64,000 nucleotides of DNA from Tupaia tana (taxonomy: Eukaryota; Chordata; Mammalia; Scandentia; Tupaiidae), in the NCBI GenBank assembly GCA_026018925.1, contig JAKSZU010000031.1:12880648-12944647 (forward strand), given 5' to 3'. A program made the position numbers and the translations under genes. Positions 1-64,000 of the stretch are shown here, in pieces (the stretch's first letter is position 1; each line of letters begins with the position of its first letter). Below the pieces are notes generated by a model. It had not been told where the DNA came from. It did not search any database and saw only the letters and a list, made by a program, of their open reading frames with translations.

Positions 1-127
1 GATGGAGAAATGGAGGCGAAGGGATTGCAGTGTGAGGACCCTCCATTGCGGGATGCTTTCTCCCTCCCTCTCTGTCTCTCTGTCTCTCTGTCTTGGGCAA
101 AATCACATGCCCTCCAATAATTAAAAA
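1..127 (+). mobile_element. SINE-A, 3' part, cut by window start
   Basis: Starts inside the GGAGGAGAAGGGATTGC body; CT-rich stretch and an altered CCTATAGCAAA-like end follow. The head lies before base 1. Confidence 0.75.
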
Positions 128-137
128 GGCAGGAAGA

Positions 138-410
138 GGGGCCAGCTGGTATCATGGTTACATTGCTTGACTCCCACATGGTTGACTGCGGTTCGAGTCC
201 CAGACCCAGTGATTTAACACACCGGGCGCATGTGCGTGCGTGCCCAAGATCCCGAGAGGAGAATGGAGGAGAAGGGATTTTGGCGTGGCCATCCCCCCTG
301 GGGGGGGGGTGATTTGTCGCTTTCTGTCTCTCTCTGTCTCTCCAGCAAGTATACATGCCCTATACCAAAAATCTCTCTTACAAAAATAAAAAAAAGAAAG
401 GAAAGAAAGA
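138..410 (+). mobile_element. SINE-A, full length
   Basis: GGGCCAGC start, B box GGTTCGAGTCC near 191, GGGCGCATGTGCGTGCGTGC body, CCCTATACC near 357 and an A-rich tail. Good example of the complete element. Confidence 0.85.
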
Positions 411-737
411 GTTAACCTTCTCCGTGTTCACTTGGGTGCTCCTCACCTCCTGTCCTGAGATGACCTTTTTTACTGGGAGTTTCGGCAGAAATCCCTGAGC
501 GGGCACACCTGTGGGTTAATTTAGGCCTTTATTGTTCCTCTCTCCGAGCCGGACTCTTTCATAACTCTGCACGCTGAGGTCTGCGGAGGAGCTTGGGTGT
601 GGCAGAGCAGGCTGACCTCGGGGAGTTTAATCCTGGGCCTGTTCTCGCTCATCATTTGCCTAATCATTATCTCAGGTGAGGGCTTCCAGCGTGGCACCTG
701 CCCGACTCGATTCATTCATTCTTCCCGCTCCTCTCAG
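411..737. other. Single-copy-looking sequence
   Basis: No repeat or open gene recognised. The part 620-680 carries several TAAT/ATTA cores (TTTAATCC, CCTAATCATTATC), a homeodomain-type composition that can mark conserved non-coding DNA; see findings. Confidence 0.4.
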
Positions 738-985
738 GGTAGTTAATGTCTGCGTGCATTTGCTGGAAAGGAGAGAGACAGAGAGATTCAGAGAGAGGGA
801 AGTGAGAAATGCACTCCCAGGGGGAATGGCCACGCTGCAATCCCTTCTCCTCCATGCTCCTCCTGGGGTCTGGGTCACACATGCACACGTGCCTGGCATG
901 AGTTTACGGCCATTGGGTCTGGGACTCAAGCCACGGCTGGCCGTGTGGGAGTCCAGTGACATAACTGCGATATCATCTGCTTGTC
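738..985 (-). mobile_element. SINE-A, diverged
   Basis: GAGAGACAGAGAG stretch, GGCCACGCTGCAATCCCTTCT body complement and a diverged B-box complement. The outer end of the tail is worn. Confidence 0.75.
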
Positions 986-1085
986 GCCAGGCGTCAGTTG
1001 TAAGCTGCCGGGTCCAGGACTTGGATTGTGGTCAGGTACACGGGAGTGGAGCAATGCAACCATTTTGCCATCTGCTGGTCCCCTA
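986..1085 (-). mobile_element. SINE head fragment
   Basis: GTAAGCTGCCGGGTCCAGGACTTGG and CCATCTGCTGGTCCCC are the complement of the tRNA-like head only. It abuts the preceding copy and the following + copy. Confidence 0.65.
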
Positions 1086-1398
1086 GATGGCGTCTTGGTT
1101 ACGTCACTGGACTCCCACATCGTCCACTGCGGTTCGAGTCTTGGACCTGGTGGCTTAAACTCATGCCGGGTCTTAGACCCGTATCTTGAGAAATACGCCA
1201 GGCACATGTGCATGTGTGCCCAAAATTCCGAGAGGAGAATGGAGGAAAAGGGATTGCAGTGTAGCCATCCCGCTTGGGGGGGAGGGGCGTGTTATTTCTC
1301 ACTTTCTCTCTCTCTCTCTATCTCTGTCTCTCTGGGGCAAGCACATGTGCCCTATGGCAAAAACCTTAAAAAAAAAAAAAAAAAAGCAAAAACCTTTA
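1086..1398 (+). mobile_element. SINE-A with internal extra segment
   Basis: Normal head and body. About 30 bases near 1172-1200 (TCTTAGACCCGTATCTTGAG) are not in other copies. Poly(A) of about 17 at 1369. Confidence 0.8.
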
Positions 1399-1519
1399 TA
1401 AAAAAAAAGAAGTGTGAGTCTATTTTGGTGCAAACAAAATTTGCATTCATGCATTCTTTTTCCATCACATGGATTTCAACAATTTTTTTGAAGACATCAT
1501 GTATTATCACAAAGGTAGG

Positions 1520-1553
1520 TTAGGGTTAGGGTTAGGGTTAGGGTTAGGGTTAG
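1520..1553 (+). repeat. Interstitial telomeric repeat (TTAGGG)5
   Basis: Five perfect TTAGGG units from 1520 to 1549 followed by TTAG, with degenerate flanks AGGTAGG and AGAGG. Too short for a telomere. Such tracts arise by break repair or as relics of former chromosome ends and are common in subtelomeric DNA. Confidence 0.92.
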
Positions 1554-1628
1554 AGGTTCAAGTGCTTCTATTACAAAATAACGCCCTGGTCTTGAAGGGG
1601 AAATCTCCAGCGTGGAGGCATTTATTTT

Positions 1629-1876
1629 TCTTTACCTATTTTGCTATAGGGCTCATGTGCGCGCTGCAGGGACAGAGAGTGACGGAGACACAGAAAGCGA
1701 CAAATCAGCCACTGGGGGGATGGCCACGCTACGATCCCTTCTGCTCCATTCTCCTCCTGCGATCTTGGGCATCGCTCCCCGAGCGTGATTTTCTACCGCT
1801 GGGTCCGGGATTCGAACTGTGGAGTTGGCCACGTGGGATCCGCTGCCTTCGCCACCACAGCACCTGCTGGTCCTGC
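1629..1876 (-). mobile_element. SINE-A
   Basis: TTTTGCTATAGGGC tail complement at 1639, GGCCACGCTACGATCCCTTCT body, CACCTGCTGGTCC head end near 1860-1874. Confidence 0.8.
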
Positions 1877-2429
1877 ACCGGGTTTTGCATGTGTGACTGT
1901 GTGACCAGCCCCTCTGTGGGTGAGGGTCCCTGGGCCTGCTTTGGGCCCCCTTCCAGGAACTACCAGTGTGTCTGCTCAGCCTCCTTCCCCCCAACTCCTC
2001 CCTGAGCCTGCAGCCCTTCCCTGTCCCAGCCCTGTCTCCCTGTGTGTGCATGTGTGTACATGTGTGCACGCCCGTGCCAGGAGGGTATGTACACGTTTTA
2101 ACATTCTTTCACTGGACCGTAAGGCTGAGCCAGGGCTGGCCTCCGCAGAGCCTCGCTCACCCCGGGGATGGCTAATCAGTGACTCTGTGTGATGTGCTTT
2201 GCAAATGCGAGACTCTCCTGTTCTCCAGTCCCAGGGATGATGAGGGCTGGGGTGGTTTTACAAGTTAATTACCCGGAAGATGGGGGAGTGGCTTTTCAGG
2301 CACGTATTGTCTGCGCTGTTGAACAGATAAGGAATAATGAGAGTGGTGGGAAGAGAGAAAAATGGCCCTGGCTGCCAGCCCGGGAGGTGCCCACAGCCTG
2401 GCTCTGGCAGCTGGGGTACGTGGTAGATG
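1877..2429. other. Single-copy-looking sequence
   Basis: No gene recognised. Contains a TGTGTGCATGTGTGTACATG stretch near 2041 and, at 2190-2370, non-repetitive sequence with GATAAGG at 2326 and AAGTTAATTACCC at 2262, which looks like ordinary intronic DNA with possible binding sites. Confidence 0.35.
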
Positions 2430-2549
2430 CGTGGCCCAAGTCTAAGAGCAGGATGCAGGCGAAGGGGTTGCAGGGCGGCTGTTCCCCCAGGGGGTGATTT
2501 CTCACTTTCCCTCTCACTGGCACGCCCCGTGGAAAGAACCTTAATTTTT
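2430..2549 (+). mobile_element. SINE-A 3' fragment
   Basis: GGATGCAGGCGAAGGGGTTGC body, CCCAGGGGGTGATTTCTCAC, short CT stretch. The head is absent. Confidence 0.6.
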
Positions 2550-2600
2550 TTTTTTGAGGCATTTTTGCAATAGAGCGCGTTTGCTAGCCAGAGAGACAGA
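2550..2600 (-). mobile_element. SINE-A tail fragment
   Basis: TTTTTTGCAATAGAGCGCG and CCAGAGAGACAGAG are the complement of the tail. It is interrupted at once by a + strand copy, giving a head-lacking chimera. Confidence 0.55.
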
Positions 2601-2812
2601 GATGCAAAGTGTAGTTCAAGCCCCGGACCCGGCAGCTTGAAATTTATACAGGCGCATGTGCGTGAGTGCCCAAGATCCCGAGAAGAGAATGGAGGGGACG
2701 GGATTGCGGCACGGCCATTCCCCCTGGGGGTGCTTTCTCGTTTTCTGTCTCTATGTCTCCAGCGAGCGTACGCGCCCTATAGGAAAAGGCTCTCTAAAAA
2801 ACAAACAAACAG
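2601..2812 (+). mobile_element. SINE-A, 5' truncated
   Basis: Begins at the B-box region (GTAGTTCAAGCCCCGGACCC), then a clean body and CCCTATAGGAAAAGG near 2776. Confidence 0.75.
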
Positions 2813-2891
2813 AGTTGAATTAACAGCTGTTTCCAACCTTCCCCTTCATGTCTTCAAGTGTCTCTGCTGTATTTTAAAATCATTATGTAGA

Positions 2892-3004
2892 GGGCCAACC
2901 GGCGGCATGGTGGTTGGGACAGCTGGATCCCACGTGGTCAGTTGTGGGGTTTGAGCCCCAGACCTGGTAGCTGCAGAAACATGCTGGGTGCGTGTGCACG
3001 CACA

Positions 3005-3035
<31 letters not shown>

Positions 3036-3188
3036 GCCCGGAATACTGACACGGGGAGAGACGGAGAAAGGATGGCAGTGTGAGCCTGACCCACTGGTGG
3101 TCGATTTCTCTCTGTCTCTGTCTCTCTGTCTCTGTCTCTCTCTTTCTCTGTTGGCAATCGCATGTGCCTTCTGACTACTTAAAAAAAG
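2892..3188 (+). mobile_element. SINE-A carrying a (TG)n expansion
   Basis: Head at 2892 and a tail ending ACTACTTAAAAAAAGG. The GCATGTGCGTGCGTGC part of the body has grown into a TG repeat. Confidence 0.75.
3005..3036. repeat. (TG)n microsatellite
   Basis: About 13 TG units then CGTGTG, inside the SINE-A body at the same place as the tracts near 29376 and 49040. Confidence 0.9.
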
Positions 3189-3197
3189 GGATATTTC

Positions 3198-3420
3198 GGG
3201 CCAGTCAGTGACTGCGGTGCTGAAGGTGACGGGATAACCGACATGTCCAATTGCACAGTTCTAATCCGCGGACCCAGTAACTGTAGAACCACGGTAAGAT
3301 CATGTGTGTGCATGCCTCACAGCCATGAAGGACAGGGAGACGGAGGGCGAGGGAGTGCGGCATGACCGTGCCCCGTGGGGGCTGCTTTCTCACTGCCTGT
3401 CTCTGCCTCTCTCCAGCAGT
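3198..3420 (+). mobile_element. SINE-A, diverged
   Basis: GGGCCAGTCAGTGAC head, changed B box, GACAGGGAGACGGAGGG in place of the body, short CT stretch; joined to a - strand copy. Confidence 0.6.
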
Positions 3421-3427
3421 CACACCG

Positions 3428-3572
3428 CAATCCTTCTTCTCTATTCTCTCGGGATCTTGGGCACGCAGACACACGTGCCTGGTGTGTTCTAAGCTGCCGG
3501 GTCCAGGATTTGAACTGTTGTCATCCATATGGGAGTCCAGTGCCTTAACCAGCACACAATGTGCTGGCCTTG
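3428..3572 (-). mobile_element. SINE-A head half
   Basis: GCAATCCTTCTTCTC to AATGTGCTGGCC: complement of body and head without the tail, directly after the + copy. Confidence 0.65.
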
Positions 3573-3595
3573 GCTCCCATCCCTCTCTTTTCTTA

Positions 3596-3760
3596 AACTA
3601 TTTGTTTCTTTTTGTCCCAAGTGAGACAGAGATAGAGAGAGACAGAGAGACTGGTTCAGCCACCCCTGGAACCAGGGCATGCATGTGGCCGGTGTCCTCA
3701 GGGAGGGCTCCAGATGTGAACCCAGAACCTTCCCGTGCAGATGAGCCCTGCAGGCCCTCG
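3596..3760 (-). mobile_element. Older SINE-like element (third type)
   Basis: GAGACAGAGATAGAGAG stretch, then GGCATGCATGTGGCCGGTGT, CAGGGAGGGCTCCAGATGTG and AACCCAGAACCTTCC. A related run occurs at 24640-24800. The reverse complement has a B-box-like GGTTCACATC. Family not recognised. Confidence 0.4.
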
Positions 3761-3894
3761 TGTTCTCCCGCCGTCTCCCCGCCTGGCCCTCCCGTGGCGC
3801 CTCTTACTATGTCATGCTTCCGAAGGAAGATGGCGCTCCCCGGTGTCCAAACCCATGCTCTGTCTCAGCAGCCGCCTCTTTACGGCCGGTGAGC

Positions 3895-4056
3895 GAGGGC
3901 CAGCCGAGGGGTGTGGGAGTTACGGCAGCTGGGTCCCACATGGCCAGCTGCCGGGTTTCAGTCCTGGATCCGATGGCTCGACAAACAGCAGGTGTGTGCG
4001 GGTGCCCCAACCCAACCAGAGGATGGAGGACAGCCCTCCTGGAGAGAGAGGGTGCT

Positions 4057-4107
<51 letters not shown>

Positions 4108-4152
4108 TTCTCAAGCACACACATCCTATAGCAAATTTTAAAAATAAAAGAC
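3895..4152 (+). mobile_element. SINE-A with (CT)n expansion
   Basis: Head GAGGGCCAGCCGAGG; body shortened; the CT part has grown to about 50 bases at 4060-4112; tail CCTATAGCAAATTTTAAAA. Confidence 0.75.
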
Positions 4153-4749
4153 CATCTGTAACAGGTAGCAACGTATTGGATAAATAATACACCCGGAAAT
4201 GCAAGGTGTCACAGTCGGCGGAAATACGAAGGGGATCGATACTGCTCTAAGTCAGCTATGTGGAAGAAATGAAAATGAAAATAAACAAATTAATCATTAT
4301 TCAGCACACAGAGAATGATTAGAGAATTAAGACGCAGGAAAATGAAAGCAATAATGGTCTACAGAAATAAAATACAAAGTAGAAAGCACAGAGAGTTAAA
4401 AAAAAAAAAAAGGCATTGTCTCCTTAAAGTAAAAATGGAAAGAGTGATAGCTCACCAAACAATTATTCAATGCTCACTCCACAGAAAGGCAAGAAGAAAT
4501 TAGCATGCCTTGGACAGATGAGAGGAAGTAACACCTAATAAAAATATGATTGAAATTTGGACCAAAAAAAAAAGCACCCTAATTTATTCTTGACTCGAGG
4601 CTAATATATTTGATTACCTCCCTGTGGGCAAAAGATACCTTATTGCAAAGAAAAGAAAATGGAATTTTCCCAAACTGATGCCAATGGAAAAGCTGACAGA
4701 AAAAACCAGAATGCTCCATCAAAAGATTTCTTGCATTATTGATTTGCTT
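4153..4749. other. AT-rich single-copy sequence
   Basis: No repeat family recognised. Clearly AT-richer than its surroundings, with clustered TAAT cores (AAATTAATCATTATTCAG at 4288, AATGATTAGAGAATTAAG at 4314). A possible conserved non-coding element; no coding signal. Confidence 0.4.
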
Positions 4750-5002
4750 TCTTTTTTTATTTTGAATTTTGCCAGAGGGGATGTGCGCTCATCAGAGACA
4801 AAGAGAAAGAGAGAGCGAGAGAAGTGAGAAAGCGCGCCCCGTGGGGAGTGGTCACACACAATCCCTTCTCCCTGTCTCCTTCCCCTGCATATTTCGCACA
4901 CACACGAGCTCTTGGTGTGTTGTTCAAGCTGCCAGATCCAGGACAGCTACCCCGCCACGTGGGAGTCCAGTGACGGAACCATGAGGCCATCTGCTGGTCC
5001 CC
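4750..5002 (-). mobile_element. SINE-A
   Basis: TTTTGCCAGAGGGGATGTGC tail complement, ACACAATCCCTTCTCC body, GCCATCTGCTGGTCCC head end. Confidence 0.75.
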
Positions 5003-5567
5003 GTTCTTCTATGCAAAATGTGGCATGACTTTTCCAAACACCCAGCATGTGACGAGAAGTTTCATTCCTTCCCTGTATCGCCGCCTCTACCTCAGGTCAC
5101 ATGGGTCCCTTACCTGGGTCACAGCAGGGCTTCCCGGTTGCCTTTCCCACCTTCCGCTTTGGCCTGGGAGCATGGCTCAGTGACCTGCATGCCAGCTCAG
5201 ACTCACAGGAGCAGGAGGGCTTTCATGGCCCAGCCCCGTCCTCACCTTGCATACGTTAGCCCTGCCCTCTGAGCGTTCTTTTCCTCCTCTTCTTTCCTCC
5301 TGATGGGCACGCCAGACTTTAGCTTCCACAGCAGATCCTGGAAGAGCTGGCCTTCAGTCTGGCGCCTCGCTCCTGCTTCTCTTAGGACGCTTAGCCTCCT
5401 ACAGCAGCAGCCTCACACATTGGACTGTTGTTTAAACCGTCCCCGATGGGCCTAGACCCGGCGCAGTTCCTGGCACTTCTGTGCACGGAAAAAATATTGG
5501 GCAAAGGAGTGAGATATCTGAGGACATCTTGTTCATTGTGGGGTCTCGATGAGTGGCAGGTGCCATG
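5003..5567. other. Single-copy-looking sequence
   Basis: GC-moderate DNA with no repeat or gene recognised. It runs straight into the GATGGT array. Confidence 0.35.
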
Positions 5568-6222
5568 TTGATGGTGCTGATAATAATGATGGTGGTGATG
5601 GTGGTGGTGGTCATGGCAGTGGGGGTGATGGTGATGATTGTGGTGATGGTGATGATGGTGGTGATGGTGATGATGGTGGTGATGGTGGTACTGATGGAGG
5701 TGATGGTGTTGATGAAGATGATGGTGGTGATGGTGATGATGGTGGTGATGGTGGTACTGATAGAGGTGACGATGGTGTTGATGAAGATGATGGTGGTGAT
5801 GGTGATGATGGCGGTGGTGATGGTGGTGGTGATGGTGATGATGGTGGTGGTGATGGAGATGATGGCAGTGATGGTGGTGATGGTGTTGATGGAGATGATG
5901 GCGGTGATGGTGGTGATGATGGTATGATGTTGGTGATGACAGTGCTGTTGATAATGCTACTGCTGCTGGTGGTGGTGATGATGGTGGTGGTGATGGTGGT
6001 GATGGCGGTGATGATGGTGGTGGTGACGGTGGTGGTGATGATGATGGTGTTGATGGAGATGATGGTGGTGATGATGATGTTGATGGTATGATGGTGATGA
6101 CAGTGATGTTGATAATGCTACTGCTGCTGGTGGTGGCAATGATGGTAATGGTGGTGATGGCAATGATGATGGTGGTGATGACAGTGGTAGTGATGATGGC
6201 CATGTTGATGGAGATGATGGTG
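5568..6222. repeat. GATGGT/GATGAT array, left part
   Basis: Imperfect 3/6/9-base repeat (GATGGTGATGATGGTGGT pattern) with scattered GTTGAT and CTGCTGCTGGTGG variants. Because the step is a multiple of three, long poly-Asp/Gly, poly-Met/Val and poly-His frames appear on both strands; these are not genes. Confidence 0.92.
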
Positions 6223-6495
6223 GGGACCAGCACTTAGTGTAATGGCTATGTCACTGGACCCCATGTAGCCAACCGCGGTTTGAGTCCCGGACCTGGTGGC
6301 TTAAACTCATGCCGGGCGCGTGTGCGTGCATGCCCAAGATCCCGAGAGGAGAATGGAGGAGAAGGGATTGTGGCGTGACCATCCCACCTGGGGGGTGATT
6401 TCTCGCTTTCTGTCTCTCTGTCTCTCTCTGTCTTTCTGGCGAGCACACGCGCCCTATAGCAAAAACCTCTCCAAAAAAAGAGAAAAAAGAAAAAA
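6223..6495 (+). mobile_element. SINE-A inserted in the GATGGT array
   Basis: Complete element with TATAGCAAAAACCTCTCC and an A-rich tail. Flanked by the 13-base direct repeat GAGATGATGGTGG at 6211-6223 and 6496-6508, a target-site duplication typical of L1-driven insertion. The insertion postdates this part of the array. Confidence 0.93.
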
Positions 6496-7345
6496 GAGAT
6501 GATGGTGGTGATGATGATGGTGACGGTATGATGCTGGTGATGATAGCGATGTTGATAATGCTACTGCTGTTGATGGTGGCAATGACGATGGTGGTGATGA
6601 TGGTGGTGGTGATGATGGTGATGATAGTGGTGATAGTGATGATGATGACGGTAGTAATGATGGTGGTGATGGCGATGATGATGGTAATGATAATGGTGGT
6701 GTTGATGGTGATGATGGTGGTGATGGTGATGATGATGATGGTAGTAATGATGGTGGTGATGGCGATGATGGTAATGATAATGGTGGTGTTGATGGTGATG
6801 ATGGTGGTGATGGTGATGATGATGGTGATGATAATGGTGGTGTTGATGGTGATGATGGTGGTGATGGTGATGATGATGGTGATGATAATGGTGGTGTTGA
6901 TGGTGATGATGGGATGATGACGGTGGTGATGGCGATGATGATGGTAATGATAATGGTGGTGTTGATGGTGATGACGGTGGTGATGGTGATGATGATGGTG
7001 ATGATAATGGTGGTGTTGATGGTGATGATGGTGGTGATGACGATGGTGGTGATAGCGATGATGATGGTAATGATAATGGTGGTGCTGATGGTGATGTTGG
7101 TGGTGATGGTGATGATGATGGTGATGATAATGGTGGTGTTGATGGTGATGATGGGATGATGACGATGGTGATGGTGATGATGATGGTGATGATAATGGTG
7201 GTGTTGATGGTGATGATGGTGGTGATGACGATGGTGGTGATGGTGATGATGGTAATGATAGTGGTGTTAATGGTGATAACGCTGGTGATGACAATGGTGT
7301 GGATGCTGGTGATGTGATGATGCAAAGCGTGATGACAGTGATGAT
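6496..7345. repeat. GATGGT/GATGAT array, right part
   Basis: Continues the same pattern after the SINE. A longer period is visible: a block with GATGATAATGGTGGTGTTGA recurs many times between 6690 and 7215, so the right part expanded in larger steps than the left. Confidence 0.92.
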
Positions 7346-8343
7346 AACAATGATGATTGCCACTATGACCCATCACAGTTGCTGTCAGATAAAATCACAG
7401 AATCTTGGAGGTGAGGCACACAGACATTTTAGGGCACGTTGGGGATGCCCAGCCACTTGCCAACACTGTCATATTCGTGTTCGTTTCCCTAAAATAGACT
7501 TTTTCCACTGTGACACAAGGAAGGCTCATTAATTCTGTGGGCTTTATTGAATCTTGGGTTGGGATCATATTTAATTTAAAATAATTGTCAGACTGAATAT
7601 CCAGAGAAAGTAATCATAGTTGTCTTTTAGAACTTGGATGTCTTTCCATAACTTTTAAATCCTTCCTCTTGAGCTGAATTTTTGCAATTTTTGCTCAGCT
7701 CGAGAGCAAACTGATACGGCCAGAAATGAATTAACTCATGTTCACATTCATTTCATTGATATCTTTGTCACTTGGTAAGGAAAGTTCCAGGAAGAAATAG
7801 TGCCTGAAATTGCCACTGTGATTGTATAGCCCTTGCTCTTGCCTAGAACACTCAATAGAGTATTCATAGTCAATGTTGTAACGGAGTGCTTGATGTTGAT
7901 TGAAATACAGTCAGTCGGGACAAGGTAAAATATGAAACTCCTCAAGGACTTGACAACTTTCTCATATCGGAACTACAGTTGTCACCCTGTCTGTCTATTC
8001 TTCTTGTAGCTGGCATTCGCACATTTAAAAGAACTTCTTTGAAAGACCTTTTCTCCACGACATTAATTACATTACGTATAACCTTTGCTGCAGTCGCGTG
8101 GGTACAGAGACAGGACACCTCCCCTGAGGAGATGCAAGTCACAGGTCATCGACTCACTCTTCTTTCTCTCCAGAGGAAGAACGATTTGGACATTGTAAAT
8201 GGATTCGACAAAATGGTTGGCTCCCCTGTTCCCCTTTTTCATAAGAGCTCTTTTATCTAAATCTCAATGTATTTATGTGAGTCCCGAGAGCATGACTCTT
8301 GTCAGACCTCTCCTACTTCCTGTTGGAAATCATTCTTTTTTCC
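7346..8343. other. AT-rich single-copy island
   Basis: About 1 kb with no SINE, L1 or tandem repeat recognised, the longest such AT-rich stretch in the first half. Contains TTTAATTTAAAATAATTG and GAATTAACTCATG. Short frames only. Candidate conserved non-coding sequence or very old, unrecognised repeat. Confidence 0.4.
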
Positions 8344-8496
8344 TTAAAATAATTATTTTATTTCATTTATTATCATTATTATTTGTTTAATTTGACCAGA
8401 AAGAGAGAGAGGGAAAGTAAGAAAGCCAGTCTCCAGATCCAGGACTCGAACCATGGTCGTCCAGTGCCTTACGCACCACGCCACCTGCTGGCCCCC
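8344..8496 (-). mobile_element. SINE-B
   Basis: AATTATTTTATTTCATTTAT tail complement, TTTGACCAGAAAGAGAG, B-box complement GGACTCGAACC, CCACCTGCTGGCCCC end. Confidence 0.88.
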
Positions 8497-9239
8497 TGGT
8501 GGAAATATCCTATAAACAAAGACATTTTTCTACCTCAGTTAGCCATGTTCCAAATAAACACATCTTCTCACTTATTTTAGGGGGCAGTCGGGGGAGAGAC
8601 CTTCTGCAACACCATGAAGAAGTAATGACTAGCATACTTTCCTGGATAATCCATCAAGCGTGTTTTTGGTGATTGTTTCTGGATTGTTCTGTGGGCTTCT
8701 CTTCCTAAGTCCCTGATGTTTCCTCTTCCTGGAGTCTGGGGAGGCTGGTGAAGGTCTGACATCCTCAACCCTTTGTATCTTCTACAGTTAACCCCAGTCT
8801 TAACTCCTGCCTCCTCCCAGGTCCTGCCTTCAGCTCCTCTGGGTTGTCTAAATAAGAAAGGTTCAGGAAGCTCAAAGTGCACTTGTCCACGGAGTCGATG
8901 TTGCATTCTGAACAGTTTCATTGTCTACATGAGTCTAGGGGGGCCCTTAGGAGGTCTTCAGGCATCTTCTACTCCACGTTCTGCCCCCGGCAGGTGAAGC
9001 AATGCTGTCATTGAAGCTATGGGTCACCCAGAGTTTAGAGCATGCCCTCATCAAACTGACTGTTACATGGAGTGGGCAGCTCTCAAATGAAGCCGAGCGC
9101 CAGCTACCTGGGGCTCCTTCCAAATGCATACTTCAAGACTTGGCTCTTAAAATAATCATGTACTACCTGTCTGGTTGGAAGTTTCCAGTAGAATTCTCAA
9201 GCATCTCCCTTGCTTTGCTTCAGTTGGGTTTTCTTTCTT
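8497..9239. other. Single-copy-looking sequence
   Basis: No repeat or gene recognised in about 740 bases. No open frame with gene-like features. Confidence 0.35.
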
Positions 9240-9400
9240 TCTTTTTTTTTAGAGCATTTTGTTAACCTTATGGCATGTGTTCTTCCTGGAGAGAGAGAGA
9301 GAGAGAAGGAGAGAGAGACAGAGACAGAGAAAGGGAAAGTGAGAAGTCACCACCCTCCCCAGGGAGAGGCTTGAAGTTCCTCACCCCGTTGCAGAACGTT
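9240..9400 (-). mobile_element. SINE-A tail half
   Basis: TTTTTTTTAGAGCATTTTG, long GAGAGA stretch, AAGTGAGAAGTCACC. It stops before the head. Confidence 0.65.
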
Positions 9401-9477
9401 CAGCATCACAAGGGAAATAGGGCAAAGCTGATTTCGTCTCCGGCTGTTATCCCCATCCACTTTTTACTCTTCTTCTT

Positions 9478-9664
9478 AAAATTTATTTTACCTTTTATTT
9501 AAACTTTATTGATTATTATTTTTAATTTGCCCTGGGGTGTGTGTGCACTCACCAGAGAGAGATCCAGAAAGAAAGAGAGAAAGTGACAAGGCTCTAGGTC
9601 CAGGACTTGAACTGTAGTCATGTGGGAGTCCAGCACCCCAGTCACCACACCACCTGCTGGCCCC
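9478..9664 (-). mobile_element. SINE-B / SINE-A hybrid-like copy
   Basis: Long AT tail complement as in SINE-B but with TTTGCCCTGGGGTGTGTGTG and CTCACCAGAGAG from the SINE-A 3' end. Head end CCACCTGCTGGCCCCC. An intermediate between the two types. Confidence 0.75.
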
Positions 9665-9919
9665 CTATTTTTTAATTTTGCTGTAGGGTGCGTACGCTTG
9701 CCAGAGAAGACAAGGAGAAAGAGAGAGAGAAAGTGAGGAAGTACCCCCGGGGAGCTGGTTACACCACAATCCCCTCTCCTCCATTCCCCTGTTGGGAACG
9801 CACACACATGTGCACGCACATGCATGGCATTTGTTTCAAGCAGGTGGGTCCAGGATTTGATTCTTGTAGTTGGCCATATAGGATCCAGTCACCTTAACCA
9901 CTGTGCTTCTGGCTGGCCT
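9665..9919 (-). mobile_element. SINE-A
   Basis: TTTTGCTGTAGGGTGCG tail complement follows the previous copy without a gap; head ends CTTCTGGCTGGCC. Confidence 0.78.
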
Positions 9920-9974
9920 TAGACTTCATTTCTATCTATAGTCCATGTGATATTTACAAGGTCTGAACATGCTC

Positions 9975-10107
9975 CTTAGTCTGTTCAGGCTGTTGTAACA
10001 AAATACCTTAGACTGGGTAATTTGTAATTGACAGACATTGATTGCTCACTGTTCTGGAGGCTGGAAGTCCAAGATCCAGGTGGGAGCAACTCCAACATCA
10101 TCCTCAT
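9975..10107 (-). mobile_element. MaLR/MLT1-type LTR fragment
   Basis: Antisense match to the 3' end of an MLT1-like LTR: CTGTTCAGGCTGTTGTAAC, AAAATACCTTAGACTGGGT and CTGTTCTGGAGGCTGGAAG. An ancient (placental-age) fossil, partial; an ACCATC array begins where the LTR text stops. Confidence 0.72.
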
Positions 10108-10827
10108 TACACCATCACCACCATCACTACCACCATTACCACCATTATCAGCATCACCACCATCACTACCACCATCATCACCACCACCATCACCACCATC
10201 ACAACTATCACCACTATCACCACCATCACAACTATCACCACCACCACCACCATCACCACCACCATCACCACCATCACCATCATCATAACTATCACCACCA
10301 TCATCACCACCACCACCATCACTACCATCATAACTATCACCACCATCATCACCACCACCACCATCACCACCATCACCATCATCACCACCATCACCACCAT
10401 CATCACCACCACCTCCATCACCACCATCATCACCATCATCATCACCATCATCACCATCATCACCATCATCACCACCATCACCACCATCATCCCATCATCA
10501 CCACCATCACCACCATCACCACCACCATCATCACTATCACCACCATCATCACCACCATCATCACGACCACCATCATCATATCACAACCATCATCACCACC
10601 ATCACCACCATCATCACCACCATCACAACCATCATCGCCATCATCATCACCATCACCACCATCACCACCATCATCACCATCATCACCATCACCACCATCA
10701 TCACCACCATCATCATGACCACCATCATATCACAGCCATCACCATCACCATCACCACCATCATAATCACCATGACCATCATCACTATTATTACCATCACC
10801 ACCAGCACCACCACCATCACCAGACAT
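10108..10827. repeat. (ACCATC)n array
   Basis: About 720 bases of imperfect CACCATCATCACC. Same motif as the 5568-7345 array in opposite orientation. Gives poly-His, poly-Thr/Ile and poly-Pro/Ser frames that are not genes. Confidence 0.93.
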
Positions 10828-11269
10828 GTCCTTCTACCTGGAGTCCCAGTGCTCTCCATGACCCAGCTGGCAAGTCATCCTCTTCTTTATCTCCCAAATA
10901 TAGGAACCTGTTTGTCCTTCCTTGTTTCCCAAATATAAGAACCCATGGCCAACGAAGGTGTGATAGGCAGGCTGGTATTCAGAAGCCTGTCCGTGCTTTC
11001 TCTTCAGCTCTCTCAGTCCTCCTTGTTGTCCTCCTGTGTGTCATTGTCTAACTTTAGGGGTCAGGACAAGGAAAACTTGCAAACAGGGAACAGCCAGGCT
11101 TGTTTCTCATGGAGTTTGTATTCTTCTCTGTGGAAGTCAGCGGACATTTTCAGAAGCATATGGAGGAACACTTGCTGTGGAACACACCACCTTCCTTAAG
11201 AGGTGGGTGACTTTCCTGGAGTTCCCATAGCAAAATACAACAAGCGAGGTGACTGAAGGTCACAGAGAT
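10828..11269. other. Single-copy-looking sequence
   Basis: Contains two near copies of CTCCCAAATATAGGAACC / TTCCCAAATATAAGAACC at 10891 and 10924. No gene or known repeat recognised. Confidence 0.35.
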
Positions 11270-11438
11270 TGGGGCCAGCACGTTAAGGCACTGGACTCTC
11301 ACAAGGCCAACCACAGTTCGAGTCTTGGACCTGGTGGCTTGCTTTCTGACTTTCCCTCCCTCTCTGCCTCTCTCTGGTGAGTGCAGGTGCCCTATAGCAA
11401 ATTAAAATAATAATAATAATAATAAATTAAATTAAAGA
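11270..11438 (+). mobile_element. SINE-B with SINE-A-like 3' end
   Basis: Head GGGGCCAGCACG, B box GTTCGAGTC, GTGGCTTGCTTTCTGAC junction, then GCCCTATAGCAAATTAAAAT joining both tail types, and (AAT)n. Confidence 0.85.
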
Positions 11439-11455
11439 AATAGCATTTTAAAAAA

Positions 11456-11985
11456 ATCACTGAGATTGATTCTCTCCCATCCGTGGAGCCCAGAAGTCTG
11501 AGATCAAAGTGTGGGTAGAGTCCTACTGTCTCAGGAGGCTGCACAGGAGGGTCCTGGCCTCCTCTCCCAGCTCCCGGGGGAGGCTCCTTCCTCCTCTCCC
11601 AGCTCCCGGGGGAGGCTCCTTCCTCCTCTCCCAGCTCCCAGGGGAGGCTCCTTCCTCCTCTCCCAGCTCCCGGGGGAGGGTCCTTCCTCCTCTCCCAGCT
11701 CCCGGGGGAGGCTCCTTCCTCCTCTCCCAGCTCCCGGGGGAGGCTCCTTCCTCCTCTCCCAGCTCCCGGGGGAGGCTCCTCCGTCCTCTCCCAGCTCCCG
11801 GGGGCTCCAGGCGTCCCTTGTCCTGTGGCCATGTCACTCCAGTCTCTGCCTGTCATCACATAGCTCCTCCACCGTGTCTGTGTCTCCTCTCTGTCTCTTA
11901 TGGGGACATTGGCCACCGCATTTAGGGACCAGCCCGCAATCTAGGATGGTCTCATTCTGAGATTTTTAACCTAATTGTATCTGTA
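11456..11985 (-). mobile_element. MaLR/MLT1-type LTR containing a minisatellite
   Basis: Left flank GTGGAGCCCAGAAGTCTGAGATC and right flank CTCCAGGCGTCCCTTGTCC, GTCTCTGCC, GCATTTAGGGACC, AATCTAGGATGGTCTCATTC follow the antisense order of an MLT1-like LTR. The array 11550-11812 lies between them. Fossil LTR, broken, placental age; no internal retroviral part seen nearby. Confidence 0.75.
11550..11812. repeat. 32-bp minisatellite, locus 1
   Basis: About 8 near-identical 32-base units containing GAGGCTCCTTCCTCCTCTCC, with few substitutions. Near-identity between units points to recent expansion. Confidence 0.95.
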
Positions 11986-11989
11986 AAGA

Positions 11990-12090
11990 CTTTTTTTAAA
12001 GAATTATTTTGTTTAAGTTTATTTATTTTATTTTAATTTGACCAGAGAGGAACACAGAGAGAGAGAGAGAGAGAGAGAAGGCAGGCCTCC
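11990..12090 (-). mobile_element. SINE-B tail fragment
   Basis: AAAGAATTATTTTGTTTAAG, TTTAATTTGACCAGAGAGG, (GA)n; the head is lost. Confidence 0.65.
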
Positions 12091-12470
12091 AGGGTTGTTT
12101 CGGGGGCTCTCCTTCAACAGAGGAGCCCGTGAAGTCGAGCCCTGCTGTAAGAAGCCACACCACCCTCTGCTGCCCGCACGCCGCTGAGTTAATTCGTGGG
12201 AATAAACCCACAGGCGGAAGGGTTCTGTGCCGTGGGATCCTGAGTGTCCATTGACCGTCCGCTGGCCCGTTTCAGGTGGCTCCCAGGCAGCCTGGTCGTC
12301 GTTCACGGACAAGCAGGCGCCCCGATTAATGAAGTCCTCATTTGTTCGCTGTGCAGGGCTAATGAGCGGCCATCAATCTACAGATGCTATCGATGCCGTC
12401 ATCAAGGACGAGGTGTCTGTAGACTCAGGACAGTGGGAAGAAGAGTTCACAGTTTTAAGACATTCTTCTT
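12091..12470. other. Single-copy sequence, possible conserved element
   Basis: Unique-looking DNA. The part 12315-12410 is rich in GATTAAT, GGGCTAATGAG, CCATCAATC and ATCGAT, unlike the flanking repeats. No coding signal. Confidence 0.38.
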
Positions 12471-12522
12471 GCTCTCTCTTTCTTTCTTTCTTTCTTTCTC
12501 TCTCTCTCTTTCTTCTTCTTCT
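12471..12522. repeat. (CTTT)n / CT-rich tract
   Basis: TCTTTCTTTCTTTC followed by TCTCTCTCTTTCTTCTTC, directly before the T-rich end of the next SINE. Confidence 0.85.
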
Positions 12523-12780
12523 TTTTTTAGAGAGGTTTTTGCTATAGGGCGCATGCGCTCACCAGACAGACAGAGAGAGACAGAGAGACAGAAAGTGAGA
12601 AATCACCCCCCAGGGGGGATGGTCACGCCGCAATCCCTTCTCCTCCATTCTCCTCTCGGGATCTTGGGCACGCACGCACGCGCACCCAGCGTGAGTTTAA
12701 GCCACCGGGTGTGGGACTCAAACTGTGGTCGGCTACATGGGAGTGCAGAGACATAGCCATGACGCCAACTGTTGGTTCCC
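12523..12780 (-). mobile_element. SINE-A, well preserved
   Basis: GAGGTTTTTGCTATAGGGCG, CTCCATTCTCCTCTCGGGAT, CACGCGCACCCAGCGTG, CCAACTGTTGGTTCCC. Close to the inferred family consensus. Confidence 0.9.
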
Positions 12781-12787
12781 CCTTTCT

Positions 12788-13003
12788 TTTTTTAAAATAA
12801 TTATTTTATATAGTTTTATTTATTATTGTTGTTATTAGTTTTTACATTGATTATTATTTTTTTTTATTTATTTGTTTTTTACATTTGACTAGAGAGAAAG
12901 ACAGAGAGGAAAAATGAGAAAGCAAGCTGCCAGGTCTGGGACTTGATCCGTGGTTGGCCTTGTGGCAGTCCAGTGCTCTAACCACCACGCCATCTGCCAG
13001 CCC
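12788..13003 (-). mobile_element. SINE-B
   Basis: Long TTATTT-rich tail complement, TTTGACTAGAGAGAAAG, head end CCATCTGCCAGCCC. Confidence 0.85.
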
Positions 13004-13027
13004 TTTTTTCTTATTTTTTTTAAAATT

Positions 13028-13312
13028 TTTTTTTGTGTGTATTTATTTCTTCTTTTGTTTATTTGTTTGTTATAGGGCATGTGCACTTGCCAGGGAGAGA
13101 CAGAGAGAAATAGAGGTACTGCCCCAGGAAGGGATGGCCATGCCACAATGCCTTCTCCTCCATTCTCCTCCTGGGATTTTGGACACGCACACACGCACGC
13201 ATGCATGCACACACACATCTGACATGAATTGCAAGCTGCCGGGTGCGGGACTCGAACCACAGTTGAGCATGTGGAAATCCAGTGCCTTAACCACTACGCC
13301 ACCTGCTGGCCC
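13028..13312 (-). mobile_element. SINE-A
   Basis: TTTGTTATAGGGCATGTGC, CTCCATTCTCCTCCTGGGAT, GGACTCGAACCACAG, CCACCTGCTGGCCCC. Confidence 0.85.
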
Positions 13313-13805
13313 CAGTAGGGGGGACTTCAAATATTGCTTTGCATGCTTCACTGTAGCTCACTTTCTGTTCATCCATGCAGTAGCAGAGAAAGATGTATTT
13401 TTTTCCCTCTTCTTATTTTCAATTTCCAACTGATGCTTCATTTGAAACGATTATCTAGGGAGAAAGGATGTCTTTGCGGAAGACACGTCGGCTGGGAAGA
13501 GTGGGATTCCGGCGTTCGCGTTTCCGGTCCTCGTGAACATGAGCTCTGTGCCTCCCGACAGCGTAGTCTAGACCACGGCTGGGAGTTGGTGAAGCGGGCT
13601 CTTTCGGGCCCTGAATCAGTCGCAGATGGCTCCCTGGGGCCCAGTTTCAGTCTGTAACAAAGAGTTGGGAATATGGGAAGTAAAACCAGCCAGAGAGGCG
13701 AGCGAAGAACCCCGCCGTGTCCTCACTTACCCCTTCCCCGATCGTATGCTGCCGATCCTATTAATCACCTCGCGAGCGATTTCAATACAACGTTGAGATT
13801 TAACC
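13313..13805. other. Single-copy-looking sequence
   Basis: No repeat recognised. CpG-containing, with TATTAATCACCTCGCGAGCG at 13758. No gene recognised. Confidence 0.35.
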
Positions 13806-14080
13806 CTTTATTTTATTATTTTATTTTATATTTGACTTTTAGTTTGCGATGGGGCCATGCACTGGTCAGAGAAGGACAGAGGGAGAGGGAGAGGGAGACT
13901 GAGAAACCACCTCCCGGGGAGGAAGCCATGCCGCAATCTCTTCTTCGTTCTCCTCTGGGGATTTTGGGCACGCACGCACACGGGCACGGTGTATTTTTCA
14001 CGCCGCCGGATTTGGGACTAGAACCACATAGTGGGCCAGGGAAGATGCACCTGCCTAACCACCACACCACTGGCTGGGTC
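13806..14080 (-). mobile_element. SINE-A with SINE-B-like AT tail
   Basis: ATTTTATTATTTTATTTTAT tail complement, then GATGGGGCCATGCACTGG and the SINE-A body; head end CCACTGGCTGGGTC. Confidence 0.78.
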
Positions 14081-14112
14081 TTATGGTTTCTTTAGAATCC
14101 ATGTCTTCTTGG

Positions 14113-14370
14113 GACCAGCAGCTGGCGTAATGGTTACGTTTCTGGTCTCCTACGTGGCTGATTGTGCTTCAAATCCCAGAGCTGGTGGCTTTGAAATCAC
14201 ACCTGGTGCATGTGTGTGCATGTCCCAAGTCCCAAGAGGACAGTGGAGGAGAAGGGACTGCGGCGTGGCCGTGACCCCTGGGATGTGCTTTCGTAGGGTC
14301 CGGCTCACCCTCTCTCTGTCTGTCTGCGTCTCTGGCAACCGCACGTGGCCTGTGGCAACTTAATTTTAAA
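14113..14370 (+). mobile_element. SINE-A
   Basis: GGGACCAGCAGCTGGCGTAA head, body, GGCCTGTGGCAACTTAATTT end. Confidence 0.85.
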
Positions 14371-14439
14371 CAAGTGTCTTCTCTTGGGTCGTCGGGAAAG
14401 TCATGACTTATTTTTGCATAGAAAAATGCAGGATATATA

Positions 14440-14785
14440 TCGTGACTGTGCCTACGTCGCTGGACTCCCATGTAGTCAACCGTGGTTCGAGTCCCAGACT
14501 AGGCGGATTAAAACTCACACTCACAATCTAAATGATGTATAGCGATTTAATGTATGAATAATAATAATAATAAATATATAAATAATAATAATAATAATAA
14601 TAAACTCACACTGGGTGCATGTGCGTGCGTGCCCAAGATCCCAAGAGGAGAGTGGAGGAGGGATTGCAGCATGATCATCCTCTGTGTCTGTCTCTCTCTG
14701 TCTCCCTGCCTCTGTCTCTCTCTGTCTCTCTGTCTCTGGTGAGTGCACACACCTTATAGCAAAAATCTCTTTAAAAAAAAAAACC
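14440..14785 (+). mobile_element. SINE-A interrupted by an AT-rich segment
   Basis: The head ends at AAACTCACACT near 14512; AT-rich sequence with (AAT)n follows; then AAACTCACACT recurs at 14603 and the normal body resumes to TTATAGCAAAAATCTC. The repeated AAACTCACACT brackets the insert like a target duplication. Confidence 0.8.
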
Positions 14786-15220
14786 AAAGAGCTATGTCAT
14801 GACTTCCCGACAACCTACTAAGCTGCTAGTCTGATGGCAGAGCCGGGCGGCCGGTTGGCAGCTGTTGGGGCGAGTCCGACACAGAGCTGCAGCGTGCTTT
14901 GCTTCGCCTGGTCCGTGCACAAGCCCGAGCGTGACGTAAACCACGAATGACTGGAAGACGGTGACTGCATGGCCAAATGCCACCTCTGGGGCCGCCGGGG
15001 CATGCCGGGTTCCCAGGGAGGAGGCCGCGGCCCATACGCGTGTCAGCTGGTGCGTTGATCTAGTGGCTGTTTTTATGCAGGGACCTGGGAGAGGGGCCAG
15101 GCTGTCCCCAAAGGCCAACGGGCTGGCCAGATGGGCTTGCCAGGCCCCGCCAGACACGTGGTCACTCTCCAGCTCGGACGCTACAAATAGAACAATCCCA
15201 GGGCGGCCGGGAAGGACCAG
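14786..15220. other. Single-copy, CpG-containing sequence
   Basis: No repeat recognised. Includes AGCGTGACGTAAACC (CRE-like TGACGT) at 14928. No gene recognised. Confidence 0.35.
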
Positions 15221-15233
15221 GTGACGTGCCCCG

Positions 15234-15480
15234 GCAGAGGTGAATGAGGGACGGTGGGGTGACGTGGCCCTGCAGAGGTGAATGAGGGATGGTGGGGTGA
15301 TGTGGCCCGGCAGAGGTGAATGAGGGACGGTGGGGTGACGTGGCCCTGCAGAGGTGAATGAGGGATGGTGGGTGACGTGGCCCTGCAGAGGTGAATGAGG
15401 GTGGTGGGTGACGTGGCCCGGCAGAGGTGAATGAGGGTGGTGGGGTGACGTGGCCCGGCAGAGGTGAATGAGGGATGCTG
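15234..15480. repeat. 36-38 bp minisatellite, 7 units
   Basis: GCAGAGGTGAATGAGGG recurs at intervals of 38, 38, 38, 37, 36 and 37 bases. Most units also hold GGTGACGTGG, a CREB/ATF-type core. Confidence 0.95.
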
Positions 15481-15481
15481 G

Positions 15482-15870
15482 GGATGGCTGACACACGGCA
15501 GGACAGCGAGGTCAGGGCTGTGACCGGCAGGGCCAGGAAGCTCCTGGTTAGGAGTCAGGGATCTGAGCGTGACATTCGTTCTCTGGGTCTGCGGCCTGCA
15601 AAGAACCGTCTGTGCTCACAGGCCCATCAGTGCGCAGCTTCACGCAAGAGGACGAGACGTGCCCCCGACATCCACACACACGTTCCCCAAGGACCGACCC
15701 GCACTCTCAGGGCTCCTCAGGCTGTGGGAACGCGAGGGGTGCCCCGCTGCCCAAACAGCGCCCAGTCAGCATGGGGGCACCTGGTTCTGTGCGAACATGG
15801 GGCTCTGCTGAGAGCCCGTTGTATACGAGCGCATCCTGAATTATCTGGGCCCTAAATGCAATGACCACAT
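15482..15870. other. Single-copy-looking sequence before locus-2 array
   Basis: No gene or repeat recognised. GGGCCCTAAATGCAATGACC near 15849 could be a scrap of LTR-type text (GGGCCC, AAATCCAATGAC), but I am not sure. Confidence 0.3.
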
Positions 15871-15879
15871 GGTCCTCCC

Positions 15880-18275
15880 TCCTCTCCCAGCTCCCAGCTC
15901 CCGGGGGAGGCTGCTTCCTCCTCTCCCAGCTCCTAGGGGAGGCTCCTTCCTCCTCTCCCAGCTCCCAGGGGAGGCTCCTTCCTCCTCTCCCAGCTCCCAG
16001 GGGAGGCTCCTTCCTCCTCTCCCAGCTCCCGGGGGAGGCTCCTTCCTCCTCTCCCAGCTCCCAGGGCCCCAGGGGAGGCTCCTTCCTCCTCTCCCAGCTC
16101 CTAGGGGAGGCTCCTTCCTCCTCTCCCAGCTCCCGGGGCCCAGGAGAGGCTCCTTCCTCCTCTCCCAGCTCCCGGGGGAGGCTCCTTCCTCCTCTCCCAG
16201 CTCCCAGCTCCCGGGGGAGGCTCCTTCCTCCTCTCCCAGCTCCCGGGGCCCAGGGGAGGCTCCTTCCTCCTCTCCCAGCTCCCGGGGCCCAGGGGAGGCT
16301 CCTTCCTCCTCTCCCAGCTCCCAGAGGAGGCTCCTTCCTCCTCTCCCAGCTCCCGGGGGAGGCTCCTTCCTCCTCTCCCAGCTCCCGGGGGAGGCTCCTT
16401 CCTCCTCTCCCAGCTCCCGGGACCCCAGGGGAGGCTCCTTCCTCCTCTCCCAGCTCCCGGGGCCCCAGGGGAGGCTCCTTCCTCCTCTCCCAGCTCCCAG
16501 GGGAGGCTCCTTCCTCCTCTCCCAGCTCCCAGGGGAGGCTCCTTTCTCCTCTCCCAGCTCCCGGGACCCCAGGGGAGGCTCCTTCCTCCTCTCCCAGCTC
16601 CCAGGGGAGGCTCCTTCCTCCTCTCCCAGCTCCCAGGACCCCAGGGGAGGCTCCTTCCTCCTCTCCCAGCTCCCAGGGGAGGCTCCTTTCTCCTCTCCCA
16701 GCTCCCGGGACCCCAGGGGAGGCTCCTTCCTCCTCTCCCAGCTCCCAGGGGAGGCTCCTTCCTCCTCTCCCAGCTCCCAGGACCCCAGGGGAGGCTCCTT
16801 CCTCCTCTCCCAGCTCCCGGGGGAGGCTCCTTCCTCCTCTCCCAGCTCCCGGGGGAGGCTCCTTCCTCCTCTCCCAGCTCCCGGGACCCCAGGGGAGGCT
16901 CCTTCCTCCTCTCCCAGCTCCCGGGGCCCCAGGGGAGGCTCCTTCCTCCTCTCCCAGCTCCCAGGGGAGGCTCCTTTCTCCTCTCCCAGCTCCCGGGACC
17001 CCAGGGGAGGCTCCTCCCTCCTCTCCCAGCTCCCGGGGGAGGCTCCTTCCTCCTCTCCCAGCTCCCAGGGGAGGCTCCTTCCTCCTCTCCCAGCTCCCGG
17101 GGGAGGCTCCTTCCTCCTCTCCCAGCTCCCGGGGGAGGCTCCTTCCTCCTCTCCCAGCTCCCGGGGGAGGCTCCTTCCTCCTGTCCCAGCTCCCAGGGGA
17201 GGCTCCTTCCTCCTCTCCCAGCTCCCAGGGGAGGCTCCTTTCTCCTCTCCCAGCTCCCGGGACCCCAGGGGAGGCTCCTTCCTCCTCTCCCAGCTCCCAG
17301 GGGAGGCTCCTTCCTCCTCTCCCAGCTCCCGGGACCCCAGGGGAGGCTCCTTCCTCCTCTCCCAGCTCCCAGGGGAGGCTCCTTCCTCCTCTCCCAGCTC
17401 CCGGGGGAGGCTCCTTCCTCCTCTCCCAGCTCCCGGGACCCCAGGGGAGGCTCCTTCCTCCTCTCCCAGCTCCCGGGGCCCCAGGGGAGGCTCCTTCCTC
17501 CTCTCCCAGCTCCCAGGGGAGGCTCCTTCCTCCTCTCCCAGCTCCCGGGACCCCAGGGGAGGCTCCTTCCTCCTCTCCCAGCTCCCGGGGCCCCAGGGGA
17601 GGCTCCTTCCTCCTCTCCCAGCTCCCAGGGGAGGCTCCTTCCTCCTCTCCCAGCTCCCGGGACCCCAGGGGAGGCTCCTTCCTCCTCTCCCAGCTCCCGG
17701 GGCCCCAGGGGAGGCTCCTTCCTCCTCTCCCAGCTCCCAGGGGAGGCTCCTTCCTCCTCTCCCAGCTCCCGGGGCCCCAGGGGAGGCTCCTTCCTCCTCT
17801 CCCAGCTCCCAGGGGAGGCTCCTTTCTCCTCTCCCAGCTCCCGGGACCCCAGGGGAGGCTCCTCCCTCCTCTCCCAGCTCCCGGGGGAGGCTCCTTCCTC
17901 CTCTCCCAGCTCCCGGGGCCCCAGGGGAGGCTCCTTCCTCCTCTCCCAGCTCCCGGGGGAGGCTCCTTCCTCCTCTCCCAGCTCCCAGGACCCCAGGGGA
18001 GGCTCCTTCCTCCTCTCCCAGCTCCCAGGGGAGGCTCCTTCCTCCTCTCCCAGCTCCCGGGGGAGGCTCCTTCCTCCTCTCCCAGCTCCCGGGGGAGGCT
18101 CCTTCCTCCTCTCCCAGCTCCCAGGGGAGGCTCCTTCCTCCTCTCCCAGCTCCCGGGACCCCAGGGGAGGCTCCTCCCTCCTCTCCCAGCTCCCAGGGGA
18201 GGCTCCTTCCTCCTCTCCCAGCTCCCGGGACCCCAGGGGAGGCTCCTCCCTCCTCTCCCAGCTCCTTGGGGCTCC
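15880..18275. repeat. 32/40-bp minisatellite, locus 2
   Basis: About 65-70 units of GAGGCTCCTTCCTCCTCTCC. A 32-base type alternates irregularly with a 39-41-base type carrying an extra GGACCCCAG or GGGCCCCAG. Neither strand has stop triplets, so frames of 750-890 residues appear in several frames; these are not genes. One strand is pyrimidine-rich. Confidence 0.97.
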
Positions 18276-18500
18276 AGGCGTCCCTTGGCTTGTGGCCGCA
18301 TCACCCCAGTCTCTGCCTCTGTCTTCACGTGGCCATCTCCCCATCAGTGTACCTCATGTCCCTCTGCCTCCCTCTTACAAGGACCTATCTGCTGGCGTTC
18401 AGGTCCCACTTACGTGGCCCAAGACAATCCTCTCTGTCTCAACCTCCTTACATTAATCCTCTCTGCCAAGTCCCCTTTCGTGAATAAGTTCCTGATCACT
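18276..18500 (-). mobile_element. MaLR/MLT1-type LTR, part beyond locus-2 array
   Basis: CTCCAGGCGTCCCTTGGCTTG, CATCACCCCAGTCTCTGCC, TCTTCACGTGGCC, TCTTACAAGGACC, CAAGTCCC are in antisense LTR order, the same place in the LTR as at loci 1 and 3. Fossil, broken. Confidence 0.75.
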
Positions 18501-18534
18501 GCTTATAGGGCTTCGAATGGGCATATATATCTTT

Positions 18535-18713
18535 TCTAAAAATAATTATTTATTTAATTTTACTTATCATTATTATTTCATTTGCTTTAGGGCATGTGCA
18601 CTCACCAGAGAAAGACAGAGAAACTGAGAAATCAAGCCACCAGGTCCGGGACTTGAACTATGGTTAGCCATGTGGGAGTCTAGCCCCCCAACACCATGCC
18701 ACCTGCTGGCCCT
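18535..18713 (-). mobile_element. SINE-B with SINE-A-like 3' end
   Basis: AATAATTATTTATTTAATTT, GCTTTAGGGCATGTGCACTC, GGACTTGAAC, CCACCTGCTGGCCC. Confidence 0.85.
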
Positions 18714-18734
18714 ACCTTTCTCTTTTTTAATTTT

Positions 18735-19300
18735 TAATGCATTATCTATATATACACACACATTTAATCAGTGTACATCTGTAAGGGGCACAAAATGTTT
18801 TCTTCACCCATGAACAATATTTATTAGCACACTCAAAGATAATACCATAAACAGCTCCATCAGCAGATAGCTTTTCCTTTTTGTATCTTTTAAATGTTTT
18901 CTCCCGATCCCTGCCTCACACCCCTTATTTCCCACCCATTTCTTTACTGTCTCTAATATCCGCAGTTGCCCCCCTGCTGTTCCACCTTCCAGTTTTTTTT
19001 CTCTTTCATAGCCTGGCTTGCTTCACTCAGTAGTCAACCTTCCAACTCCGTCCACTTCCTATCCCATGCCAGGGTCCTGCCGTTTTCATGGCTGAGTAGT
19101 ATTCCAAGTGTATATGTGCCACATTTTTCCAACCCAAATGTTCTTGGACATTTGGGTTGGTTCCATGTCGTAGCAATGGTGAGAATGCTGCAGCAAATGT
19201 GGGTGTGCAAGCGCTTTTCCGACTGAGCGTTCTCCTAGCCCTTGGGTAGATACCCAGGAGTGGGATTGCTGGGTCATACGAGGTTAGGTTGTGTGCTGAC
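18735..19300 (-). mobile_element. L1 3' end (ORF2 C-terminus and 3' UTR)
   Basis: The minus strand encodes YDPAIPLLGIYP near 19270-19230, then NPNVQEHLGWKN and HLEYYSAMK, the well-known C-terminal text of L1 ORF2, followed by an AT-rich 3' UTR. About 570 bases, heavily 5' truncated and non-coding. Confidence 0.9.
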
Positions 19301-19302
19301 TG

Positions 19303-19549
19303 GGGACAGCAGGTGGTATGGTGATGACGGCAGCTGGATCCCACCTGCCCAACTGTGTGGTTCGAGTCCTGGACTCGGTGTCTTGAAACTCACACCTGGC
19401 GTGTGTGCGTGCATGACCAAGATCCCGAGAGAAGAACAGAGGAGAAGAGATTGCGGCATGGCCATCCCCCCTGGAGGGTGATTTCTCACTTTCCCTGTCT
19501 CTCTTTCCCCAGCAAGTGCACACACCCTATAGCAAAAACAACAAACAGA
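19303..19549 (+). mobile_element. SINE-A
   Basis: GGGGACAGCAGGTGGTATGG head immediately after the L1 end, GGTTCGAGTCCTGG, CCCTATAGCAAAAACAAC. Confidence 0.85.
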
Positions 19550-20160
19550 AGACGCATGTGGGTCCAAACTGTTAAACCCTGTTTCCTATTTCTTCCCTAC
19601 CCCTGTGTGGAGACTGAAGGGCTTGGCATGATCTGTTTGATTGGAATTCCAGCAAACACGAGGTCCCTAGTCCCTGCCTGTGGTCATCCCGCCAATGAGT
19701 CATCTGGCCAGCTACTTTGGAGAGCTAACTGGGACACTGTCCCTCCTCACACATGTCTGCTGCTTTCACCGGCCCCCCATGCCTGACCCACTTCTGCAGG
19801 GTCCTTTCCGCTCTGGGCCTCTCTGGTGAGCTCTTCACATTCTGTGGCCTCTTCTCAGCTGTGCGGTCCGTCGTCCTGGCTCTTTTTTCTCCCCCACCTC
19901 TTGGGGACATCCCCGGCCTTCCCAGGAATCTTCTGGCTGGTTTCTCCAGGCAAGGCGTCACCGCGCTAAGCAATGCAAACTGGAATTGGCCGTGGGCATC
20001 TGTCCTCGCTGAGCCCTAGTGAATGGCCGTGTCATGTTAAGAACCTTCTAGATTTTAGCATTGTCCATACTTTAAGATCTTTTGTGATCAATAAAATGTG
20101 AAAAAGAAAATGAGTATAGAAGGGAGAGAAGAGAAAGGAGAAGGAAGAAAATGGACAAAA
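19550..20160. other. Single-copy-looking sequence
   Basis: No gene or repeat recognised. Ends in an A/G-rich run (20098-20160). Confidence 0.35.
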
Positions 20161-20173
20161 GTATGTTTAATTG

Positions 20174-20428
20174 GGACCAGCAGTTGGCGTAATGGCTATG
20201 TCGCTGGACTCCCACGTAGTCGACCACGGTTCACGTCCCGGACCCAGTGGCTTAAACTCACACCGGGCGCATGTGCATGCGTGCCCAAGATCCCCGGAGG
20301 AGAATGGAGGAGAAGGGATTGCGGCGTGGCCATCCCCCCTGGGGGGTGATTTCTCGCTTTCTGTCTCTCTCTGTCTTTCTGGCCCTATAGCAAAATCCTT
20401 TCCCAAAAAAAAAAAAAAAAAAAAAAAA
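20174..20428 (+). mobile_element. SINE-A, young insertion
   Basis: Complete element close to consensus, with a pure poly(A) of about 24 at 20405-20428 and a perfect 13-base target duplication GTATGTTTAATTG at 20161-20173 and 20429-20441. The intact poly(A) and duplication point to recent insertion. Confidence 0.95.
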
Positions 20429-20616
20429 GTATGTTTAATTGACCAAAAATGGGAAGCTATTTGCTGATGATAATGTATATAGTCATATCCTTGTCTTGAT
20501 AGACTTGCATGGTTTTTGTGTTGGAAAAGGAAATGTGTACTGTAAAGACATGTGATAAGATGTAAATTAAAATAAATAAATTTAAACAAAGAAAAGAAAA
20601 GAAAAAGAACCTTCTG

Positions 20617-20860
20617 GGGACCAGCAGATGGCATAATGATTATGTTGCTGGACTCTCGTGGCTGACTAAGGTTCAAGTCCCAGACCCAGAGGCTTTAAAA
20701 CTCACTCCGGGTACATGTGCGTGCATGCCCGAGATCCCAAGGGGAGAATGGAGGAGAAGGGATTGCAGTGTGGTCATCCCCCCGGCTCAGCCATCTGTCT
20801 CTCTGTCTCTCCAGTGAGCACATGCACCTTATAAGCAAAAATCTCTCTAAAAAACAAAGA
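20617..20860 (+). mobile_element. SINE-A
   Basis: GGGGACCAGCAGATGGCATA to AAAAATCTCTCTAAAAAAC. Flanks AACCTTCTG and ACCCTTCTG resemble a duplicated target. Confidence 0.88.
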
Positions 20861-21109
20861 CCCTTCTGTGGCTTGTCTGTGTCCCTTCCTGGTGGAAGAC
20901 AGCTTTTAGACCTGTGACCCCAGAGTGGGTCAGCGTGGGGAACTGGGTCTCCATCCCAGGAGTCTGGGCAGCTGCTTCCTGCCCAAGGCTGCTCCATCCT
21001 CGGTGTTTCCAGAGAAGCCACAGCCTGAACTTGCGGACTTCTTCCTGAGCCCCTGACTCTGCAACTTGGACCCCCCCGCCCCCCGCTGGCAGGGCTGAAC
21101 ACCTTTTTG

Positions 21110-21357
21110 TTATTTTTCAGAGATTTTTACTATAGGACATGTGCACTTGTCAGAGAGACAGAGAGACAGAAAGCGAGCAGTCACCCCACAGAGGGGATGG
21201 CCACGCCGCAATGCCTTCTCCTCCATTCTCCTCTTGGGATTTTGGGCATGCATGCACACACACACCCAGCATAGTTTCAAGCCCTGGATCCGGGACTCGA
21301 ACCACAGTCAAGCACATGGGATTCCAGCGTCTTAACCACGACGCCACCTATTGGTGG
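21110..21357 (-). mobile_element. SINE-A
   Basis: AGATTTTTACTATAGGACAT, GGCCACGCCGCAATGCC, GGACTCGAACCACAG, CCACCTATTGGTGG. Confidence 0.87.
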
Positions 21358-21430
21358 TGCAAGACTGCACAAGTTTAAATCCCTCATTTGCATATAGGAC
21401 CTAAAAGGTAACCTGGGCAGGGACGTTCTT

Positions 21431-21612
21431 CTTTTAATTGGCTTGAGAGCCCATGTGCTCACCAGAGAGAGACAGAGACAGAGAGAGAGAAAGTAAGAAC
21501 CATCCTGTGGGCGATGGGCATGATGCAGCCCCTTCTCCATTTCTGTCTCCCTGAAGGATTTTTGGCACGCACACACGTGCACCTGGTGTGTTTTTCAGGT
21601 CTCTGGTTCTGG
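21431..21612 (-). mobile_element. SINE-A, head missing
   Basis: Tail and body complement (CTCACCAGAGAGAGACAG, GATGCAGCCCCTTCTCC, CACACGTGCACCTGG), ending before the head. A short TG tract follows at 21623. Confidence 0.7.
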
Positions 21613-21891
21613 GAGCACGTATGTGTGTGTGTGTGTGAACATGCGATAGTGTGCATATGTCATATGCTTAGTGCATTTTAGGGAAATGTGACCCAGGACA
21701 GCCAGGAGAGAACAGCAGCTTTCCTGGGGTTCTGGAATAGGAAGCCCGTGTTGATGTCTGGTAAGGACTGAAATGTCAAGATTGGTTCATATGACAAAGG
21801 AATAACAAGATACTAGTTTGGTGCTTTGTAGAGGTTTATGCTTTTTCACTAAATTCATTATTTCACTTAATTCATTTCACTTAATTCATTA

Positions 21892-22140
21892 TTTTGGAGA
21901 GAGGCTTTTGGTGTAGGCTGTGCTTGCCAGAGACACAGAGAGACAGAGACAGAAACTGAGAAATCACTCTGCTCGGGGGATGAACACGCCGCAATCCCTT
22001 CTCCTCCATTCTCCTCTTAGGATTTCAGGCACGCACGCACACGTGCCCAGCGTGAGTTTCAAGCCACGGAGTCTGGGACTTGAACCACCGTCAGCCGTGT
22101 AAGAGTCCAGCACTTTAACCACCACGCCACCCGCTGGTCC
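21892..22140 (-). mobile_element. SINE-A
   Basis: GAGAGGCTTTTGGTGTAGGC, CCGCAATCCCTTCTCC, GGACTTGAACCACC, CCACCCGCTGGTCC. Confidence 0.87.
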
Positions 22141-22142
22141 TA

Positions 22143-22370
22143 ATTTTATTTTATTTTATTTATTATTTTTTTAGAGAGATTTTTGCTATAGGTGCATGCA
22201 TTTGCCAGAGAGACAGAGAGACAGAAAGTGAGAAATCACCCCCAGGGGGGATGGCCATGCCGCAGTCCCTTCTCCTCCATTCTCCTCTCGGGATCTTGGG
22301 CATGCACGCACACGCACCTGAGTGTTCCAAGCCATCAACGATGCAACCATTGCTCCATCCGCTGGTCCCT
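22143..22370 (-). mobile_element. SINE-A with deletion in the head
   Basis: ATTTTATTTTATTTTATTTA then GATTTTTGCTATAGGTGC and a full body; the B-box part is missing and the head end CCATCCGCTGGTCCC follows. Confidence 0.82.
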
Positions 22371-22375
22371 ATGTT

Positions 22376-22569
22376 TATTGTTTAAATGTATTGTATGTAC
22401 TCTTACTTCTTCCTCTGCTTTATACTTTCTTATTTACATGTCATTGTTACACATCTTTGTAGAGTACGAAGGGTGGGTGTCGTGTATGATACTCAAACCA
22501 CAGACACTACCGTGTTCACCATTGTCTTTTCTTAAAAACTTCTTTTCTACATTCAATCACTGTCCATCG
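22376..22569. other. AT-rich sequence, possible L1 3' UTR piece
   Basis: GTCATTGTTACACATCTTTG and TAGAGTACGAAGGGTGGGTG have the flavour of an antisense L1 3' UTR, but no ORF2 text is attached. Low confidence. Confidence 0.25.
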
Positions 22570-22655
22570 CCACAGCTGGTGAAACGAATGTGCCCAGCAT
22601 GGCTACACTGCACTGCAGTCCAGCTCCTTAACTGCTATGCCACCTGCCGACCCTG
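22570..22655 (-). mobile_element. SINE head fragment, weak
   Basis: CCAGCTCCTTAACTGCTATG and CCACCTGCCGACCC resemble the head end only. Confidence 0.4.
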
Positions 22656-22984
22656 CCATAGGGACTTTAAAACCATGGTGTCCCGTCCTGTGTCAGCCAG
22701 ACGGTAGCTATGGAACGGCTCCGAGACCTGTCACGTGGGCAGCCCCATGTTTGCGACAGGGCCATGCCCGGAGAGTGCCCAAGTACGTCTTCACGCTGAG
22801 GGGACAGGAGCGTTGACACAAGTGGCCGTTGGAAGTGACCGCAGCACGCCTGCCACAGAGCTCTCTGGGCGACGATGATCCGATTTAGCACAGCAGCAAA
22901 CGCGTACGGACCCCAGGCTCAACGGCGGACAGGGCACCCTGACCTGGTTGTCGGCGCAGCTGGCCCTGAACGGGAAAGGCGTGG
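22656..22984. other. Single-copy-looking sequence
   Basis: CpG-containing; no gene or repeat recognised. Confidence 0.3.
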
Positions 22985-23088
22985 AGGTCCCTCTCTCCTC
23001 AGGAGGACCCCTGTCTCTCTCTGTCTCTGTGTCTCTCTGGCCAGTGCATGTGCCCTATAGCAAAAATCTCTCTCTCCAAAAAAAAAGG
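22985..23088 (+). mobile_element. SINE-A 3' fragment
   Basis: CT-rich stretch, GGCCAGTGCATGTGCCCTAT, AGCAAAAATCTCTCTC and poly(A). Confidence 0.75.
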
Positions 23089-23559
23089 GAAGCCAGTGTA
23101 TGCAGGTGCCAGGCCTGCAGGGCCTCGCTAACCAACTTCTTTTGGAAGTTGCAATGTAAAACCACACACGACATCAAACCTACACTAATTGGGAGCCTGT
23201 GACATGCTGGGCGGGTCCGAAGCTTACTTTTAGCCCAGGCCCGTGGGAGGAGGAGGTAAATAATATCCCGGAAGGACCACCTCCTCCCTTAGAGAAGGAA
23301 TCTGTCGAAATCTTTGCAGAAGCCCTCGTTTCTACAGCAACAGGAACCTGGAAGGGTGACGGGCGGGTGCTCTGGGGCCTCTGCTACTTCTCTTGGCATC
23401 GATCCGTGCTGTTGCATTTTGATTTTATTTTCTAGAACACTCTCGACGGTCATGAAACTAGGAGGAACCTGTCGTCTGAACATGGCGCACATTTAGACAG
23501 AGTTTTTTCTTTGTCACGTTTATTTTTATAAAGCGAAGAAGTACAGATTTAAACAAATG
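23089..23559. other. Single-copy-looking sequence
   Basis: No gene or repeat recognised. Confidence 0.35.
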
Positions 23560-23850
23560 TTTTCAGCAAGAGAACTTGACTTTTTTTTTGCTTTTTGGTC
23601 TTTTACATGTTTCTTCCGTTTGCCCACCGCACCCACCGTCTCCCCCCACGCCTCTCCCGTGCAGTCCTGGCATTCTAGAGTCACCCTCTCTACCGTCACG
23701 GCTTCAGATCTTTCCATTTCGGCCAGAGTGCAGAGGGACATGGCCAGTGGGGATATACAGTGTCTGTCTAGCGCAGAGGGACAGAGCCAGTGGGGATATA
23801 CAGTATTTGTCTTTTAGAGTCTGGCTTTCACTGTGTTATTTTTCTTTCTT
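23560..23850 (-). mobile_element. L1 3' UTR fragment with a short tandem duplication
   Basis: Parallels the 3' UTR part of the L1 at 41486: a GTCTCC-rich stretch, GGGATATACAGT, TTAGAGTCTGGCTTTCACT. A segment of about 44 bases (GCAGAGGGACA through GGGGATATACAGT) occurs twice at 23731-23810. Confidence 0.6.
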
Positions 23851-23855
23851 TCTTT

Positions 23856-24038
23856 CTTAGACTTATTTTTTATTTAACTTCATTTGTTTACGTAATAATT
23901 TATCTTAACTTGACCAGAGAGGGACGTAGTGATGTGGGATGGGGGGAGTGAGAAAGCAACATTCCAGGTCAGGGGCTCGAACCACGCTTTGCCATGTGGG
24001 AGTCCAGCACCCTTAACCACCATGCCACTTGCTCGCTC
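23856..24038 (-). mobile_element. SINE-B
   Basis: TTATTTTTTATTTAACTTC, AACTTGACCAGAGAGGG, GGGCTCGAACC, CCACTTGCTCGCTCC. Confidence 0.82.
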
Positions 24039-24067
24039 CTTTGTGACTTTTTAAACATGATTCTTAT

Positions 24068-24321
24068 GGGAACAGCAGATGATGGAGTGGTTACGTTACT
24101 AGACTTTCACCCGGGAGACTGTAGTTCGAGTCCCAGACCCAGCAGATTGAAACTCACTCTGGGCACATGTGTGTGTGTGCCCAAAACTCTGAGACAACAG
24201 TGGATGAGAAGAGATTGTGATGTGGCCGTCCGCCCCGGGGAGGGGTTGTGATTTCTCTCTTTCTGTCTCTCTCTGTCTCTTTCTGGCAAGTGCGTGAACC
24301 CTATAGCAAAAATTGCTCTTA
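24068..24321 (+). mobile_element. SINE-A
   Basis: GGGAACAGCAGATGATGG head, AGTTCGAGTCCCAG, CCCTATAGCAAAAATTGC. Confidence 0.85.
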
Positions 24322-24337
24322 ACAATGTGTATTTCTG

Positions 24338-24620
24338 GGGCCAACAGATGGCGTAATGGCTATGTTGCAGAACTCCCACGTAGTTAACTGCGGTTCAAGT
24401 CCCAGACCTGGTGGCTTAAACTCACGCCGGGCGCATGTACATGCGTGCCCAAGATCCCGAGAGGAGGATGGAGGAGAAGGGATTGCGGCGTGGCCATACC
24501 CCCTGGGGGGTGATTTCTCGCTTTCTGTCTCTGTCTCTCTCTGTCTTTCTGGCAAGCACAGATGCCCTATAGCAAAAAAGCCAACAAACAAACAAAAAAA
24601 ACCTCTCCAAAAAAAAAAGT
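24338..24620 (+). mobile_element. SINE-A, well preserved, two A-rich tails
   Basis: GGGGCCAACAGATGGCGTAA; the tail has GCAAAAAAGCCAACAAAC then CCTCTCCAAAAAAAAAAG, suggesting growth inside the tail. Confidence 0.9.
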
Positions 24621-24639
24621 GCATTAACTTTTTTCTTCC

Positions 24640-24800
24640 ATGAGTAAAAGGAGCGAGAAACGGAAAAACGCAGAGAGAGACATGGAGACAGAGATATGTA
24701 GAAACAGCATCTCCATAGGATCTTGAACTTCGACAGCCCCCAGTCCCATCCCCGGATTATGGGCACACGCGTGCCTGGCGTGTCAGGGAGGTCTGCGGAC
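24640..24800 (-). mobile_element. Older SINE-like element (third type)
   Basis: GCAGAGAGAGACATGGAGAC, GTGCCTGGCGTGTCAGGGAG, GACGTGAACCGGGGACCTC parallel 3596-3760. Strongly diverged. Confidence 0.4.
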
Positions 24801-25413
24801 GTGAACCGGGGACCTCGGCACGTGGCCATGCTTCATGGGGTCGTGTTTTCCCGCCGTGCCAGCGTCTGGCTCCTGTCCTGTGAACGACCCGCCGGGCGAC
24901 CGTCGCGAGGTCTCTGCCGTCGCTGGCGGGTGTTCCTCTTTCCTGGTGCCTCACGCATGTTCGAGGGTGATGACGACGGGATGGCGGGCATTCCTGAGCC
25001 GATGGCACCGGGTTCCAGAAGGCGCTTCCGTGGTTGTGCAGGGGAGGGGCGGGCAGGGAAGGTCCGTGTAGGGGAGAGGCGGGGGGAGGCTGCCGTCCTG
25101 ACCCCCTCCTTCTTCCTCCCTCCTTCCCGTCTTCCTCCCCTCCTCACATCCCCCTCCTTTCCCTCCTTCTTTACAGACACCCCAGAGACAGAGGCGAGCA
25201 CCGTTGGGGGGACCCACACGCTGCCCCCACCTTGTGTTCCTGGCCAGCGTGGGTCGAGGGTGCACAGCGGGTGTTCGAGCTCGGTCATCCGCGTGATCCA
25301 GTCTCGCTCGGGCCGGCCGTGGGCCCTGCATCACCAAGCCGGCCTGTCTCAGTTCTTGTTTTCCTCACTGACACGTGAGCCTTATGCATACTGATGAAGA
25401 CAGTGGACTGTTT
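24801..25413. other. CpG-rich intragenic patch
   Basis: Dense CpG from about 24770 to 25340, with GC-box-like GGGGAGGGGCGGGC at 25041 and GAGAGGCGGGGGGAGG at 25073, then a pyrimidine-rich run. No start exon recognised. Possible CpG island or alternative promoter, or simply GC-rich subtelomeric DNA. Confidence 0.4.
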
Positions 25414-25677
25414 TTTCTAAGAGATATTTTGCTACAGGGCGTTCATTCGTCAGAGAGACAGAGAGGGACAGAGAGATAGAAAGCAAGAAATTAACCCCCC
25501 CCCCCCCAGGGGAGATGGCACACTGCCATCCCTTCTCCTCCATTCTCCTGTTGTGATTTTGGGCACACACGCACACGCGCCCGGCGTGAGTTCCAAACCA
25601 TTGAGTCAGGGACTCGAACCACAGTCTGCCGTGTGGGAGTCCAGCGCCATAACCATTGCACCATCTGCTGCTCCCCC
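25414..25677 (-). mobile_element. SINE-A
   Basis: AAGAGATATTTTGCTACAGG, a C run at 25496, GGACTCGAACCACAG, CCATCTGCTGCTCC. Confidence 0.85.
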
Positions 25678-25779
25678 CATGGAGTAGCTTCTTTGGATCT
25701 GATTTGTTTTGTTTGACTTTGGGTCATGGTATTATTCCTCCACGTGCCTTGAACCAGAGGACCTAGAGGCAGAATAAAT

Positions 25780-25943
25780 ATGTGAGAGCACTTCTAAGAG
25801 TTTATGAGAAGAAAGAAAGAAGAAACAGAGAGAAAGACAAAAAAAGAAGAAAGAAAAAAGAAAATAAAGAGAAAGACAAAAAGAAAGAAGAAAGAAAGAG
25901 AAAGACAGAAAGAAGAAAGAAAAAGACAGACAGACAGACAGAC

Positions 25944-25992
<49 letters not shown>

Positions 25993-26069
25993 AAGACAAA
26001 GGAAGACAGAAAGAAGAAGATGGAAGGAAGGAAGGAAGGAAGGAAGGAAGGAAGGAAGGAAGGAAGGAA

Positions 26070-26127
<58 letters not shown>

Positions 26128-26270
26128 AGGAGGAAAGAAAGAAAGAAGGAAGAAAAAGACAAAGAAAGAAGAAAGAAAGGAAGACAGAAGAAATAAAGAG
26201 AAAGAAAGAAGAAAAAAGAGAAAGAAAGAAGAAAGAAAGAGAGAAAGAGGAAGGAAGGAAGGAAATGGGA
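25780..26270. repeat. Polypurine tract, (GAAA)n / (GGAA)n
   Basis: About 490 bases almost wholly A/G on the + strand, with pure blocks of (GAAA)n at 25945-25975, (GGAA)n at 26020-26070 and (GAAA)n at 26073-26126. Several parts are mirror-symmetric. Confidence 0.95.
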
Positions 26271-26493
26271 ATAAAGTATGCATCTGTTTCTGTGCTAGAG
26301 AATTCTGAAATTCATGCGTAGTTATTTCATAACACACACGTGAATTATGGCTCTCACGTGCATCCAAAACTGCTTCCGTGTCTGCCTCCTCTTCCTCCAA
26401 AACCTCAGCTCTTCCGAAGCACCAGCCACGTTTCTGTCTCCCTGCTCTTATAAAGTTATCCCTGGGCATTCACTCTGTAAAAGTGTCTCCTCG

Positions 26494-26747
26494 GGAGCCA
26501 GCAGGTAGCATGGTCCTTAAGGTGATGGATCCCACATCACCAACTCCGTGGTTCGAGTCCTGGAGCTGAGGACTGGAAAATCACACTGAGTACATATGCA
26601 CGCATGCCCAAAATCCCAGGGGGAGAACGGAGAAGGGACTGTGGCATGGCCGTCTCCCACCCAGTGGTAGATTTCTCATTTCCCCTCTCTGTCTCTGGCG
26701 AATGTATGCACCCTATGGCAAAAAATCTATTAAAAAAGAAAAAAAGC
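26494..26747 (+). mobile_element. SINE-A
   Basis: GCCAGCAGGTAGCATGGTCC head, GGTTCGAGTCCTGG, CCCTATGGCAAAAAATC. Confidence 0.85.
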
Positions 26748-26805
26748 GTTCCCTTCTAATATTCTACTGAAAAAGAAGGAAGTCCTCGTTTCTGAGTCAT
26801 GGGAT

Positions 26806-27058
26806 GTATTAGTTAGGGATGCTGCGTAACAAAATAACCATGGACTTTGCAGCTTCCAACAGCTCCTGTTTGCACTCACAGTCTCTGTGCAGCGGGGGTC
26901 TGGGTATGGTGCGGCTGAGTTCTCGCCTGAGCTTTTCAGTGAGCTCAAACCAGAGTTGCCGTCTCCGAGTTCCTTTCTGCAGCTCACAATCCTCTTTTGA
27001 GCTCACGAAGTTGTTGGCAAAATTCAATTCCGTGAGGTTTGCCAACTTCTAAATAACA
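26806..27058 (-). mobile_element. LTR fragment, MaLR-like
   Basis: GTATTAGTTAGGGATGCTGC, AACAAAATAACCATGGAC, CAGTCTCTGTGCAGCGGGG, GTTGTTGGCAAAATTCA are in the antisense order of an old MLT1-subgroup LTR end. Partial, placental age; family assignment moderate. Confidence 0.55.
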
Positions 27059-27387
27059 GAGAGAAAGACTCTCTAAAAAAAGCGTTTCTTCCGAAATAGC
27101 CATTCCGAGGCAGACGGTGCTTGCTGTAGCAGGTGACAGCCGTAGACTCAGGGAGGTACGGGACGGGGTGGCGCCTGCCCGAGGCTGGACAGACCGCGTC
27201 TGGGCCGGTGTGCTCGTACAAGTCCTTGTGTCAGGGTTCAGTTGCCTTTGTACAACCTTACGGTCCTGGCAGAGTTCTCGAGCCAGTTCTGCCGGGCATG
27301 TTTGCACGAGAACCACCCCTCCGTCGCCTTCCCTGGGTCGCGCCACAGTGTGACATAACCCACTCCGTCAGTTTTTATTTCTATTTG
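27059..27387. other. Single-copy-looking sequence
   Basis: CpG-containing; no gene or repeat recognised. Confidence 0.3.
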
Positions 27388-27604
27388 TTTAGGTGTTTGC
27401 CATAGGGCACGTGTGCTCACTGGAGAGAGACAGAGAGATAGAGACAGAGAGAAAGTGAGACATCACCCCCCAGAGGGATGGTCGCTTCACAGTCTCTCTG
27501 TCTCCATTTTTCCTGGGATCTCGGGCACGCACGCACACACACCTGGCGTGATTTTTAAGCGGTTGGGTCCAGGACTCGAATCATGGTTGATGACGTGGGA
27601 CCCC
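27388..27604 (-). mobile_element. SINE-A, head joined to an inverted copy
   Basis: TGTTTGCCATAGGGCACGTG to GATGACGTGGGACCCC. It runs without a gap into a + strand SINE-A body, so the two form an imperfect inverted repeat. Confidence 0.8.
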
Positions 27605-27742
27605 AGAGTCCCGAGGGGAGAATGGAGGAGAAGAGATTGCGGCGTGGCCGTCTCCCCTGGAGGGAGATTCTTGCTTTTTGTCTCTCTTTTTCTCTGGCAA
27701 GCGCATGCACCCTGTAGGGAAAATCTCTCTTTTTTAAAAAAG
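27605..27742 (+). mobile_element. SINE-A 3' half
   Basis: Begins GAGTCCCGAGGGGAGAATGG, ends CCCTGTAGGGAAAATCTC. Confidence 0.8.
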
Positions 27743-27745
27743 GGA

Positions 27746-28132
27746 ATTATCTATTTAATTTTATTCATTATTATTATTGTTATTATTTTTTAAATATTTT
27801 TGCTATAGGATGCGTGTGCTCGCTGGAGAGACAGAGACAGAGAGACAGAGAGTGAGGAATCACCCCCCAGGGGAGATGGACAGAGTGAAGCCCTTTCTCT
27901 GTTGTCCTCTTGGGATTTGGGGCACATACTCACACAGAGAAAGTGAGAAATCACCCCCACCCCAGGGATGGCTGTGCCATAATCCCTTCTCCCTTCTCCT
28001 CCTGATTTCTCACGCGCACACACACACACACGTGTGCCCAGTGTGCATTTCAAACTCCCGGGTCCGAGATTTGAACCACAGCCAGCCATGTGGGAGTCCA
28101 GCAATGTAAGTGCTAGGCCATCTGCTGGACCC
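27746..28132 (-). mobile_element. SINE-A with internally duplicated body
   Basis: AGTGAGGAATCACCCCCCAG at 27852 and AGTGAGAAATCACCCCCACC at 27944: the body start occurs twice, so this copy is about 120 bases longer than usual. Head end CCATCTGCTGGACCC. Confidence 0.8.
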
Positions 28133-28191
28133 GTAAATCAATTTTTCTCACTTAACACCTGTCTTCTAGGTGGGATGCAAGTTTTCCTGGA

Positions 28192-28378
28192 GGTTGGCAG
28201 GTGGCATGGTGGTTGGGGCACTGGACTCCCACCTGGCCAACCGGGGTTTGAATCCCGGACCAGGCAGCTTGCTTTCTCACTTTCCCTTCCTGTCTCTCTC
28301 TGCCTCTCTTTGGGCAAATTAAAAAATAAATAATAATAACAAATGAAATGAAATAAATAAATAATTCTTAAAAAAAAG
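28192..28378 (+). mobile_element. SINE-B
   Basis: GGTTGGCAGGTGGCATGGTG head, GCAGCTTGCTTTCTCACTTT, GGCAAATTAAAAAATAAATA. Confidence 0.87.
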
Positions 28379-28426
28379 AAAGAAAGAAAGAAAACACGTT
28401 TTCCTGTTTGGAATTATCCTAGCCAT

Positions 28427-28600
28427 GGGGCTGGCAGGTGACACGCTGGTTAAGGGCACTGGATTCCCATATGGCTGACCGTGGTTCAAGTCCTGGACCT
28501 GGTGGCTTTGATTTCTCACTTTCCCTTTCTCTCTCTGTCTCTCTGTGGTCTAAAATAAATAAATAACAAATGGAAGTACATAAATAATCTTTGAAAAGGA
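28427..28600 (+). mobile_element. SINE-B
   Basis: GGGGCTGGCAGGTGACACGC head, GGTTCAAGTCCTGG, AAAATAAATAAATAAC. Ends about 65 bases before a DHRSX exon. Confidence 0.87.
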
Positions 28601-28665
28601 AAAGTGAATTCTGTTACCCTGTGTGGTAGTGTAGGAGCTGACCTGCCGGCTCGTTCTCCTCGCAG

Positions 28666-28767
28666 TGGAGTTTTTGTACTGTGACCTGGCGTCCATGACA
28701 TCCATCCGGCAGTTTGTCCAGAGCTTCAAGAGGAAGAAGCTCCCTCTCCACGTCTTGGTCAATAATG
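28666..28767 (+). CDS. DHRSX: DHRSX internal coding exon (SDR DLxS region to NNAG)
   Basis: DHRSX is a short-chain dehydrogenase/reductase of the ER/secretory system. Recent work assigns it the polyprenol-to-polyprenal and dolichal-to-dolichol steps of dolichol synthesis; earlier work linked it to starvation-induced autophagy. This 102-base exon follows acceptor TCCTCGCAG and precedes donor GTGAGT. It enters in phase 2 (last two bases of a Val codon) and reads EFLYCDLASMTSIRQFVQ, then a Lys/Arg-rich stretch and PLHVLVNN; the first base of the next Ala codon lies before the donor. It carries the SDR YCDLAS stretch (adenine-side Asp) and the start of NNAG. Apart from conservative changes it matches human DHRSX as I remember it. 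The upstream exons with TGxxxGxG were not found in bases 1-28600. Confidence 0.93.
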
Positions 28768-28899
28768 GTGAGTGCTGGTGACACTGCTCCGAGCGCGAGG
28801 TTGATGCCACGCAGACATGAACCCCGACGTTCCCGCAAGAGCCGTGCTTCAGCAGAGCACAGTTCCCAGGGAAACTCATGACTCTGTGCCCTGAACAGA

Positions 28900-29169
28900 C
28901 CACGGGCCGTGAGGGGGTGTGGTGGTTCAGGCGGCCGGATCCCACGTGGCTGGCTGCATGGTTCGAGTCCCTGACCCGCTGGCTTGAAAAACACACCGGG
29001 CATGTGGAAATGCATGCCCAATATCCTGAAAGGAGGGAGAAATGGAGGAGAAGGGAGTGTGCTGTGGTCATCCCCACGTGGAGGGTTGCTTTCTCACTTT
29101 CTGTCCCTCTCTCTGTCTCTGTCTCCTCTGGCAAGTGCACATGCCCTATAGCAAAATTTTAAAAAAAAG
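28900..29169 (+). mobile_element. SINE-A
   Basis: GGGGGTGTGGTGGTTCAGGC head, GGTTCGAGTCCCTG, CCCTATAGCAAAATTTTAAA. In the intron after the first DHRSX exon of the window. Confidence 0.83.
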
Positions 29170-29271
29170 GTATGCTATTTTTTCCTGCTGCTTCATTTTA
29201 ATACTGTGTTTGGCTTTTGTTACGAGCAAAATCCATTTTATTTTGTATTAGCTGTTTAAGATTTCTGCCAT

Positions 29272-29366
29272 GGGGCCAGTGAATGGTGTAGTGCTTACAT
29301 GACTGGACTCCGGCATGACTGACTGCAGTTTGCGTCCTGGACACGGTGCCTTGAAAATTGCACTGG

Positions 29367-29397
<31 letters not shown>

Positions 29398-29548
29398 CTA
29401 AAAATCCCAGGAGGAGAATAGAGGAGAAGGGACTGCAGCATGGCCATCTCCTCCAGGGTCATTTCTCACTTTCCCTCTCTCTGTCTCTGTCTGTCTCGTT
29501 CTCTGGCGAGCACACGTGTCCTAAGGCAAAAACCTCTTTAAAAAAAAT
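29272..29548 (+). mobile_element. SINE-A with (GT)n
   Basis: GGGGCCAGTGAATGGTGTAG head; GTGTGTGTG tract at 29372-29398 in the body; tail CTAAGGCAAAAACCTC. It stands tail-to-tail with the next copy. Confidence 0.88.
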
Positions 29549-29549
29549 A

Positions 29550-29791
29550 TTGCGCCTTATGGCATGGGCACGTGTACTTGCCAGAGAGAGACAGACAGAG
29601 ATAGAGAAAGAGAGAAATCACCTCCAGGGGGATGGCCACACCACAATCCCTTCTCCTCCATTCTCCTCTCGGGATCTTGGGCACGCACGCACATGCGCCC
29701 AGCGTGAGTTTAAGCCACCGGGTCCAGGACTGGAACAGTGGTTGGCTACATGGGAGTCCAGCGACATAGCCATTGCGCCAACGGCTGGTCC
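29550..29791 (-). mobile_element. SINE-A
   Basis: ATTGCGCCTTATGGCATGGG to CCAACGGCTGGTCC; well preserved. Forms an inverted pair with 29272-29548. Confidence 0.9.
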
Positions 29792-30041
29792 TACTACCCC
29801 AAGTTTTCAACCTCTTCATCACATTTCGACACCACAGTTGGGAACACGCCCAGACGTGGCAGGAATTCCTTTCGGTGGGTTTGGAATATCTGTGCTTTTC
29901 TGTGTGTGTCACCACGCTGTCACTGGTGGTCCTCTCCCAAGTGTGACGTCCAGGAGAACACAGAGGCGGAGTCCGCCTGCCCCGGGGCCCGCTCCTCCGT
30001 CCTCGCTAACCTGCCTCGGCCTCGGATGCTCTTCTCCCCAG

Positions 30042-30249
30042 CGGGCGTGATGATGGTGCCTCAGAGAAAAACCGAGGATGGCTTCGAAGAGCACTTCGGC
30101 TTGAACTACCTGGGACACTTCCTGCTGACCAACCTTCTCCTGGACACGCTGAAGGAATCGGGGGCCCCAGGCCACAGCGCGAGGGTGGTCACCGTCTCCT
30201 CGGCCACCCACTATGTCGGCGAGCTGGACATGGACGACCTTCAGAGCAG
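30042..30249 (+). CDS. DHRSX: DHRSX internal coding exon (catalytic Asn and Ser)
   Basis: A 208-base exon between acceptor TTCTCCCCAG and donor GTGGGG. It opens by completing the Ala codon of NNAG and reads [18 protein letters not shown], then [39 protein letters not shown] and ends DMDDLQS plus two bases. It contains the Asn of the SDR catalytic tetrad (LNYLGHF) and the catalytic Ser in VTVSSA. No stop, and the phase agrees with both neighbouring exons. The donor GTGGGG is weaker than GTRAGT. An MLT1-type LTR begins only about 20 bases after the donor. Confidence 0.95.
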
Positions 30250-30269
30250 GTGGGGAAAGAGCGGCGTAT

Positions 30270-30540
30270 GGCCGGGTCAGCCCAGGCTCTGCCTGCGTCT
30301 CGGCGTGGCCCGCGCCTCTGTGTCTGTGTCCCCTCTGCTGTCTCCCGCGGGGACCCTGGTCATTTCTTGTTGAGGGCTACCTACTCCAGGAGCCTCGTGT
30401 CAACACCCTACCCTTAATAATGTCTGCAAAGACCCTGTTTCTAAGGAAGACCCCATTCTCAGGTTCTAGTGTTGTTAGGACCTGCATATGGCTTTGGGGG
30501 ATCCCCATTCAACCCATTTGACTCATGTCGAGTTCCTGTG
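30270..30540 (-). mobile_element. MaLR/MLT1-type LTR, first of two
   Basis: CAGGCTCTGCCTGCGTCTCG, CCTCTGTGTCTGTGTCCCC, GACCCTGGTCATTTC, ATGTCTGCAAAGACCCTGTT, CTCAGGTTCTAGTG, TTCAACCCA: middle to outer end of an antisense LTR, without the minisatellite part. Fossil, broken, directly after the DHRSX exon. Confidence 0.75.
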
Positions 30541-30965
30541 GATGCTCCAGGAGAGGCTCCTCCTCCTCTCCCAGCTCCCAGGGCCCAGGGGAGGCTCCTT
30601 CCTCCTCTCCCAGCTCCCAGGGCCCCAGGGGAGGCTCCTTCCTCCTCTCCCAGCTCCCAGGGCCCCAGGGGAGGCTCCTTCCTCCTCTCCCAGCTCCCAG
30701 GGCCCAGGGGAGGCTCCTTCCTCCTCTCCCAGCTCCCAGGGCCCAGGGGAGGCTCCTTCCTCCTCTCCCAGCTCCCGGGGGAGGCTCCTTCCTCCTCTCC
30801 CAGCTCCCAGGGGAGGCTCCTTCCTCCTCTCCCAGCTCCCGGGGCCCCTGGGGAGGCTCCTTCCTCCTCTCCCAGCTCCCAGGGCCCCAGGGGAGGCTCC
30901 TTCCTCCTCTCCCAGCTCCCAGGGCCCAGGGGAGGCTCCTTCCTCCTCTCCCAGCTCCTGGGGCT
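30541..30965. repeat. 32/40-bp minisatellite, locus 3
   Basis: About 11 units of GAGGCTCCTTCCTCCTCTCC. Most are the 39-41-base type with GGGCCCAG or GGGCCCCAG; three are the 32-base type. It sits in a DHRSX intron. Confidence 0.96.
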
Positions 30966-31200
30966 CCAAACATCCCTTGGCGTGTGGCTGCGTCACTCCC
31001 GTCTCTGCCTCTGTCTTCACATGGCTCCTCCTCTGTGTCTGCGTCTCCTTCTTTGTCTCTCACGGGGGCCCTGCTCATGACGTTCAGGGTCCCCCTACCC
31101 TAGGAAGAGCCCATTCTAACCTGATGCCTTATGCAGAAATCCCATTTCCAAATGATGTCCTCTCCCCAGGTCCCAGGGTTTAGGGCTCCCCCCGTCTTTT
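30966..31200 (-). mobile_element. MaLR/MLT1-type LTR, second of two
   Basis: CTCCAAACATCCCTTGGCG, TGGCTGCGTCACTCCCGTC, CTGCCTCTGTCTTCACATGG, then a diverged outer end. The array 30541-30965 replaces its expected internal segment. It lies in line with the preceding LTR piece. Confidence 0.72.
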
Positions 31201-31439
31201 TAGCAGATGCAATTCAAGTTTCAGCCCTCCCCTGCCTTCCTCTGGTGACCCACTTGCTCATGTGAAATGCACACCGAGGCAGCACTTACCGGAGCCACTT
31301 TGGGTTTAAGCCGGAGTACTCCCTGGCAGAGAACAACCTCTCCCGTCATTAGGGAGACACCATGTCCCGGGTCTCTGCAGAGTTTTCTTTGGTGACAGCG
31401 CACACGGTTTTTAATTAGGCTTGCTTTCTTTCTTTGTTT

Positions 31440-31636
31440 CTTTCTTTTCAAGTTGTATTTATTTATTCCATGATGGTGAGAGCCACAGAGATACCCACAT
31501 CAGCGTCCACGTCACAGTCTTCCCCACCAGACTTTCTGGCCCGGGTCATGCAAGCACATGCATGTGCAAGTCCTACCGGGAATCGAACCCACAGCATTAT
31601 GGCCCGGCATTATTTCACTCGCTACCAAATCAGCCC
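31440..31636 (-). mobile_element. Old tRNA-like SINE, family not recognised
   Basis: The reverse complement starts GGGCTGATTTGGTAGCGAGT and has a clear B box GGTTCGATTCCC. The body does not match SINE-A or B. ATTTATTTATTCC marks its 3' end near 31455. Confidence 0.5.
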
Positions 31637-31637
31637 A

Positions 31638-31680
<43 letters not shown>

Positions 31681-31725
31681 CCCCGGCAAGCACACATTCC
31701 CTATGACAACTGAAACAAAAAGGGA
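31637..31725 (+). mobile_element. SINE-A 3' fragment
   Basis: (TC)n at 31640-31672 then CAAGCACACATTCCCTATG and an A-rich end. Confidence 0.7.
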
Positions 31726-32169
31726 AAAAAACGGAAAGACTGGTGTGCACGCTATACTCCAGGGCTGTCCAGCCCGGATCTGGGTGTGGCCAGGCCGTCT
31801 GCGTCCTCTTAAGCCATCCCGGGGGTTCCTGACATTTGCAAACCATGTGGACCGGGAGCGCAGTGTTCCTTCTGTGCGCAGGGGCGGGGTCTCGACGTTC
31901 CCCTGCTGCAGACGCCACAGGGACTGGTCATCACCAAGGTGGATCTGCTGCCTTGGAAAATTCACGTTCCTGTAAAGGCACAGGTTGCCACGGGCAGAGG
32001 GGTCCCTACATCCAGCCGAAATGCCCTCTTCCCCGACGCGGCCCCGGAACAGACCCCAGGTAGAATAAATCCCTAAGACCACAGGTAGGTAGGATATGTT
32101 GACAATTGTTTGTGCTTAATGGAAATAAGTCTCAAAGAAGTGGACAGCTTCGTGGACACATTACGTTAC
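31726..32169. other. Single-copy intronic sequence
   Basis: No repeat or gene recognised. CpG-containing. Confidence 0.35.
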
Positions 32170-32430
32170 AGACCAGCAGGTGGCGTAGTGGTTGCGGTGC
32201 TGGAGTCCCACATGGTCGACTGCTGTTCGAGTCCCGGACTCGGCTGGGTGTGTGTGCCCAAAATCCCAAGGAGGAGAAGGGATTGTGTGTGGTCATCCCC
32301 CTGTGGGGTGACTTCTCACTTTCTCACTCTCTGTCTCTCTCTAGTGAGCGCATATGCCCATGGCAAAAACAACAAAAAACCTGAAAATACAAAATAAATA
32401 AATAAATAAATAAATAAATAAAAATAAATT
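32170..32430 (+). mobile_element. SINE-A, body shortened, long (AAAT)n end
   Basis: AGACCAGCAGGTGGCGTAGT head; CATATGCCCATGGCAAAAAC; (AAAT)n at 32390-32424. Confidence 0.85.
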
Positions 32431-32814
32431 AGGTTTTATCTTGAGGACTGGGTAAAAAAGCTATATAGTATTTCAGGCAGGATTATTTCTAGGGCCAGGT
32501 GGTGGGACAGCAGGTCACTCTCTGATTTTCATGAGATACATAAATAAACTTAAAAAAATAAATATTTTTAAAAATTATTCCTAGGGTGCCAGCCATGACG
32601 GGCATTTGCTAGTTGATCATGGGTGAGGTGCGAGAAGAGGTGAAGTGCTCTGTCTGCCATGCCCGTGACTCCAGCTGAGTTTGTCATGGTTTGTTACAGC
32701 ACGGCGTTGGAGACAAATACCCCCTGTTTGAACAGTCTTTCAAACTACAGGCAGGAAACCAATTTGGAAAATAATTTGAGGAAGAGCAATACTCTTTCTT
32801 TTCTTTCTTTTTTT

Positions 32815-33097
32815 TTCCTTTTCTGGAATTTTTACTGTAGTGGATATGCACTTGTCAGATGGATAGCACGAAATAGAGACAGAGAGGCAGAGAGGAAGTT
32901 GGAAAGTGAGAAATCCCCCGCCCACTCCAGGAGAAATAGCCACACCGCAGTCCTTTCTCTTCCACTTTCTTCTCGGGATTTTGGGCAGCACGCACGTGTG
33001 CCCGGCATCATATTCAAGCCACTGGGTCCAGGACCCGAACGGCGGTTGTCCACATGGGAGTCCAGTGCCTGCACCACCACACACCTGCTGCCCCCCT
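32815..33097 (-). mobile_element. SINE-A
   Basis: TTTTCCTTTTCTGG, CTCCAGGAGAAATAGCC, GGACCCGAACGGCGG, CACACCTGCTGCCCCCC. Confidence 0.8.
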
Positions 33098-33220
33098 GTC
33101 TGCTGTGGGTATGTCGTTATTCCTAAATCTGCCAGGCCAGCCCTCCTGAACTTACCTTCTTGCTTTTCTTGTTTTCCTTCTCTAGATAGATTGACTTTCC
33201 CCGCTCCCACCCACGACATT

Positions 33221-33485
33221 TTTTTTTTTTTTTGGAGAGGTTTTCACTATAGGGCGCGTACGCTCGCCAGACAGACAGAGAGAGACATAGAGATAGAAAG
33301 CGAGAAATCACCCCCAGGGGCGATGGCCACGCTGCAATCCTTTCTCCTCCATTCTCCTCTCGGGATCTTGGGCACGCACGCACACGCGCCCGGCGTGAGT
33401 TTTAAGCCACTGGGTCCGGGACGTGAACCACGGTCGACTACGTGGGAGTCCAGCGACGTAGCCATTACACTAACTGCTGGTTCCT
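33221..33485 (-). mobile_element. SINE-A, young insertion
   Basis: Close to consensus. Target duplication CACCCACGACATT at 33208-33220 and 33486-33498; oligo(T) of about 13 at its tail end. Confidence 0.94.
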
Positions 33486-33555
33486 CACCCACGACATTTA
33501 AAGGGACGTTAATGGTCTTGTCTTTAGGCTCTGAGAAACCCATAATCATATCCTG

Positions 33556-33698
33556 TGGGGTCAGCAGGTGGCGTGGTGGTAAAGGTGCTGACCTCCCATG
33601 TGGCTGACCACGGTTTGAGTCCTGGACCTGGCAGCTTACTCTCTCACTTTCTTCTCTCTCTCTCTCTCTCTCTGATCAAAAAAAAAAAAAAAAAAAAA
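33556..33698 (+). mobile_element. SINE-B with pure poly(A)
   Basis: GGGGTCAGCAGGTGGCGTGG, (CT)n, GATC then A20. It lacks the usual AATAAA-like tail. Confidence 0.88.
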
Positions 33699-33701
33699 GA
33701 A

Positions 33702-33928
33702 TAGAGCCAGTAGGTGGTGTGGTGGTTAAGGGCACCGGACTCCCACATGGCCGACTGTGGTTCGAGTCCCAGACCTGGCGGCTGGCTTTCTCACTTTCTC
33801 TCTCTTTCTCTCTCTCTGTCTATCTCTATCTCTCTGGTCCAATTGAAGTAATAGTAATAATGAATAAAATGAAATAAGATAACTCTCTAAAAAGTAATAA
33901 TACTACTACTAAATAAAGTTAAATAAAC
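33702..33928 (+). mobile_element. SINE-B
   Basis: AGAGCCAGTAGGTGGTGTGG directly follows the previous poly(A). Long AT-rich tail with AGTAATAATACTACTAC. Confidence 0.87.
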
Positions 33929-34490
33929 CATTCTGTTTTTAAAAAGTCCAGTATCCTATCAGTGAGCTCGTGAGAAGTTTTCAGGCTTTTCTGTTCCCTC
34001 CCTGGTCTGTGAAGTAGCCATTCCTGGCCTGGTGGCACAGGACCAGAGATTCTGCCTGATATTTAAGGGGCCCTGGCGCCTGGGGGGAGACTCAGCCTGT
34101 GTCCCCTCCTCTTAATAACTCCCTATTTCCTGGAAGCCTCCCGTCCCCTGCTGTGACCTCCCCTGGAGGAATCTTTGTAAAAAGGAACCTTGACAGTAAT
34201 TGCGGGGTTGGGGAGGGGGCGGGAGTGTGAGCTCAGAGCCTCTCAAGTTCTTTGTCCTAACTCCTCCCAGCTCTGCAAAAATACAGGGCACGCCACAAAA
34301 GCTCTTGGATGCACGACAGTGGGAGAGCGTGTGGATTTGGGCCATAAAAATGTGTCAAATTATGAACTTTTCCCCCCCACTATATGCATTTTCTATGAAC
34401 TCTTTCATGGAAGTTACAAAAACAAACGAAACACCCGCCTCTATTTCTCAATGATATAGTGTATATCAGCTCTTTACGTTTTGTTTGTTT
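33929..34490. other. Single-copy intronic sequence
   Basis: No repeat or gene recognised. 34180-34300 has GTAATTGCGGGGTTGGGGAG and looks unique. Confidence 0.35.
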
Positions 34491-34754
34491 ATGGAAGCAG
34501 CAGGTGGTGTGGACATTAAGGTGCTTGATCCAACATGGTCAGCTTCGTGGTTCGAGTCCCAACCCCAGAGCCTTGAGAATCACGCTGGGCATTTCTGTGT
34601 GCGTGCCCAAGATCCCGAGAGGAGAATGGAGGAGAAGGGATTGCACAATGGCCATCCGCCCAGGGGGGTGATTTCTCACTTCCTCTGTCTCTCTCTCTCT
34701 TTCTGTGTTTCCCTGGTAAGTGCTCACACCTGTCAAAAATCTTAAAAAAAAAAA
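34491..34754 (+). mobile_element. SINE-A
   Basis: GGAAGCAGCAGGTGGTGTGG head, GGTTCGAGTCCCAACC, tail GTCAAAAATCTTAAAAAAAA. Tail-to-tail with the next copy. Confidence 0.85.
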
Positions 34755-34756
34755 GT

Positions 34757-35014
34757 TCATGTATTTATTTTCATTGCTATAGGGTCATGTGTGCCAGACA
34801 CAGAGAGACAGAGAGGGAAAGGGAGAAAAGCACCCGCAGGAAGATGACGCATGTCCCAATCCCTTCTCCTCCGTTTGGCTCTTGGGATTCAGGACATGCA
34901 CACACACACACATGCACTTCACGTGTTTTTCCAACGGCCGGATCTGGGGCTCGAACCGGGTACTCCCCGTGTGGGATCTGGCTGCCTTCATCTCCACGTC
35001 GCCGGCTGGCCCCC
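34757..35014 (-). mobile_element. SINE-A
   Basis: TTCATTGCTATAGGGTCATG, CCCAATCCCTTCTCCTCC, CTCGAACCGGGTAC, CGCCGGCTGGCCCCC. Confidence 0.85.
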
Positions 35015-35211
35015 AGGGGTAGTTTGTCCCAGCGCACCATGTTCTGGGACTTTTTGCAGGGCCCACGTGTTTTCCCAGGCGTTGTTATTTAAATGAGGGG
35101 AAATAAATGAGCAGCGTGCAGGGGATGTGAGCAGCGCATTCGATGTGCGTAGACTCACTCCGGCATCCACAGCGCTCCATTTCCCGAGACGGGGAGATGT
35201 GCGTTTTATTT

Positions 35212-35410
35212 TAAAGGAATTATTTTATTTAACCACTTATGTATGTATGTTTTTATTGAATTTGACCAGAGAGGGGCAGAGTGAAAGAGAGAGAGAGAGA
35301 CAGAGAGAGAGAGAGAGCGTGACAAAGCAAGCCGCCAGGTCTGGGACTCGAACTGTGGTTGGTCATGTGGGAGACCAGCACCCCTAACCACCATGCCACC
35401 TGCTGGCCTC
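35212..35410 (-). mobile_element. SINE-B
   Basis: AAGGAATTATTTTATTTAAC, AATTTGACCAGAGAGGGG, GGACTCGAACTG, CCACCTGCTGGCCTC. Confidence 0.88.
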
Positions 35411-35418
35411 AATGTGCA

Positions 35419-35589
35419 TTTTTTTTTTAAAGAATTACTTTTTTATTTTTATTTATTATAGTTTTTAGAATTTGACGAGAGAGAAAAACAGACAGAAAGT
35501 GAGAAAGCGAGCCTCTAGGTCTTGGATTCAAACCATGGTTGGCCAGGTGGGAGTTCAGTGCCTTAACCACCATGCCGTCTACCGGCCCC
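35419..35589 (-). mobile_element. SINE-B
   Basis: TTTTTTTTAAAGAATTAC, AGAATTTGACGAGAGAG, CCGTCTACCGGCCCC. Confidence 0.87.
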
Positions 35590-35839
35590 AAGGGAGACAC
35601 AGTGTTTTCCAAACAGAAATGCTTCATGGACACCTAGCAATTATCCCCGAGGCCTTAAAGGACACACCGACTGACTTCAAACGGTGGGCCACCTGGTCCA
35701 AGCTCCCCAGTACAATGAAGTCTTGAGTCTGGATGGGGACACACAGTGGCACAGCCTGGCTGACCGGGGGCTTGGGACCCGGGGTTGGCCTCAGTCAACA
35801 CAGCGGGTACTTGTGCATGAGCGTGCAAGATCCTGAAAA

Positions 35840-36020
35840 TTGAGCAGGGTGCGTGCACGTGTGTGTCCACAATCCCAGCGGGAGAATGGAGGAGAGGGGA
35901 TTGCAGCATGGCCATCCCCACCTGGAGAGCTATTTCTCATTTTCTATTTCTCTCTGTCTCTCTCTCTGGTGAGTGCAGATGCCCTATATTAAAAAAAAAA
36001 AAAACTCTCTAAAAATGAAT
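35840..36020 (+). mobile_element. SINE-A, 5' truncated
   Basis: Body from GAGCAGGGTGCGTGCACGTG, GGAGAATGGAGGAGAGGGG, GCCCTATATTAAAAAAAAA. The region 35590-35840 before it is unassigned. Confidence 0.78.
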
Positions 36021-36073
36021 TAATTGATAAAATGAAATAAATGAACAAATAATTTTAAAAAAATAAGCTTAAA

Positions 36074-36318
36074 GGGCCAGCAGGCAACATGATGGTTAAG
36101 GTGCTGGACTCCCACAGGGCTGACCGCAATGCAATTCCGATGTGATGGCTTGACAATCTTGCTGGGTGTGTGTGCGTGCGTGCCCAAAACCGCGAGGGGA
36201 GAATGGAGGAGGAGGGATGGCAGCGTGGCCTCCTTCCCTGAGGGGTGACTTCTCAGTTTCCTCTCACTGTCTCTGCCTGGCGAGTGCACGCACCATGTGA
36301 GCAAGAATTTAAAACTTT
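36074..36318 (+). mobile_element. SINE-A
   Basis: AGGGCCAGCAGGCAACATGA, CGCGAGGGGAGAATGGAGG, CATGTGAGCAAGAATTTAAA. Confidence 0.83.
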
Positions 36319-36332
36319 CCATGTTCTTTTAG

Positions 36333-36508
36333 GAAGACCAGCAGGTGGCGTGGTGGCTAAGGGCGTTGGACTCCCACGTGGCTGACTGTGGTTCGAGTCC
36401 TGGACCTGGTGGCTTGCTTTCTCACTTTCTCTGTCTCTGTCCTTCTCTGGCCAAAATTAAAATGAATAAGTAACAGTTAAATAAAATAATTCTTAAAAAT
36501 AAATAACC
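36333..36508 (+). mobile_element. SINE-B
   Basis: AGACCAGCAGGTGGCGTGGT, GGTTCGAGTCCTGG, GGCCAAAATTAAAATGAATA. Confidence 0.9.
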
Positions 36509-36635
36509 TTGAAAATCCCCAAATATTAAGGAATAGGGGGAAAAAAATCTTGTGGAATCACCCCCCAGTAGAGGAGAGGGGTGTAGACAGCAGCACGGGA
36601 TGAGAACCCTGAAGGCGGTGGGGCTCCAGGCCCGA

Positions 36636-36682
36636 ATGCCGTCTCCCACGCCGTCTCTCACGCCGTCTCACGCCGTCTCCCG
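36636..36682. repeat. 10-12 bp tandem repeat in a splice-acceptor region
   Basis: ACGCCGTCTCC-type units four times in a row, ending about 9 bases before the CAGCAG acceptor of the next DHRSX exon. It supplies much of the pyrimidine tract. Confidence 0.85.
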
Positions 36683-36693
36683 TGTCTCTGCAG

Positions 36694-36901
36694 CAGCTGG
36701 TACTCATCCCACGGCGCCTACGCTCAGAGCAAGCTGGCCCTCGTCCTCTTCAGCTACCACCTTCAGCGCCTGCTGGCCGGCGCGGGCAGCCACGTGACTG
36801 CCAACGTGGTAGACCCGGGCGTGGTCGACACGGACCTCTACCAGCATGTGTTCTGGGGCACCCGTCTGCTCCAAAGGCTCTTCGGCAGGTGGTTTTTCAA
36901 G
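36694..36901 (+). CDS. DHRSX: DHRSX internal coding exon (YxxxK active site, PG motif)
   Basis: A 208-base exon, taking the first CAG of the tandem acceptor CTCTGCAGCAG as the boundary; the donor is AAG/GTGAGC. It completes a Ser codon, then reads SWYSSHGAYAQSKLALVLF, SYHLQRLLAGAGSHVTANVV, DPGVVDTDLYQHVFW and ends GRWFFK in phase 0. YAQSK is the SDR YxxxK catalytic pair, and DPGVVDTD is the PG motif that closes over the cofactor. The first acceptor gives the same length here as human DHRSX as I recall it; the second CAG (exon from 36697) would drop one Ser. No stops. Confidence 0.95.
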
Positions 36902-37849
36902 GTGAGCCCCGCTTTGCTGTGTCTGTCTCTAATTGCTCATTCTCTTCCCAGGGGTGGGCTTATTCCTAAATCTGCTGGCTGACCCTGCTTGGTTGGTTTT
37001 GTTTTTTTTTTAAAGCACTGAGGCACTGTTAAACATTTTTCTGTCTTCATTGTAGTCCAGTAGAGTCTCATGAGTGTGGGGGGGAAAATAGATGCTTTGC
37101 CTATTGGCGTGATCTGCCTTCAAAAACTCTGGGTTTGGGGATCTTCGGAAGAATCGTTCTGAAACCAGCTTCGAACACTGGTCTTTAACGCGTATTGCTT
37201 TGTTGAGGGTTTCTATCTCTTCCTGCGTCAGTTTCGACAGCTTTTACTGTTGGATAATTGTCTGTTTCATCGAATTTTAGAGTGAATGAGTCCGGTTACT
37301 AAATCTCTCTGTTCGTGGTTAATTATCTTTGCAGGGCTCTGGATTGTAGCTCTAATGAAGTCAACCGCCCCTCCCACCCCTCAACCCCAAGGGCTCCTTT
37401 TAGAGCTTAATTCACTCCTTTTCTTCCCAGCTCAGTTCCCCTCCACTCCTCTTTTATTTCCCTAACTCCTCCAGCAAAAGAATTTTAAAATACTGTGTTT
37501 ACAGACATGAAATCCTGGCACCCAAAAACCCCACCACACCTGCATATAAGTTCAATGTCACCAGGAGTCCCCATGCATGGCTTCTGCCCCCACAGGGAGT
37601 ACCTACTGCCTTTTTGTATTTTTCTTCAGCATTGAAAAACCAAAACAGAACGTTCACCACCTGAATCATGTTTTAATCCTTTGATGATTATCTGCCGGTT
37701 TGGGTTTAAAAGAGCCCCAGGGCGTTGTTCGTGCCCTGGTACCTTAATATGGGGGAGGAGAAAACGTCGGACACTTTAAAACGATATCGTAGCAGAATAT
37801 TTGTGACCGTGGAAACGACATAAATGTGATGGGAGATCTCTTTGTTTTG
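36902..37849. other. Single-copy intronic sequence
   Basis: About 950 bases with no SINE, L1 or tandem repeat recognised; the longest unbroken unique stretch of the DHRSX introns here. No exon recognised. Confidence 0.4.
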
Positions 37850-38069
37850 TTCGCTTTTTTGCTATAGAAGTGCACTCTCTACAGAGAGAGAAATCACTCC
37901 CCTGGGGGGATGGCCACGCCATAATCCCTTCTCCACACTCCTCTCGGGATTTAGGGCACGCACGCACACATACCTGGCATGATTTTTCCAGCTGCCAGAT
38001 CCGGGACTTGAACTGAGTAGTCGTCCGTGTGGGATCCAGCACCTTCACCACCGTGTCATCCACTGACCC
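37850..38069 (-). mobile_element. SINE-A, slightly shortened
   Basis: CTTTTTTGCTATAGAAGTGC, GGCCACGCCATAATCCC, CATCCACTGACCC. Confidence 0.83.
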
Positions 38070-38218
38070 AAGAACTTTGTTTTTTCAAGGATCTAAAACA
38101 TGGGTAGGCATGGTGCTTTTTCATGATAATTGTGCATGCATGAATTATGTACACGCATGCATGCATGTCTGTGTTGTATGTAACGAGTTCAAAGACATGC
38201 CCAGTAATCTTTGGAGGG

Positions 38219-38315
38219 GTCTCAGACCCAGTGGCTTGAAAATCACACCAGGTGCATGTGCGTGCATGCCCAAAGTCCCGAGAGGAGAAGGAACGTGGTG
38301 TGGCCGTCCCCTGTC

Positions 38316-38358
<43 letters not shown>

Positions 38359-38447
38359 ATTCCTCTCTTTCTCTCTCTCTCTATCTCTCTCTCTCTCTCT
38401 TTCTCTCTCTCTGGTGAGGACACATGCCCTACAGCAAAACTTAAAAA
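38219..38447 (+). mobile_element. SINE-A, head missing, with (TG)n
   Basis: Starts TCTCAGACCCAGTGGCTTG; TG tract at 38319-38356; CT-rich stretch; CCCTACAGCAAAACTTAAAA. Confidence 0.83.
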
Positions 38448-38660
38448 GCAGAAGAGGCGGTAAGGAAGGGGATAGTGACTGTGGTCACCCCAGACCCTGA
38501 TTCAGGATCGAAAAACGATCAGGCTCTTGTCTCACGCTCGCCCACGGGGAATCAGAGGTGTGGACAAGCGGCGAGTGTCCCTTTATGGAGGGACAGGACA
38601 GTCCCTGAAGCACGGAGGGGTCCCAGGGAAGACGGCTGACGGGGTTCTCACCAGGGTTTT

Positions 38661-38926
38661 TTTTTTTTTTTTTGAGAGGTTTTTGTTATAGGGCGCGTGA
38701 GCTCGCCAGACAGACAGAGAGAGAGAGACAGAGAGACAGAAAGCGAGAAATCACCCCCCAGGGGAGATGGCCATGCCGCAGTCCCTTCTCCTCCATTCTC
38801 CTCTCGGGATCCTGGGCACGCACGCACACGCACCCGGCGTGACCTTAAGCCACCGGGTCCGGGACTTGAACCGTGGTCGACTACATGGGAGTCCAGCGAC
38901 GTGACCATTATGCCAACTGCTGGTCC
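38661..38926 (-). mobile_element. SINE-A, young insertion
   Basis: Near-consensus. Target duplication CTCACCAGGGTTTT at 38647-38660 and 38927-38940; oligo(T) at its tail end. Confidence 0.94.
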
Positions 38927-39067
38927 CTCACCAGGGTTTTAATCCAGCAGTCCGAGCACTGGGCCAGCTCTCTGAGAAGGACGTGAGCTCCAGAATGCGT
39001 TGACAAGGGAGGCAGGGTGACACATTTCCCTATTCTTTGTGGGGTCAGCAGACCGTAGCAACCTACA

Positions 39068-39252
39068 TTTTTGTTTAAAAGAATGACTTATTTAATTTTA
39101 TTTATTATTACTAGTATTTTTTCACCAGAGACAGACAGAAAAAGAGCGAGAGGGAGAGAAAGTGAGAAAGCAAGCTGCCAGATCTGGGACGTGAACCGCA
39201 GTCGGCCACGTGGGAGTCCAGCGCCCTTAACCACCACGCCACCTGCCGGCCC
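39068..39252 (-). mobile_element. SINE-B
   Basis: TTTAAAAGAATGACTTATTT, CACCAGAGACAGACAG, CCACCTGCCGGCCC. Confidence 0.87.
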
Positions 39253-39353
39253 AGAAGCTGCACTTTTTGTTCCAATGTAACTGACAAATACAAATGGTAC
39301 CCCTTAAAAAGAGCTGTTTTGAGCCGAAAGGCAGCCAGCTTGTGATTAAAACT

Positions 39354-39526
39354 TGGGGACCAGCAGGTAGCATGGTGGTTAAGGCGTTGGAGTCTCCCAC
39401 ACGGCCGACTGTGGTTCAAGTCCTGGACCTGGTGGCTTGCTTTCTCACTTTCCCTCTCTCTCTCTCTCTGGTCACATTAAAATAAATGCATGAATAAATA
39501 AAAATAAATAAATAATTTACAAAACA
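39354..39526 (+). mobile_element. SINE-B
   Basis: GGGGACCAGCAGGTAGCATG, GGTTCAAGTCCTGG, GGTCACATTAAAATAAATGC. Confidence 0.9.
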
Positions 39527-39532
39527 ACTGAA

Positions 39533-39757
39533 CTACTGTCTGGGGTAGTGGTTAGGACTCTGGATCCCACACGGTCAACTGTGGTTCGAATCCCAGACCT
39601 GACGGCTTCAGAATCATGCTAAGCCTGTGTGCGTGCGTACCCAAAATCCCAGGAGGAGGAGAATGGAGAAGGGATGGTGGCGTGGCCATTCCCCCTGGGG
39701 GTGATTTCTCACTTCCCTTCTCTCTGGTGAGCACACATACTCTATGGCAAAAAGCCA
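39533..39757 (+). mobile_element. SINE-A, 5' end worn
   Basis: CTGGGGTAGTGGTTAGGACT head, GGTTCGAATCCCAG, CATACTCTATGGCAAAAAGC. Confidence 0.83.
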
Positions 39758-39854
39758 AGCCGCCGTGAACCCGTCTTGGGCGTCTGCCCTCACCCTACGT
39801 CCCAAGCCCATCTCCTACCTCAATAGGATGGGTGCAGAGAAAAGAGGCATCTTG

Positions 39855-40085
39855 GTGCAGCCTGGTGGCACAACAGACAGCAAACTGACCTGCCGTGCTG
39901 GGAGCCTCGTGGCCAGCCCCCGGTTCGAGCCCCAGGCTTGGCGTGAAAGAGTCCAGCAGGTAGGCGTGTGGGTGCCCAAGATCTGACAAGTTGGAGGGCT
40001 GGGATGGCGTTGTCAGAACTCGAAGGAGAGCTTCTTTCTCTTGCCCAGGGCATGCACCCCTCCCTTTCATGCATAAAATAAATCC
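39855..40085 (+). mobile_element. Old tRNA-like SINE, family not recognised
   Basis: GCAGCCTGGTGGCACAACAG head and B box CGGTTCGAGCCCC at 39921. The body shares only GTGGGTGCCCAAGATC with SINE-A; ends CATAAAATAAATCC. It could be a diverged ancestor. Confidence 0.5.
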
Positions 40086-40719
40086 ACTTTTATTTTAAAT
40101 AAAGGAAGATGAGGAGGGTTGGCATCCCCAGAAGAAGGAGAGCCTGACCCTTCCCGGCCGCCCACTCCCTTCCCCTCCCCTCCGCTGCCCTGCCCCTCGT
40201 TTTCCTAATTTGTGAACGCCGGGTAATAGCATCTCCTAAGGTGGTCGTGGAGACGGCTGGCCTCATCTCTGCAAAGGCATCTCCAAACGGCCCGCCCCGC
40301 GTAATGGCGCGTGATGAGGCATCCGTGCCCCCTCCGACTGGACGCACGTGGCTCTCCGCCCCGCGGGCCGCGTGCGCAGTCCCTCTCTGCCTTACTCTGT
40401 GTGCTTTGCAGGATTGTCTTTTTTCTTAATGAGTTTATACCCAAACAATGACCCTCCGCCCCTGCCCGTTGTACGTACCAGGGTGGTTGGCAGGGGCCAT
40501 ATTTAAAATTATCTTTCTTTGTCCCCAAGAGCCATGAAACACCGGGGAGCATTTCCTAAGCGTGTCTTGCGCTGAAGTGAATTGAAACGGCTCTGTGGCC
40601 TTCGGCTCCCAGGCTGCCCAGCCTCACAAATGCCTTCACAGACATTTTACTTCACACGCAGGGTTCTCTCTCCTGGGTCCTTGGTGGGCCTTCGGGCCTT
40701 CGAAGATTCCCTGTCCTCG
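40086..40719. other. Single-copy intronic sequence, CpG-containing
   Basis: No gene or repeat recognised. CpG-rich around 40150-40380. Confidence 0.35.
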
Positions 40720-40925
40720 GGACTGGCAGGGGGTGTGGTGGTTGAGGTGCTGGACTCCTACTTGGCCAGCCATGGTTGGAGTCCCGGACCTGGTGGCTTA
40801 CTTTCTCACTTTCCCTCTCTGTGTTTTTACCCATCTACCCTTGGTGAGCATGCCTGCCCTGCAGCAAAACCTTTTAAATAATAATAATCATAATTTAAAA
40901 AATAAAAGTAAATAAATCATTCTTT
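40720..40925 (+). mobile_element. SINE-B with SINE-A-like 3' end
   Basis: GACTGGCAGGGGGTGTGGTG head, GGCTTACTTTCTCACTTTCC, CTGCCCTGCAGCAAAACC, AT-rich tail. Confidence 0.83.
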
Positions 40926-40928
40926 TTT

Positions 40929-41007
40929 AAGAACTATTTATTGAATGTATTCACTCATTTATTTCATTTGACCAGAGAGACGTGGCCACCATTCCACCTG
41001 CTGACCC
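40929..41007 (-). mobile_element. SINE-B, internally deleted
   Basis: AGAACTATTTATTGAATG, CATTTGACCAGAGAGACG then directly CCACCTGCTGACCCC. Confidence 0.75.
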
Positions 41008-41273
41008 CAGAGAGGTTTTTTGCTATAGGGTGTATGCGCTCACCAGAGAGACAGAGAGAGAGAGAGAGAGAAAGTGAAAAATCACCCCTGGGGTGGTGAC
41101 CACACCACAATCCCTTCTCCATTCTCCTCTCAGGATTTTGGGCACACACATATGCATGCACACACGCACGCACATGTCACTGGTGTGAGTTTTAAGTTAC
41201 CAGGTTTAGGACTTGAACCACGGTTGAGTACATGGGAGTCCAGTGAAGTAACCATTATGCCATCTTTTGGTCC
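41008..41273 (-). mobile_element. SINE-A
   Basis: AGAGAGGTTTTTTGCTATAG, CATTCTCCTCTCAGGATT, CCATCTTTTGGTCCC. Confidence 0.88.
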
Positions 41274-41307
41274 CTTATTTTTTAATTTAAAAAAATTTAT
41301 AGTGAAG

Positions 41308-41484
41308 GGGACCAGCAGTTGATGTGGTGGTTAAGGCGCTGGACACTCCCACATGGCTGACCACGGTTCGAGTCCTGGGCCTGGTGGCTTGCTTTCTCGC
41401 TTTCCCTCCCTCTCTCTGTCTCTGGTCAAATTAAAATAAATGAAAGAATAAGTAAAAATTAAATAAATAATTCTTTTTTTAAAG
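41308..41484 (+). mobile_element. SINE-B
   Basis: GGGGACCAGCAGTTGATGTG, GGTTCGAGTCCTGGG, GGTCAAATTAAAATAAATGA. Confidence 0.9.
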
Positions 41485-41485
41485 T

Positions 41486-42022
41486 TGATAGTTAATCATT
41501 GTACATCTATTCAGCATACAAAGTGGTTTCCCCCCCCGCCCCCCCAGCATGGACATAACTTGCATGTTAGTCAAGTCATAGATAACTGGTAACTTTCCAT
41601 TTTTGTTTCTCTTAAATGTTTTTCTGCCCTGTAACTGCCTGTCTCCCAACCCCCTACTAATCTCCCCCTCCCACACTGTCTCTGGTATCCACAGTTGCCC
41701 TCCCTGCAATCAATTACACCGTCCAGTCTTTCAGGGTCTGCCATGGAGTGCCGACGTTCGGCGTATGTTGAATGGGGACATACAGTGCTTCTCTTTCATG
41801 GTCTGGCTTGCTTCACTCAACAGTAAATCTTCACTATTCATCCACTTTGTATCAAATGCCAGCGTCTCATTGTTCTTTATGGCTGAGTAGAATTACACAG
41901 TGTATACATGCCACAGTTTTTCCATCCAGTCATCTGTTCTTGGACATTTGGGTTAATTCCACATTCGGAATAATACTGCAATAAACATGGACTTCCAAGC
42001 ATTTTTCCAATGGTGGGTTTTC
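41486..42022 (-). mobile_element. L1 3' end
   Basis: Antisense ORF2 end and 3' UTR: GGCTGAGTAGAATTACACAG, GTATACATGCCACAG, GGACATTTGGGTTAATTCC, with a homopurine/C-run 3' UTR near 41530. It continues as a scrap at 42690 after nested SINEs. Confidence 0.88.
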
Positions 42023-42356
42023 TTTTTTTTTTGAGAAAGAGTTTTTTGCTATAGGGTGTGTGTGTTTTCCAGAGAGATGGTGAGAGGGAAAGTGAGAAAT
42101 CACCCCCCGAGGGATCAGCAGTTAGCCTAATGGCCATGTCTCTGAACTCCCATGTGGTCGACTGGGGTTTGCCTGCTGGACCTGGTGGCTTAAAACTCAT
42201 GCCGGGCGCATGTGCGTGCGTGTCCATGATCCCGAGAGGAGAATGGAGGAGAAGGGATTGCGGCGTGGCCATCCCCCCTGGGGGGTGATTTCTCACTTTC
42301 GTCTCTCTGTCTCTCTCTGTCTGGCAAGGGCACATGCCCTATGGCAAAAACCTATC

Positions 42357-42387
<31 letters not shown>

Positions 42388-42597
42388 AGAAAAGAAAAAA
42401 GAAAAAAAAAAAGGAAGAAATCACCCCCCCCGAGGGGATGGCCACACTGCCATAACTTCTCTGTTCTCCTTTCAGGATTTTGGGAACAAACAAACACACA
42501 TGGGCCCGGTGTGAGTTTCAAGTCACTGGGTCCAATATTTGGACCCTAGTCAACCATGTGGGACTCCAATTCCCCAACCACTAAATCACCTGCTGGC
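42023..42597 (-). mobile_element. SINE-A split by another SINE-A
   Basis: First part 42023-42113 (tail to GAAATCACCCCCCGAGGG), second part 42416-42597 (GAAATCACCCCCCCCGAGGG to CACCTGCTGGCCC). The repeated GAAATCACCCCCC brackets the + copy as a target duplication. Confidence 0.88.
42114..42415 (+). mobile_element. SINE-A nested in a - strand SINE-A
   Basis: ATCAGCAGTTAGCCTAATGG head, full body, CCCTATGGCAAAAACC and a long A-rich, G-punctuated tail 42356-42415. Confidence 0.9.
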
Positions 42598-42602
42598 CCA
42601 GA

Positions 42603-42689
42603 GGGTTTTCTCTTTTTGAAAGAGAGGGTTTTTTCGCTATAGGGCACATGTGCTCACTGGAGAGACAGAGAGACAGTGAGAGGGTTTTG
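42603..42689 (-). mobile_element. SINE-A tail fragment
   Basis: GGTTTTTTCGCTATAGGGC, CTCACTGGAGAGACAGAG; no body or head. Confidence 0.7.
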
Positions 42690-42775
42690 TTATCCTTGTG
42701 GGCAGATACCCAGTAGCGGAACCGGTGTGCAGTCGGGGAATTGCGGGCTCCACTCTGAGAACTAACGCATCCCTG
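42690..42775 (-). mobile_element. L1 remnant next to the last DHRSX exon
   Basis: GTGGGCAGATACCCAGTAGC is the antisense of the L1 ORF2 LLGIYP region, so it probably continues the L1 at 41486. It ends about 22 bases before the last DHRSX exon. Confidence 0.6.
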
Positions 42776-42797
42776 GTTTTCTCTCCTCCCCCCGCAG

Positions 42798-43001
42798 ACC
42801 CCCGACGAAGGCGCCTGGACGTCCATTTACGCGGCCGTGACCCCCGAGCTGGAAGGACGGGGCGGCTGCTACCTCTACAACGAGAAAGAGACCACGTCCC
42901 TGAAGATCACCTACGACCGGCAGCTGCAGGAGCAGCTGTGGGCGAAGAGCTGTCAGATGACAGGGATCCTCGATGTGACCCGTGACCTCCTCTCGAGATA
43001 G
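42798..43001 (+). CDS. DHRSX: DHRSX last coding exon with stop
   Basis: The exon follows acceptor CTCCCCCCGCAG and opens in phase 0: TPDEGAWTSIYAAVTPELEG, RGGCYLYNEKETTSL, then KITYDRQLQEQLWAKSCQ, MTGILDVTRDLLSR and stop TAG at 42999-43001. It is 68 codons including the stop and completes the C-terminal helix region. Human DHRSX ends shortly after MTGVLDV as I recall, so the VTRDLLSR end looks a few residues longer here; this is from memory. The four exons together code for about 240 residues of a protein of about 330. Confidence 0.95.
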   Translation, partial: TPDEGAWTSIYAAVTPELEGRGGCYLYNEKETTSLKITYDRQLQEQLWAKSCQMTGILDVTRDLLSR

Positions 43002-43255
43002 CGGCTACCCCGGAAGGCTTCGCGTGCACCGCCTGCTCACCGTCTATGAAGACCACGGTGTTGGCGATTCGATTCGAGCAGCCTCCTGCCCTGTGGGCTC
43101 TCCCCCGGGTCGCCCGTTGACTGCCAACTCAAGGCTCAGAAGAAATTTGGGCTTGACCACCCCCTGGTGGTCCTGGGCCACCAACCTTGTGATCCCAAAG
43201 TGCCAACTTGTCCCAGGTGCCTTGACTCAGTAAATCTTCTCGCCTAAATATGTTG
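43002..43255 (+). terminator. DHRSX: DHRSX 3' UTR and likely poly(A) site
   Basis: Short 3' UTR. AGTAAA at 43229-43234 is a known variant poly(A) signal; TGTTGTTTTT at 43251 is a U/GU-rich downstream element, so cleavage is expected near 43245-43250. No AATAAA is nearer. A signal farther downstream cannot be ruled out. Confidence 0.55.
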
Positions 43256-43365
43256 TTTTTCCTTCCGTGACAACGACAGGCCAGGTAGGAGCAGCGAAGA
43301 CCTTGCACATGACACGGGCATGCTGTCTGGGGTTTAGCGGTGTCGTGCTATGCCCGGTTCACTTT

Positions 43366-43653
43366 TTTTAAAAAGAATTATTTATTTTGGTTATTTATTA
43401 ATTTTTAGAGAGATTTTTGCTATAGGGTGTGTGTGTGCTTACTGGAGAGACAGAGAGATGGAGAGACACAGAGAAATCACCCCCATGGGAGGATGGCCAC
43501 GCCGCAGTCCCTTCTTCTCCATTCTCCTCTCGGGATCTTGGGCACGCACGCACACGTGCCTGGCATGAGTTTAAGCCCCCAGGTCTGAGACTCGAACCAC
43601 GGTGAACTACGTGGGAGTCCAGCAACATAGCCATTATGCCAACTGCTGGCCTC
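43366..43653 (-). mobile_element. SINE-A
   Basis: AGAATTATTTATTTTGG, GATTTTTGCTATAGGGTGTG, CATTCTCCTCTCGGGATCTT, CCAACTGCTGGCCTC. Confidence 0.88.
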
Positions 43654-43815
43654 TTATTATTTTAATTTGCTACAGAGCACACACACTCACCAGAGAGAGA
43701 CAGAGAGAAAGACGGAAAGGAACAGGGACAGTGAGTAAGCAAGCTGCCAGGTCTGAACTGCGGTCGGCCAGGTGGGAGTCCAACACCTTAACCTCCATGC
43801 CACCTGCTGGCCTCC
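43654..43815 (-). mobile_element. SINE-B with SINE-A-like 3' end
   Basis: TTATTATTTTAATTTGCTAC, CACTCACCAGAGAGAG, CCACCTGCTGGCCTC; abuts the previous copy. Confidence 0.83.
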
Positions 43816-43863
43816 AAATGCCTTTATTTAAAAAAAAAAAACATTATTGTGAGTGTTTGTGTT

Positions 43864-43987
43864 TCTAATTTATGATAGGGTCTGTGTACTCACCCAAGAG
43901 AAAGAGAAATAGAGACAGAGAGAGTAGGAAACTGAGAAAGCACCCCCCATGGGGCAGGCTTCTCCACTCTCCTCTTTGGATTTTGGG

Positions 43988-44027
<40 letters not shown>

Positions 44028-44080
44028 GTGTTTTTCAATCTGCCGGGTCCAGGACCCAACCATGTGCCCAGCCACGTGGT
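43864..44080 (-). mobile_element. SINE-A with (CA)n, head partly lost
   Basis: TTTATGATAGGGTCTGTGTA, (CA)n at 43990-44023 at the usual body position, TCTGCCGGGTCCAGGACCC, ends CAGCCACGTGG. Confidence 0.82.
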
Positions 44081-44505
44081 GTTAGGGTGATTTGTGGTGC
44101 AAAGTGTGAAAGAATTCACAGACTCAGAGAATACGTGAATAGAGAAGGTTATTACTCACTTTTGGAAGGGAGGGGAGAGGCCAGACAGGAGCGTTACGTC
44201 GGGCTGAGAGGCGGGGACTCGGGACTGTTGAAGGAAAGGGGTTTAGGGTGGGGAGATTGAGGTGGTCCGAACGCAGCAGCTGGGGGCTCTTTTACACCTG
44301 GGCCGTTCGATATCTCTGGGGGAGCCGGCCATCTGCAATAAGATGAGTAAGATAGAACCATCCCATCTTCCCTCCTTTCGGGTGGAAACCTTCCTCTGAT
44401 CCCAAGGAAGTCCCCCCTGGGGCGTGTCTCCTCCCATCAGACCAGCCAGCCTGGGTTGACCTTTCAGACCTTCTTCCTCTCTCTGCCAAGGGTACAGGGG
44501 AAGAG
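44081..44505. other. Unassigned sequence, perhaps an LTR-type repeat
   Basis: TGTTAGGGTGATTTGTGGTG, AAAGTGTGAAAGAATTCAC and GAGAAGGTTATTACTCAC are reminiscent of antisense ERV LTR ends, but I cannot name a family or see a second copy. No gene recognised. Confidence 0.3.
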
Positions 44506-44761
44506 GGGCCAGCAGATGGCACAGAGGTTACTGGACTCCCATATGGCCAACTGTGGTTCGAGTCCCAGACCTGGTGGCTAAAACTCACGCCGGGCGCGTG
44601 TGCGTGAGTGCCCAAACTCACGAGAGGAGGATGGAGGAGAAGGGATTGTGGCGTGGCCATCCCCCCAGGGTAGGGATTTCTCGCTTGCTGTCTCTCTCCA
44701 TCTCTCTCTCTGTCTCTCCAGTGAGCACACGTACCCTATAGCAAAATCTCTTAAAAAACAG
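44506..44761 (+). mobile_element. SINE-A
   Basis: GGGGCCAGCAGATGGCACAG, GGTTCGAGTCCCAG, CCCTATAGCAAAATCTC. Confidence 0.88.
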
Positions 44762-44767
44762 AATGTT

Positions 44768-45011
44768 GGGACCAGCAGTTGGCGTAATGGCTATGTCATT
44801 GGACTCCCATGTAGTCGACTGCGGTTCAAGTCCCGGACCCGGTGGCTTAAACTCACACCGGGCAAGTGTGCGTGCGTGCCCAAGATCCCGAGAGGAGAAT
44901 GGAGGAGAAGGGACTGTGCTGTGGCCATGTCCCTTGGGGAGGGATTTCTCGCTTTCCTTCTCTCTCTCTCTCTCTCTGTCTCTTTGGTGAACACATGCGC
45001 CCTATGGCCAA
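44768..45011 (+). mobile_element. SINE-A, near consensus
   Basis: GGGACCAGCAGTTGGCGTAA, GGTTCAAGTCCCGG, GCGCCCTATGGCCAAAT. Confidence 0.9.
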
Positions 45012-45102
45012 ATGATTCTGCTCACAGACCTGTGAAAACTGGCCTGTATCCTTTAGTACCGGTCCTCTGAAACATGACCCTTTTCAAAACAAATCTGCAT
45101 CT

Positions 45103-45106
45103 TTTT

Positions 45107-45140
<34 letters not shown>

Positions 45141-45354
45141 GGATTTTTGCTATAGGGCGCGTGCACTCACCACAGAGACAGAGACCAATAATCACTCCAT
45201 CCCCCCAAAGGGATGGCCACCCCACAATCCCTTCTCTTCCACTCTCCTCTCTGCATTTTGGGCACGCACACACACACACCGGACATGTCCAGGATTCGAA
45301 CCACAGTCAACTACGTGGGAGTCCAGCGACCTAACCATGCCGTCTGCTGGTTCC
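45103..45354 (-). mobile_element. SINE-A with (GA)n at its tail end
   Basis: (GA)n 45112-45140 then GGATTTTTGCTATAGGGCG, GGATTCGAACCACAG, CCGTCTGCTGGTTCCC. Confidence 0.87.
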
Positions 45355-45593
45355 CAGACACTACTTCTGAGTAGCATGGAATCTCCACTTCCACTGTTCT
45401 TTGTTGCTTCAGAAGAAAAGGGTTTAAAGAACATTCTACGGGGTTCTATGTCAAACACCATTTACCATGCACTCATTCACTCATTCATTCATTCATCTAT
45501 TGTTCTCAAGGGTATTTAATACCTATAGTCTGAGGGCTGTCATTGTTTCATTGGGTACGTAGATATGCAATATAGTGCATGGGTATAGATAGG

Positions 45594-45838
45594 TGGATTG
45601 GGTGGTTAAGGCACTGGACTCCCATGTGGCCAGCCACGGTTCCAGTCCCGGACCCGGAGGATTAAAACTCACACCGGGAGCGTGTGTTTGTGTCCAAAAT
45701 CCTGAGAGGAGAATGGAGGAGAAAGATTGAGGCATGGCCATCCCCCCTGGGGGGTGATTTCTCACTTTCTGTCTCTCTGTCTCTCTCTCTCTCTGGTGAG
45801 AGCATGTGCTGTATAGCAAAAGTCTCTAAAAAGAAAAC
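45594..45838 (+). mobile_element. SINE-A, 5' end worn
   Basis: GGTGGTTAAGGCACTGGACT, GGTTCCAGTCCCGG, TGTATAGCAAAAGTCTC. Preceded by a short TCATT repeat at 45473. Confidence 0.86.
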
Positions 45839-45855
45839 AAGTTATAAAGATAGTG

Positions 45856-46036
45856 AGGCCAGCAGGTGATGTGGTGGTTAAAGCACTGGACTCCCATGTG
45901 GCCAACTGCGGTTCAAGTCCTGGATCTGGTGGCTTGCTTTCTCACTCTCCCTCTCTCTCTGATCTTCTCTTTCTCTCTGTGGTCAAATTGAAGAATAAGA
46001 ATAATACAATAAATAAATAATTGTTGTAAAAATGTA
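45856..46036 (+). mobile_element. SINE-B
   Basis: GAGGCCAGCAGGTGATGTGG, GGTTCAAGTCCTGG, GGTCAAATTGAAGAATAAG. Confidence 0.9.
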
Positions 46037-46169
46037 AAAAGATAGCAATCGGTAGGTAGATAATAGATCAATGATGACATATTGAAATAGAGTGGTAGGT
46101 GATACATTGAGGGATGACAGAGCTGTGTCCGCAGGTGCAGGTAGGGACATACACAGAACAGGACATGGA

Positions 46170-46171
<2 letters not shown>

Positions 46172-46243
<72 letters not shown>
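46172..46243. repeat. (TA)n microsatellite
   Basis: About 72 bases of TA with CA and GTA interruptions; self-complementary, able to extrude a cruciform. It runs into the AT tail of the next SINE. Confidence 0.95.
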
Positions 46244-46244
<1 letters not shown>

Positions 46245-46393
46245 ATTTTATTTATTCATTCGTTTATTTTAATTTGACCAGAGAGAGAGAGGGAAGGAAA
46301 GTGAGAAAGCAAGCCACCTGGTCCAGGACTTGAACCATCATCGGCCATGTAGAAGTGTCCAGCACCTTAACCACCATGCACCTGCAGGTCCCC
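46244..46393 (-). mobile_element. SINE-B
   Basis: ATTTTATTTATTCATTCG, TTTAATTTGACCAGAGAG, GGACTTGAACC, GCACCTGCAGGTCCCC. Confidence 0.87.
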
Positions 46394-46675
46394 GACATGG
46401 ATGACATATATTTACGTCAGTAGAGTCCAGGGGCCAGTGAACTTTTTGTAAGTAGCCAGTTTACAAACTTCGCTCAATGGGTTGCTGGTCTGTCTTGTAA
46501 CACCCAACTCCACCACTGGAAAACCAAAGCAGCTATAGACTAGCTATTTGTGTTCCAATAAACCTTCAGTTAGGAAAACGGGGGCGTGGGTCCAGATCTC
46601 GACTCTGGGCCACGATCTGGGGACTCCTGGCTTCACTCGAGCAGTGCGTGTCAATTTCAGTTCCCATATTATAAT

Positions 46676-46953
46676 TTTTTTTTTGGAGAGTTTTTTTTTA
46701 TTTTGCCATAGGGTGCATGTTCTCACCAGGGAGAGAGAAAGAGACAGAGACAGTGAGAGGGAAAGTGAGAAATGACCTCCCGGGAGGTGGGGATGGCCAC
46801 GTTGCAACCCCTTCTTCTTCATTCTCCTCTTGGGATTTTGCACATGCATGCATATGTGTCTGGTGTGATTTTCAAGCCACCGGGTCTGGTACTCGAACCA
46901 TGGCCAGCCATGTGGGAGTCCAGTGACGTAACCACTATGCCGCCTGCTGCTCC
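46676..46953 (-). mobile_element. SINE-A
   Basis: TTTTATTTTGCCATAGGGTG, CATTCTCCTCTTGGGATTTT, GTACTCGAACCATGG, CCGCCTGCTGCTCCC. Confidence 0.87.
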
Positions 46954-47409
46954 CTGTTCCTGTATTATGCATGAGGAACCTTCAGGAAGACACAGTCTTT
47001 TACCCAGTTTGCAGAGCAGGTTGGGCTTAGGTTGGACCTGTGGGAGAGGAGTCGGCCACCTTCCGCAGAAGCCCTCAGACTCTGTGCAGAATGTCTGCTT
47101 AGACGAACGTGCCACGGTCCTTCCCCATGGCCCGGAGGGTGCTCCCAGGCTGCAGGACACCCAGGAGGACGGCGGTCTTGCCAGGGCTTGGGGGGTGTGT
47201 AAACCCTGAGAGCTCAGAAGCTGATCGCCCTCGTGCTAGTTGGCCCCCCGACGGTGCAGAGGACTGGAACAGCTGGCCTCGCTGGCTGGCCCCTGCTCAC
47301 GCAGACAGCCCACTGCGGGTGTGCACGGGGTCCTCCTCCCGGGGCAGATGCAGAAAGTCACCCCACACACGGCGGGCTCAGCGCGATGGGCACGCGCCTG
47401 CTCCCACGT
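46954..47409. other. Single-copy-looking sequence
   Basis: GC-rich, no gene or repeat recognised; runs into the LTR. Confidence 0.3.
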
Positions 47410-47990
47410 CGGGAGACCAGGAGTCTGAGCGTGAGCAGATCCGTGACCCTCTGGAGGCTCCGGGAGACAACCCTTCCTGCCTCTTCTGGCTTTCGGTGGT
47501 TTCAGGCATCCTGAGACGTGCGGTGACATCACTCCAAGTTTTGCTTTCCCCTTCTGTGGTCTCTACCCTTTCCCTGTGTATTTTCCTGTCTCTTTGAAGG
47601 ACACTCATCCTTGCATTTAAAGTCCCTCTGGATAATCCAGGATGATGTTATTTCCAGAGCCTGTTTTTGAAATAAATAAATAAGCGTTATTCATTTTATT
47701 TATTACCATTGTCATTCTTCAATTTGCCATAGGGCACTTGCACTCACCAGAGAGAGAGAGAAAGAGAGAGACAGAGGGAAAGTGAGAAAGCAAGCCGCCA
47801 GATCCGGGACTCGAACTGCAGTCGGCCATGTGGGAGTCCAGTGCTTGACCCACCATACCACTGAGAAGGCCCTCAAGATTCTTGACTACATCTGGGAAGA
47901 CTGGTTTTGCAAGGAAGGACGTATCCACTGCGACTGGGGATTTGAACTTGGCCGGATCTTTTCAGGTGACGTGATTCGATCTAGGACACC
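47410..47990 (-). mobile_element. MaLR/MLT1-type LTR without minisatellite, split by a SINE-B
   Basis: Antisense order: CCAGGAGTCTGAGCGTGAGC, CCCTCTGGAGGCTCCGGGAG, GGTTTCAGGCATCCTGAG, CATCACTCCAAG, GATAATCCAGGATGATG; after the SINE: CTCAAGATTCTTGACTACAT, GGGGATTTGAACTTGG, ending TCTAGGACA. Here the segment that forms arrays at the other three LTR loci is present once. Fossil, broken, placental age. Confidence 0.75.
47676..47873 (-). mobile_element. SINE-B inserted in the LTR
   Basis: AATAAATAAGCGTTATTCAT, CACTCACCAGAGAGAGAG, GGACTCGAACTG, ACTGAGAAGGCCC. Confidence 0.85.
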
Positions 47991-48198
47991 CTTGCAGGAG
48001 ACCGAGGTAATGAGGTCAGAGAACGAGTGTCCCACTTCTGGGAACCTGGGAAACTGTGGAAGGAGGAACTTCTGCTACACACATGCAAGCTTTCGTGGAC
48101 GTGTGTTCCGCACGGTCACCCAGAGTCCCAGACTCAGAAGGGCGCCATATTGCTTCTGAGCTCTGTTGGTGGCAATCGCCTTGAAGTCCTTCTTTTTC

Positions 48199-48379
48199 TT
48201 TTTAAAGGATTATTTCATTTTATTCACTCATTCATGTATTATAATTTGAAAGAGAGACACACAGAGAGAGAGAGAGAGAGAGGAAGTGAGAAAGCAAGCC
48301 ACCAGGTCTAGGATTTGAACCATGGTCGACCATGTGGGAGTGTCCAGCACCCTAACCACCACGCCCCTGCTGGTCCCCC
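48199..48379 (-). mobile_element. SINE-B
   Basis: TTTTAAAGGATTATTTCATT, ATAATTTGAAAGAGAG, GGATTTGAACC, CGCCCCTGCTGGTCCCC. Confidence 0.87.
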
Positions 48380-48934
48380 ACCTTGAAGTTCTCAGTGAGG
48401 TTTGAACAAGGAGCCCACGTTTTCACTTGGCACGGTGCGTGCAGATCTGCACGTTTTTCTTCCACAAGGGAAGGGACGCCGTGGTTGGCCGGACCCCTGC
48501 ACGCCCCAGCCAGCCTCGTGCGCGCCGGGCGTACCGCTGCGCTGTCTGCAGGTCTCCCCGCAGGCCCGGGGACGGCCGTGCCCTTGTCTTCCTGCTGAGC
48601 CAACCTCCGAAAGTGACCGCGGCTCAGCCCCAGCCCCTGCAGAATTCCACGGTGAATTTCCCCGGGCGTCAGCATGTACTCAGAGCTCCCCGACGGCCGC
48701 CCTTGCCCAAGCCCTTTGGACTCGCCCTACGCCACGCACAGGGTGGCTGCATTTCCAGCCCCGTGGTGGCCCCGCCCGCCCTTGCAGCAGGGTCATTGCA
48801 AAAGCCCAGGCCCGCCCACACGTTCTGCCGGACCCTGGAGCCCAGAGGAGCCTTTCTGAACTGAAGTCCTTCCCACACCCCACCCCATGGAGCCATGCCC
48901 TCCTCGGGTCAAACGTCTGCACAGCCACAATCAG
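48380..48934. other. CpG-rich sequence
   Basis: CpG-dense around 48480-48780, with GGCCCCGCCCGCCC at 48766. Short overlapping frames only; no exon of a known gene recognised. Confidence 0.35.
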
Positions 48935-49036
48935 GGAGCAGCCCATGGCATAGCAGTGACGGCACGGGACTCGCAGGTGGCCAGCCGCAGTTCGAGTCCC
49001 AGACCCGATGGCTTGACAATTAGGCCAGGCGCGCGC

Positions 49037-49072
<36 letters not shown>

Positions 49073-49237
49073 CCGAGATCCCAGGAGGAGAATGGAGGAG
49101 AAAGATTGCAGGGTGGCCATCCCACTGGGGGTGATTTCTTGCTTGCTGTCTCTCTGTGTCTGTCTCTGTCTCTTCCTCTCTCCCTCTCTCTCTCAAGTGC
49201 ATGTGCCCTAAGGCAAAAATATCTTGTAAAAAAACCT
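48935..49237 (+). mobile_element. SINE-A with (GT)n
   Basis: GGGAGCAGCCCATGGCATAG, AGTTCGAGTCCCAG, GCGCGCGCGTGTGTG tract at 49030-49069, TGCCCTAAGGCAAAAATATC. Confidence 0.87.
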
Positions 49238-50284
49238 TGCGAATTCTCAGGAGGTTGCAACCTTGGAGTCTTTGCACATCATCAAAGAGGCTGCCGAGGT
49301 CTGAAGTCGGCAGACGCAGTGCCGGCCCTCCCGTCCTTGCCACAGAGGCCATTCCAAATACGGGCTCCCGATGCTACAGTGGGGAGTCCTTCGGCCAGGC
49401 TGACGTTCGTTATCACTGAGCGAACGAGCCCACTGGCACGTGACGGGTGCCCCGTCCCCACGCTGAACGCGTCAGCTCTGGGAGCGATCTGCACCGTGTT
49501 CGGCTCTGGCCGGGCTCCCTCCGCTGTGCTGGAAAGAAGGTGACGGCTGCTCCTCCGCGGGACATGGAGGACACAATTCTGTGCTCTTCCACACGCGACT
49601 CTGGTGCTCGGAGCCCGGAGAGGTGGCCCGGCAGCCGGAGCAGTGCCCTGGGTGGCCGGGTGAGCCGGGCTCTGTGCATGGCGTCGAGCAGTGCAGATCC
49701 GGGTTCGAGTAGACGCTGACGCGGTGGGAGCCGTCAGGGTTCTGCACACAGCGGGGTGGGCCAGGGTATCTCCCTGGACTCTCCTCCATGTGCTACTCGG
49801 ACCCACCATGTGTTTGTTGGCCAGGAAAGCTCCTCCTGGTTATTTTTTTATTCTCTTCCTGCAGCACTGAAGCACTGATGGGTCCTGTCCCAGATCGGCG
49901 GGACAGAGCGGCCTCATTTATCACCCAGTCATCCACGCACACCGCAGCTGAGCACGAAGCAGGGCGTCCCAGCGGGCTCTGAGCCAGGTCCCAGGAGCCG
50001 CTGCCGAGACGGGTGAGCTGGGGTCTGTGCGAGGCTGAGTTAGCGTCCGATACCCGGACTCTGGGTGTTGTCTCCTGGGGTCACGGGGCTTACCAGGACA
50101 GGGGGAGCTCGAAGTCTGGCCGACGGGGACACAAAGACGCCAGAGGATGAGGGGCGGGTCTAAATTGCTTCTAGGCTGCAGACGGTCTTTTCTATTCGGG
50201 TCAGGCTCAGGCTGGGGCGCTGCAATCGCGTCACCCCAGGGTTCTGGCTCTGCTTCTCAGGTGTCCTGTGGTTTGCATCATCGA
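49238..50284. other. GC-rich sequence before the 89-bp array
   Basis: About 1 kb with many CpGs. No gene or repeat family recognised. Short frames on both strands, none with gene-like structure. Confidence 0.35.
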
Positions 50285-53200
50285 TGGGGGTGTTCTCTAT
50301 GGGGAGTAGGTCAGTGTTGGTGTTCTCTACGGGGTGTACGTTGGCGGTGCTGTTCTCTATAGGGCGTCTATGGGTGGGGTGTTCTCTATGGGGAGTACGT
50401 CAGTGTTGGTGTTCTCTACGGGGTGTACGTTGGCGGTGCTGTTCTCTGTAGAACGTCTATGGGTGGGGTGTTCTCTACGGGAAGTAGGTCAGTGTTGGTG
50501 TTCTCTACGGGGTGTACGTTGGCGGTGGTGTTCTCTGTAGGGCGTCTATGGGTGGGGTGTTCTCTATGGGGAGTAGGTCAGTGTTGGTGTTCTCTACAGG
50601 GTGTACGTTGGCGGTGCTGTTCTCTGTAGGGCGTCTATGGGTGGGGTGTTCTCTATGGGGAGTAGGTCGGCGTTGGCGTTCTCTACGGGGTGTACGTTGG
50701 CGGTGCTGTTCTCTATAGGGCGTCTATGGGTGGGGTGTTCTCTATGGGGAGTAGGTCAGTGTTAGTGTTCTCTACGGGGTGTACGTTGGCGGTGCTGTTC
50801 TCTATAGGGCGTCTATGGGTGGGGTGTTCTCTATGGGGAGTACGTCAGTGTTGGTGTTCTCTACGGGGTGTACGTTGGCGGTGCTGTTCTCTGTAGAACG
50901 TCTATGGGTGGGGTGTTCTCTACGGGGAGTAGGTCAGTGTTGGTGTTCTCTACGGGGTGTACGTTGGCGGTGCTGTTCTCTGTAGGGCGTCTATGGGTGG
51001 GGTGTTCTCTATGGGGAGTAGGTCAGTGTTGGTGTTCTCTACAGGGTGTACGTTGGCGGTGCTGTTCTCTGTAGGGCGTCTATGGGTGGGGTGTTCTCTA
51101 TAGGGAGTTGGTCGGTGTTGGCGTTCTCTACAGGGTGTACGTTGGCGGTGGTGTTCTCTGTAGGATGTCTATGGGTGGGGTGCTCTCTATGGGGAGTAGG
51201 TCAGTGTTGTTTTCTACGGGGTGTACGTTGGCGGTGGTGTTCTCCGTAGGGCATCTATGGGTGGGGTGTTCTCTATGGGGAGTAGGTCAGTGTTGTTCTC
51301 TACGGGGTGTACGTTGGTGGTGCTGTTCTCTGTAGGGCGTCTATGGGTGGGGTGTTCTCTACGGGGAGTAGGTCAGTGTTGGCTTTCTCTACAGGGTGTA
51401 CATTGGTGGTGGTGTTCTCTGTAGGGCGTCTATGGGTGGGGTGTTCTCTATGGGGAGTAGGTCAGTGTTGTTCTCTACGGGGTGTACGTTGGTGGTGCTG
51501 TTCTCTGTAGGGCGTCTATGGGTGGGGTGTTCTCTATGGGGAGTAGGTCGGTGTTGGCGTTCTCTACAGGGTGTACGTTGGTGGTGGTGTTCTCTGTAGG
51601 GCGTCTATGGGTGGGGTGTTCTCTACGGGGAGTAGGTCAGTGTTGGCTTTCTCTACAGGGTGTACATTGGTGGTGGTGTTCTCTGTAGGGCGTCTATGGG
51701 TGGGGTGTTCTCTATGGGGAGTAGGTCAGTGTTGGCGTTCTCTACGGGGTGTATTTGGCGGTGGTGTTCTCTGTAGGGCATATATGGGTGGGGGTGTTCT
51801 CTACGGGGAGTAGGTCGGCGTTGGCGTTCTCTACAGGGTGTACATTGGCGGTGGTGTTCTCCATAGGACGTCTATGGATGGGGTGTTCTCTATGAGGAGT
51901 AGGTCAGTGTTAGTGTTCTCTACAGGGTGTACGTTGGTGGTGCTGTTCTCTGTAGGGCATCTATGGGTGGGGTGTTCTCTACAGGGAGTAGGTCGGTGTT
52001 GGTGTTCTCTACAGGGCATACATTGGCAGTGGTATTCTCCGTAGGGCATCTATGGGTGGGGTGTTTTCTACGGGGAGTAGGTCAGTGTTGGTGTTCTCTA
52101 CGGGGTGTATGTTGGCGGTGGTGTTCTCTGTAGGGCGTCTATGGGTGGGGGTGTTCTCTACAGGGAGTTGGTCGGTGTTGGCGTTCTCTACAGGGTGTAC
52201 GTTGGCGGTGGTGTTCTCTGTAGGATGTCTATGGGTGGGCTGTTCTCTATGAGGAGTAGGTCAGTGTTGCTCTCTACGGGGTGTACGTTGGTGGTGGTGT
52301 TCTCCGTAGGGCATCTATGGGTGGGGTGTTCTCTATGGGGAGTAGGTCAGTGTTGTTCTCTACGGGGTGTATGTTGGTGGTGGTGTTCTCCGTAGGGCGT
52401 CTATGGGTGGGGGTGTTCTCTACGGGGAGTAGGTCGGCGTTGGCGTTCTCTACAGGGTGTACGTTGGCGGTGGTGTTCTCTGTAAGGCGTCTATGGGTGG
52501 GGTGTTCTCTACAGGGAGTAGGTCAGTGTTGGTGTTCTCTATGGGGTGTACGTTGGTGGTGCTGTTCTCCGTAGGGTGTCTATGGGTGGGGTGTTCTCTA
52601 CAGGGAGTAGGTCAGCGTTGGCGTTCTCTACAGGGTGTACGTTGGCGGTGCTGTTCTCCGTAGGGCGTCTATGGGTGGGGTGTTCTCTACGGGGAGTACG
52701 TCAGTGTTGGTGTTCTCTACGGGGTGTACGTTGGCGGTGCTGTTCTCCGTAGGGCGTCTATGGGTGGGGTGTTCTCTATGGGGAGTAGGTCAGTGTTGGC
52801 GTTCTCTACAGGGTGTATGTTGGCGGTGCTGTTCTCCGTAGGGCGTCTATGGGTGGGGTGTTCTCTACGGGAAGTAGGTCAGTGTTGTTTTCTACGGGGT
52901 GTACGTTGGCGGTCCTGTTCTCCGTAGGGCGTCTATGGGTGGGGTGTTCTCTATGGGGAGTAGGTCAGTGTTGGCGTTCTCTACAGGGTGTACGTTGGCG
53001 GTGCTGTTCCTCTGTAGGGCGTCTATGGGTGGGGTGTTCTCTACGGGGAGTAGGTCAGTGTTGGCGTTCTCTACAGGGTGTACGTTGGCGGTGCTGTTCT
53101 CCGTAGGGCGTCTATGGGTGGGGTGTTCTCTACGGGGAGTAGGTCAGTGTTGGCATTCTCTACAGGGTGTACGTTGGTGGTGCTGCTCTCCGTAGGGCGT

Positions 53201-56200
53201 CTATGGGTGGGGTGTTCTCTACGGGGAGTAGGTCAGTGTTGGCGTTCTCTACGGGGTGTATGTTGGCAGTGCTGTTCTCCGTAGGGCATCTATGGGTGGG
53301 GTGTTCTCTATGGGGAGTACGTCAGTGTTGGCGTTCTCTACAGGGTGTACGTTGGCGGTGCTGTTCTCTGTAGGGCGTCTATGGGTGGGGTGTTCTCTAC
53401 GGGGAGTAGGTCAGTGTTGGCGTTCTCTACGGGGTGTATGTTGGCAGTGCTGTTCTCCGTAGGGCGTCTATGGGTGGGGTGTTCTCTATGGGGAGTAGGT
53501 CAGTGTTGTTTTCTACGGGGTGTACATTGGCGGTGGTGTTCTCTGTAGGGCGTCTATGGGTGGGGTGTTCTCTACGGGGAGTAGGTCAGTGTTGGTGTTC
53601 TCTACGGGGTGCATGTTGGCGGTGCTGTTCTCCGTAGGGCGTCTATGGGTGGGGTGTTCTCTACGGGGAGTAGGTCGGCATTGGCGTTCTCTACAGGGTG
53701 TACGTTGGCGGTGCTGTTCTCTATAGGGCGTGTATGGGTGGGGTGTTCTCTACGGGGAGTAGGTCAGTGTTGTTTTCTACGGGGTGTACGTTGGTGGTGC
53801 TGTTCTCTGTAGGGCGTCTATGGGTGGGGGTGTTCTCTATGGGGAGTAGGTCAGTGTTGGTGTTCTCTACGGGGTGTACGTTGGCAGTGGTGTTCTCCGT
53901 AGGGCGTCTATGGGTGGGGTGTTTCCTACGGGGAGTAGGTCAGTGTTGGTGTTCTCTACGGGGTGCATGTTGGCAGTGTTGTTCTCTGTAGGGCGTCTAT
54001 GGGTGGGTGTTCTCTATGGGGAATAGGTCAGTGTTGGCGTTCTATACGGGGTGTATGTTGGTGGTGGTGTTCTCTGTAGGGCGTCTATGGGTGGGTGTTC
54101 TCTATGGGGAGTAGGTCAGTGTTGGCGTTCTCTACAGGGTGTACATTGGTGGTGGTGTTCTCTTTAGGGCGTCTATGGGTGGGGTGTTCTCTATGGGGAG
54201 TAGGTCAGTGTTGTTCTCTACGGGGTGTACGTTGGTGGTGCTGTTCTCCGTAGGGCGTCTATGGGTGGGGTGTTCTCTACGGGGAGTAGGTCGGCGTTGG
54301 CGTTCTCTACAGGGTGTACGTTGGCGGTGCTGTTCTCTATAGGGCGTGTATGGGTGGGGTGTTCTCTACGGGGAGTAGGTCAGTGTTGTTTTCTACGGGG
54401 TGTACGTTGGTGGTGCTGTTCTCTGTAGGGCGTCTATGGGTGGGGGTGTTCTCTATGGGGAGTAGGTCAGTGTTGGTGTTCTCTACGGGGTGTACGTTGG
54501 CAGTGGTGTTCTCCGTAGGGCGTCTATGGGTGGGGTGTTTCCTACGGGGAGTAGGTCAGTGTTGGTGTTCTCTACGGGGTGCATGTTGGCAGTGGTGTTC
54601 TCTGTAGGGCGTCTATGGGTGGGTGTTCTCTATGGGGAATAGGTCAGTGTTGGCGTTCTATACGGGGTGTATGTTGGTGGTGGTGTTCTCTGTAGGGCGT
54701 CTATGGGTGGGTGTTCTCTATGGGGAGTAGGTCAGTGTTGGCGTTCTCTACAGGGTGTACATTGGTGGTGGTGTTCTCTGTAGGGCGTCTATGGGTGGGG
54801 TGTTCTCTATGGGGAGTAGGTCAGTGTTGTTCTCTACGGGGTGTACGTTGGTGGTGCTGTTCTCTGTAGGGCGTCTATGGGTGGGGTGTTCTCTATGGGG
54901 AGTAGGTCGGTGTTGGCGTTCTCTACAGGGTGTACGTTGGTGGTGGTGTTCTCTGTAGGGCGTCTATGGGTGGGGTGTTCTCTATGGGGAGTAGGTCAGT
55001 GTTGGCTTTCTCTACAGGGTGTACATTGGTGGTGGTGTTCTCTGTAGGGCGTCTATGGGTGGGGTGTTCTCTATGGGGAGTAGGTCAGTGTTGGCGTTCT
55101 CTACGGGGTGTACTTTGGCGGTGGTGTTCTCTGTAGGGCATCTATGGGTGGGGGTGTTCTCTACGGGGAGTAGGTCGGCGTTGGCGTTCTCTACAGGGTG
55201 TACATTGGCGGTGGTGTTCTCCATAGGACGTCTATGGATGGGGTGTTCTCTATGAGGAGTAGGTCAGTGTTAGTGTTCTCTACAGGGTGTACGTTGGTGG
55301 TGCTGTTCTCTGTAGGGCATCTATGGGTGGGGTGTTCTCTACAGGGAGTAGGTCGGTGTTGGTGTTCTCTACAGGGCATACATTGGCAGTGGTATTCTCC
55401 GTAGGGCATCTATGGGTGGGGTGTTTTCTACGGGGAGTAGGTCAGTGTTGGTGTTCTCTACGGGGTGTATGTTGGCGGTGGTGTTCTCTGTAGGGCGTCT
55501 ATGGGTGGGGGTGTTCTCTACAGGGAGTTGGTCGGTGTTGGCGTTCTCTACAGGGTGTACGTTGGCGGTGGTGTTCTCTGTAGGATGTCTATGGGTGGGC
55601 TGTTCTCTATGGGGAGTAGGTCAGTGTTGCTCTCTACGGGGTGTACGTTGGTGGTGGTGTTCTCCGTAGGGCATCTATGGGTGGGGTGTTCTCTATGGGG
55701 AGTAGGTCAGTGTTGTTCTCTACGGGGTGTATGTTGGTGGTGGTGTTCTCCGTAGGGCGTCTATGGGTGGGGCTGTTCTCTATGGGGAGTAGGTCGGCGT
55801 TGGCGTTCTCTACAGGGTGTACGTTGGCGGTGGTGTTCTCTGTAAGGCGTCTATGGGTGGGGTGTTCTCTACAGGGAGTAGGTCAGTGTTGGTGTTCTCT
55901 ATGGGGTGTACGTTGGTGGTGCTGTTCTCCGTAGGGCATCTATGGGTGGGGTGTTCTCTACAGGGAGTAGGTCAGCGTTGGCGTTCTCTACAGGGTGTAC
56001 GTTGGCGGTGCTGTTCTCCGTAGGGCGTCTATGGGTGGGGTGTTCTCTACGGGGAGTACGTCAGTGTTGGTGTTCTCTACGGGGTGTACGTTGGCGGTGC
56101 TGTTCTCCGTAGGGCGTCTATGGGTGGGGTGTTCTCTATGGGGAGTAGGTCAGTGTTGGCGTTCTCTACAGGGTGTATGTTGGCGGTGCTGTTCTCCGTA

Positions 56201-57920
56201 GGGCGTCTATGGGTGGGGTGTTCTCTACGGGAAGTAGGTCAGTGTTGTTTTCTACGGGGTGTACGTTGGCGGTCCTGTTCTCCGTAGGGCGTCTATGGGT
56301 GGGGTGTTCTCTATGGGGAGTAGGTCAGTGTTGGCGTTCTCTACAGGGTGTACGTTGGCGGTGCTGTTCCTCTGTAGGGCGTCTATGGGTGGGGTGTTCT
56401 CTACGGGGAGTAGGTCAGTGTTGGCGTTCTCTACAGGGTGTACGTTGGCGGTGCTGTTCTCCGTAGGGCGTCTATGGGTGGGGTGTTCTCTACGGGGAGT
56501 AGGTCAGTGTTGGCGTTCTCTACAGGGTGTACGTTGGTGGTGCTGCTCTCCGTAGGGTGTCTATGGGTGGGGTGTTCTCTACGGGGAGTAGGTCAGTGTT
56601 GGCGTTCTCTACGGGGTGTATGTTGGCAGTGCTGTTCTCCGTAGGGCATCTATGGGTGGGGTGTTCTCTATGGGGAGTACGTCAGTGTTGGCGTTCTCTA
56701 CAGGGTGTACGTTGGCGGTGCTGTTCTCTGTAGGGCGTCTATGGGTGGGGTGTTCTCTACGGGGAGTAGGTCAGTGTTGGCGTTCTCTACGGGGTGTATG
56801 TTGGCAGTGCTGTTCTCCGTAGGGCGTCTATGGGTGGGGTGTTCTCTATGGGGAGTAGGTCAGTGTTGTTTTCTATGGGGTGTACATTGGCGGTGGTGTT
56901 CTCTGTAGGGCGTCTATGGGTGGGGTGTTCTCTACGGGGAGTAGGTCAGTGTTGGTGTTCTCTACGGGGTGCATGTTGGCGGTGCTGTTCTCCGTAGGGC
57001 GTCTATGGGTGGGGTGTTCTCTACGGGGAGTAGGTCGGCATTGGCGTTCTCTACAGGGTGTACGTTGGCGGTGCTGTTCTCTATAGGGCGTGTATGGGTG
57101 GGGTGTTCTCTACGGGGAGTAGGTCAGTGTTGTTTTCTACGGGGTGTACGTTGGTGGTGCTGTTCTCTGTAGGGCGTCTATGGGTGGGGGTGTTCTCTAT
57201 GGGGAGTAGGTCAGTGTTGGTGTTCTCTACGGGGTGTACGTTGGCAGTGGTGTTCTCCGTAGGGCGTCTATGGGTGGGGTGTTCTCTACGGGGAGTAGGT
57301 CGGCATTGGCGTTCTCTACAGGGTGTACGTTGGCGGTGCTGTTCTCTATAGGGCGTGTATGGGTGGGGTGTTCTCTACGGGGAGTAGGTCAGTGTTGGTG
57401 TTCTCTACGGGGTGCATGTTGGCGGTGCTGTTCTCCGTAGGGCGTCTATGGGTGGGGTGTTCTCTACGGGGAGTAGGTCGGCATTGGCGTTCTCTACAGG
57501 GTGTACGTTGGCGGTGCTGTTCTCTATAGGGCGTGTATGGGTGGGGTGTTCTCTACGGGGAGTAGGTCAGTGTTGTTTTCTACGGGGTGTACGTTGGTGG
57601 TGCTGTTCTCTGTAGGGCGTCTATGGGTGGGGGTGTTCTCTATGGGGAGTAGGTCAGTGTTGGTGTTCTCTACGGGGTGTACGTTGGCAGTGGTGTTCTC
57701 CGTAGGGCGTCTATGGGTGGGGTGTTTCCTACGGGGAGTAGGTCAGTGTTGGTGTTCTCTACGGGGTGCATGTTGGCAGTGGTGTTCTCTGTAGGGCGTC
57801 TATGGGTGGGTGTTCTCTATGGGGAATAGGTCAGTGTTGGCGTTCTATACGGGGTGTATGTTGGTGGTGGTGTTCTCTGTAGGGCGTCTATGGGTGGGTG
57901 TTCTCTACGGGGTGTATGTC
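50285..57920. repeat. 89-bp minisatellite array, about 86 units
   Basis: Tandem units of 89 bases with 86-, 88- and 90-base variants. Each unit contains TGTTCTCTRYRGGG three times at about 30-base spacing, so it is a trimer of an older 30-base repeat. The + strand is G/T-rich. Because 89 is not a multiple of three, short frames of 67-98 residues recur every unit; these are not genes. The last units grade into unique sequence near 57920. Confidence 0.97.
54755..57280. repeat. Duplicate of 51396-53920 within the 89-bp array
   Basis: Unit-by-unit variants (including the rare GACGTCTATGGATGGGG and CAGGGCATACATTGGCAG types) recur in the same order at an offset of 3359-3360 bases, with only scattered differences. 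A block duplication of about 38 units' spacing, far younger than the array itself. Confidence 0.9.
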
Positions 57921-58145
57921 AGTAGTAGTGTTCTCTACGAGCCATGTGGGCAGTTGGTGCTGTGACTCTGTGGCCGTCCCCGATCTAGCCTTCATGCTGG
58001 CATTTACTTGGGAGCAGCAGATGTTGACCTGTCACAAATACAGAGCAATGGTACCCAGTGTGGATGATCCCCATGACCCACGTGACTCTGAAATATCTGG
58101 GCTGATGGCCTTGGATGTGCAAAACCTGTTAAACTCATGTACCTG

Positions 58146-58396
58146 GTCCCAGCAGGCAGCATGGTGGGCACCACGTGACTGATCGTAGTTTGAGCCTGGT
58201 TACGTCAGTGGACTCCCACATAGTCAACTGTGGTTCGAGTCCTGGACCCAGTGGCTTAAACTCACGCTGGGCACGTGTGCGTGCGTTCCCAAGATCCCGA
58301 GAGGAGAATGGAGGAGAAGGGATTGCGGCGTGGCCATCCCCCCTGGGGGCTGATTTCTCACTTTCTGTCTCTCTCCATCTCTCTGTCTCTCTGTCA
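58146..58396 (+). mobile_element. SINE-A with a second head piece in front
   Basis: CAGCAGGCAGCATGGTGGGC head piece at 58150, then a second head from 58197 (GTTACGTCAGTGGACTCCCA) and a full body; it ends at the CT stretch without CCCTATAGC. Confidence 0.8.
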
Positions 58397-58787
58397 GAAA
58401 TAAGGATAAATAGATAAAGATAGAGATAAGTAATAGATGATCAGTAGAGAGCTGATAGGTGACAGAGAAGTAGATGATAGCTACGGTCGGATAGCTGATA
58501 GGGAGGTGCCTCATGACACACGTAGATGATAGGTGACAGATGACATAGATGAGGCGGATGACGAATAGATGAGACAGGTCATAGACTGATAGATGATCAA
58601 CAGGTGATTGGTAAGTCGTAGCTAAGCAGATGCTAGCTATGATAGACGAGATGGATGGATAGCTAGCTGATAGATCGACAGAGATAGGAACATGATCACC
58701 GACCCGCAGGTGGCTGCTCCATGGTGGACGTGCACTACCTAGAGAGATGACACTGAGGCTTGAGAGTTAGGACTGATGAAAGCATGA
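58397..58787. repeat. Degenerate GATA/ATAG-rich tract
   Basis: GATAGATGATAGGTGACAGA-like words without strict period from 58400 to about 58700; then unique sequence. Confidence 0.7.
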
Positions 58788-58952
58788 TTTCTTTATTCTT
58801 ATTTGTTCTTGCTAGTCTGCTTCTTATTATTATTAATTTGACAAGAGAGAGGAAGAAAACGGAGAAAGCAAGCCATCAGGTCTGGGACTCAAACCACGGT
58901 CGGCCATGTGGGAGCCCAGCGTTTTAATCATCATGCCACCTGCCGGCCCCCA
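58788..58952 (-). mobile_element. SINE-B
   Basis: TTATTATTATTAATTTGAC, GGACTCAAACCACGG, CCACCTGCCGGCCCCC. Confidence 0.86.
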
Positions 58953-59844
58953 GTAGGTAATAGACTGATAGAGGGACATGGACGTTAGGTCACCCGTCAC
59001 CATTGACAGCTGAGAGATGGGGGCTACGACAGTGACTGCTACGTTGACGTACATGGAGAGTGATTATACGTAATATACTCAGAGAGATTCAGATGGCACA
59101 GATTCAGGTGACAGACAGCCTGAGTCTGTAAAGCAGGATTTCTGAACCCCAAGCCCTGTGGACCCCTGGGCTGGAGGACTCTCCGAGCCGCGGCATCCGG
59201 GGCCCCACTGTCCCCCTGCCACTGTCACCAGCAGATCTCCCCGGGAGGTCAGCTCCCTTCGGAGAACCACTGGGCGAGTGAGATTCTGCGTGTGACAGAC
59301 CCACACTAGATGTTAGAATTGCATAACTGGGGAGGGCATTCATATTCCAAATGTGTTTTCACTCCGCTCCAGACTGGAAAAGCAGGAAGAAAAGGCCCTG
59401 AGAGCCATGCCAGCCCTTGGGCACGCTGTTTAAGTTTCAGAGGAGAGCCTCGCCAGCCTGTCTGCTCCTTCTCCCAGGGCTGCCGCGTCTCCCGGGATCC
59501 GGGGTGCTGATGTGGGAGGGCAGCTGCTGGGTGTCTACGCAGCCCCCGCTCCTGTGGGCAGCCATGTATGCATGCACAAACCCCCCAGGGCACACCTGCT
59601 GTGTCTGAGTGAGGCTGATACCTCACCGTCCTCCACGGGTGTGCTCAGGGGGTTGCAGGTTCAAGGCCGACCTGGTTGAAGCACCCGGCGACAGTCGTGT
59701 TAATTGGCTTTACTCCAGGCTCCATTTCTCCGCAAGTCTTCCGCTGATTCTCAGACCCTGGGCTGCTGACAGAGAGACATGCTGGCGTTTACCTGCACTG
59801 GCAGGCCTCCAGGTCCGAGGTGCAGCCTCGGGTTTGCCCATACC
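58953..59844. other. Single-copy-looking sequence
   Basis: No repeat recognised apart from GATA-like words at the start. No gene recognised. Confidence 0.35.
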
Positions 59845-60652
59845 CTGGTGCTCATATCCGTGTATACACTGTCTATGTGACATGTGCGCCCAGACATTCA
59901 TCCAGGTACATGTTGCAAAAGTTGCATGCGTCTACATTGTATACATTGCATGTGCACCCAAGCATGCAGACAGATCAGTGTTGCAAAGGTCCTCTATGTA
60001 TACATTGTCTACATTGTGCGTGCAGCCAAACATTCAGGCAGATGAACACTGCACAAGTTGTATACGTATAATTATAGACATGATGTGTGTGGCCATTCAC
60101 CCCGGATAATCATTGCAAAGGTCATATACGTATACATTGTAGACATTATACGTGCACCCAGATATTCAGGAAGATCAACATTACAAAGGTTATATCACAT
60201 TGTGTGCACACCCAAACGTTCAGGCAGATAACCATTGCAAAGTCTGTAAACGTATACATTGTAGACATTCTGTGTGTGCCCAGACACTCAGCCAGGTACA
60301 TGTTGCAAAAGTTGCATACGTACACATTGTCTACATTGTACATGCATCCAAACGTTCAGGCAGATCCACATTGCAGAGGTTGTATATCTGTAAGTTGTAT
60401 ACATTGTGTGCACACACAAACATTCACCCCAGATAATCGTTGCCAAGGTTATAAACATATACATCGTATGCATTATACATGCACCCGAACATGAAGGTAG
60501 ATAACCATCGCAAGGTTGTGTACGTATACATTGTAGACATTCTGTGTGCGCCCAAACATTCACCCTGGATCACATTGCAAAGGCTGTACACGTATACATT
60601 GTCTACATTATACGTGCACACAGACATTCAGGCAGGTAACCACTGCAAAGGC
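59845..60652. repeat. 68-bp minisatellite, about 12 units
   Basis: The anchor TTGCAAAGGT-like word recurs at steps of mostly 68 bases (one 54, one 64). Units carry TACGTATACATTGT and GTGCACCCAAACATTCAGGC. Units differ more than in the other arrays, so it is older. Confidence 0.93.
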
Positions 60653-60676
60653 GAGGAGGAAGCAGAGAAGAAGGGG

Positions 60677-60955
60677 CTGGTCCCATAGTGCAGAGGGTGA
60701 GTGCTATGCAGAGGAAGCTGGACCCCACAACCCACTGGGGTTCGAGTCCCAGCCCCTGTGAGTTACACGCTGGGTATGCATGCACCTGTTTAAGATCCCG
60801 ACAGGATGGAGAATTGGAGGAAAGAGGATTGTGGTGCAAGCAGGCCTCCTGGCAGGGGCATGCTCCCTCTCTCCCTCTCTCTCTCTCTCTCCCTCTCTTG
60901 CTCATACACACAGACACAGACACACACCCCTGTGGCATGATAAACAGAAAAAAGT
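60677..60955 (+). mobile_element. SINE-A, diverged
   Basis: CTGGTCCCATAGTGCAGAGG head, GGTTCGAGTCCCAGCC, GATCCCGACAGGATGGAG body, (CT)n, TGTGGCATGATAAACAG. Confidence 0.7.
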
Positions 60956-60957
60956 GT

Positions 60958-61140
60958 CAGCGGGTGGCGTGGCGCTTGGGGGCAGGGGCTGGATCCCACA
61001 TGGGTGACTGCACGCTTCAAGGTCTGAACCCAGTGGCTTGAAAAATGCACTGGCGTGTGTGCACCAAATCCCGAGAGGAGCGTGGAGGAGAAGGGCTTGC
61101 GGCCGGCTGTATGCATGAATTCACACGGCGGGAGAGACAG
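60958..61140 (+). mobile_element. SINE-A, 3' truncated
   Basis: CAGCGGGTGGCGTGGCGCTT head, CCCGAGAGGAGCGTGGAGGA body; ends before the CT stretch. Confidence 0.78.
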
Positions 61141-61194
61141 TGCAGAGGTGACCCAACGAAAGCTCTGGAAAGGGGGGGTTACCCTGGACTGCTG

Positions 61195-61321
61195 CTTTTT
61201 CTTTTGTTTTTGCCATGGGGTGTGAGTCCTCTCTGCAAAGAGACAGTGAGAGGGAAAGCGAGAAACCCCTTTGGTAAGATGGGGTCCAGCTGCCTTAACC
61301 ACCGTGCTACGGGCTGGTCCC
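61195..61321 (-). mobile_element. SINE-A, internally deleted
   Basis: TTTTTGCCATGGGGTGTGAG tail, then directly GGGGTCCAGCTGCCTTAACC head; the body is missing. Confidence 0.77.
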
Positions 61322-61392
61322 ACACCGGTTTAACACAGGGAGACCCCACTGCAGAAGTCTCACCTCCCGGGCTGTAGGGCAATGTGTCTAGG

Positions 61393-61534
61393 CTGTTTTT
61401 GTTTTTGTATGTTTGCCATAGGTGCACACAGTTGCTGGAGAGAGACAGAGAGAGAGAGGGAAAGTGAGAAATCATCCCTTGGCCACACTGCAAAACCTTC
61501 TGCTCTTGACATTAATTTTTTTTAATTGCTTATT

Positions 61535-61569
<35 letters not shown>

Positions 61570-61839
61570 TTATTTAATTGACTATAGGGCATGTTCGCTC
61601 ACCAGAGAGAGAGAGGGAAAGTGAGAAAGCAAGCTGCCAGATCTGGGACTTGAACTGTTGTCAGCGCTGTGGGAGTTCAGAGCCTTAACCACCACATCAC
61701 CTGCTGACCCTCCTCTGGGGATTCTGAGCACACACAGACACACGGCTGCTGTCATTTTCAAGCCCCGGGCTGGGATTTGAGCCATGCAGCCATACGCGTG
61801 GGGTCCAGGTGCCTTCACCACCATGTTCCTGCTGGCCCA
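61393..61839 (-). mobile_element. SINE-A split by a SINE-B
   Basis: Tail part 61393-61511 (TTTGCCATAGGTGCACAC to CTGCTCTTGAC), head part 61711-61839 (TCCTCTGGGGATTCTGAGC to TCCTGCTGGCCC). Confidence 0.82.
61512..61710 (-). mobile_element. SINE-B inserted in a SINE-A
   Basis: TTTAATTGCTTATTTTATTT with (TTTA)n 61530-61570, ACTATAGGGCATGTTCGC, CACCTGCTGACCC. Confidence 0.87.
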
Positions 61840-62589
61840 CCTCTGGGCTGTGGTCCTCTGTTACAAGAGACCCCCCTGGGACCCGAGGACTCGGGTCTCC
61901 CTGGGTGTTCCGGACACGCGGGACAGGCAGAGTCGGTGTTCCCCGTCCTGGAGTTTTTTCTGTGTGTCTGTGGTTGTCGGTTCCCTGAATAGCACCCAGA
62001 TTGCGATCCGGAAAACAGAACGCTCAGTGCAGCCTCCGCTCCGTGTGAGCAGCGGGTAGGGCACGTCCTCACTGATTTCCCCTCGCTCACTTCTCTTCCC
62101 CGCCTGCCCGTGACAGTCGAGTCAGCTCCGGGGCCTCCCCCCGCAAACCCCTTTGCTCCCTTCCTGCATTTGAAATCCTGTCCAATCTCACACCAGCCCT
62201 CCTGACAGTCCGTGGGGAATTAATTTAGCTCCTTGCACACAGAGACAGCATTTCTGACTTCAAAGCGCCCGCCGCTGGGGTTCGCCCCCGGCCAAGGGCA
62301 CGGAGCTGGCAGGGCCCGCGGTGTGGGCTGGCCCGTGGGGGGTTGTGCTCCAGACCACATTAGTCACCCCGGCAGCCGGGCGCTCCTGTCCTTCGGAAAT
62401 TCTGCAAGTCACCGCGGGAATGAGACGCTAACTCGGGGGGAGAGAAAGGAAAGAAATGCTTTGTCATGACATGGGATACAGCCGTAGGATTTAGACGAGA
62501 TTGTTCTAGAGGGTGGCTTGTGTGCATTAGAGCACCCGGTGCTACCGCCAGCTCCCACTCCCGGATTCTCTGCATCCCATCTCATTTCT
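61840..62589. other. GC-rich single-copy sequence
   Basis: No repeat recognised in 750 bases. 62215-62300 holds GGGGAATTAATTTAGCTCC inside CpG-rich DNA and may be a conserved element. No exon recognised. Confidence 0.38.
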
Positions 62590-62737
62590 TTTTACATTTA
62601 TTTGTTAGTATTTTTTTAATTTGAGCAGAGAGAGAGAAAGGGAATGTGAGAAAGCAAGCTGCAAGCTCCGAGACTCGAACCCCCGTCGGCCATGTGGGAG
62701 TCCAGTGCCTTCACCACTATGCCACCTGCCCACCCCT
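62590..62737 (-). mobile_element. SINE-B
   Basis: TTTACATTTATTTGTTAG, AATTTGAGCAGAGAGAG, GAGACTCGAACCCCC, CCACCTGCCCACCCC. Confidence 0.86.
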
Positions 62738-62746
62738 CGGGTCTCT

Positions 62747-63170
62747 TTTTTTTTTTTTCCTTTTTAAGAGAATTTTACTATAGAGCACGTGTGCTCACTA
62801 CAGAGAGAGAAAAGGTGGCAAATCACACTGCAATCCCTTCTCCATTCTCCTCTCAGGATTTTGGACATGCATGCACACAGGCCCGGTGAGAGTGTCTTTT
62901 TTTTTTTTTAATAATTATTTATTTATTATCATTATTTTCTCATTTTAATCAGAGAGAGAGAGAAAGAGAACAAGCCTCCAGGCCCGGGACTCGAACAGCG
63001 GTCGGCCATATGAGAGTCCAGCATTCCTAACCACCATATCACCTGCCAGCACCTGCTCCCACCCACCCCCCCACCAGCATGAGTTTTAAGCTGCCAGGTC
63101 TGGGATTTGAACTGTGGTCAACTCTGTGGGAATCCAGCAACGTAAGCATTACACCATCTCCTGGCCCCCT
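62747..63170 (-). mobile_element. SINE-A split by a SINE-B
   Basis: Tail part 62747-62896 (AGAATTTTACTATAGAGCAC to CCCGGTGAGAGTGTC), head part 63056-63170 (AGCATGAGTTTTAAGCTGCC to CATCTCCTGGCCCCC). Confidence 0.83.
62897..63055 (-). mobile_element. SINE-B inserted in a SINE-A
   Basis: AATAATTATTTATTTATTAT, TTTTAATCAGAGAGAG, GGACTCGAACAGCGG, TCACCTGCCAGCACC. Confidence 0.86.
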
Positions 63171-63394
63171 ATGTTTTTCAATGCCAAAATGCATCATGAC
63201 ATATGACCCAATGACCCAAAAGATCGGATCAAGAGCTAGATTGGATAGACATATGATAAATGATGCATGTAGAATAGGTGGATGATTGACAGGGAGATGG
63301 TAAATAAATAAAAGATCAATAGATGGGACATAACAGAATAGGTATCTACATGACAGATAGATAGACGATACTCATGGGTGGAAGGGTAGGTGGT
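63171..63394. repeat. Degenerate GATA/ATAG-rich tract
   Basis: AGATAGATAGACGATACTC and related words leading into the 112-bp array. Confidence 0.65.
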
Positions 63395-64000
63395 TCGGTA
63401 GGTAGGTAAAGACAGAGTGATAAAAAATGGTATGGTATAGATAGATGATGTATACTTACCTGGATAGCTGGTCAGTGACAGAGTAGTGGATAAATGATTG
63501 GCTGGGTGGTTGGGTAGGTAAAGACAGAGTGATACTAAATCAGATAGAGAGATGAGACTTACGTACGGGTAGATGGTCGGTGATAGAGCAGATGTAAGTA
63601 GTAGCCATGGCTGGTGGGTGGTTGGGTAGGTAAAGACAGAGTGATACTAAATCAGATAGAGAGATGAGACTTACATACGGGTAGATGGTCGGTGATAGAG
63701 CAGATGTAAGTAGTAGCCATGGCTGGTGGGTGGTTGGGTAGGTAAAGACAGAGTGATACTAAATCAGATAGAGAGATGAGACTTACATACGGGTAGATGG
63801 TCGGTGATAGAGCAGGTGTAAGTAGTAGCCATGGCTGGTGGGTGGTTGGGTAGGTAAAGACAGAGTGATACTAAATCAGATAGAGAGATGAGACTTACGT
63901 ACGGGTAGATAGTTGGTGATAGAGCAGATGTAAGTAGTAGCCATGGCTGGGTGGGTGGTTGGGTAGGTAAAGACAGAGTGATAATACTTGATATAGATAG
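63395..64000. repeat. 112-bp minisatellite, cut by window end
   Basis: TGGGTAGGTAAAGACAGAGT recurs at 63511, 63623, 63735, 63847 and 63960 (steps 112, 112, 112, 113), with a partial earlier unit near 63398. Middle units are almost identical. The array goes on past base 64000. Confidence 0.95.

Follow-up and report, generated by a model that had tools for sequence, protein, structure and literature searches.

A minisatellite family derived from one segment of an LTR is confined, in the Tupaia tana genome, to what appears to be the pseudoautosomal (PAR)-type end of an X arm, and we hold it probable, at roughly 60%, that the units of this family are kept up by non-allelic exchange between LTR copies.

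LTR-derived arrays in the window

Three members of the family, arrays A, B and C, lie in the window, i.e., the whole stretch of 64,000 nucleotides that was analysed. Array A (11546..11804, + strand) contains 8 units, nearly all of 32 bp (TRF: 32-bp period, 8.1 copies). Array B (15880..18271, +) contains ~67-68 units of 32, 39 or 40 bp; TRF called 15891-18229 with a 32-bp period and 66.5 copies, and also a 72-bp period, and the ends were extended by reading beyond these bounds. Array C (30547..30963, +) holds 11 units by TRF and reading, mostly of 39/40 bp (TRF: 30547-30958, period 40, 10.8 copies). The commonest unit is GAGGCTCCTTCCTCCTCTCCCAGCTCCC(G/A)GGG, and 39- and 40-bp forms also occur in B and C; the common unit claimed by the earlier note is thus confirmed by TRF and unit reading. 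Two further minisatellites of the window are each single-locus in the genome.

All three arrays abut, on their right, one and the same position within an antisense LTR, presumably of MLT1/MaLR type; their left flanks are unlike each other. From this common edge, a profile of the right LTR half matches at 11805..11990 for A (+; from profile position 3, E 1.4e-32), 18272..18510 for B (+; profile 1-237, E 8.2e-26) and 30964..31200 for C (+; profile 1-257, E 1.6e-29), in agreement with the shared edge that the note described. On the left, the other half of the antisense LTR holding array A is found at 11456..11545 (+; left profile 107-181, E 1.4e-11); array B follows a possible inverted LTR fragment, weak and of approximate bounds (15822..15865, -, E 0.0062); and array C is adjoined, head-to-tail, by an extra copy of the LTR right part (30263..30520, +; profile 2-261, E 8.3e-23).

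In the profile search of 32 loci, 29 match the right LTR profile from its position 1-3 onward, the same right edge that the note saw at A, B and C; two of the 32 have no recognisable right half, and at locus 12560935 the array is present with no LTR recognised. The left half is recognised at 7/32 loci, one of the seven being unexpanded, and the other left sides carry a head-to-tail LTR piece (3), a weak inverted piece (1) or neither (21). The nearby arrays 13499812 and 13500340 form one locus, merged in this survey and counted as two arrays in the unit comparison. PAR loci were found partly via array-based queries, which makes the share of array-bearing PAR LTR copies a biased figure. The unit aligns to a single-copy segment of unexpanded LTR copies inside and outside the region: it is a segment of its own flanking LTR, and the arrays are LTR-derived minisatellites.

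The anatomy suggests how such an array could be born. Each would have grown from, or been copied into, one ~40-bp internal segment of an old LTR, a segment bordered on both sides by a short direct repeat of about GGCTCCAGG. The first duplication, and with it a 40-bp unit, may have come about when these repeats slipped or exchanged unequally; the loss of 8 bp would then yield the 32-bp unit.

Confinement to one chromosome end

The family comprises 29 readable arrays and six more places with the unit, A, B and C included; all lie at 11.93-13.90 Mb of the 14.1-Mb contig C442, within its terminal 2.2 Mb. Searching the 2.95-Gb genome, we find 21/21 array/LTR junction matches and 48/48 unit-variant 25-mer matches on this region, and no match of either kind outside C442. 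The unit 20-mer given in the note occurs 826 times in the genome, 539 of which were placed singly at 11.93-13.90 Mb of C442, where all places among the matches listed lie. Backward-read controls for the 20-mer, junction and 25-mer searches returned 0 matches; the array unit is therefore not a product of chance, and a chance origin of its sharing is ruled out. The source LTR family is spread genome-wide, and the unit arrays are concentrated in this one end.

The gene neighbourhood on C442 marks the array-bearing end as putative Xp-tip, PAR-type sequence, the markers being amelogenin, DHRSX-like exons and, at 12.69 Mb, an exon of the CD99 family. Within the window, a short-chain dehydrogenase exon, which we take to be DHRSX, lies at 30044..30250 (+; best PDB match 8.9e-12, 0 Pfam families), and another dehydrogenase exon falls within an open stretch at 36641..36955 (+), where adh_short scores 22.8 bits, below the cut-off of 26.6. 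The GTPBP6-type domain PF16360, sought as a distal PAR marker, gave no match, a result that is uninformative for an exon-split protein. Among the papers available for searching, none links DHRSX, minisatellites and the pseudoautosomal region. PARs recombine extremely, which may be why the segment expanded in this region but stayed single in the other LTR copies of the genome.

Shared units in ageing flanks

Across 28 arrays, units differ by 2.7% within and 3.3% between arrays, and the array consensus units are identical save one A/G site. Over the first 30 bp of the right flank, PAR-PAR identity is 0.845 and 0.898 versus 0.48 and 0.62 for non-PAR copies. At 31-60 bp from the array the values are 0.71-0.78 and 0.71-0.75, respectively, meaning that the LTR flanks are there as divergent as unrelated copies, and at 61-90 bp PAR-PAR identity is again higher (0.735 and 0.625 versus 0.55 and 0.45). 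With units ~97% alike and flanks differing by 20-30%, the flanks are much more diverged than the units, as the note had stated. Units that are nearly as alike between arrays as within them, beside flanks that at 31-60 bp resemble unrelated copies, imply that units are shared or homogenised between loci. Locus 12457928 has a non-PAR-like near flank, yet carries 39 standard units. Base changes in PAR flanks run from AT towards GC, with W-to-S changes at 25% and S-to-W changes at 7% (elsewhere 14% and 18%).

The earlier note had left a choice between repeated expansion of the same segment and the passing of units between loci. Compared with several non-PAR LTR copies, all arrays have the same retained A/T letters and the same small deletions; the 32, 39 and 40 length forms recur at many loci with identical breakpoints; and a variant with a 7-bp insert is present at 6 loci. 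Such a near-single unit alphabet, small deletions included, fits passing or one-source descent better, and independent growth alone does not fit. We regard as very improbable that many LTR copies expanded independently, their units being alike through a like start and drift to GC. The seed for such growth, the short direct repeats around the segment, is indeed present in copies elsewhere, and within 75 bp of flank next to the array 10/11 majority changes are AT to GC. However, the gap between unit and flank divergence, the letters and deletions common to all arrays and the recurring breakpoints speak against independent growth, as does the fact that 30/30 LTR copies elsewhere with both halves, four of them on contig C1197, are unexpanded, with 22-84 bp between the halves.

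Under the exchange mechanism that we favour, LTR copies scattered over ~1.9 Mb in both orientations would pass units to one another by gene conversion or template switching, along with ~30 bp of the adjoining right flank, while the rest of the LTR ages. The sequences themselves show the confinement, the common right edge, the like units beside diverged flanks and the AT-to-GC bias of the flanks; the direction of transfer, a role of meiotic breaks and any function are what we infer. Among rarer unit variants, 121/141 are private to one locus, which would make unit exchange slow or old. Growth polarity within arrays was not seen (odd units 39, 30 and 36% by thirds), and the unit shows no special folding (z -0.46, -0.42 and +0.82), leaving hairpin-driven instability unsupported as a special unit feature. 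The private variants, the PAR-PAR excess at 61-90 bp, the clade test described below, the scarcity of left halves, the two loci lacking a right half and the flank convergence that GC-biased conversion could produce on its own are all points that weigh against the exchange mechanism.

The note had named two findings that would speak against its view, namely flanks from unrelated elements and a single segmental duplication. The common LTR profile matches rule out the former. Plain segmental duplication is ruled out for the set among the all-against-all matches listed, in which one pair (13288952/13306680; 96.5% over 1,199 bp) has more than 1 kb of shared flank and is a plain duplicate. In several other pairs among these matches, 85-137 bp at 93-96% lie beside the array, and then the likeness stops.

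These short stretches favour a somewhat unlikely alternative, in which the array grew once in one PAR LTR, after which the array and 80-180 bp of LTR spread locally, by old duplication or templated insertion, and exchange kept the arrays alike; the LTR copies would then mostly not be independent insertions. In the tree the PAR flanks cluster, with 3 label changes versus 21 in shuffles, and their forming one clade is not rejected (p-AU 0.37), so that an old cassette may have moved through the PAR and been homogenised afterwards; together with the excess at 61-90 bp, this is in keeping with such spread too. Many PAR flanks also lack a T that is present at position 57 in most non-PAR copies; this absence, head-to-tail LTR pieces at 12.244 Mb and the LTR-less array at 12560935 point the same way. 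However, the first tree placed 12457928, 12896528 (B) and 13040331 outside the PAR group, a proper left half is in place at seven loci, PAR GC drift can look like relatedness, and the tree is weak, with 1/59 inner branches starred. The flank alignment left out 13706677 (double of 13706751), L066 (double of L048), L094 (within the region) and L080 (no match), and neither array 12560935 nor the single anchor matches lacking a junction offered a flank to align; 12745105, L073 and L091 were removed as odd rows before the clade-test tree. Given the grouping and the unrejected clade, the note's description of the LTR copies as separate is only partly secure.

Known minisatellites and the meaning of the family

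Human subtelomeric interspersed repeats (STIRs) are dispersed in the PAR and subtelomeres, with minisatellites; our literature search turned up no relevant paper. In the mouse, the minisatellites Ms6-hm and Hm-2 reportedly lie within LTRs of MaLR type (Kelly 1994, as cited in PMC9659126 and PMC6947457), and they resemble the C442 arrays as minisatellites grown within an LTR, a parallel origin at two loci; unlike them, the C442 family has about thirty loci, one chromosome end and one common unit alphabet. According to passages of PMC4411736, the human 16q24.1 (FOXF1) minisatellite similarly consists of 33-bp units lying among pieces of MLT1D, an ERVL-MaLR element, but it is a single autosomal locus and, judging by its unit, stems from another LTR part. 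Human PAR1 has minisatellite-like PRDM9 peaks, which, like our arrays, are tandem repeats in a strongly GC-biased PAR; they hold many PRDM9-type motifs and differ in having unit lengths of 4-101 bases, with no single LTR-derived family in the sections seen (PMC4102438).

Beside the mouse MaLR-LTR minisatellites, the closest kind is mouse mo-2. According to excerpts of PMC11039559 and PMC11168930 it is PAR-enriched, occurs on chromosomes 4, 9 and 13 as well, at their ends, and is linked with RMMAI (REC114-MEI4-MEI1-ANKRD31-IHO1) clusters and DSBs. Both units are GC-rich, ~31-32 bp long and PAR-concentrated; in contrast to mo-2 at autosome ends, this family has no match outside C442 in the junction and 25-mer searches. 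An unlikely reading, compatible with exchange, is that units are held alike by protein reading, as a mo-2-like meiotic cis-element or as clustered PRDM9 sites. Besides the PAR-type confinement and the 32-bp GC-rich unit, which recall the 31-bp mo-2 in those excerpts (PMC11039559, PMC11168930), it draws on a PRDM9-type gene in the genome, in which 15 fingers stand in an array 5.5 kb beyond an SSXRD exon. By a crude finger-base code, the predicted fit of fingers 2-8 to the unit core is 10/11 set bases, equalled by 2/300 window fragments, 1/150 GC-rich ones and 0/26 LTR segments elsewhere. However, finger-order shuffles fit equally in 54/400 (7 fingers), 131/400 (full motif) and 85/400 (5 fingers) cases, and the fit is thus not significant against this control; the unremarkable folding of the unit also counts against protein reading. 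A PRDM9 link to the unit is suggestive only.

Returning to exchange between LTR copies, we raise as a doubtful extension that an LTR fragment became a PAR-specific recombination element independently of mo-2, with arrays that would attract breaks (perhaps via PRDM9), spread by repair, stay alike and aid X-Y crossover. In the accessible text of the literature searched, a role in XY breaks has been demonstrated for mo-2 alone among PAR minisatellites (PMC11039559, PMC11168930). Whether that role is a mouse oddity has been open, and the C442 family may offer another case: it is unrelated to mo-2, confined to PAR-type sequence and spread over many loci, its LTR source is known, and its relatives elsewhere in this genome are unexpanded. 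It makes testable whether PARs generally evolve such arrays and whether meiotic break repair itself spreads and homogenises them, and it is also a natural experiment on minisatellite birth from an LTR.

Array loci and their chromosomal setting

The three minisatellites picked out in the earlier note are present as described, at window positions 11546-11804 (array A), 15880-18271 (B) and 30547-30963 (C), and their right flanks do begin at one position of an antisense LTR (11805, 18272 and 30964). The arrays have a GC content of 71-72% (vs 52% for the whole window) and are built of 32-bp units ending in CCCGGGG or CCCAGGG and of 39/40-bp forms that carry an additional GCCC(C)AGGG-type piece. In the genome, all 21 matches to the array/LTR junction pattern (≤3 mismatches) lie on the contig of the window, C442, at 11.93-13.77 Mb on both strands, and all 48 matches to a 25-mer of the 40-bp unit lie at 12.458-13.896 Mb of C442. 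The 20-mer given in the earlier note occurs at 826 places (427 forward, 399 reverse), all on C442 among the matches listed; 539 of these were located individually and form 29 clusters on C442, with the other 287 outside that placement. Among the C442 stretches read, 29 loci have at least 3 units and 28 at least 5; the 29 loci span 1.93 Mb, comprise 15 forward and 14 reverse arrays, and have a median of 19 and a maximum of 68 units. The 25-mer marks six further places (13.178, 13.385, 13.388, 13.474, 13.883 and 13.896 Mb). As controls, a 38-bp minisatellite 0.4 kb to the left of B (15220-15483) and an 89-bp minisatellite (50287-57939; 7.6 kb, 86.5 copies; exact 36-mer) have 7 and 4 genome places, respectively, all in the window. 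Long tandem repeats are unusually abundant in the window, with minisatellites of 68/136-bp (59914-60648) and 112-bp units (63503-63983), and about seven copies of the telomere-type hexamer GGTTAG (1518-1558) lie within the chromosome arm.

C442 comprises 14,120,996 bases of the 2.95-Gb genome, with the window at 12880648-12944647. Short-chain dehydrogenase exons, presumably of DHRSX, lie inside the window, a CD99-family exon lies at 12.69 Mb (with a second, stronger family match on contig C1197), and the main amelogenin match is at 3.57 Mb (with a weak second match on C1197). In human, amelogenin, CD99 and DHRSX follow in the same order toward the Xp tip, and CD99 and DHRSX lie in PAR1. Because the order of the amelogenin, CD99-type and dehydrogenase genes matches the human Xp tip, we read the C442 end as PAR-type sequence, and call it the PAR. 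The arrays at 11.93-12.56 Mb, which the CD99-type exon separates from the window, may or may not belong to the actual PAR of this species.

The LTR family and the array edges

The LTR family is everywhere in the genome, but the arrays are not. Using a copy on contig C975 (L048) as the query, which gave 1,386 first-look candidates, 38 of the 40 scored lay outside C442. A query from the flank of array C placed 24 of 40 on C442, including the best 18. Among 36 fetched loci, all 30 copies outside C442 with both LTR halves are unexpanded, the halves being 22-84 bp apart, i.e., one copy of the segment; the remaining six miss one half, and one of these (L094) is on C442. Seven PAR loci have proper left and right halves, six with 8-39 units and one (13040331) with a single unit. 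Because array-based queries supplied part of the PAR loci, the expanded shares inside and outside the PAR cannot be compared fairly as frequencies, whereas the restriction of junctions and units to the C442 end can be taken as a fair comparison.

Using edge profiles built from 26 LTR copies outside the region, we scanned 32 loci. The right half starts from profile position 1-3 in 29, abutting the last unit in 26 and lying 46-77 bp farther in three; one other starts from position 13, and two have no right half. On the left, the left half is found at 7 loci, a further head-to-tail copy of the right half at 3 and a weak inverted LTR piece at array B, while the profile search recognised no LTR piece at 21. 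A PAR-copy query adds three left halves (11933880, 13223991, 13453275). At C442:12243868-12245358, the right part of the LTR occurs three to four times head to tail (L044, L015, L026), with an 11-unit array, a lone near-perfect unit and a decayed unit between them; at C442:12560935-12561928 (L062), 30 standard units have no recognisable LTR at either side.

Divergence of units and flanks

The 32-bp units of 28 arrays, one locus being counted as two, differ on average by 2.7% within and 3.3% between arrays, and their consensus is identical except for one A/G site. For 31 PAR and 34 other copies, flank identity (PAR-PAR/PAR-other/other-other) is 0.845/0.510/0.478 at 1-15 bp from the array, 0.898/0.708/0.617 at 16-30 bp, 0.713/0.659/0.708 at 31-45 bp, 0.778/0.745/0.745 at 46-60 bp, 0.735/0.569/0.551 at 61-75 bp and 0.625/0.516/0.452 at 76-90 bp. 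Likeness is thus extreme in the array and high over 30 bp; it then drops to what unrelated copies show, and farther out a lesser excess returns. The telling case is locus 12457928, whose near flank retains the letters typical of copies outside the PAR, yet which carries 39 standard units. The common alphabet and common first 30 bp, with a remainder that is not common, point to copying of units between loci. Of the rarer unit variants, 141 in all, 121 are restricted to a single locus and 20 recur at more than one; sharing is therefore real, yet most new variants are local. Among the array pairs listed in an all-against-all comparison, the single clear segmental duplication joins C442 loci 13288952 and 13306680 (L023, L018), whose flanks share 1,199 bp at 96.5%.

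Within 75 bp of the array, 10 of 11 majority changes from non-PAR to PAR flanks are AT to GC, and W-to-S and S-to-W changes amount to 25% and 7% in PAR copies vs 14% and 18% elsewhere, as GC-biased conversion would produce. This flank bias agrees with published accounts of a strong GC bias in PAR1 of human and apes (PMC4102438, PMC9575207). Such drift makes flank trees lean toward grouping PAR copies. In the IQ-TREE flank tree, the PAR label requires 3 changes (vs 21 in shuffles), a single PAR clade is compatible with the data (p-AU 0.37) and good support is limited to 1 of 59 branches. The LTR copies may each descend from an old insertion of their own, or some of them may be fragments of a single cassette that spread inside the PAR.

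Proposed origin and possible meiotic role

Minisatellites start, in the accepted view, by duplication between short repeats (Haber and Louis 1998, as relayed in PMC6947457). In the unexpanded PAR copy L017, the single-copy segment lies between short direct repeats near GGCTCCAGG, about 41 bp apart, and weaker versions of these are present in LTR copies elsewhere. Duplication between them would give the 40-bp unit, and an 8-bp loss the 32-bp unit. PAR recombination would be the driver of expansion, since the seed occurs outside the PAR and no expansion was seen there.

The mouse PAR minisatellite mo-2 (31 bp) is reported to gather break machinery. Two PRDM9-type loci, each pairing an SSXRD exon with CRECGRGF fingers, lie on C242, one at 9496476-9503288 (SSXRD exon at 9496476, 15 zinc fingers read from 9501975) and the other at 5169611-5175407 (5.17 Mb). 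Scored with a crude finger-to-base code, fingers 2-8 of the first locus match the unit core at 10 of its 11 set bases, a fit equalled by 4/200 letter-shuffled units, 2/300 window fragments, 1/150 GC-rich fragments and 0/26 LTR segments elsewhere, but by 54/400 finger-order shuffles; the match is suggestive but unproven.

The literature searched, which took in a minority of subscription papers, showed no description of such a PAR-confined, LTR-derived family. The family of LTR origin confined to PAR-type sequence is real and striking, and is a variation on kinds already known, LTR-born minisatellites and PAR minisatellites.
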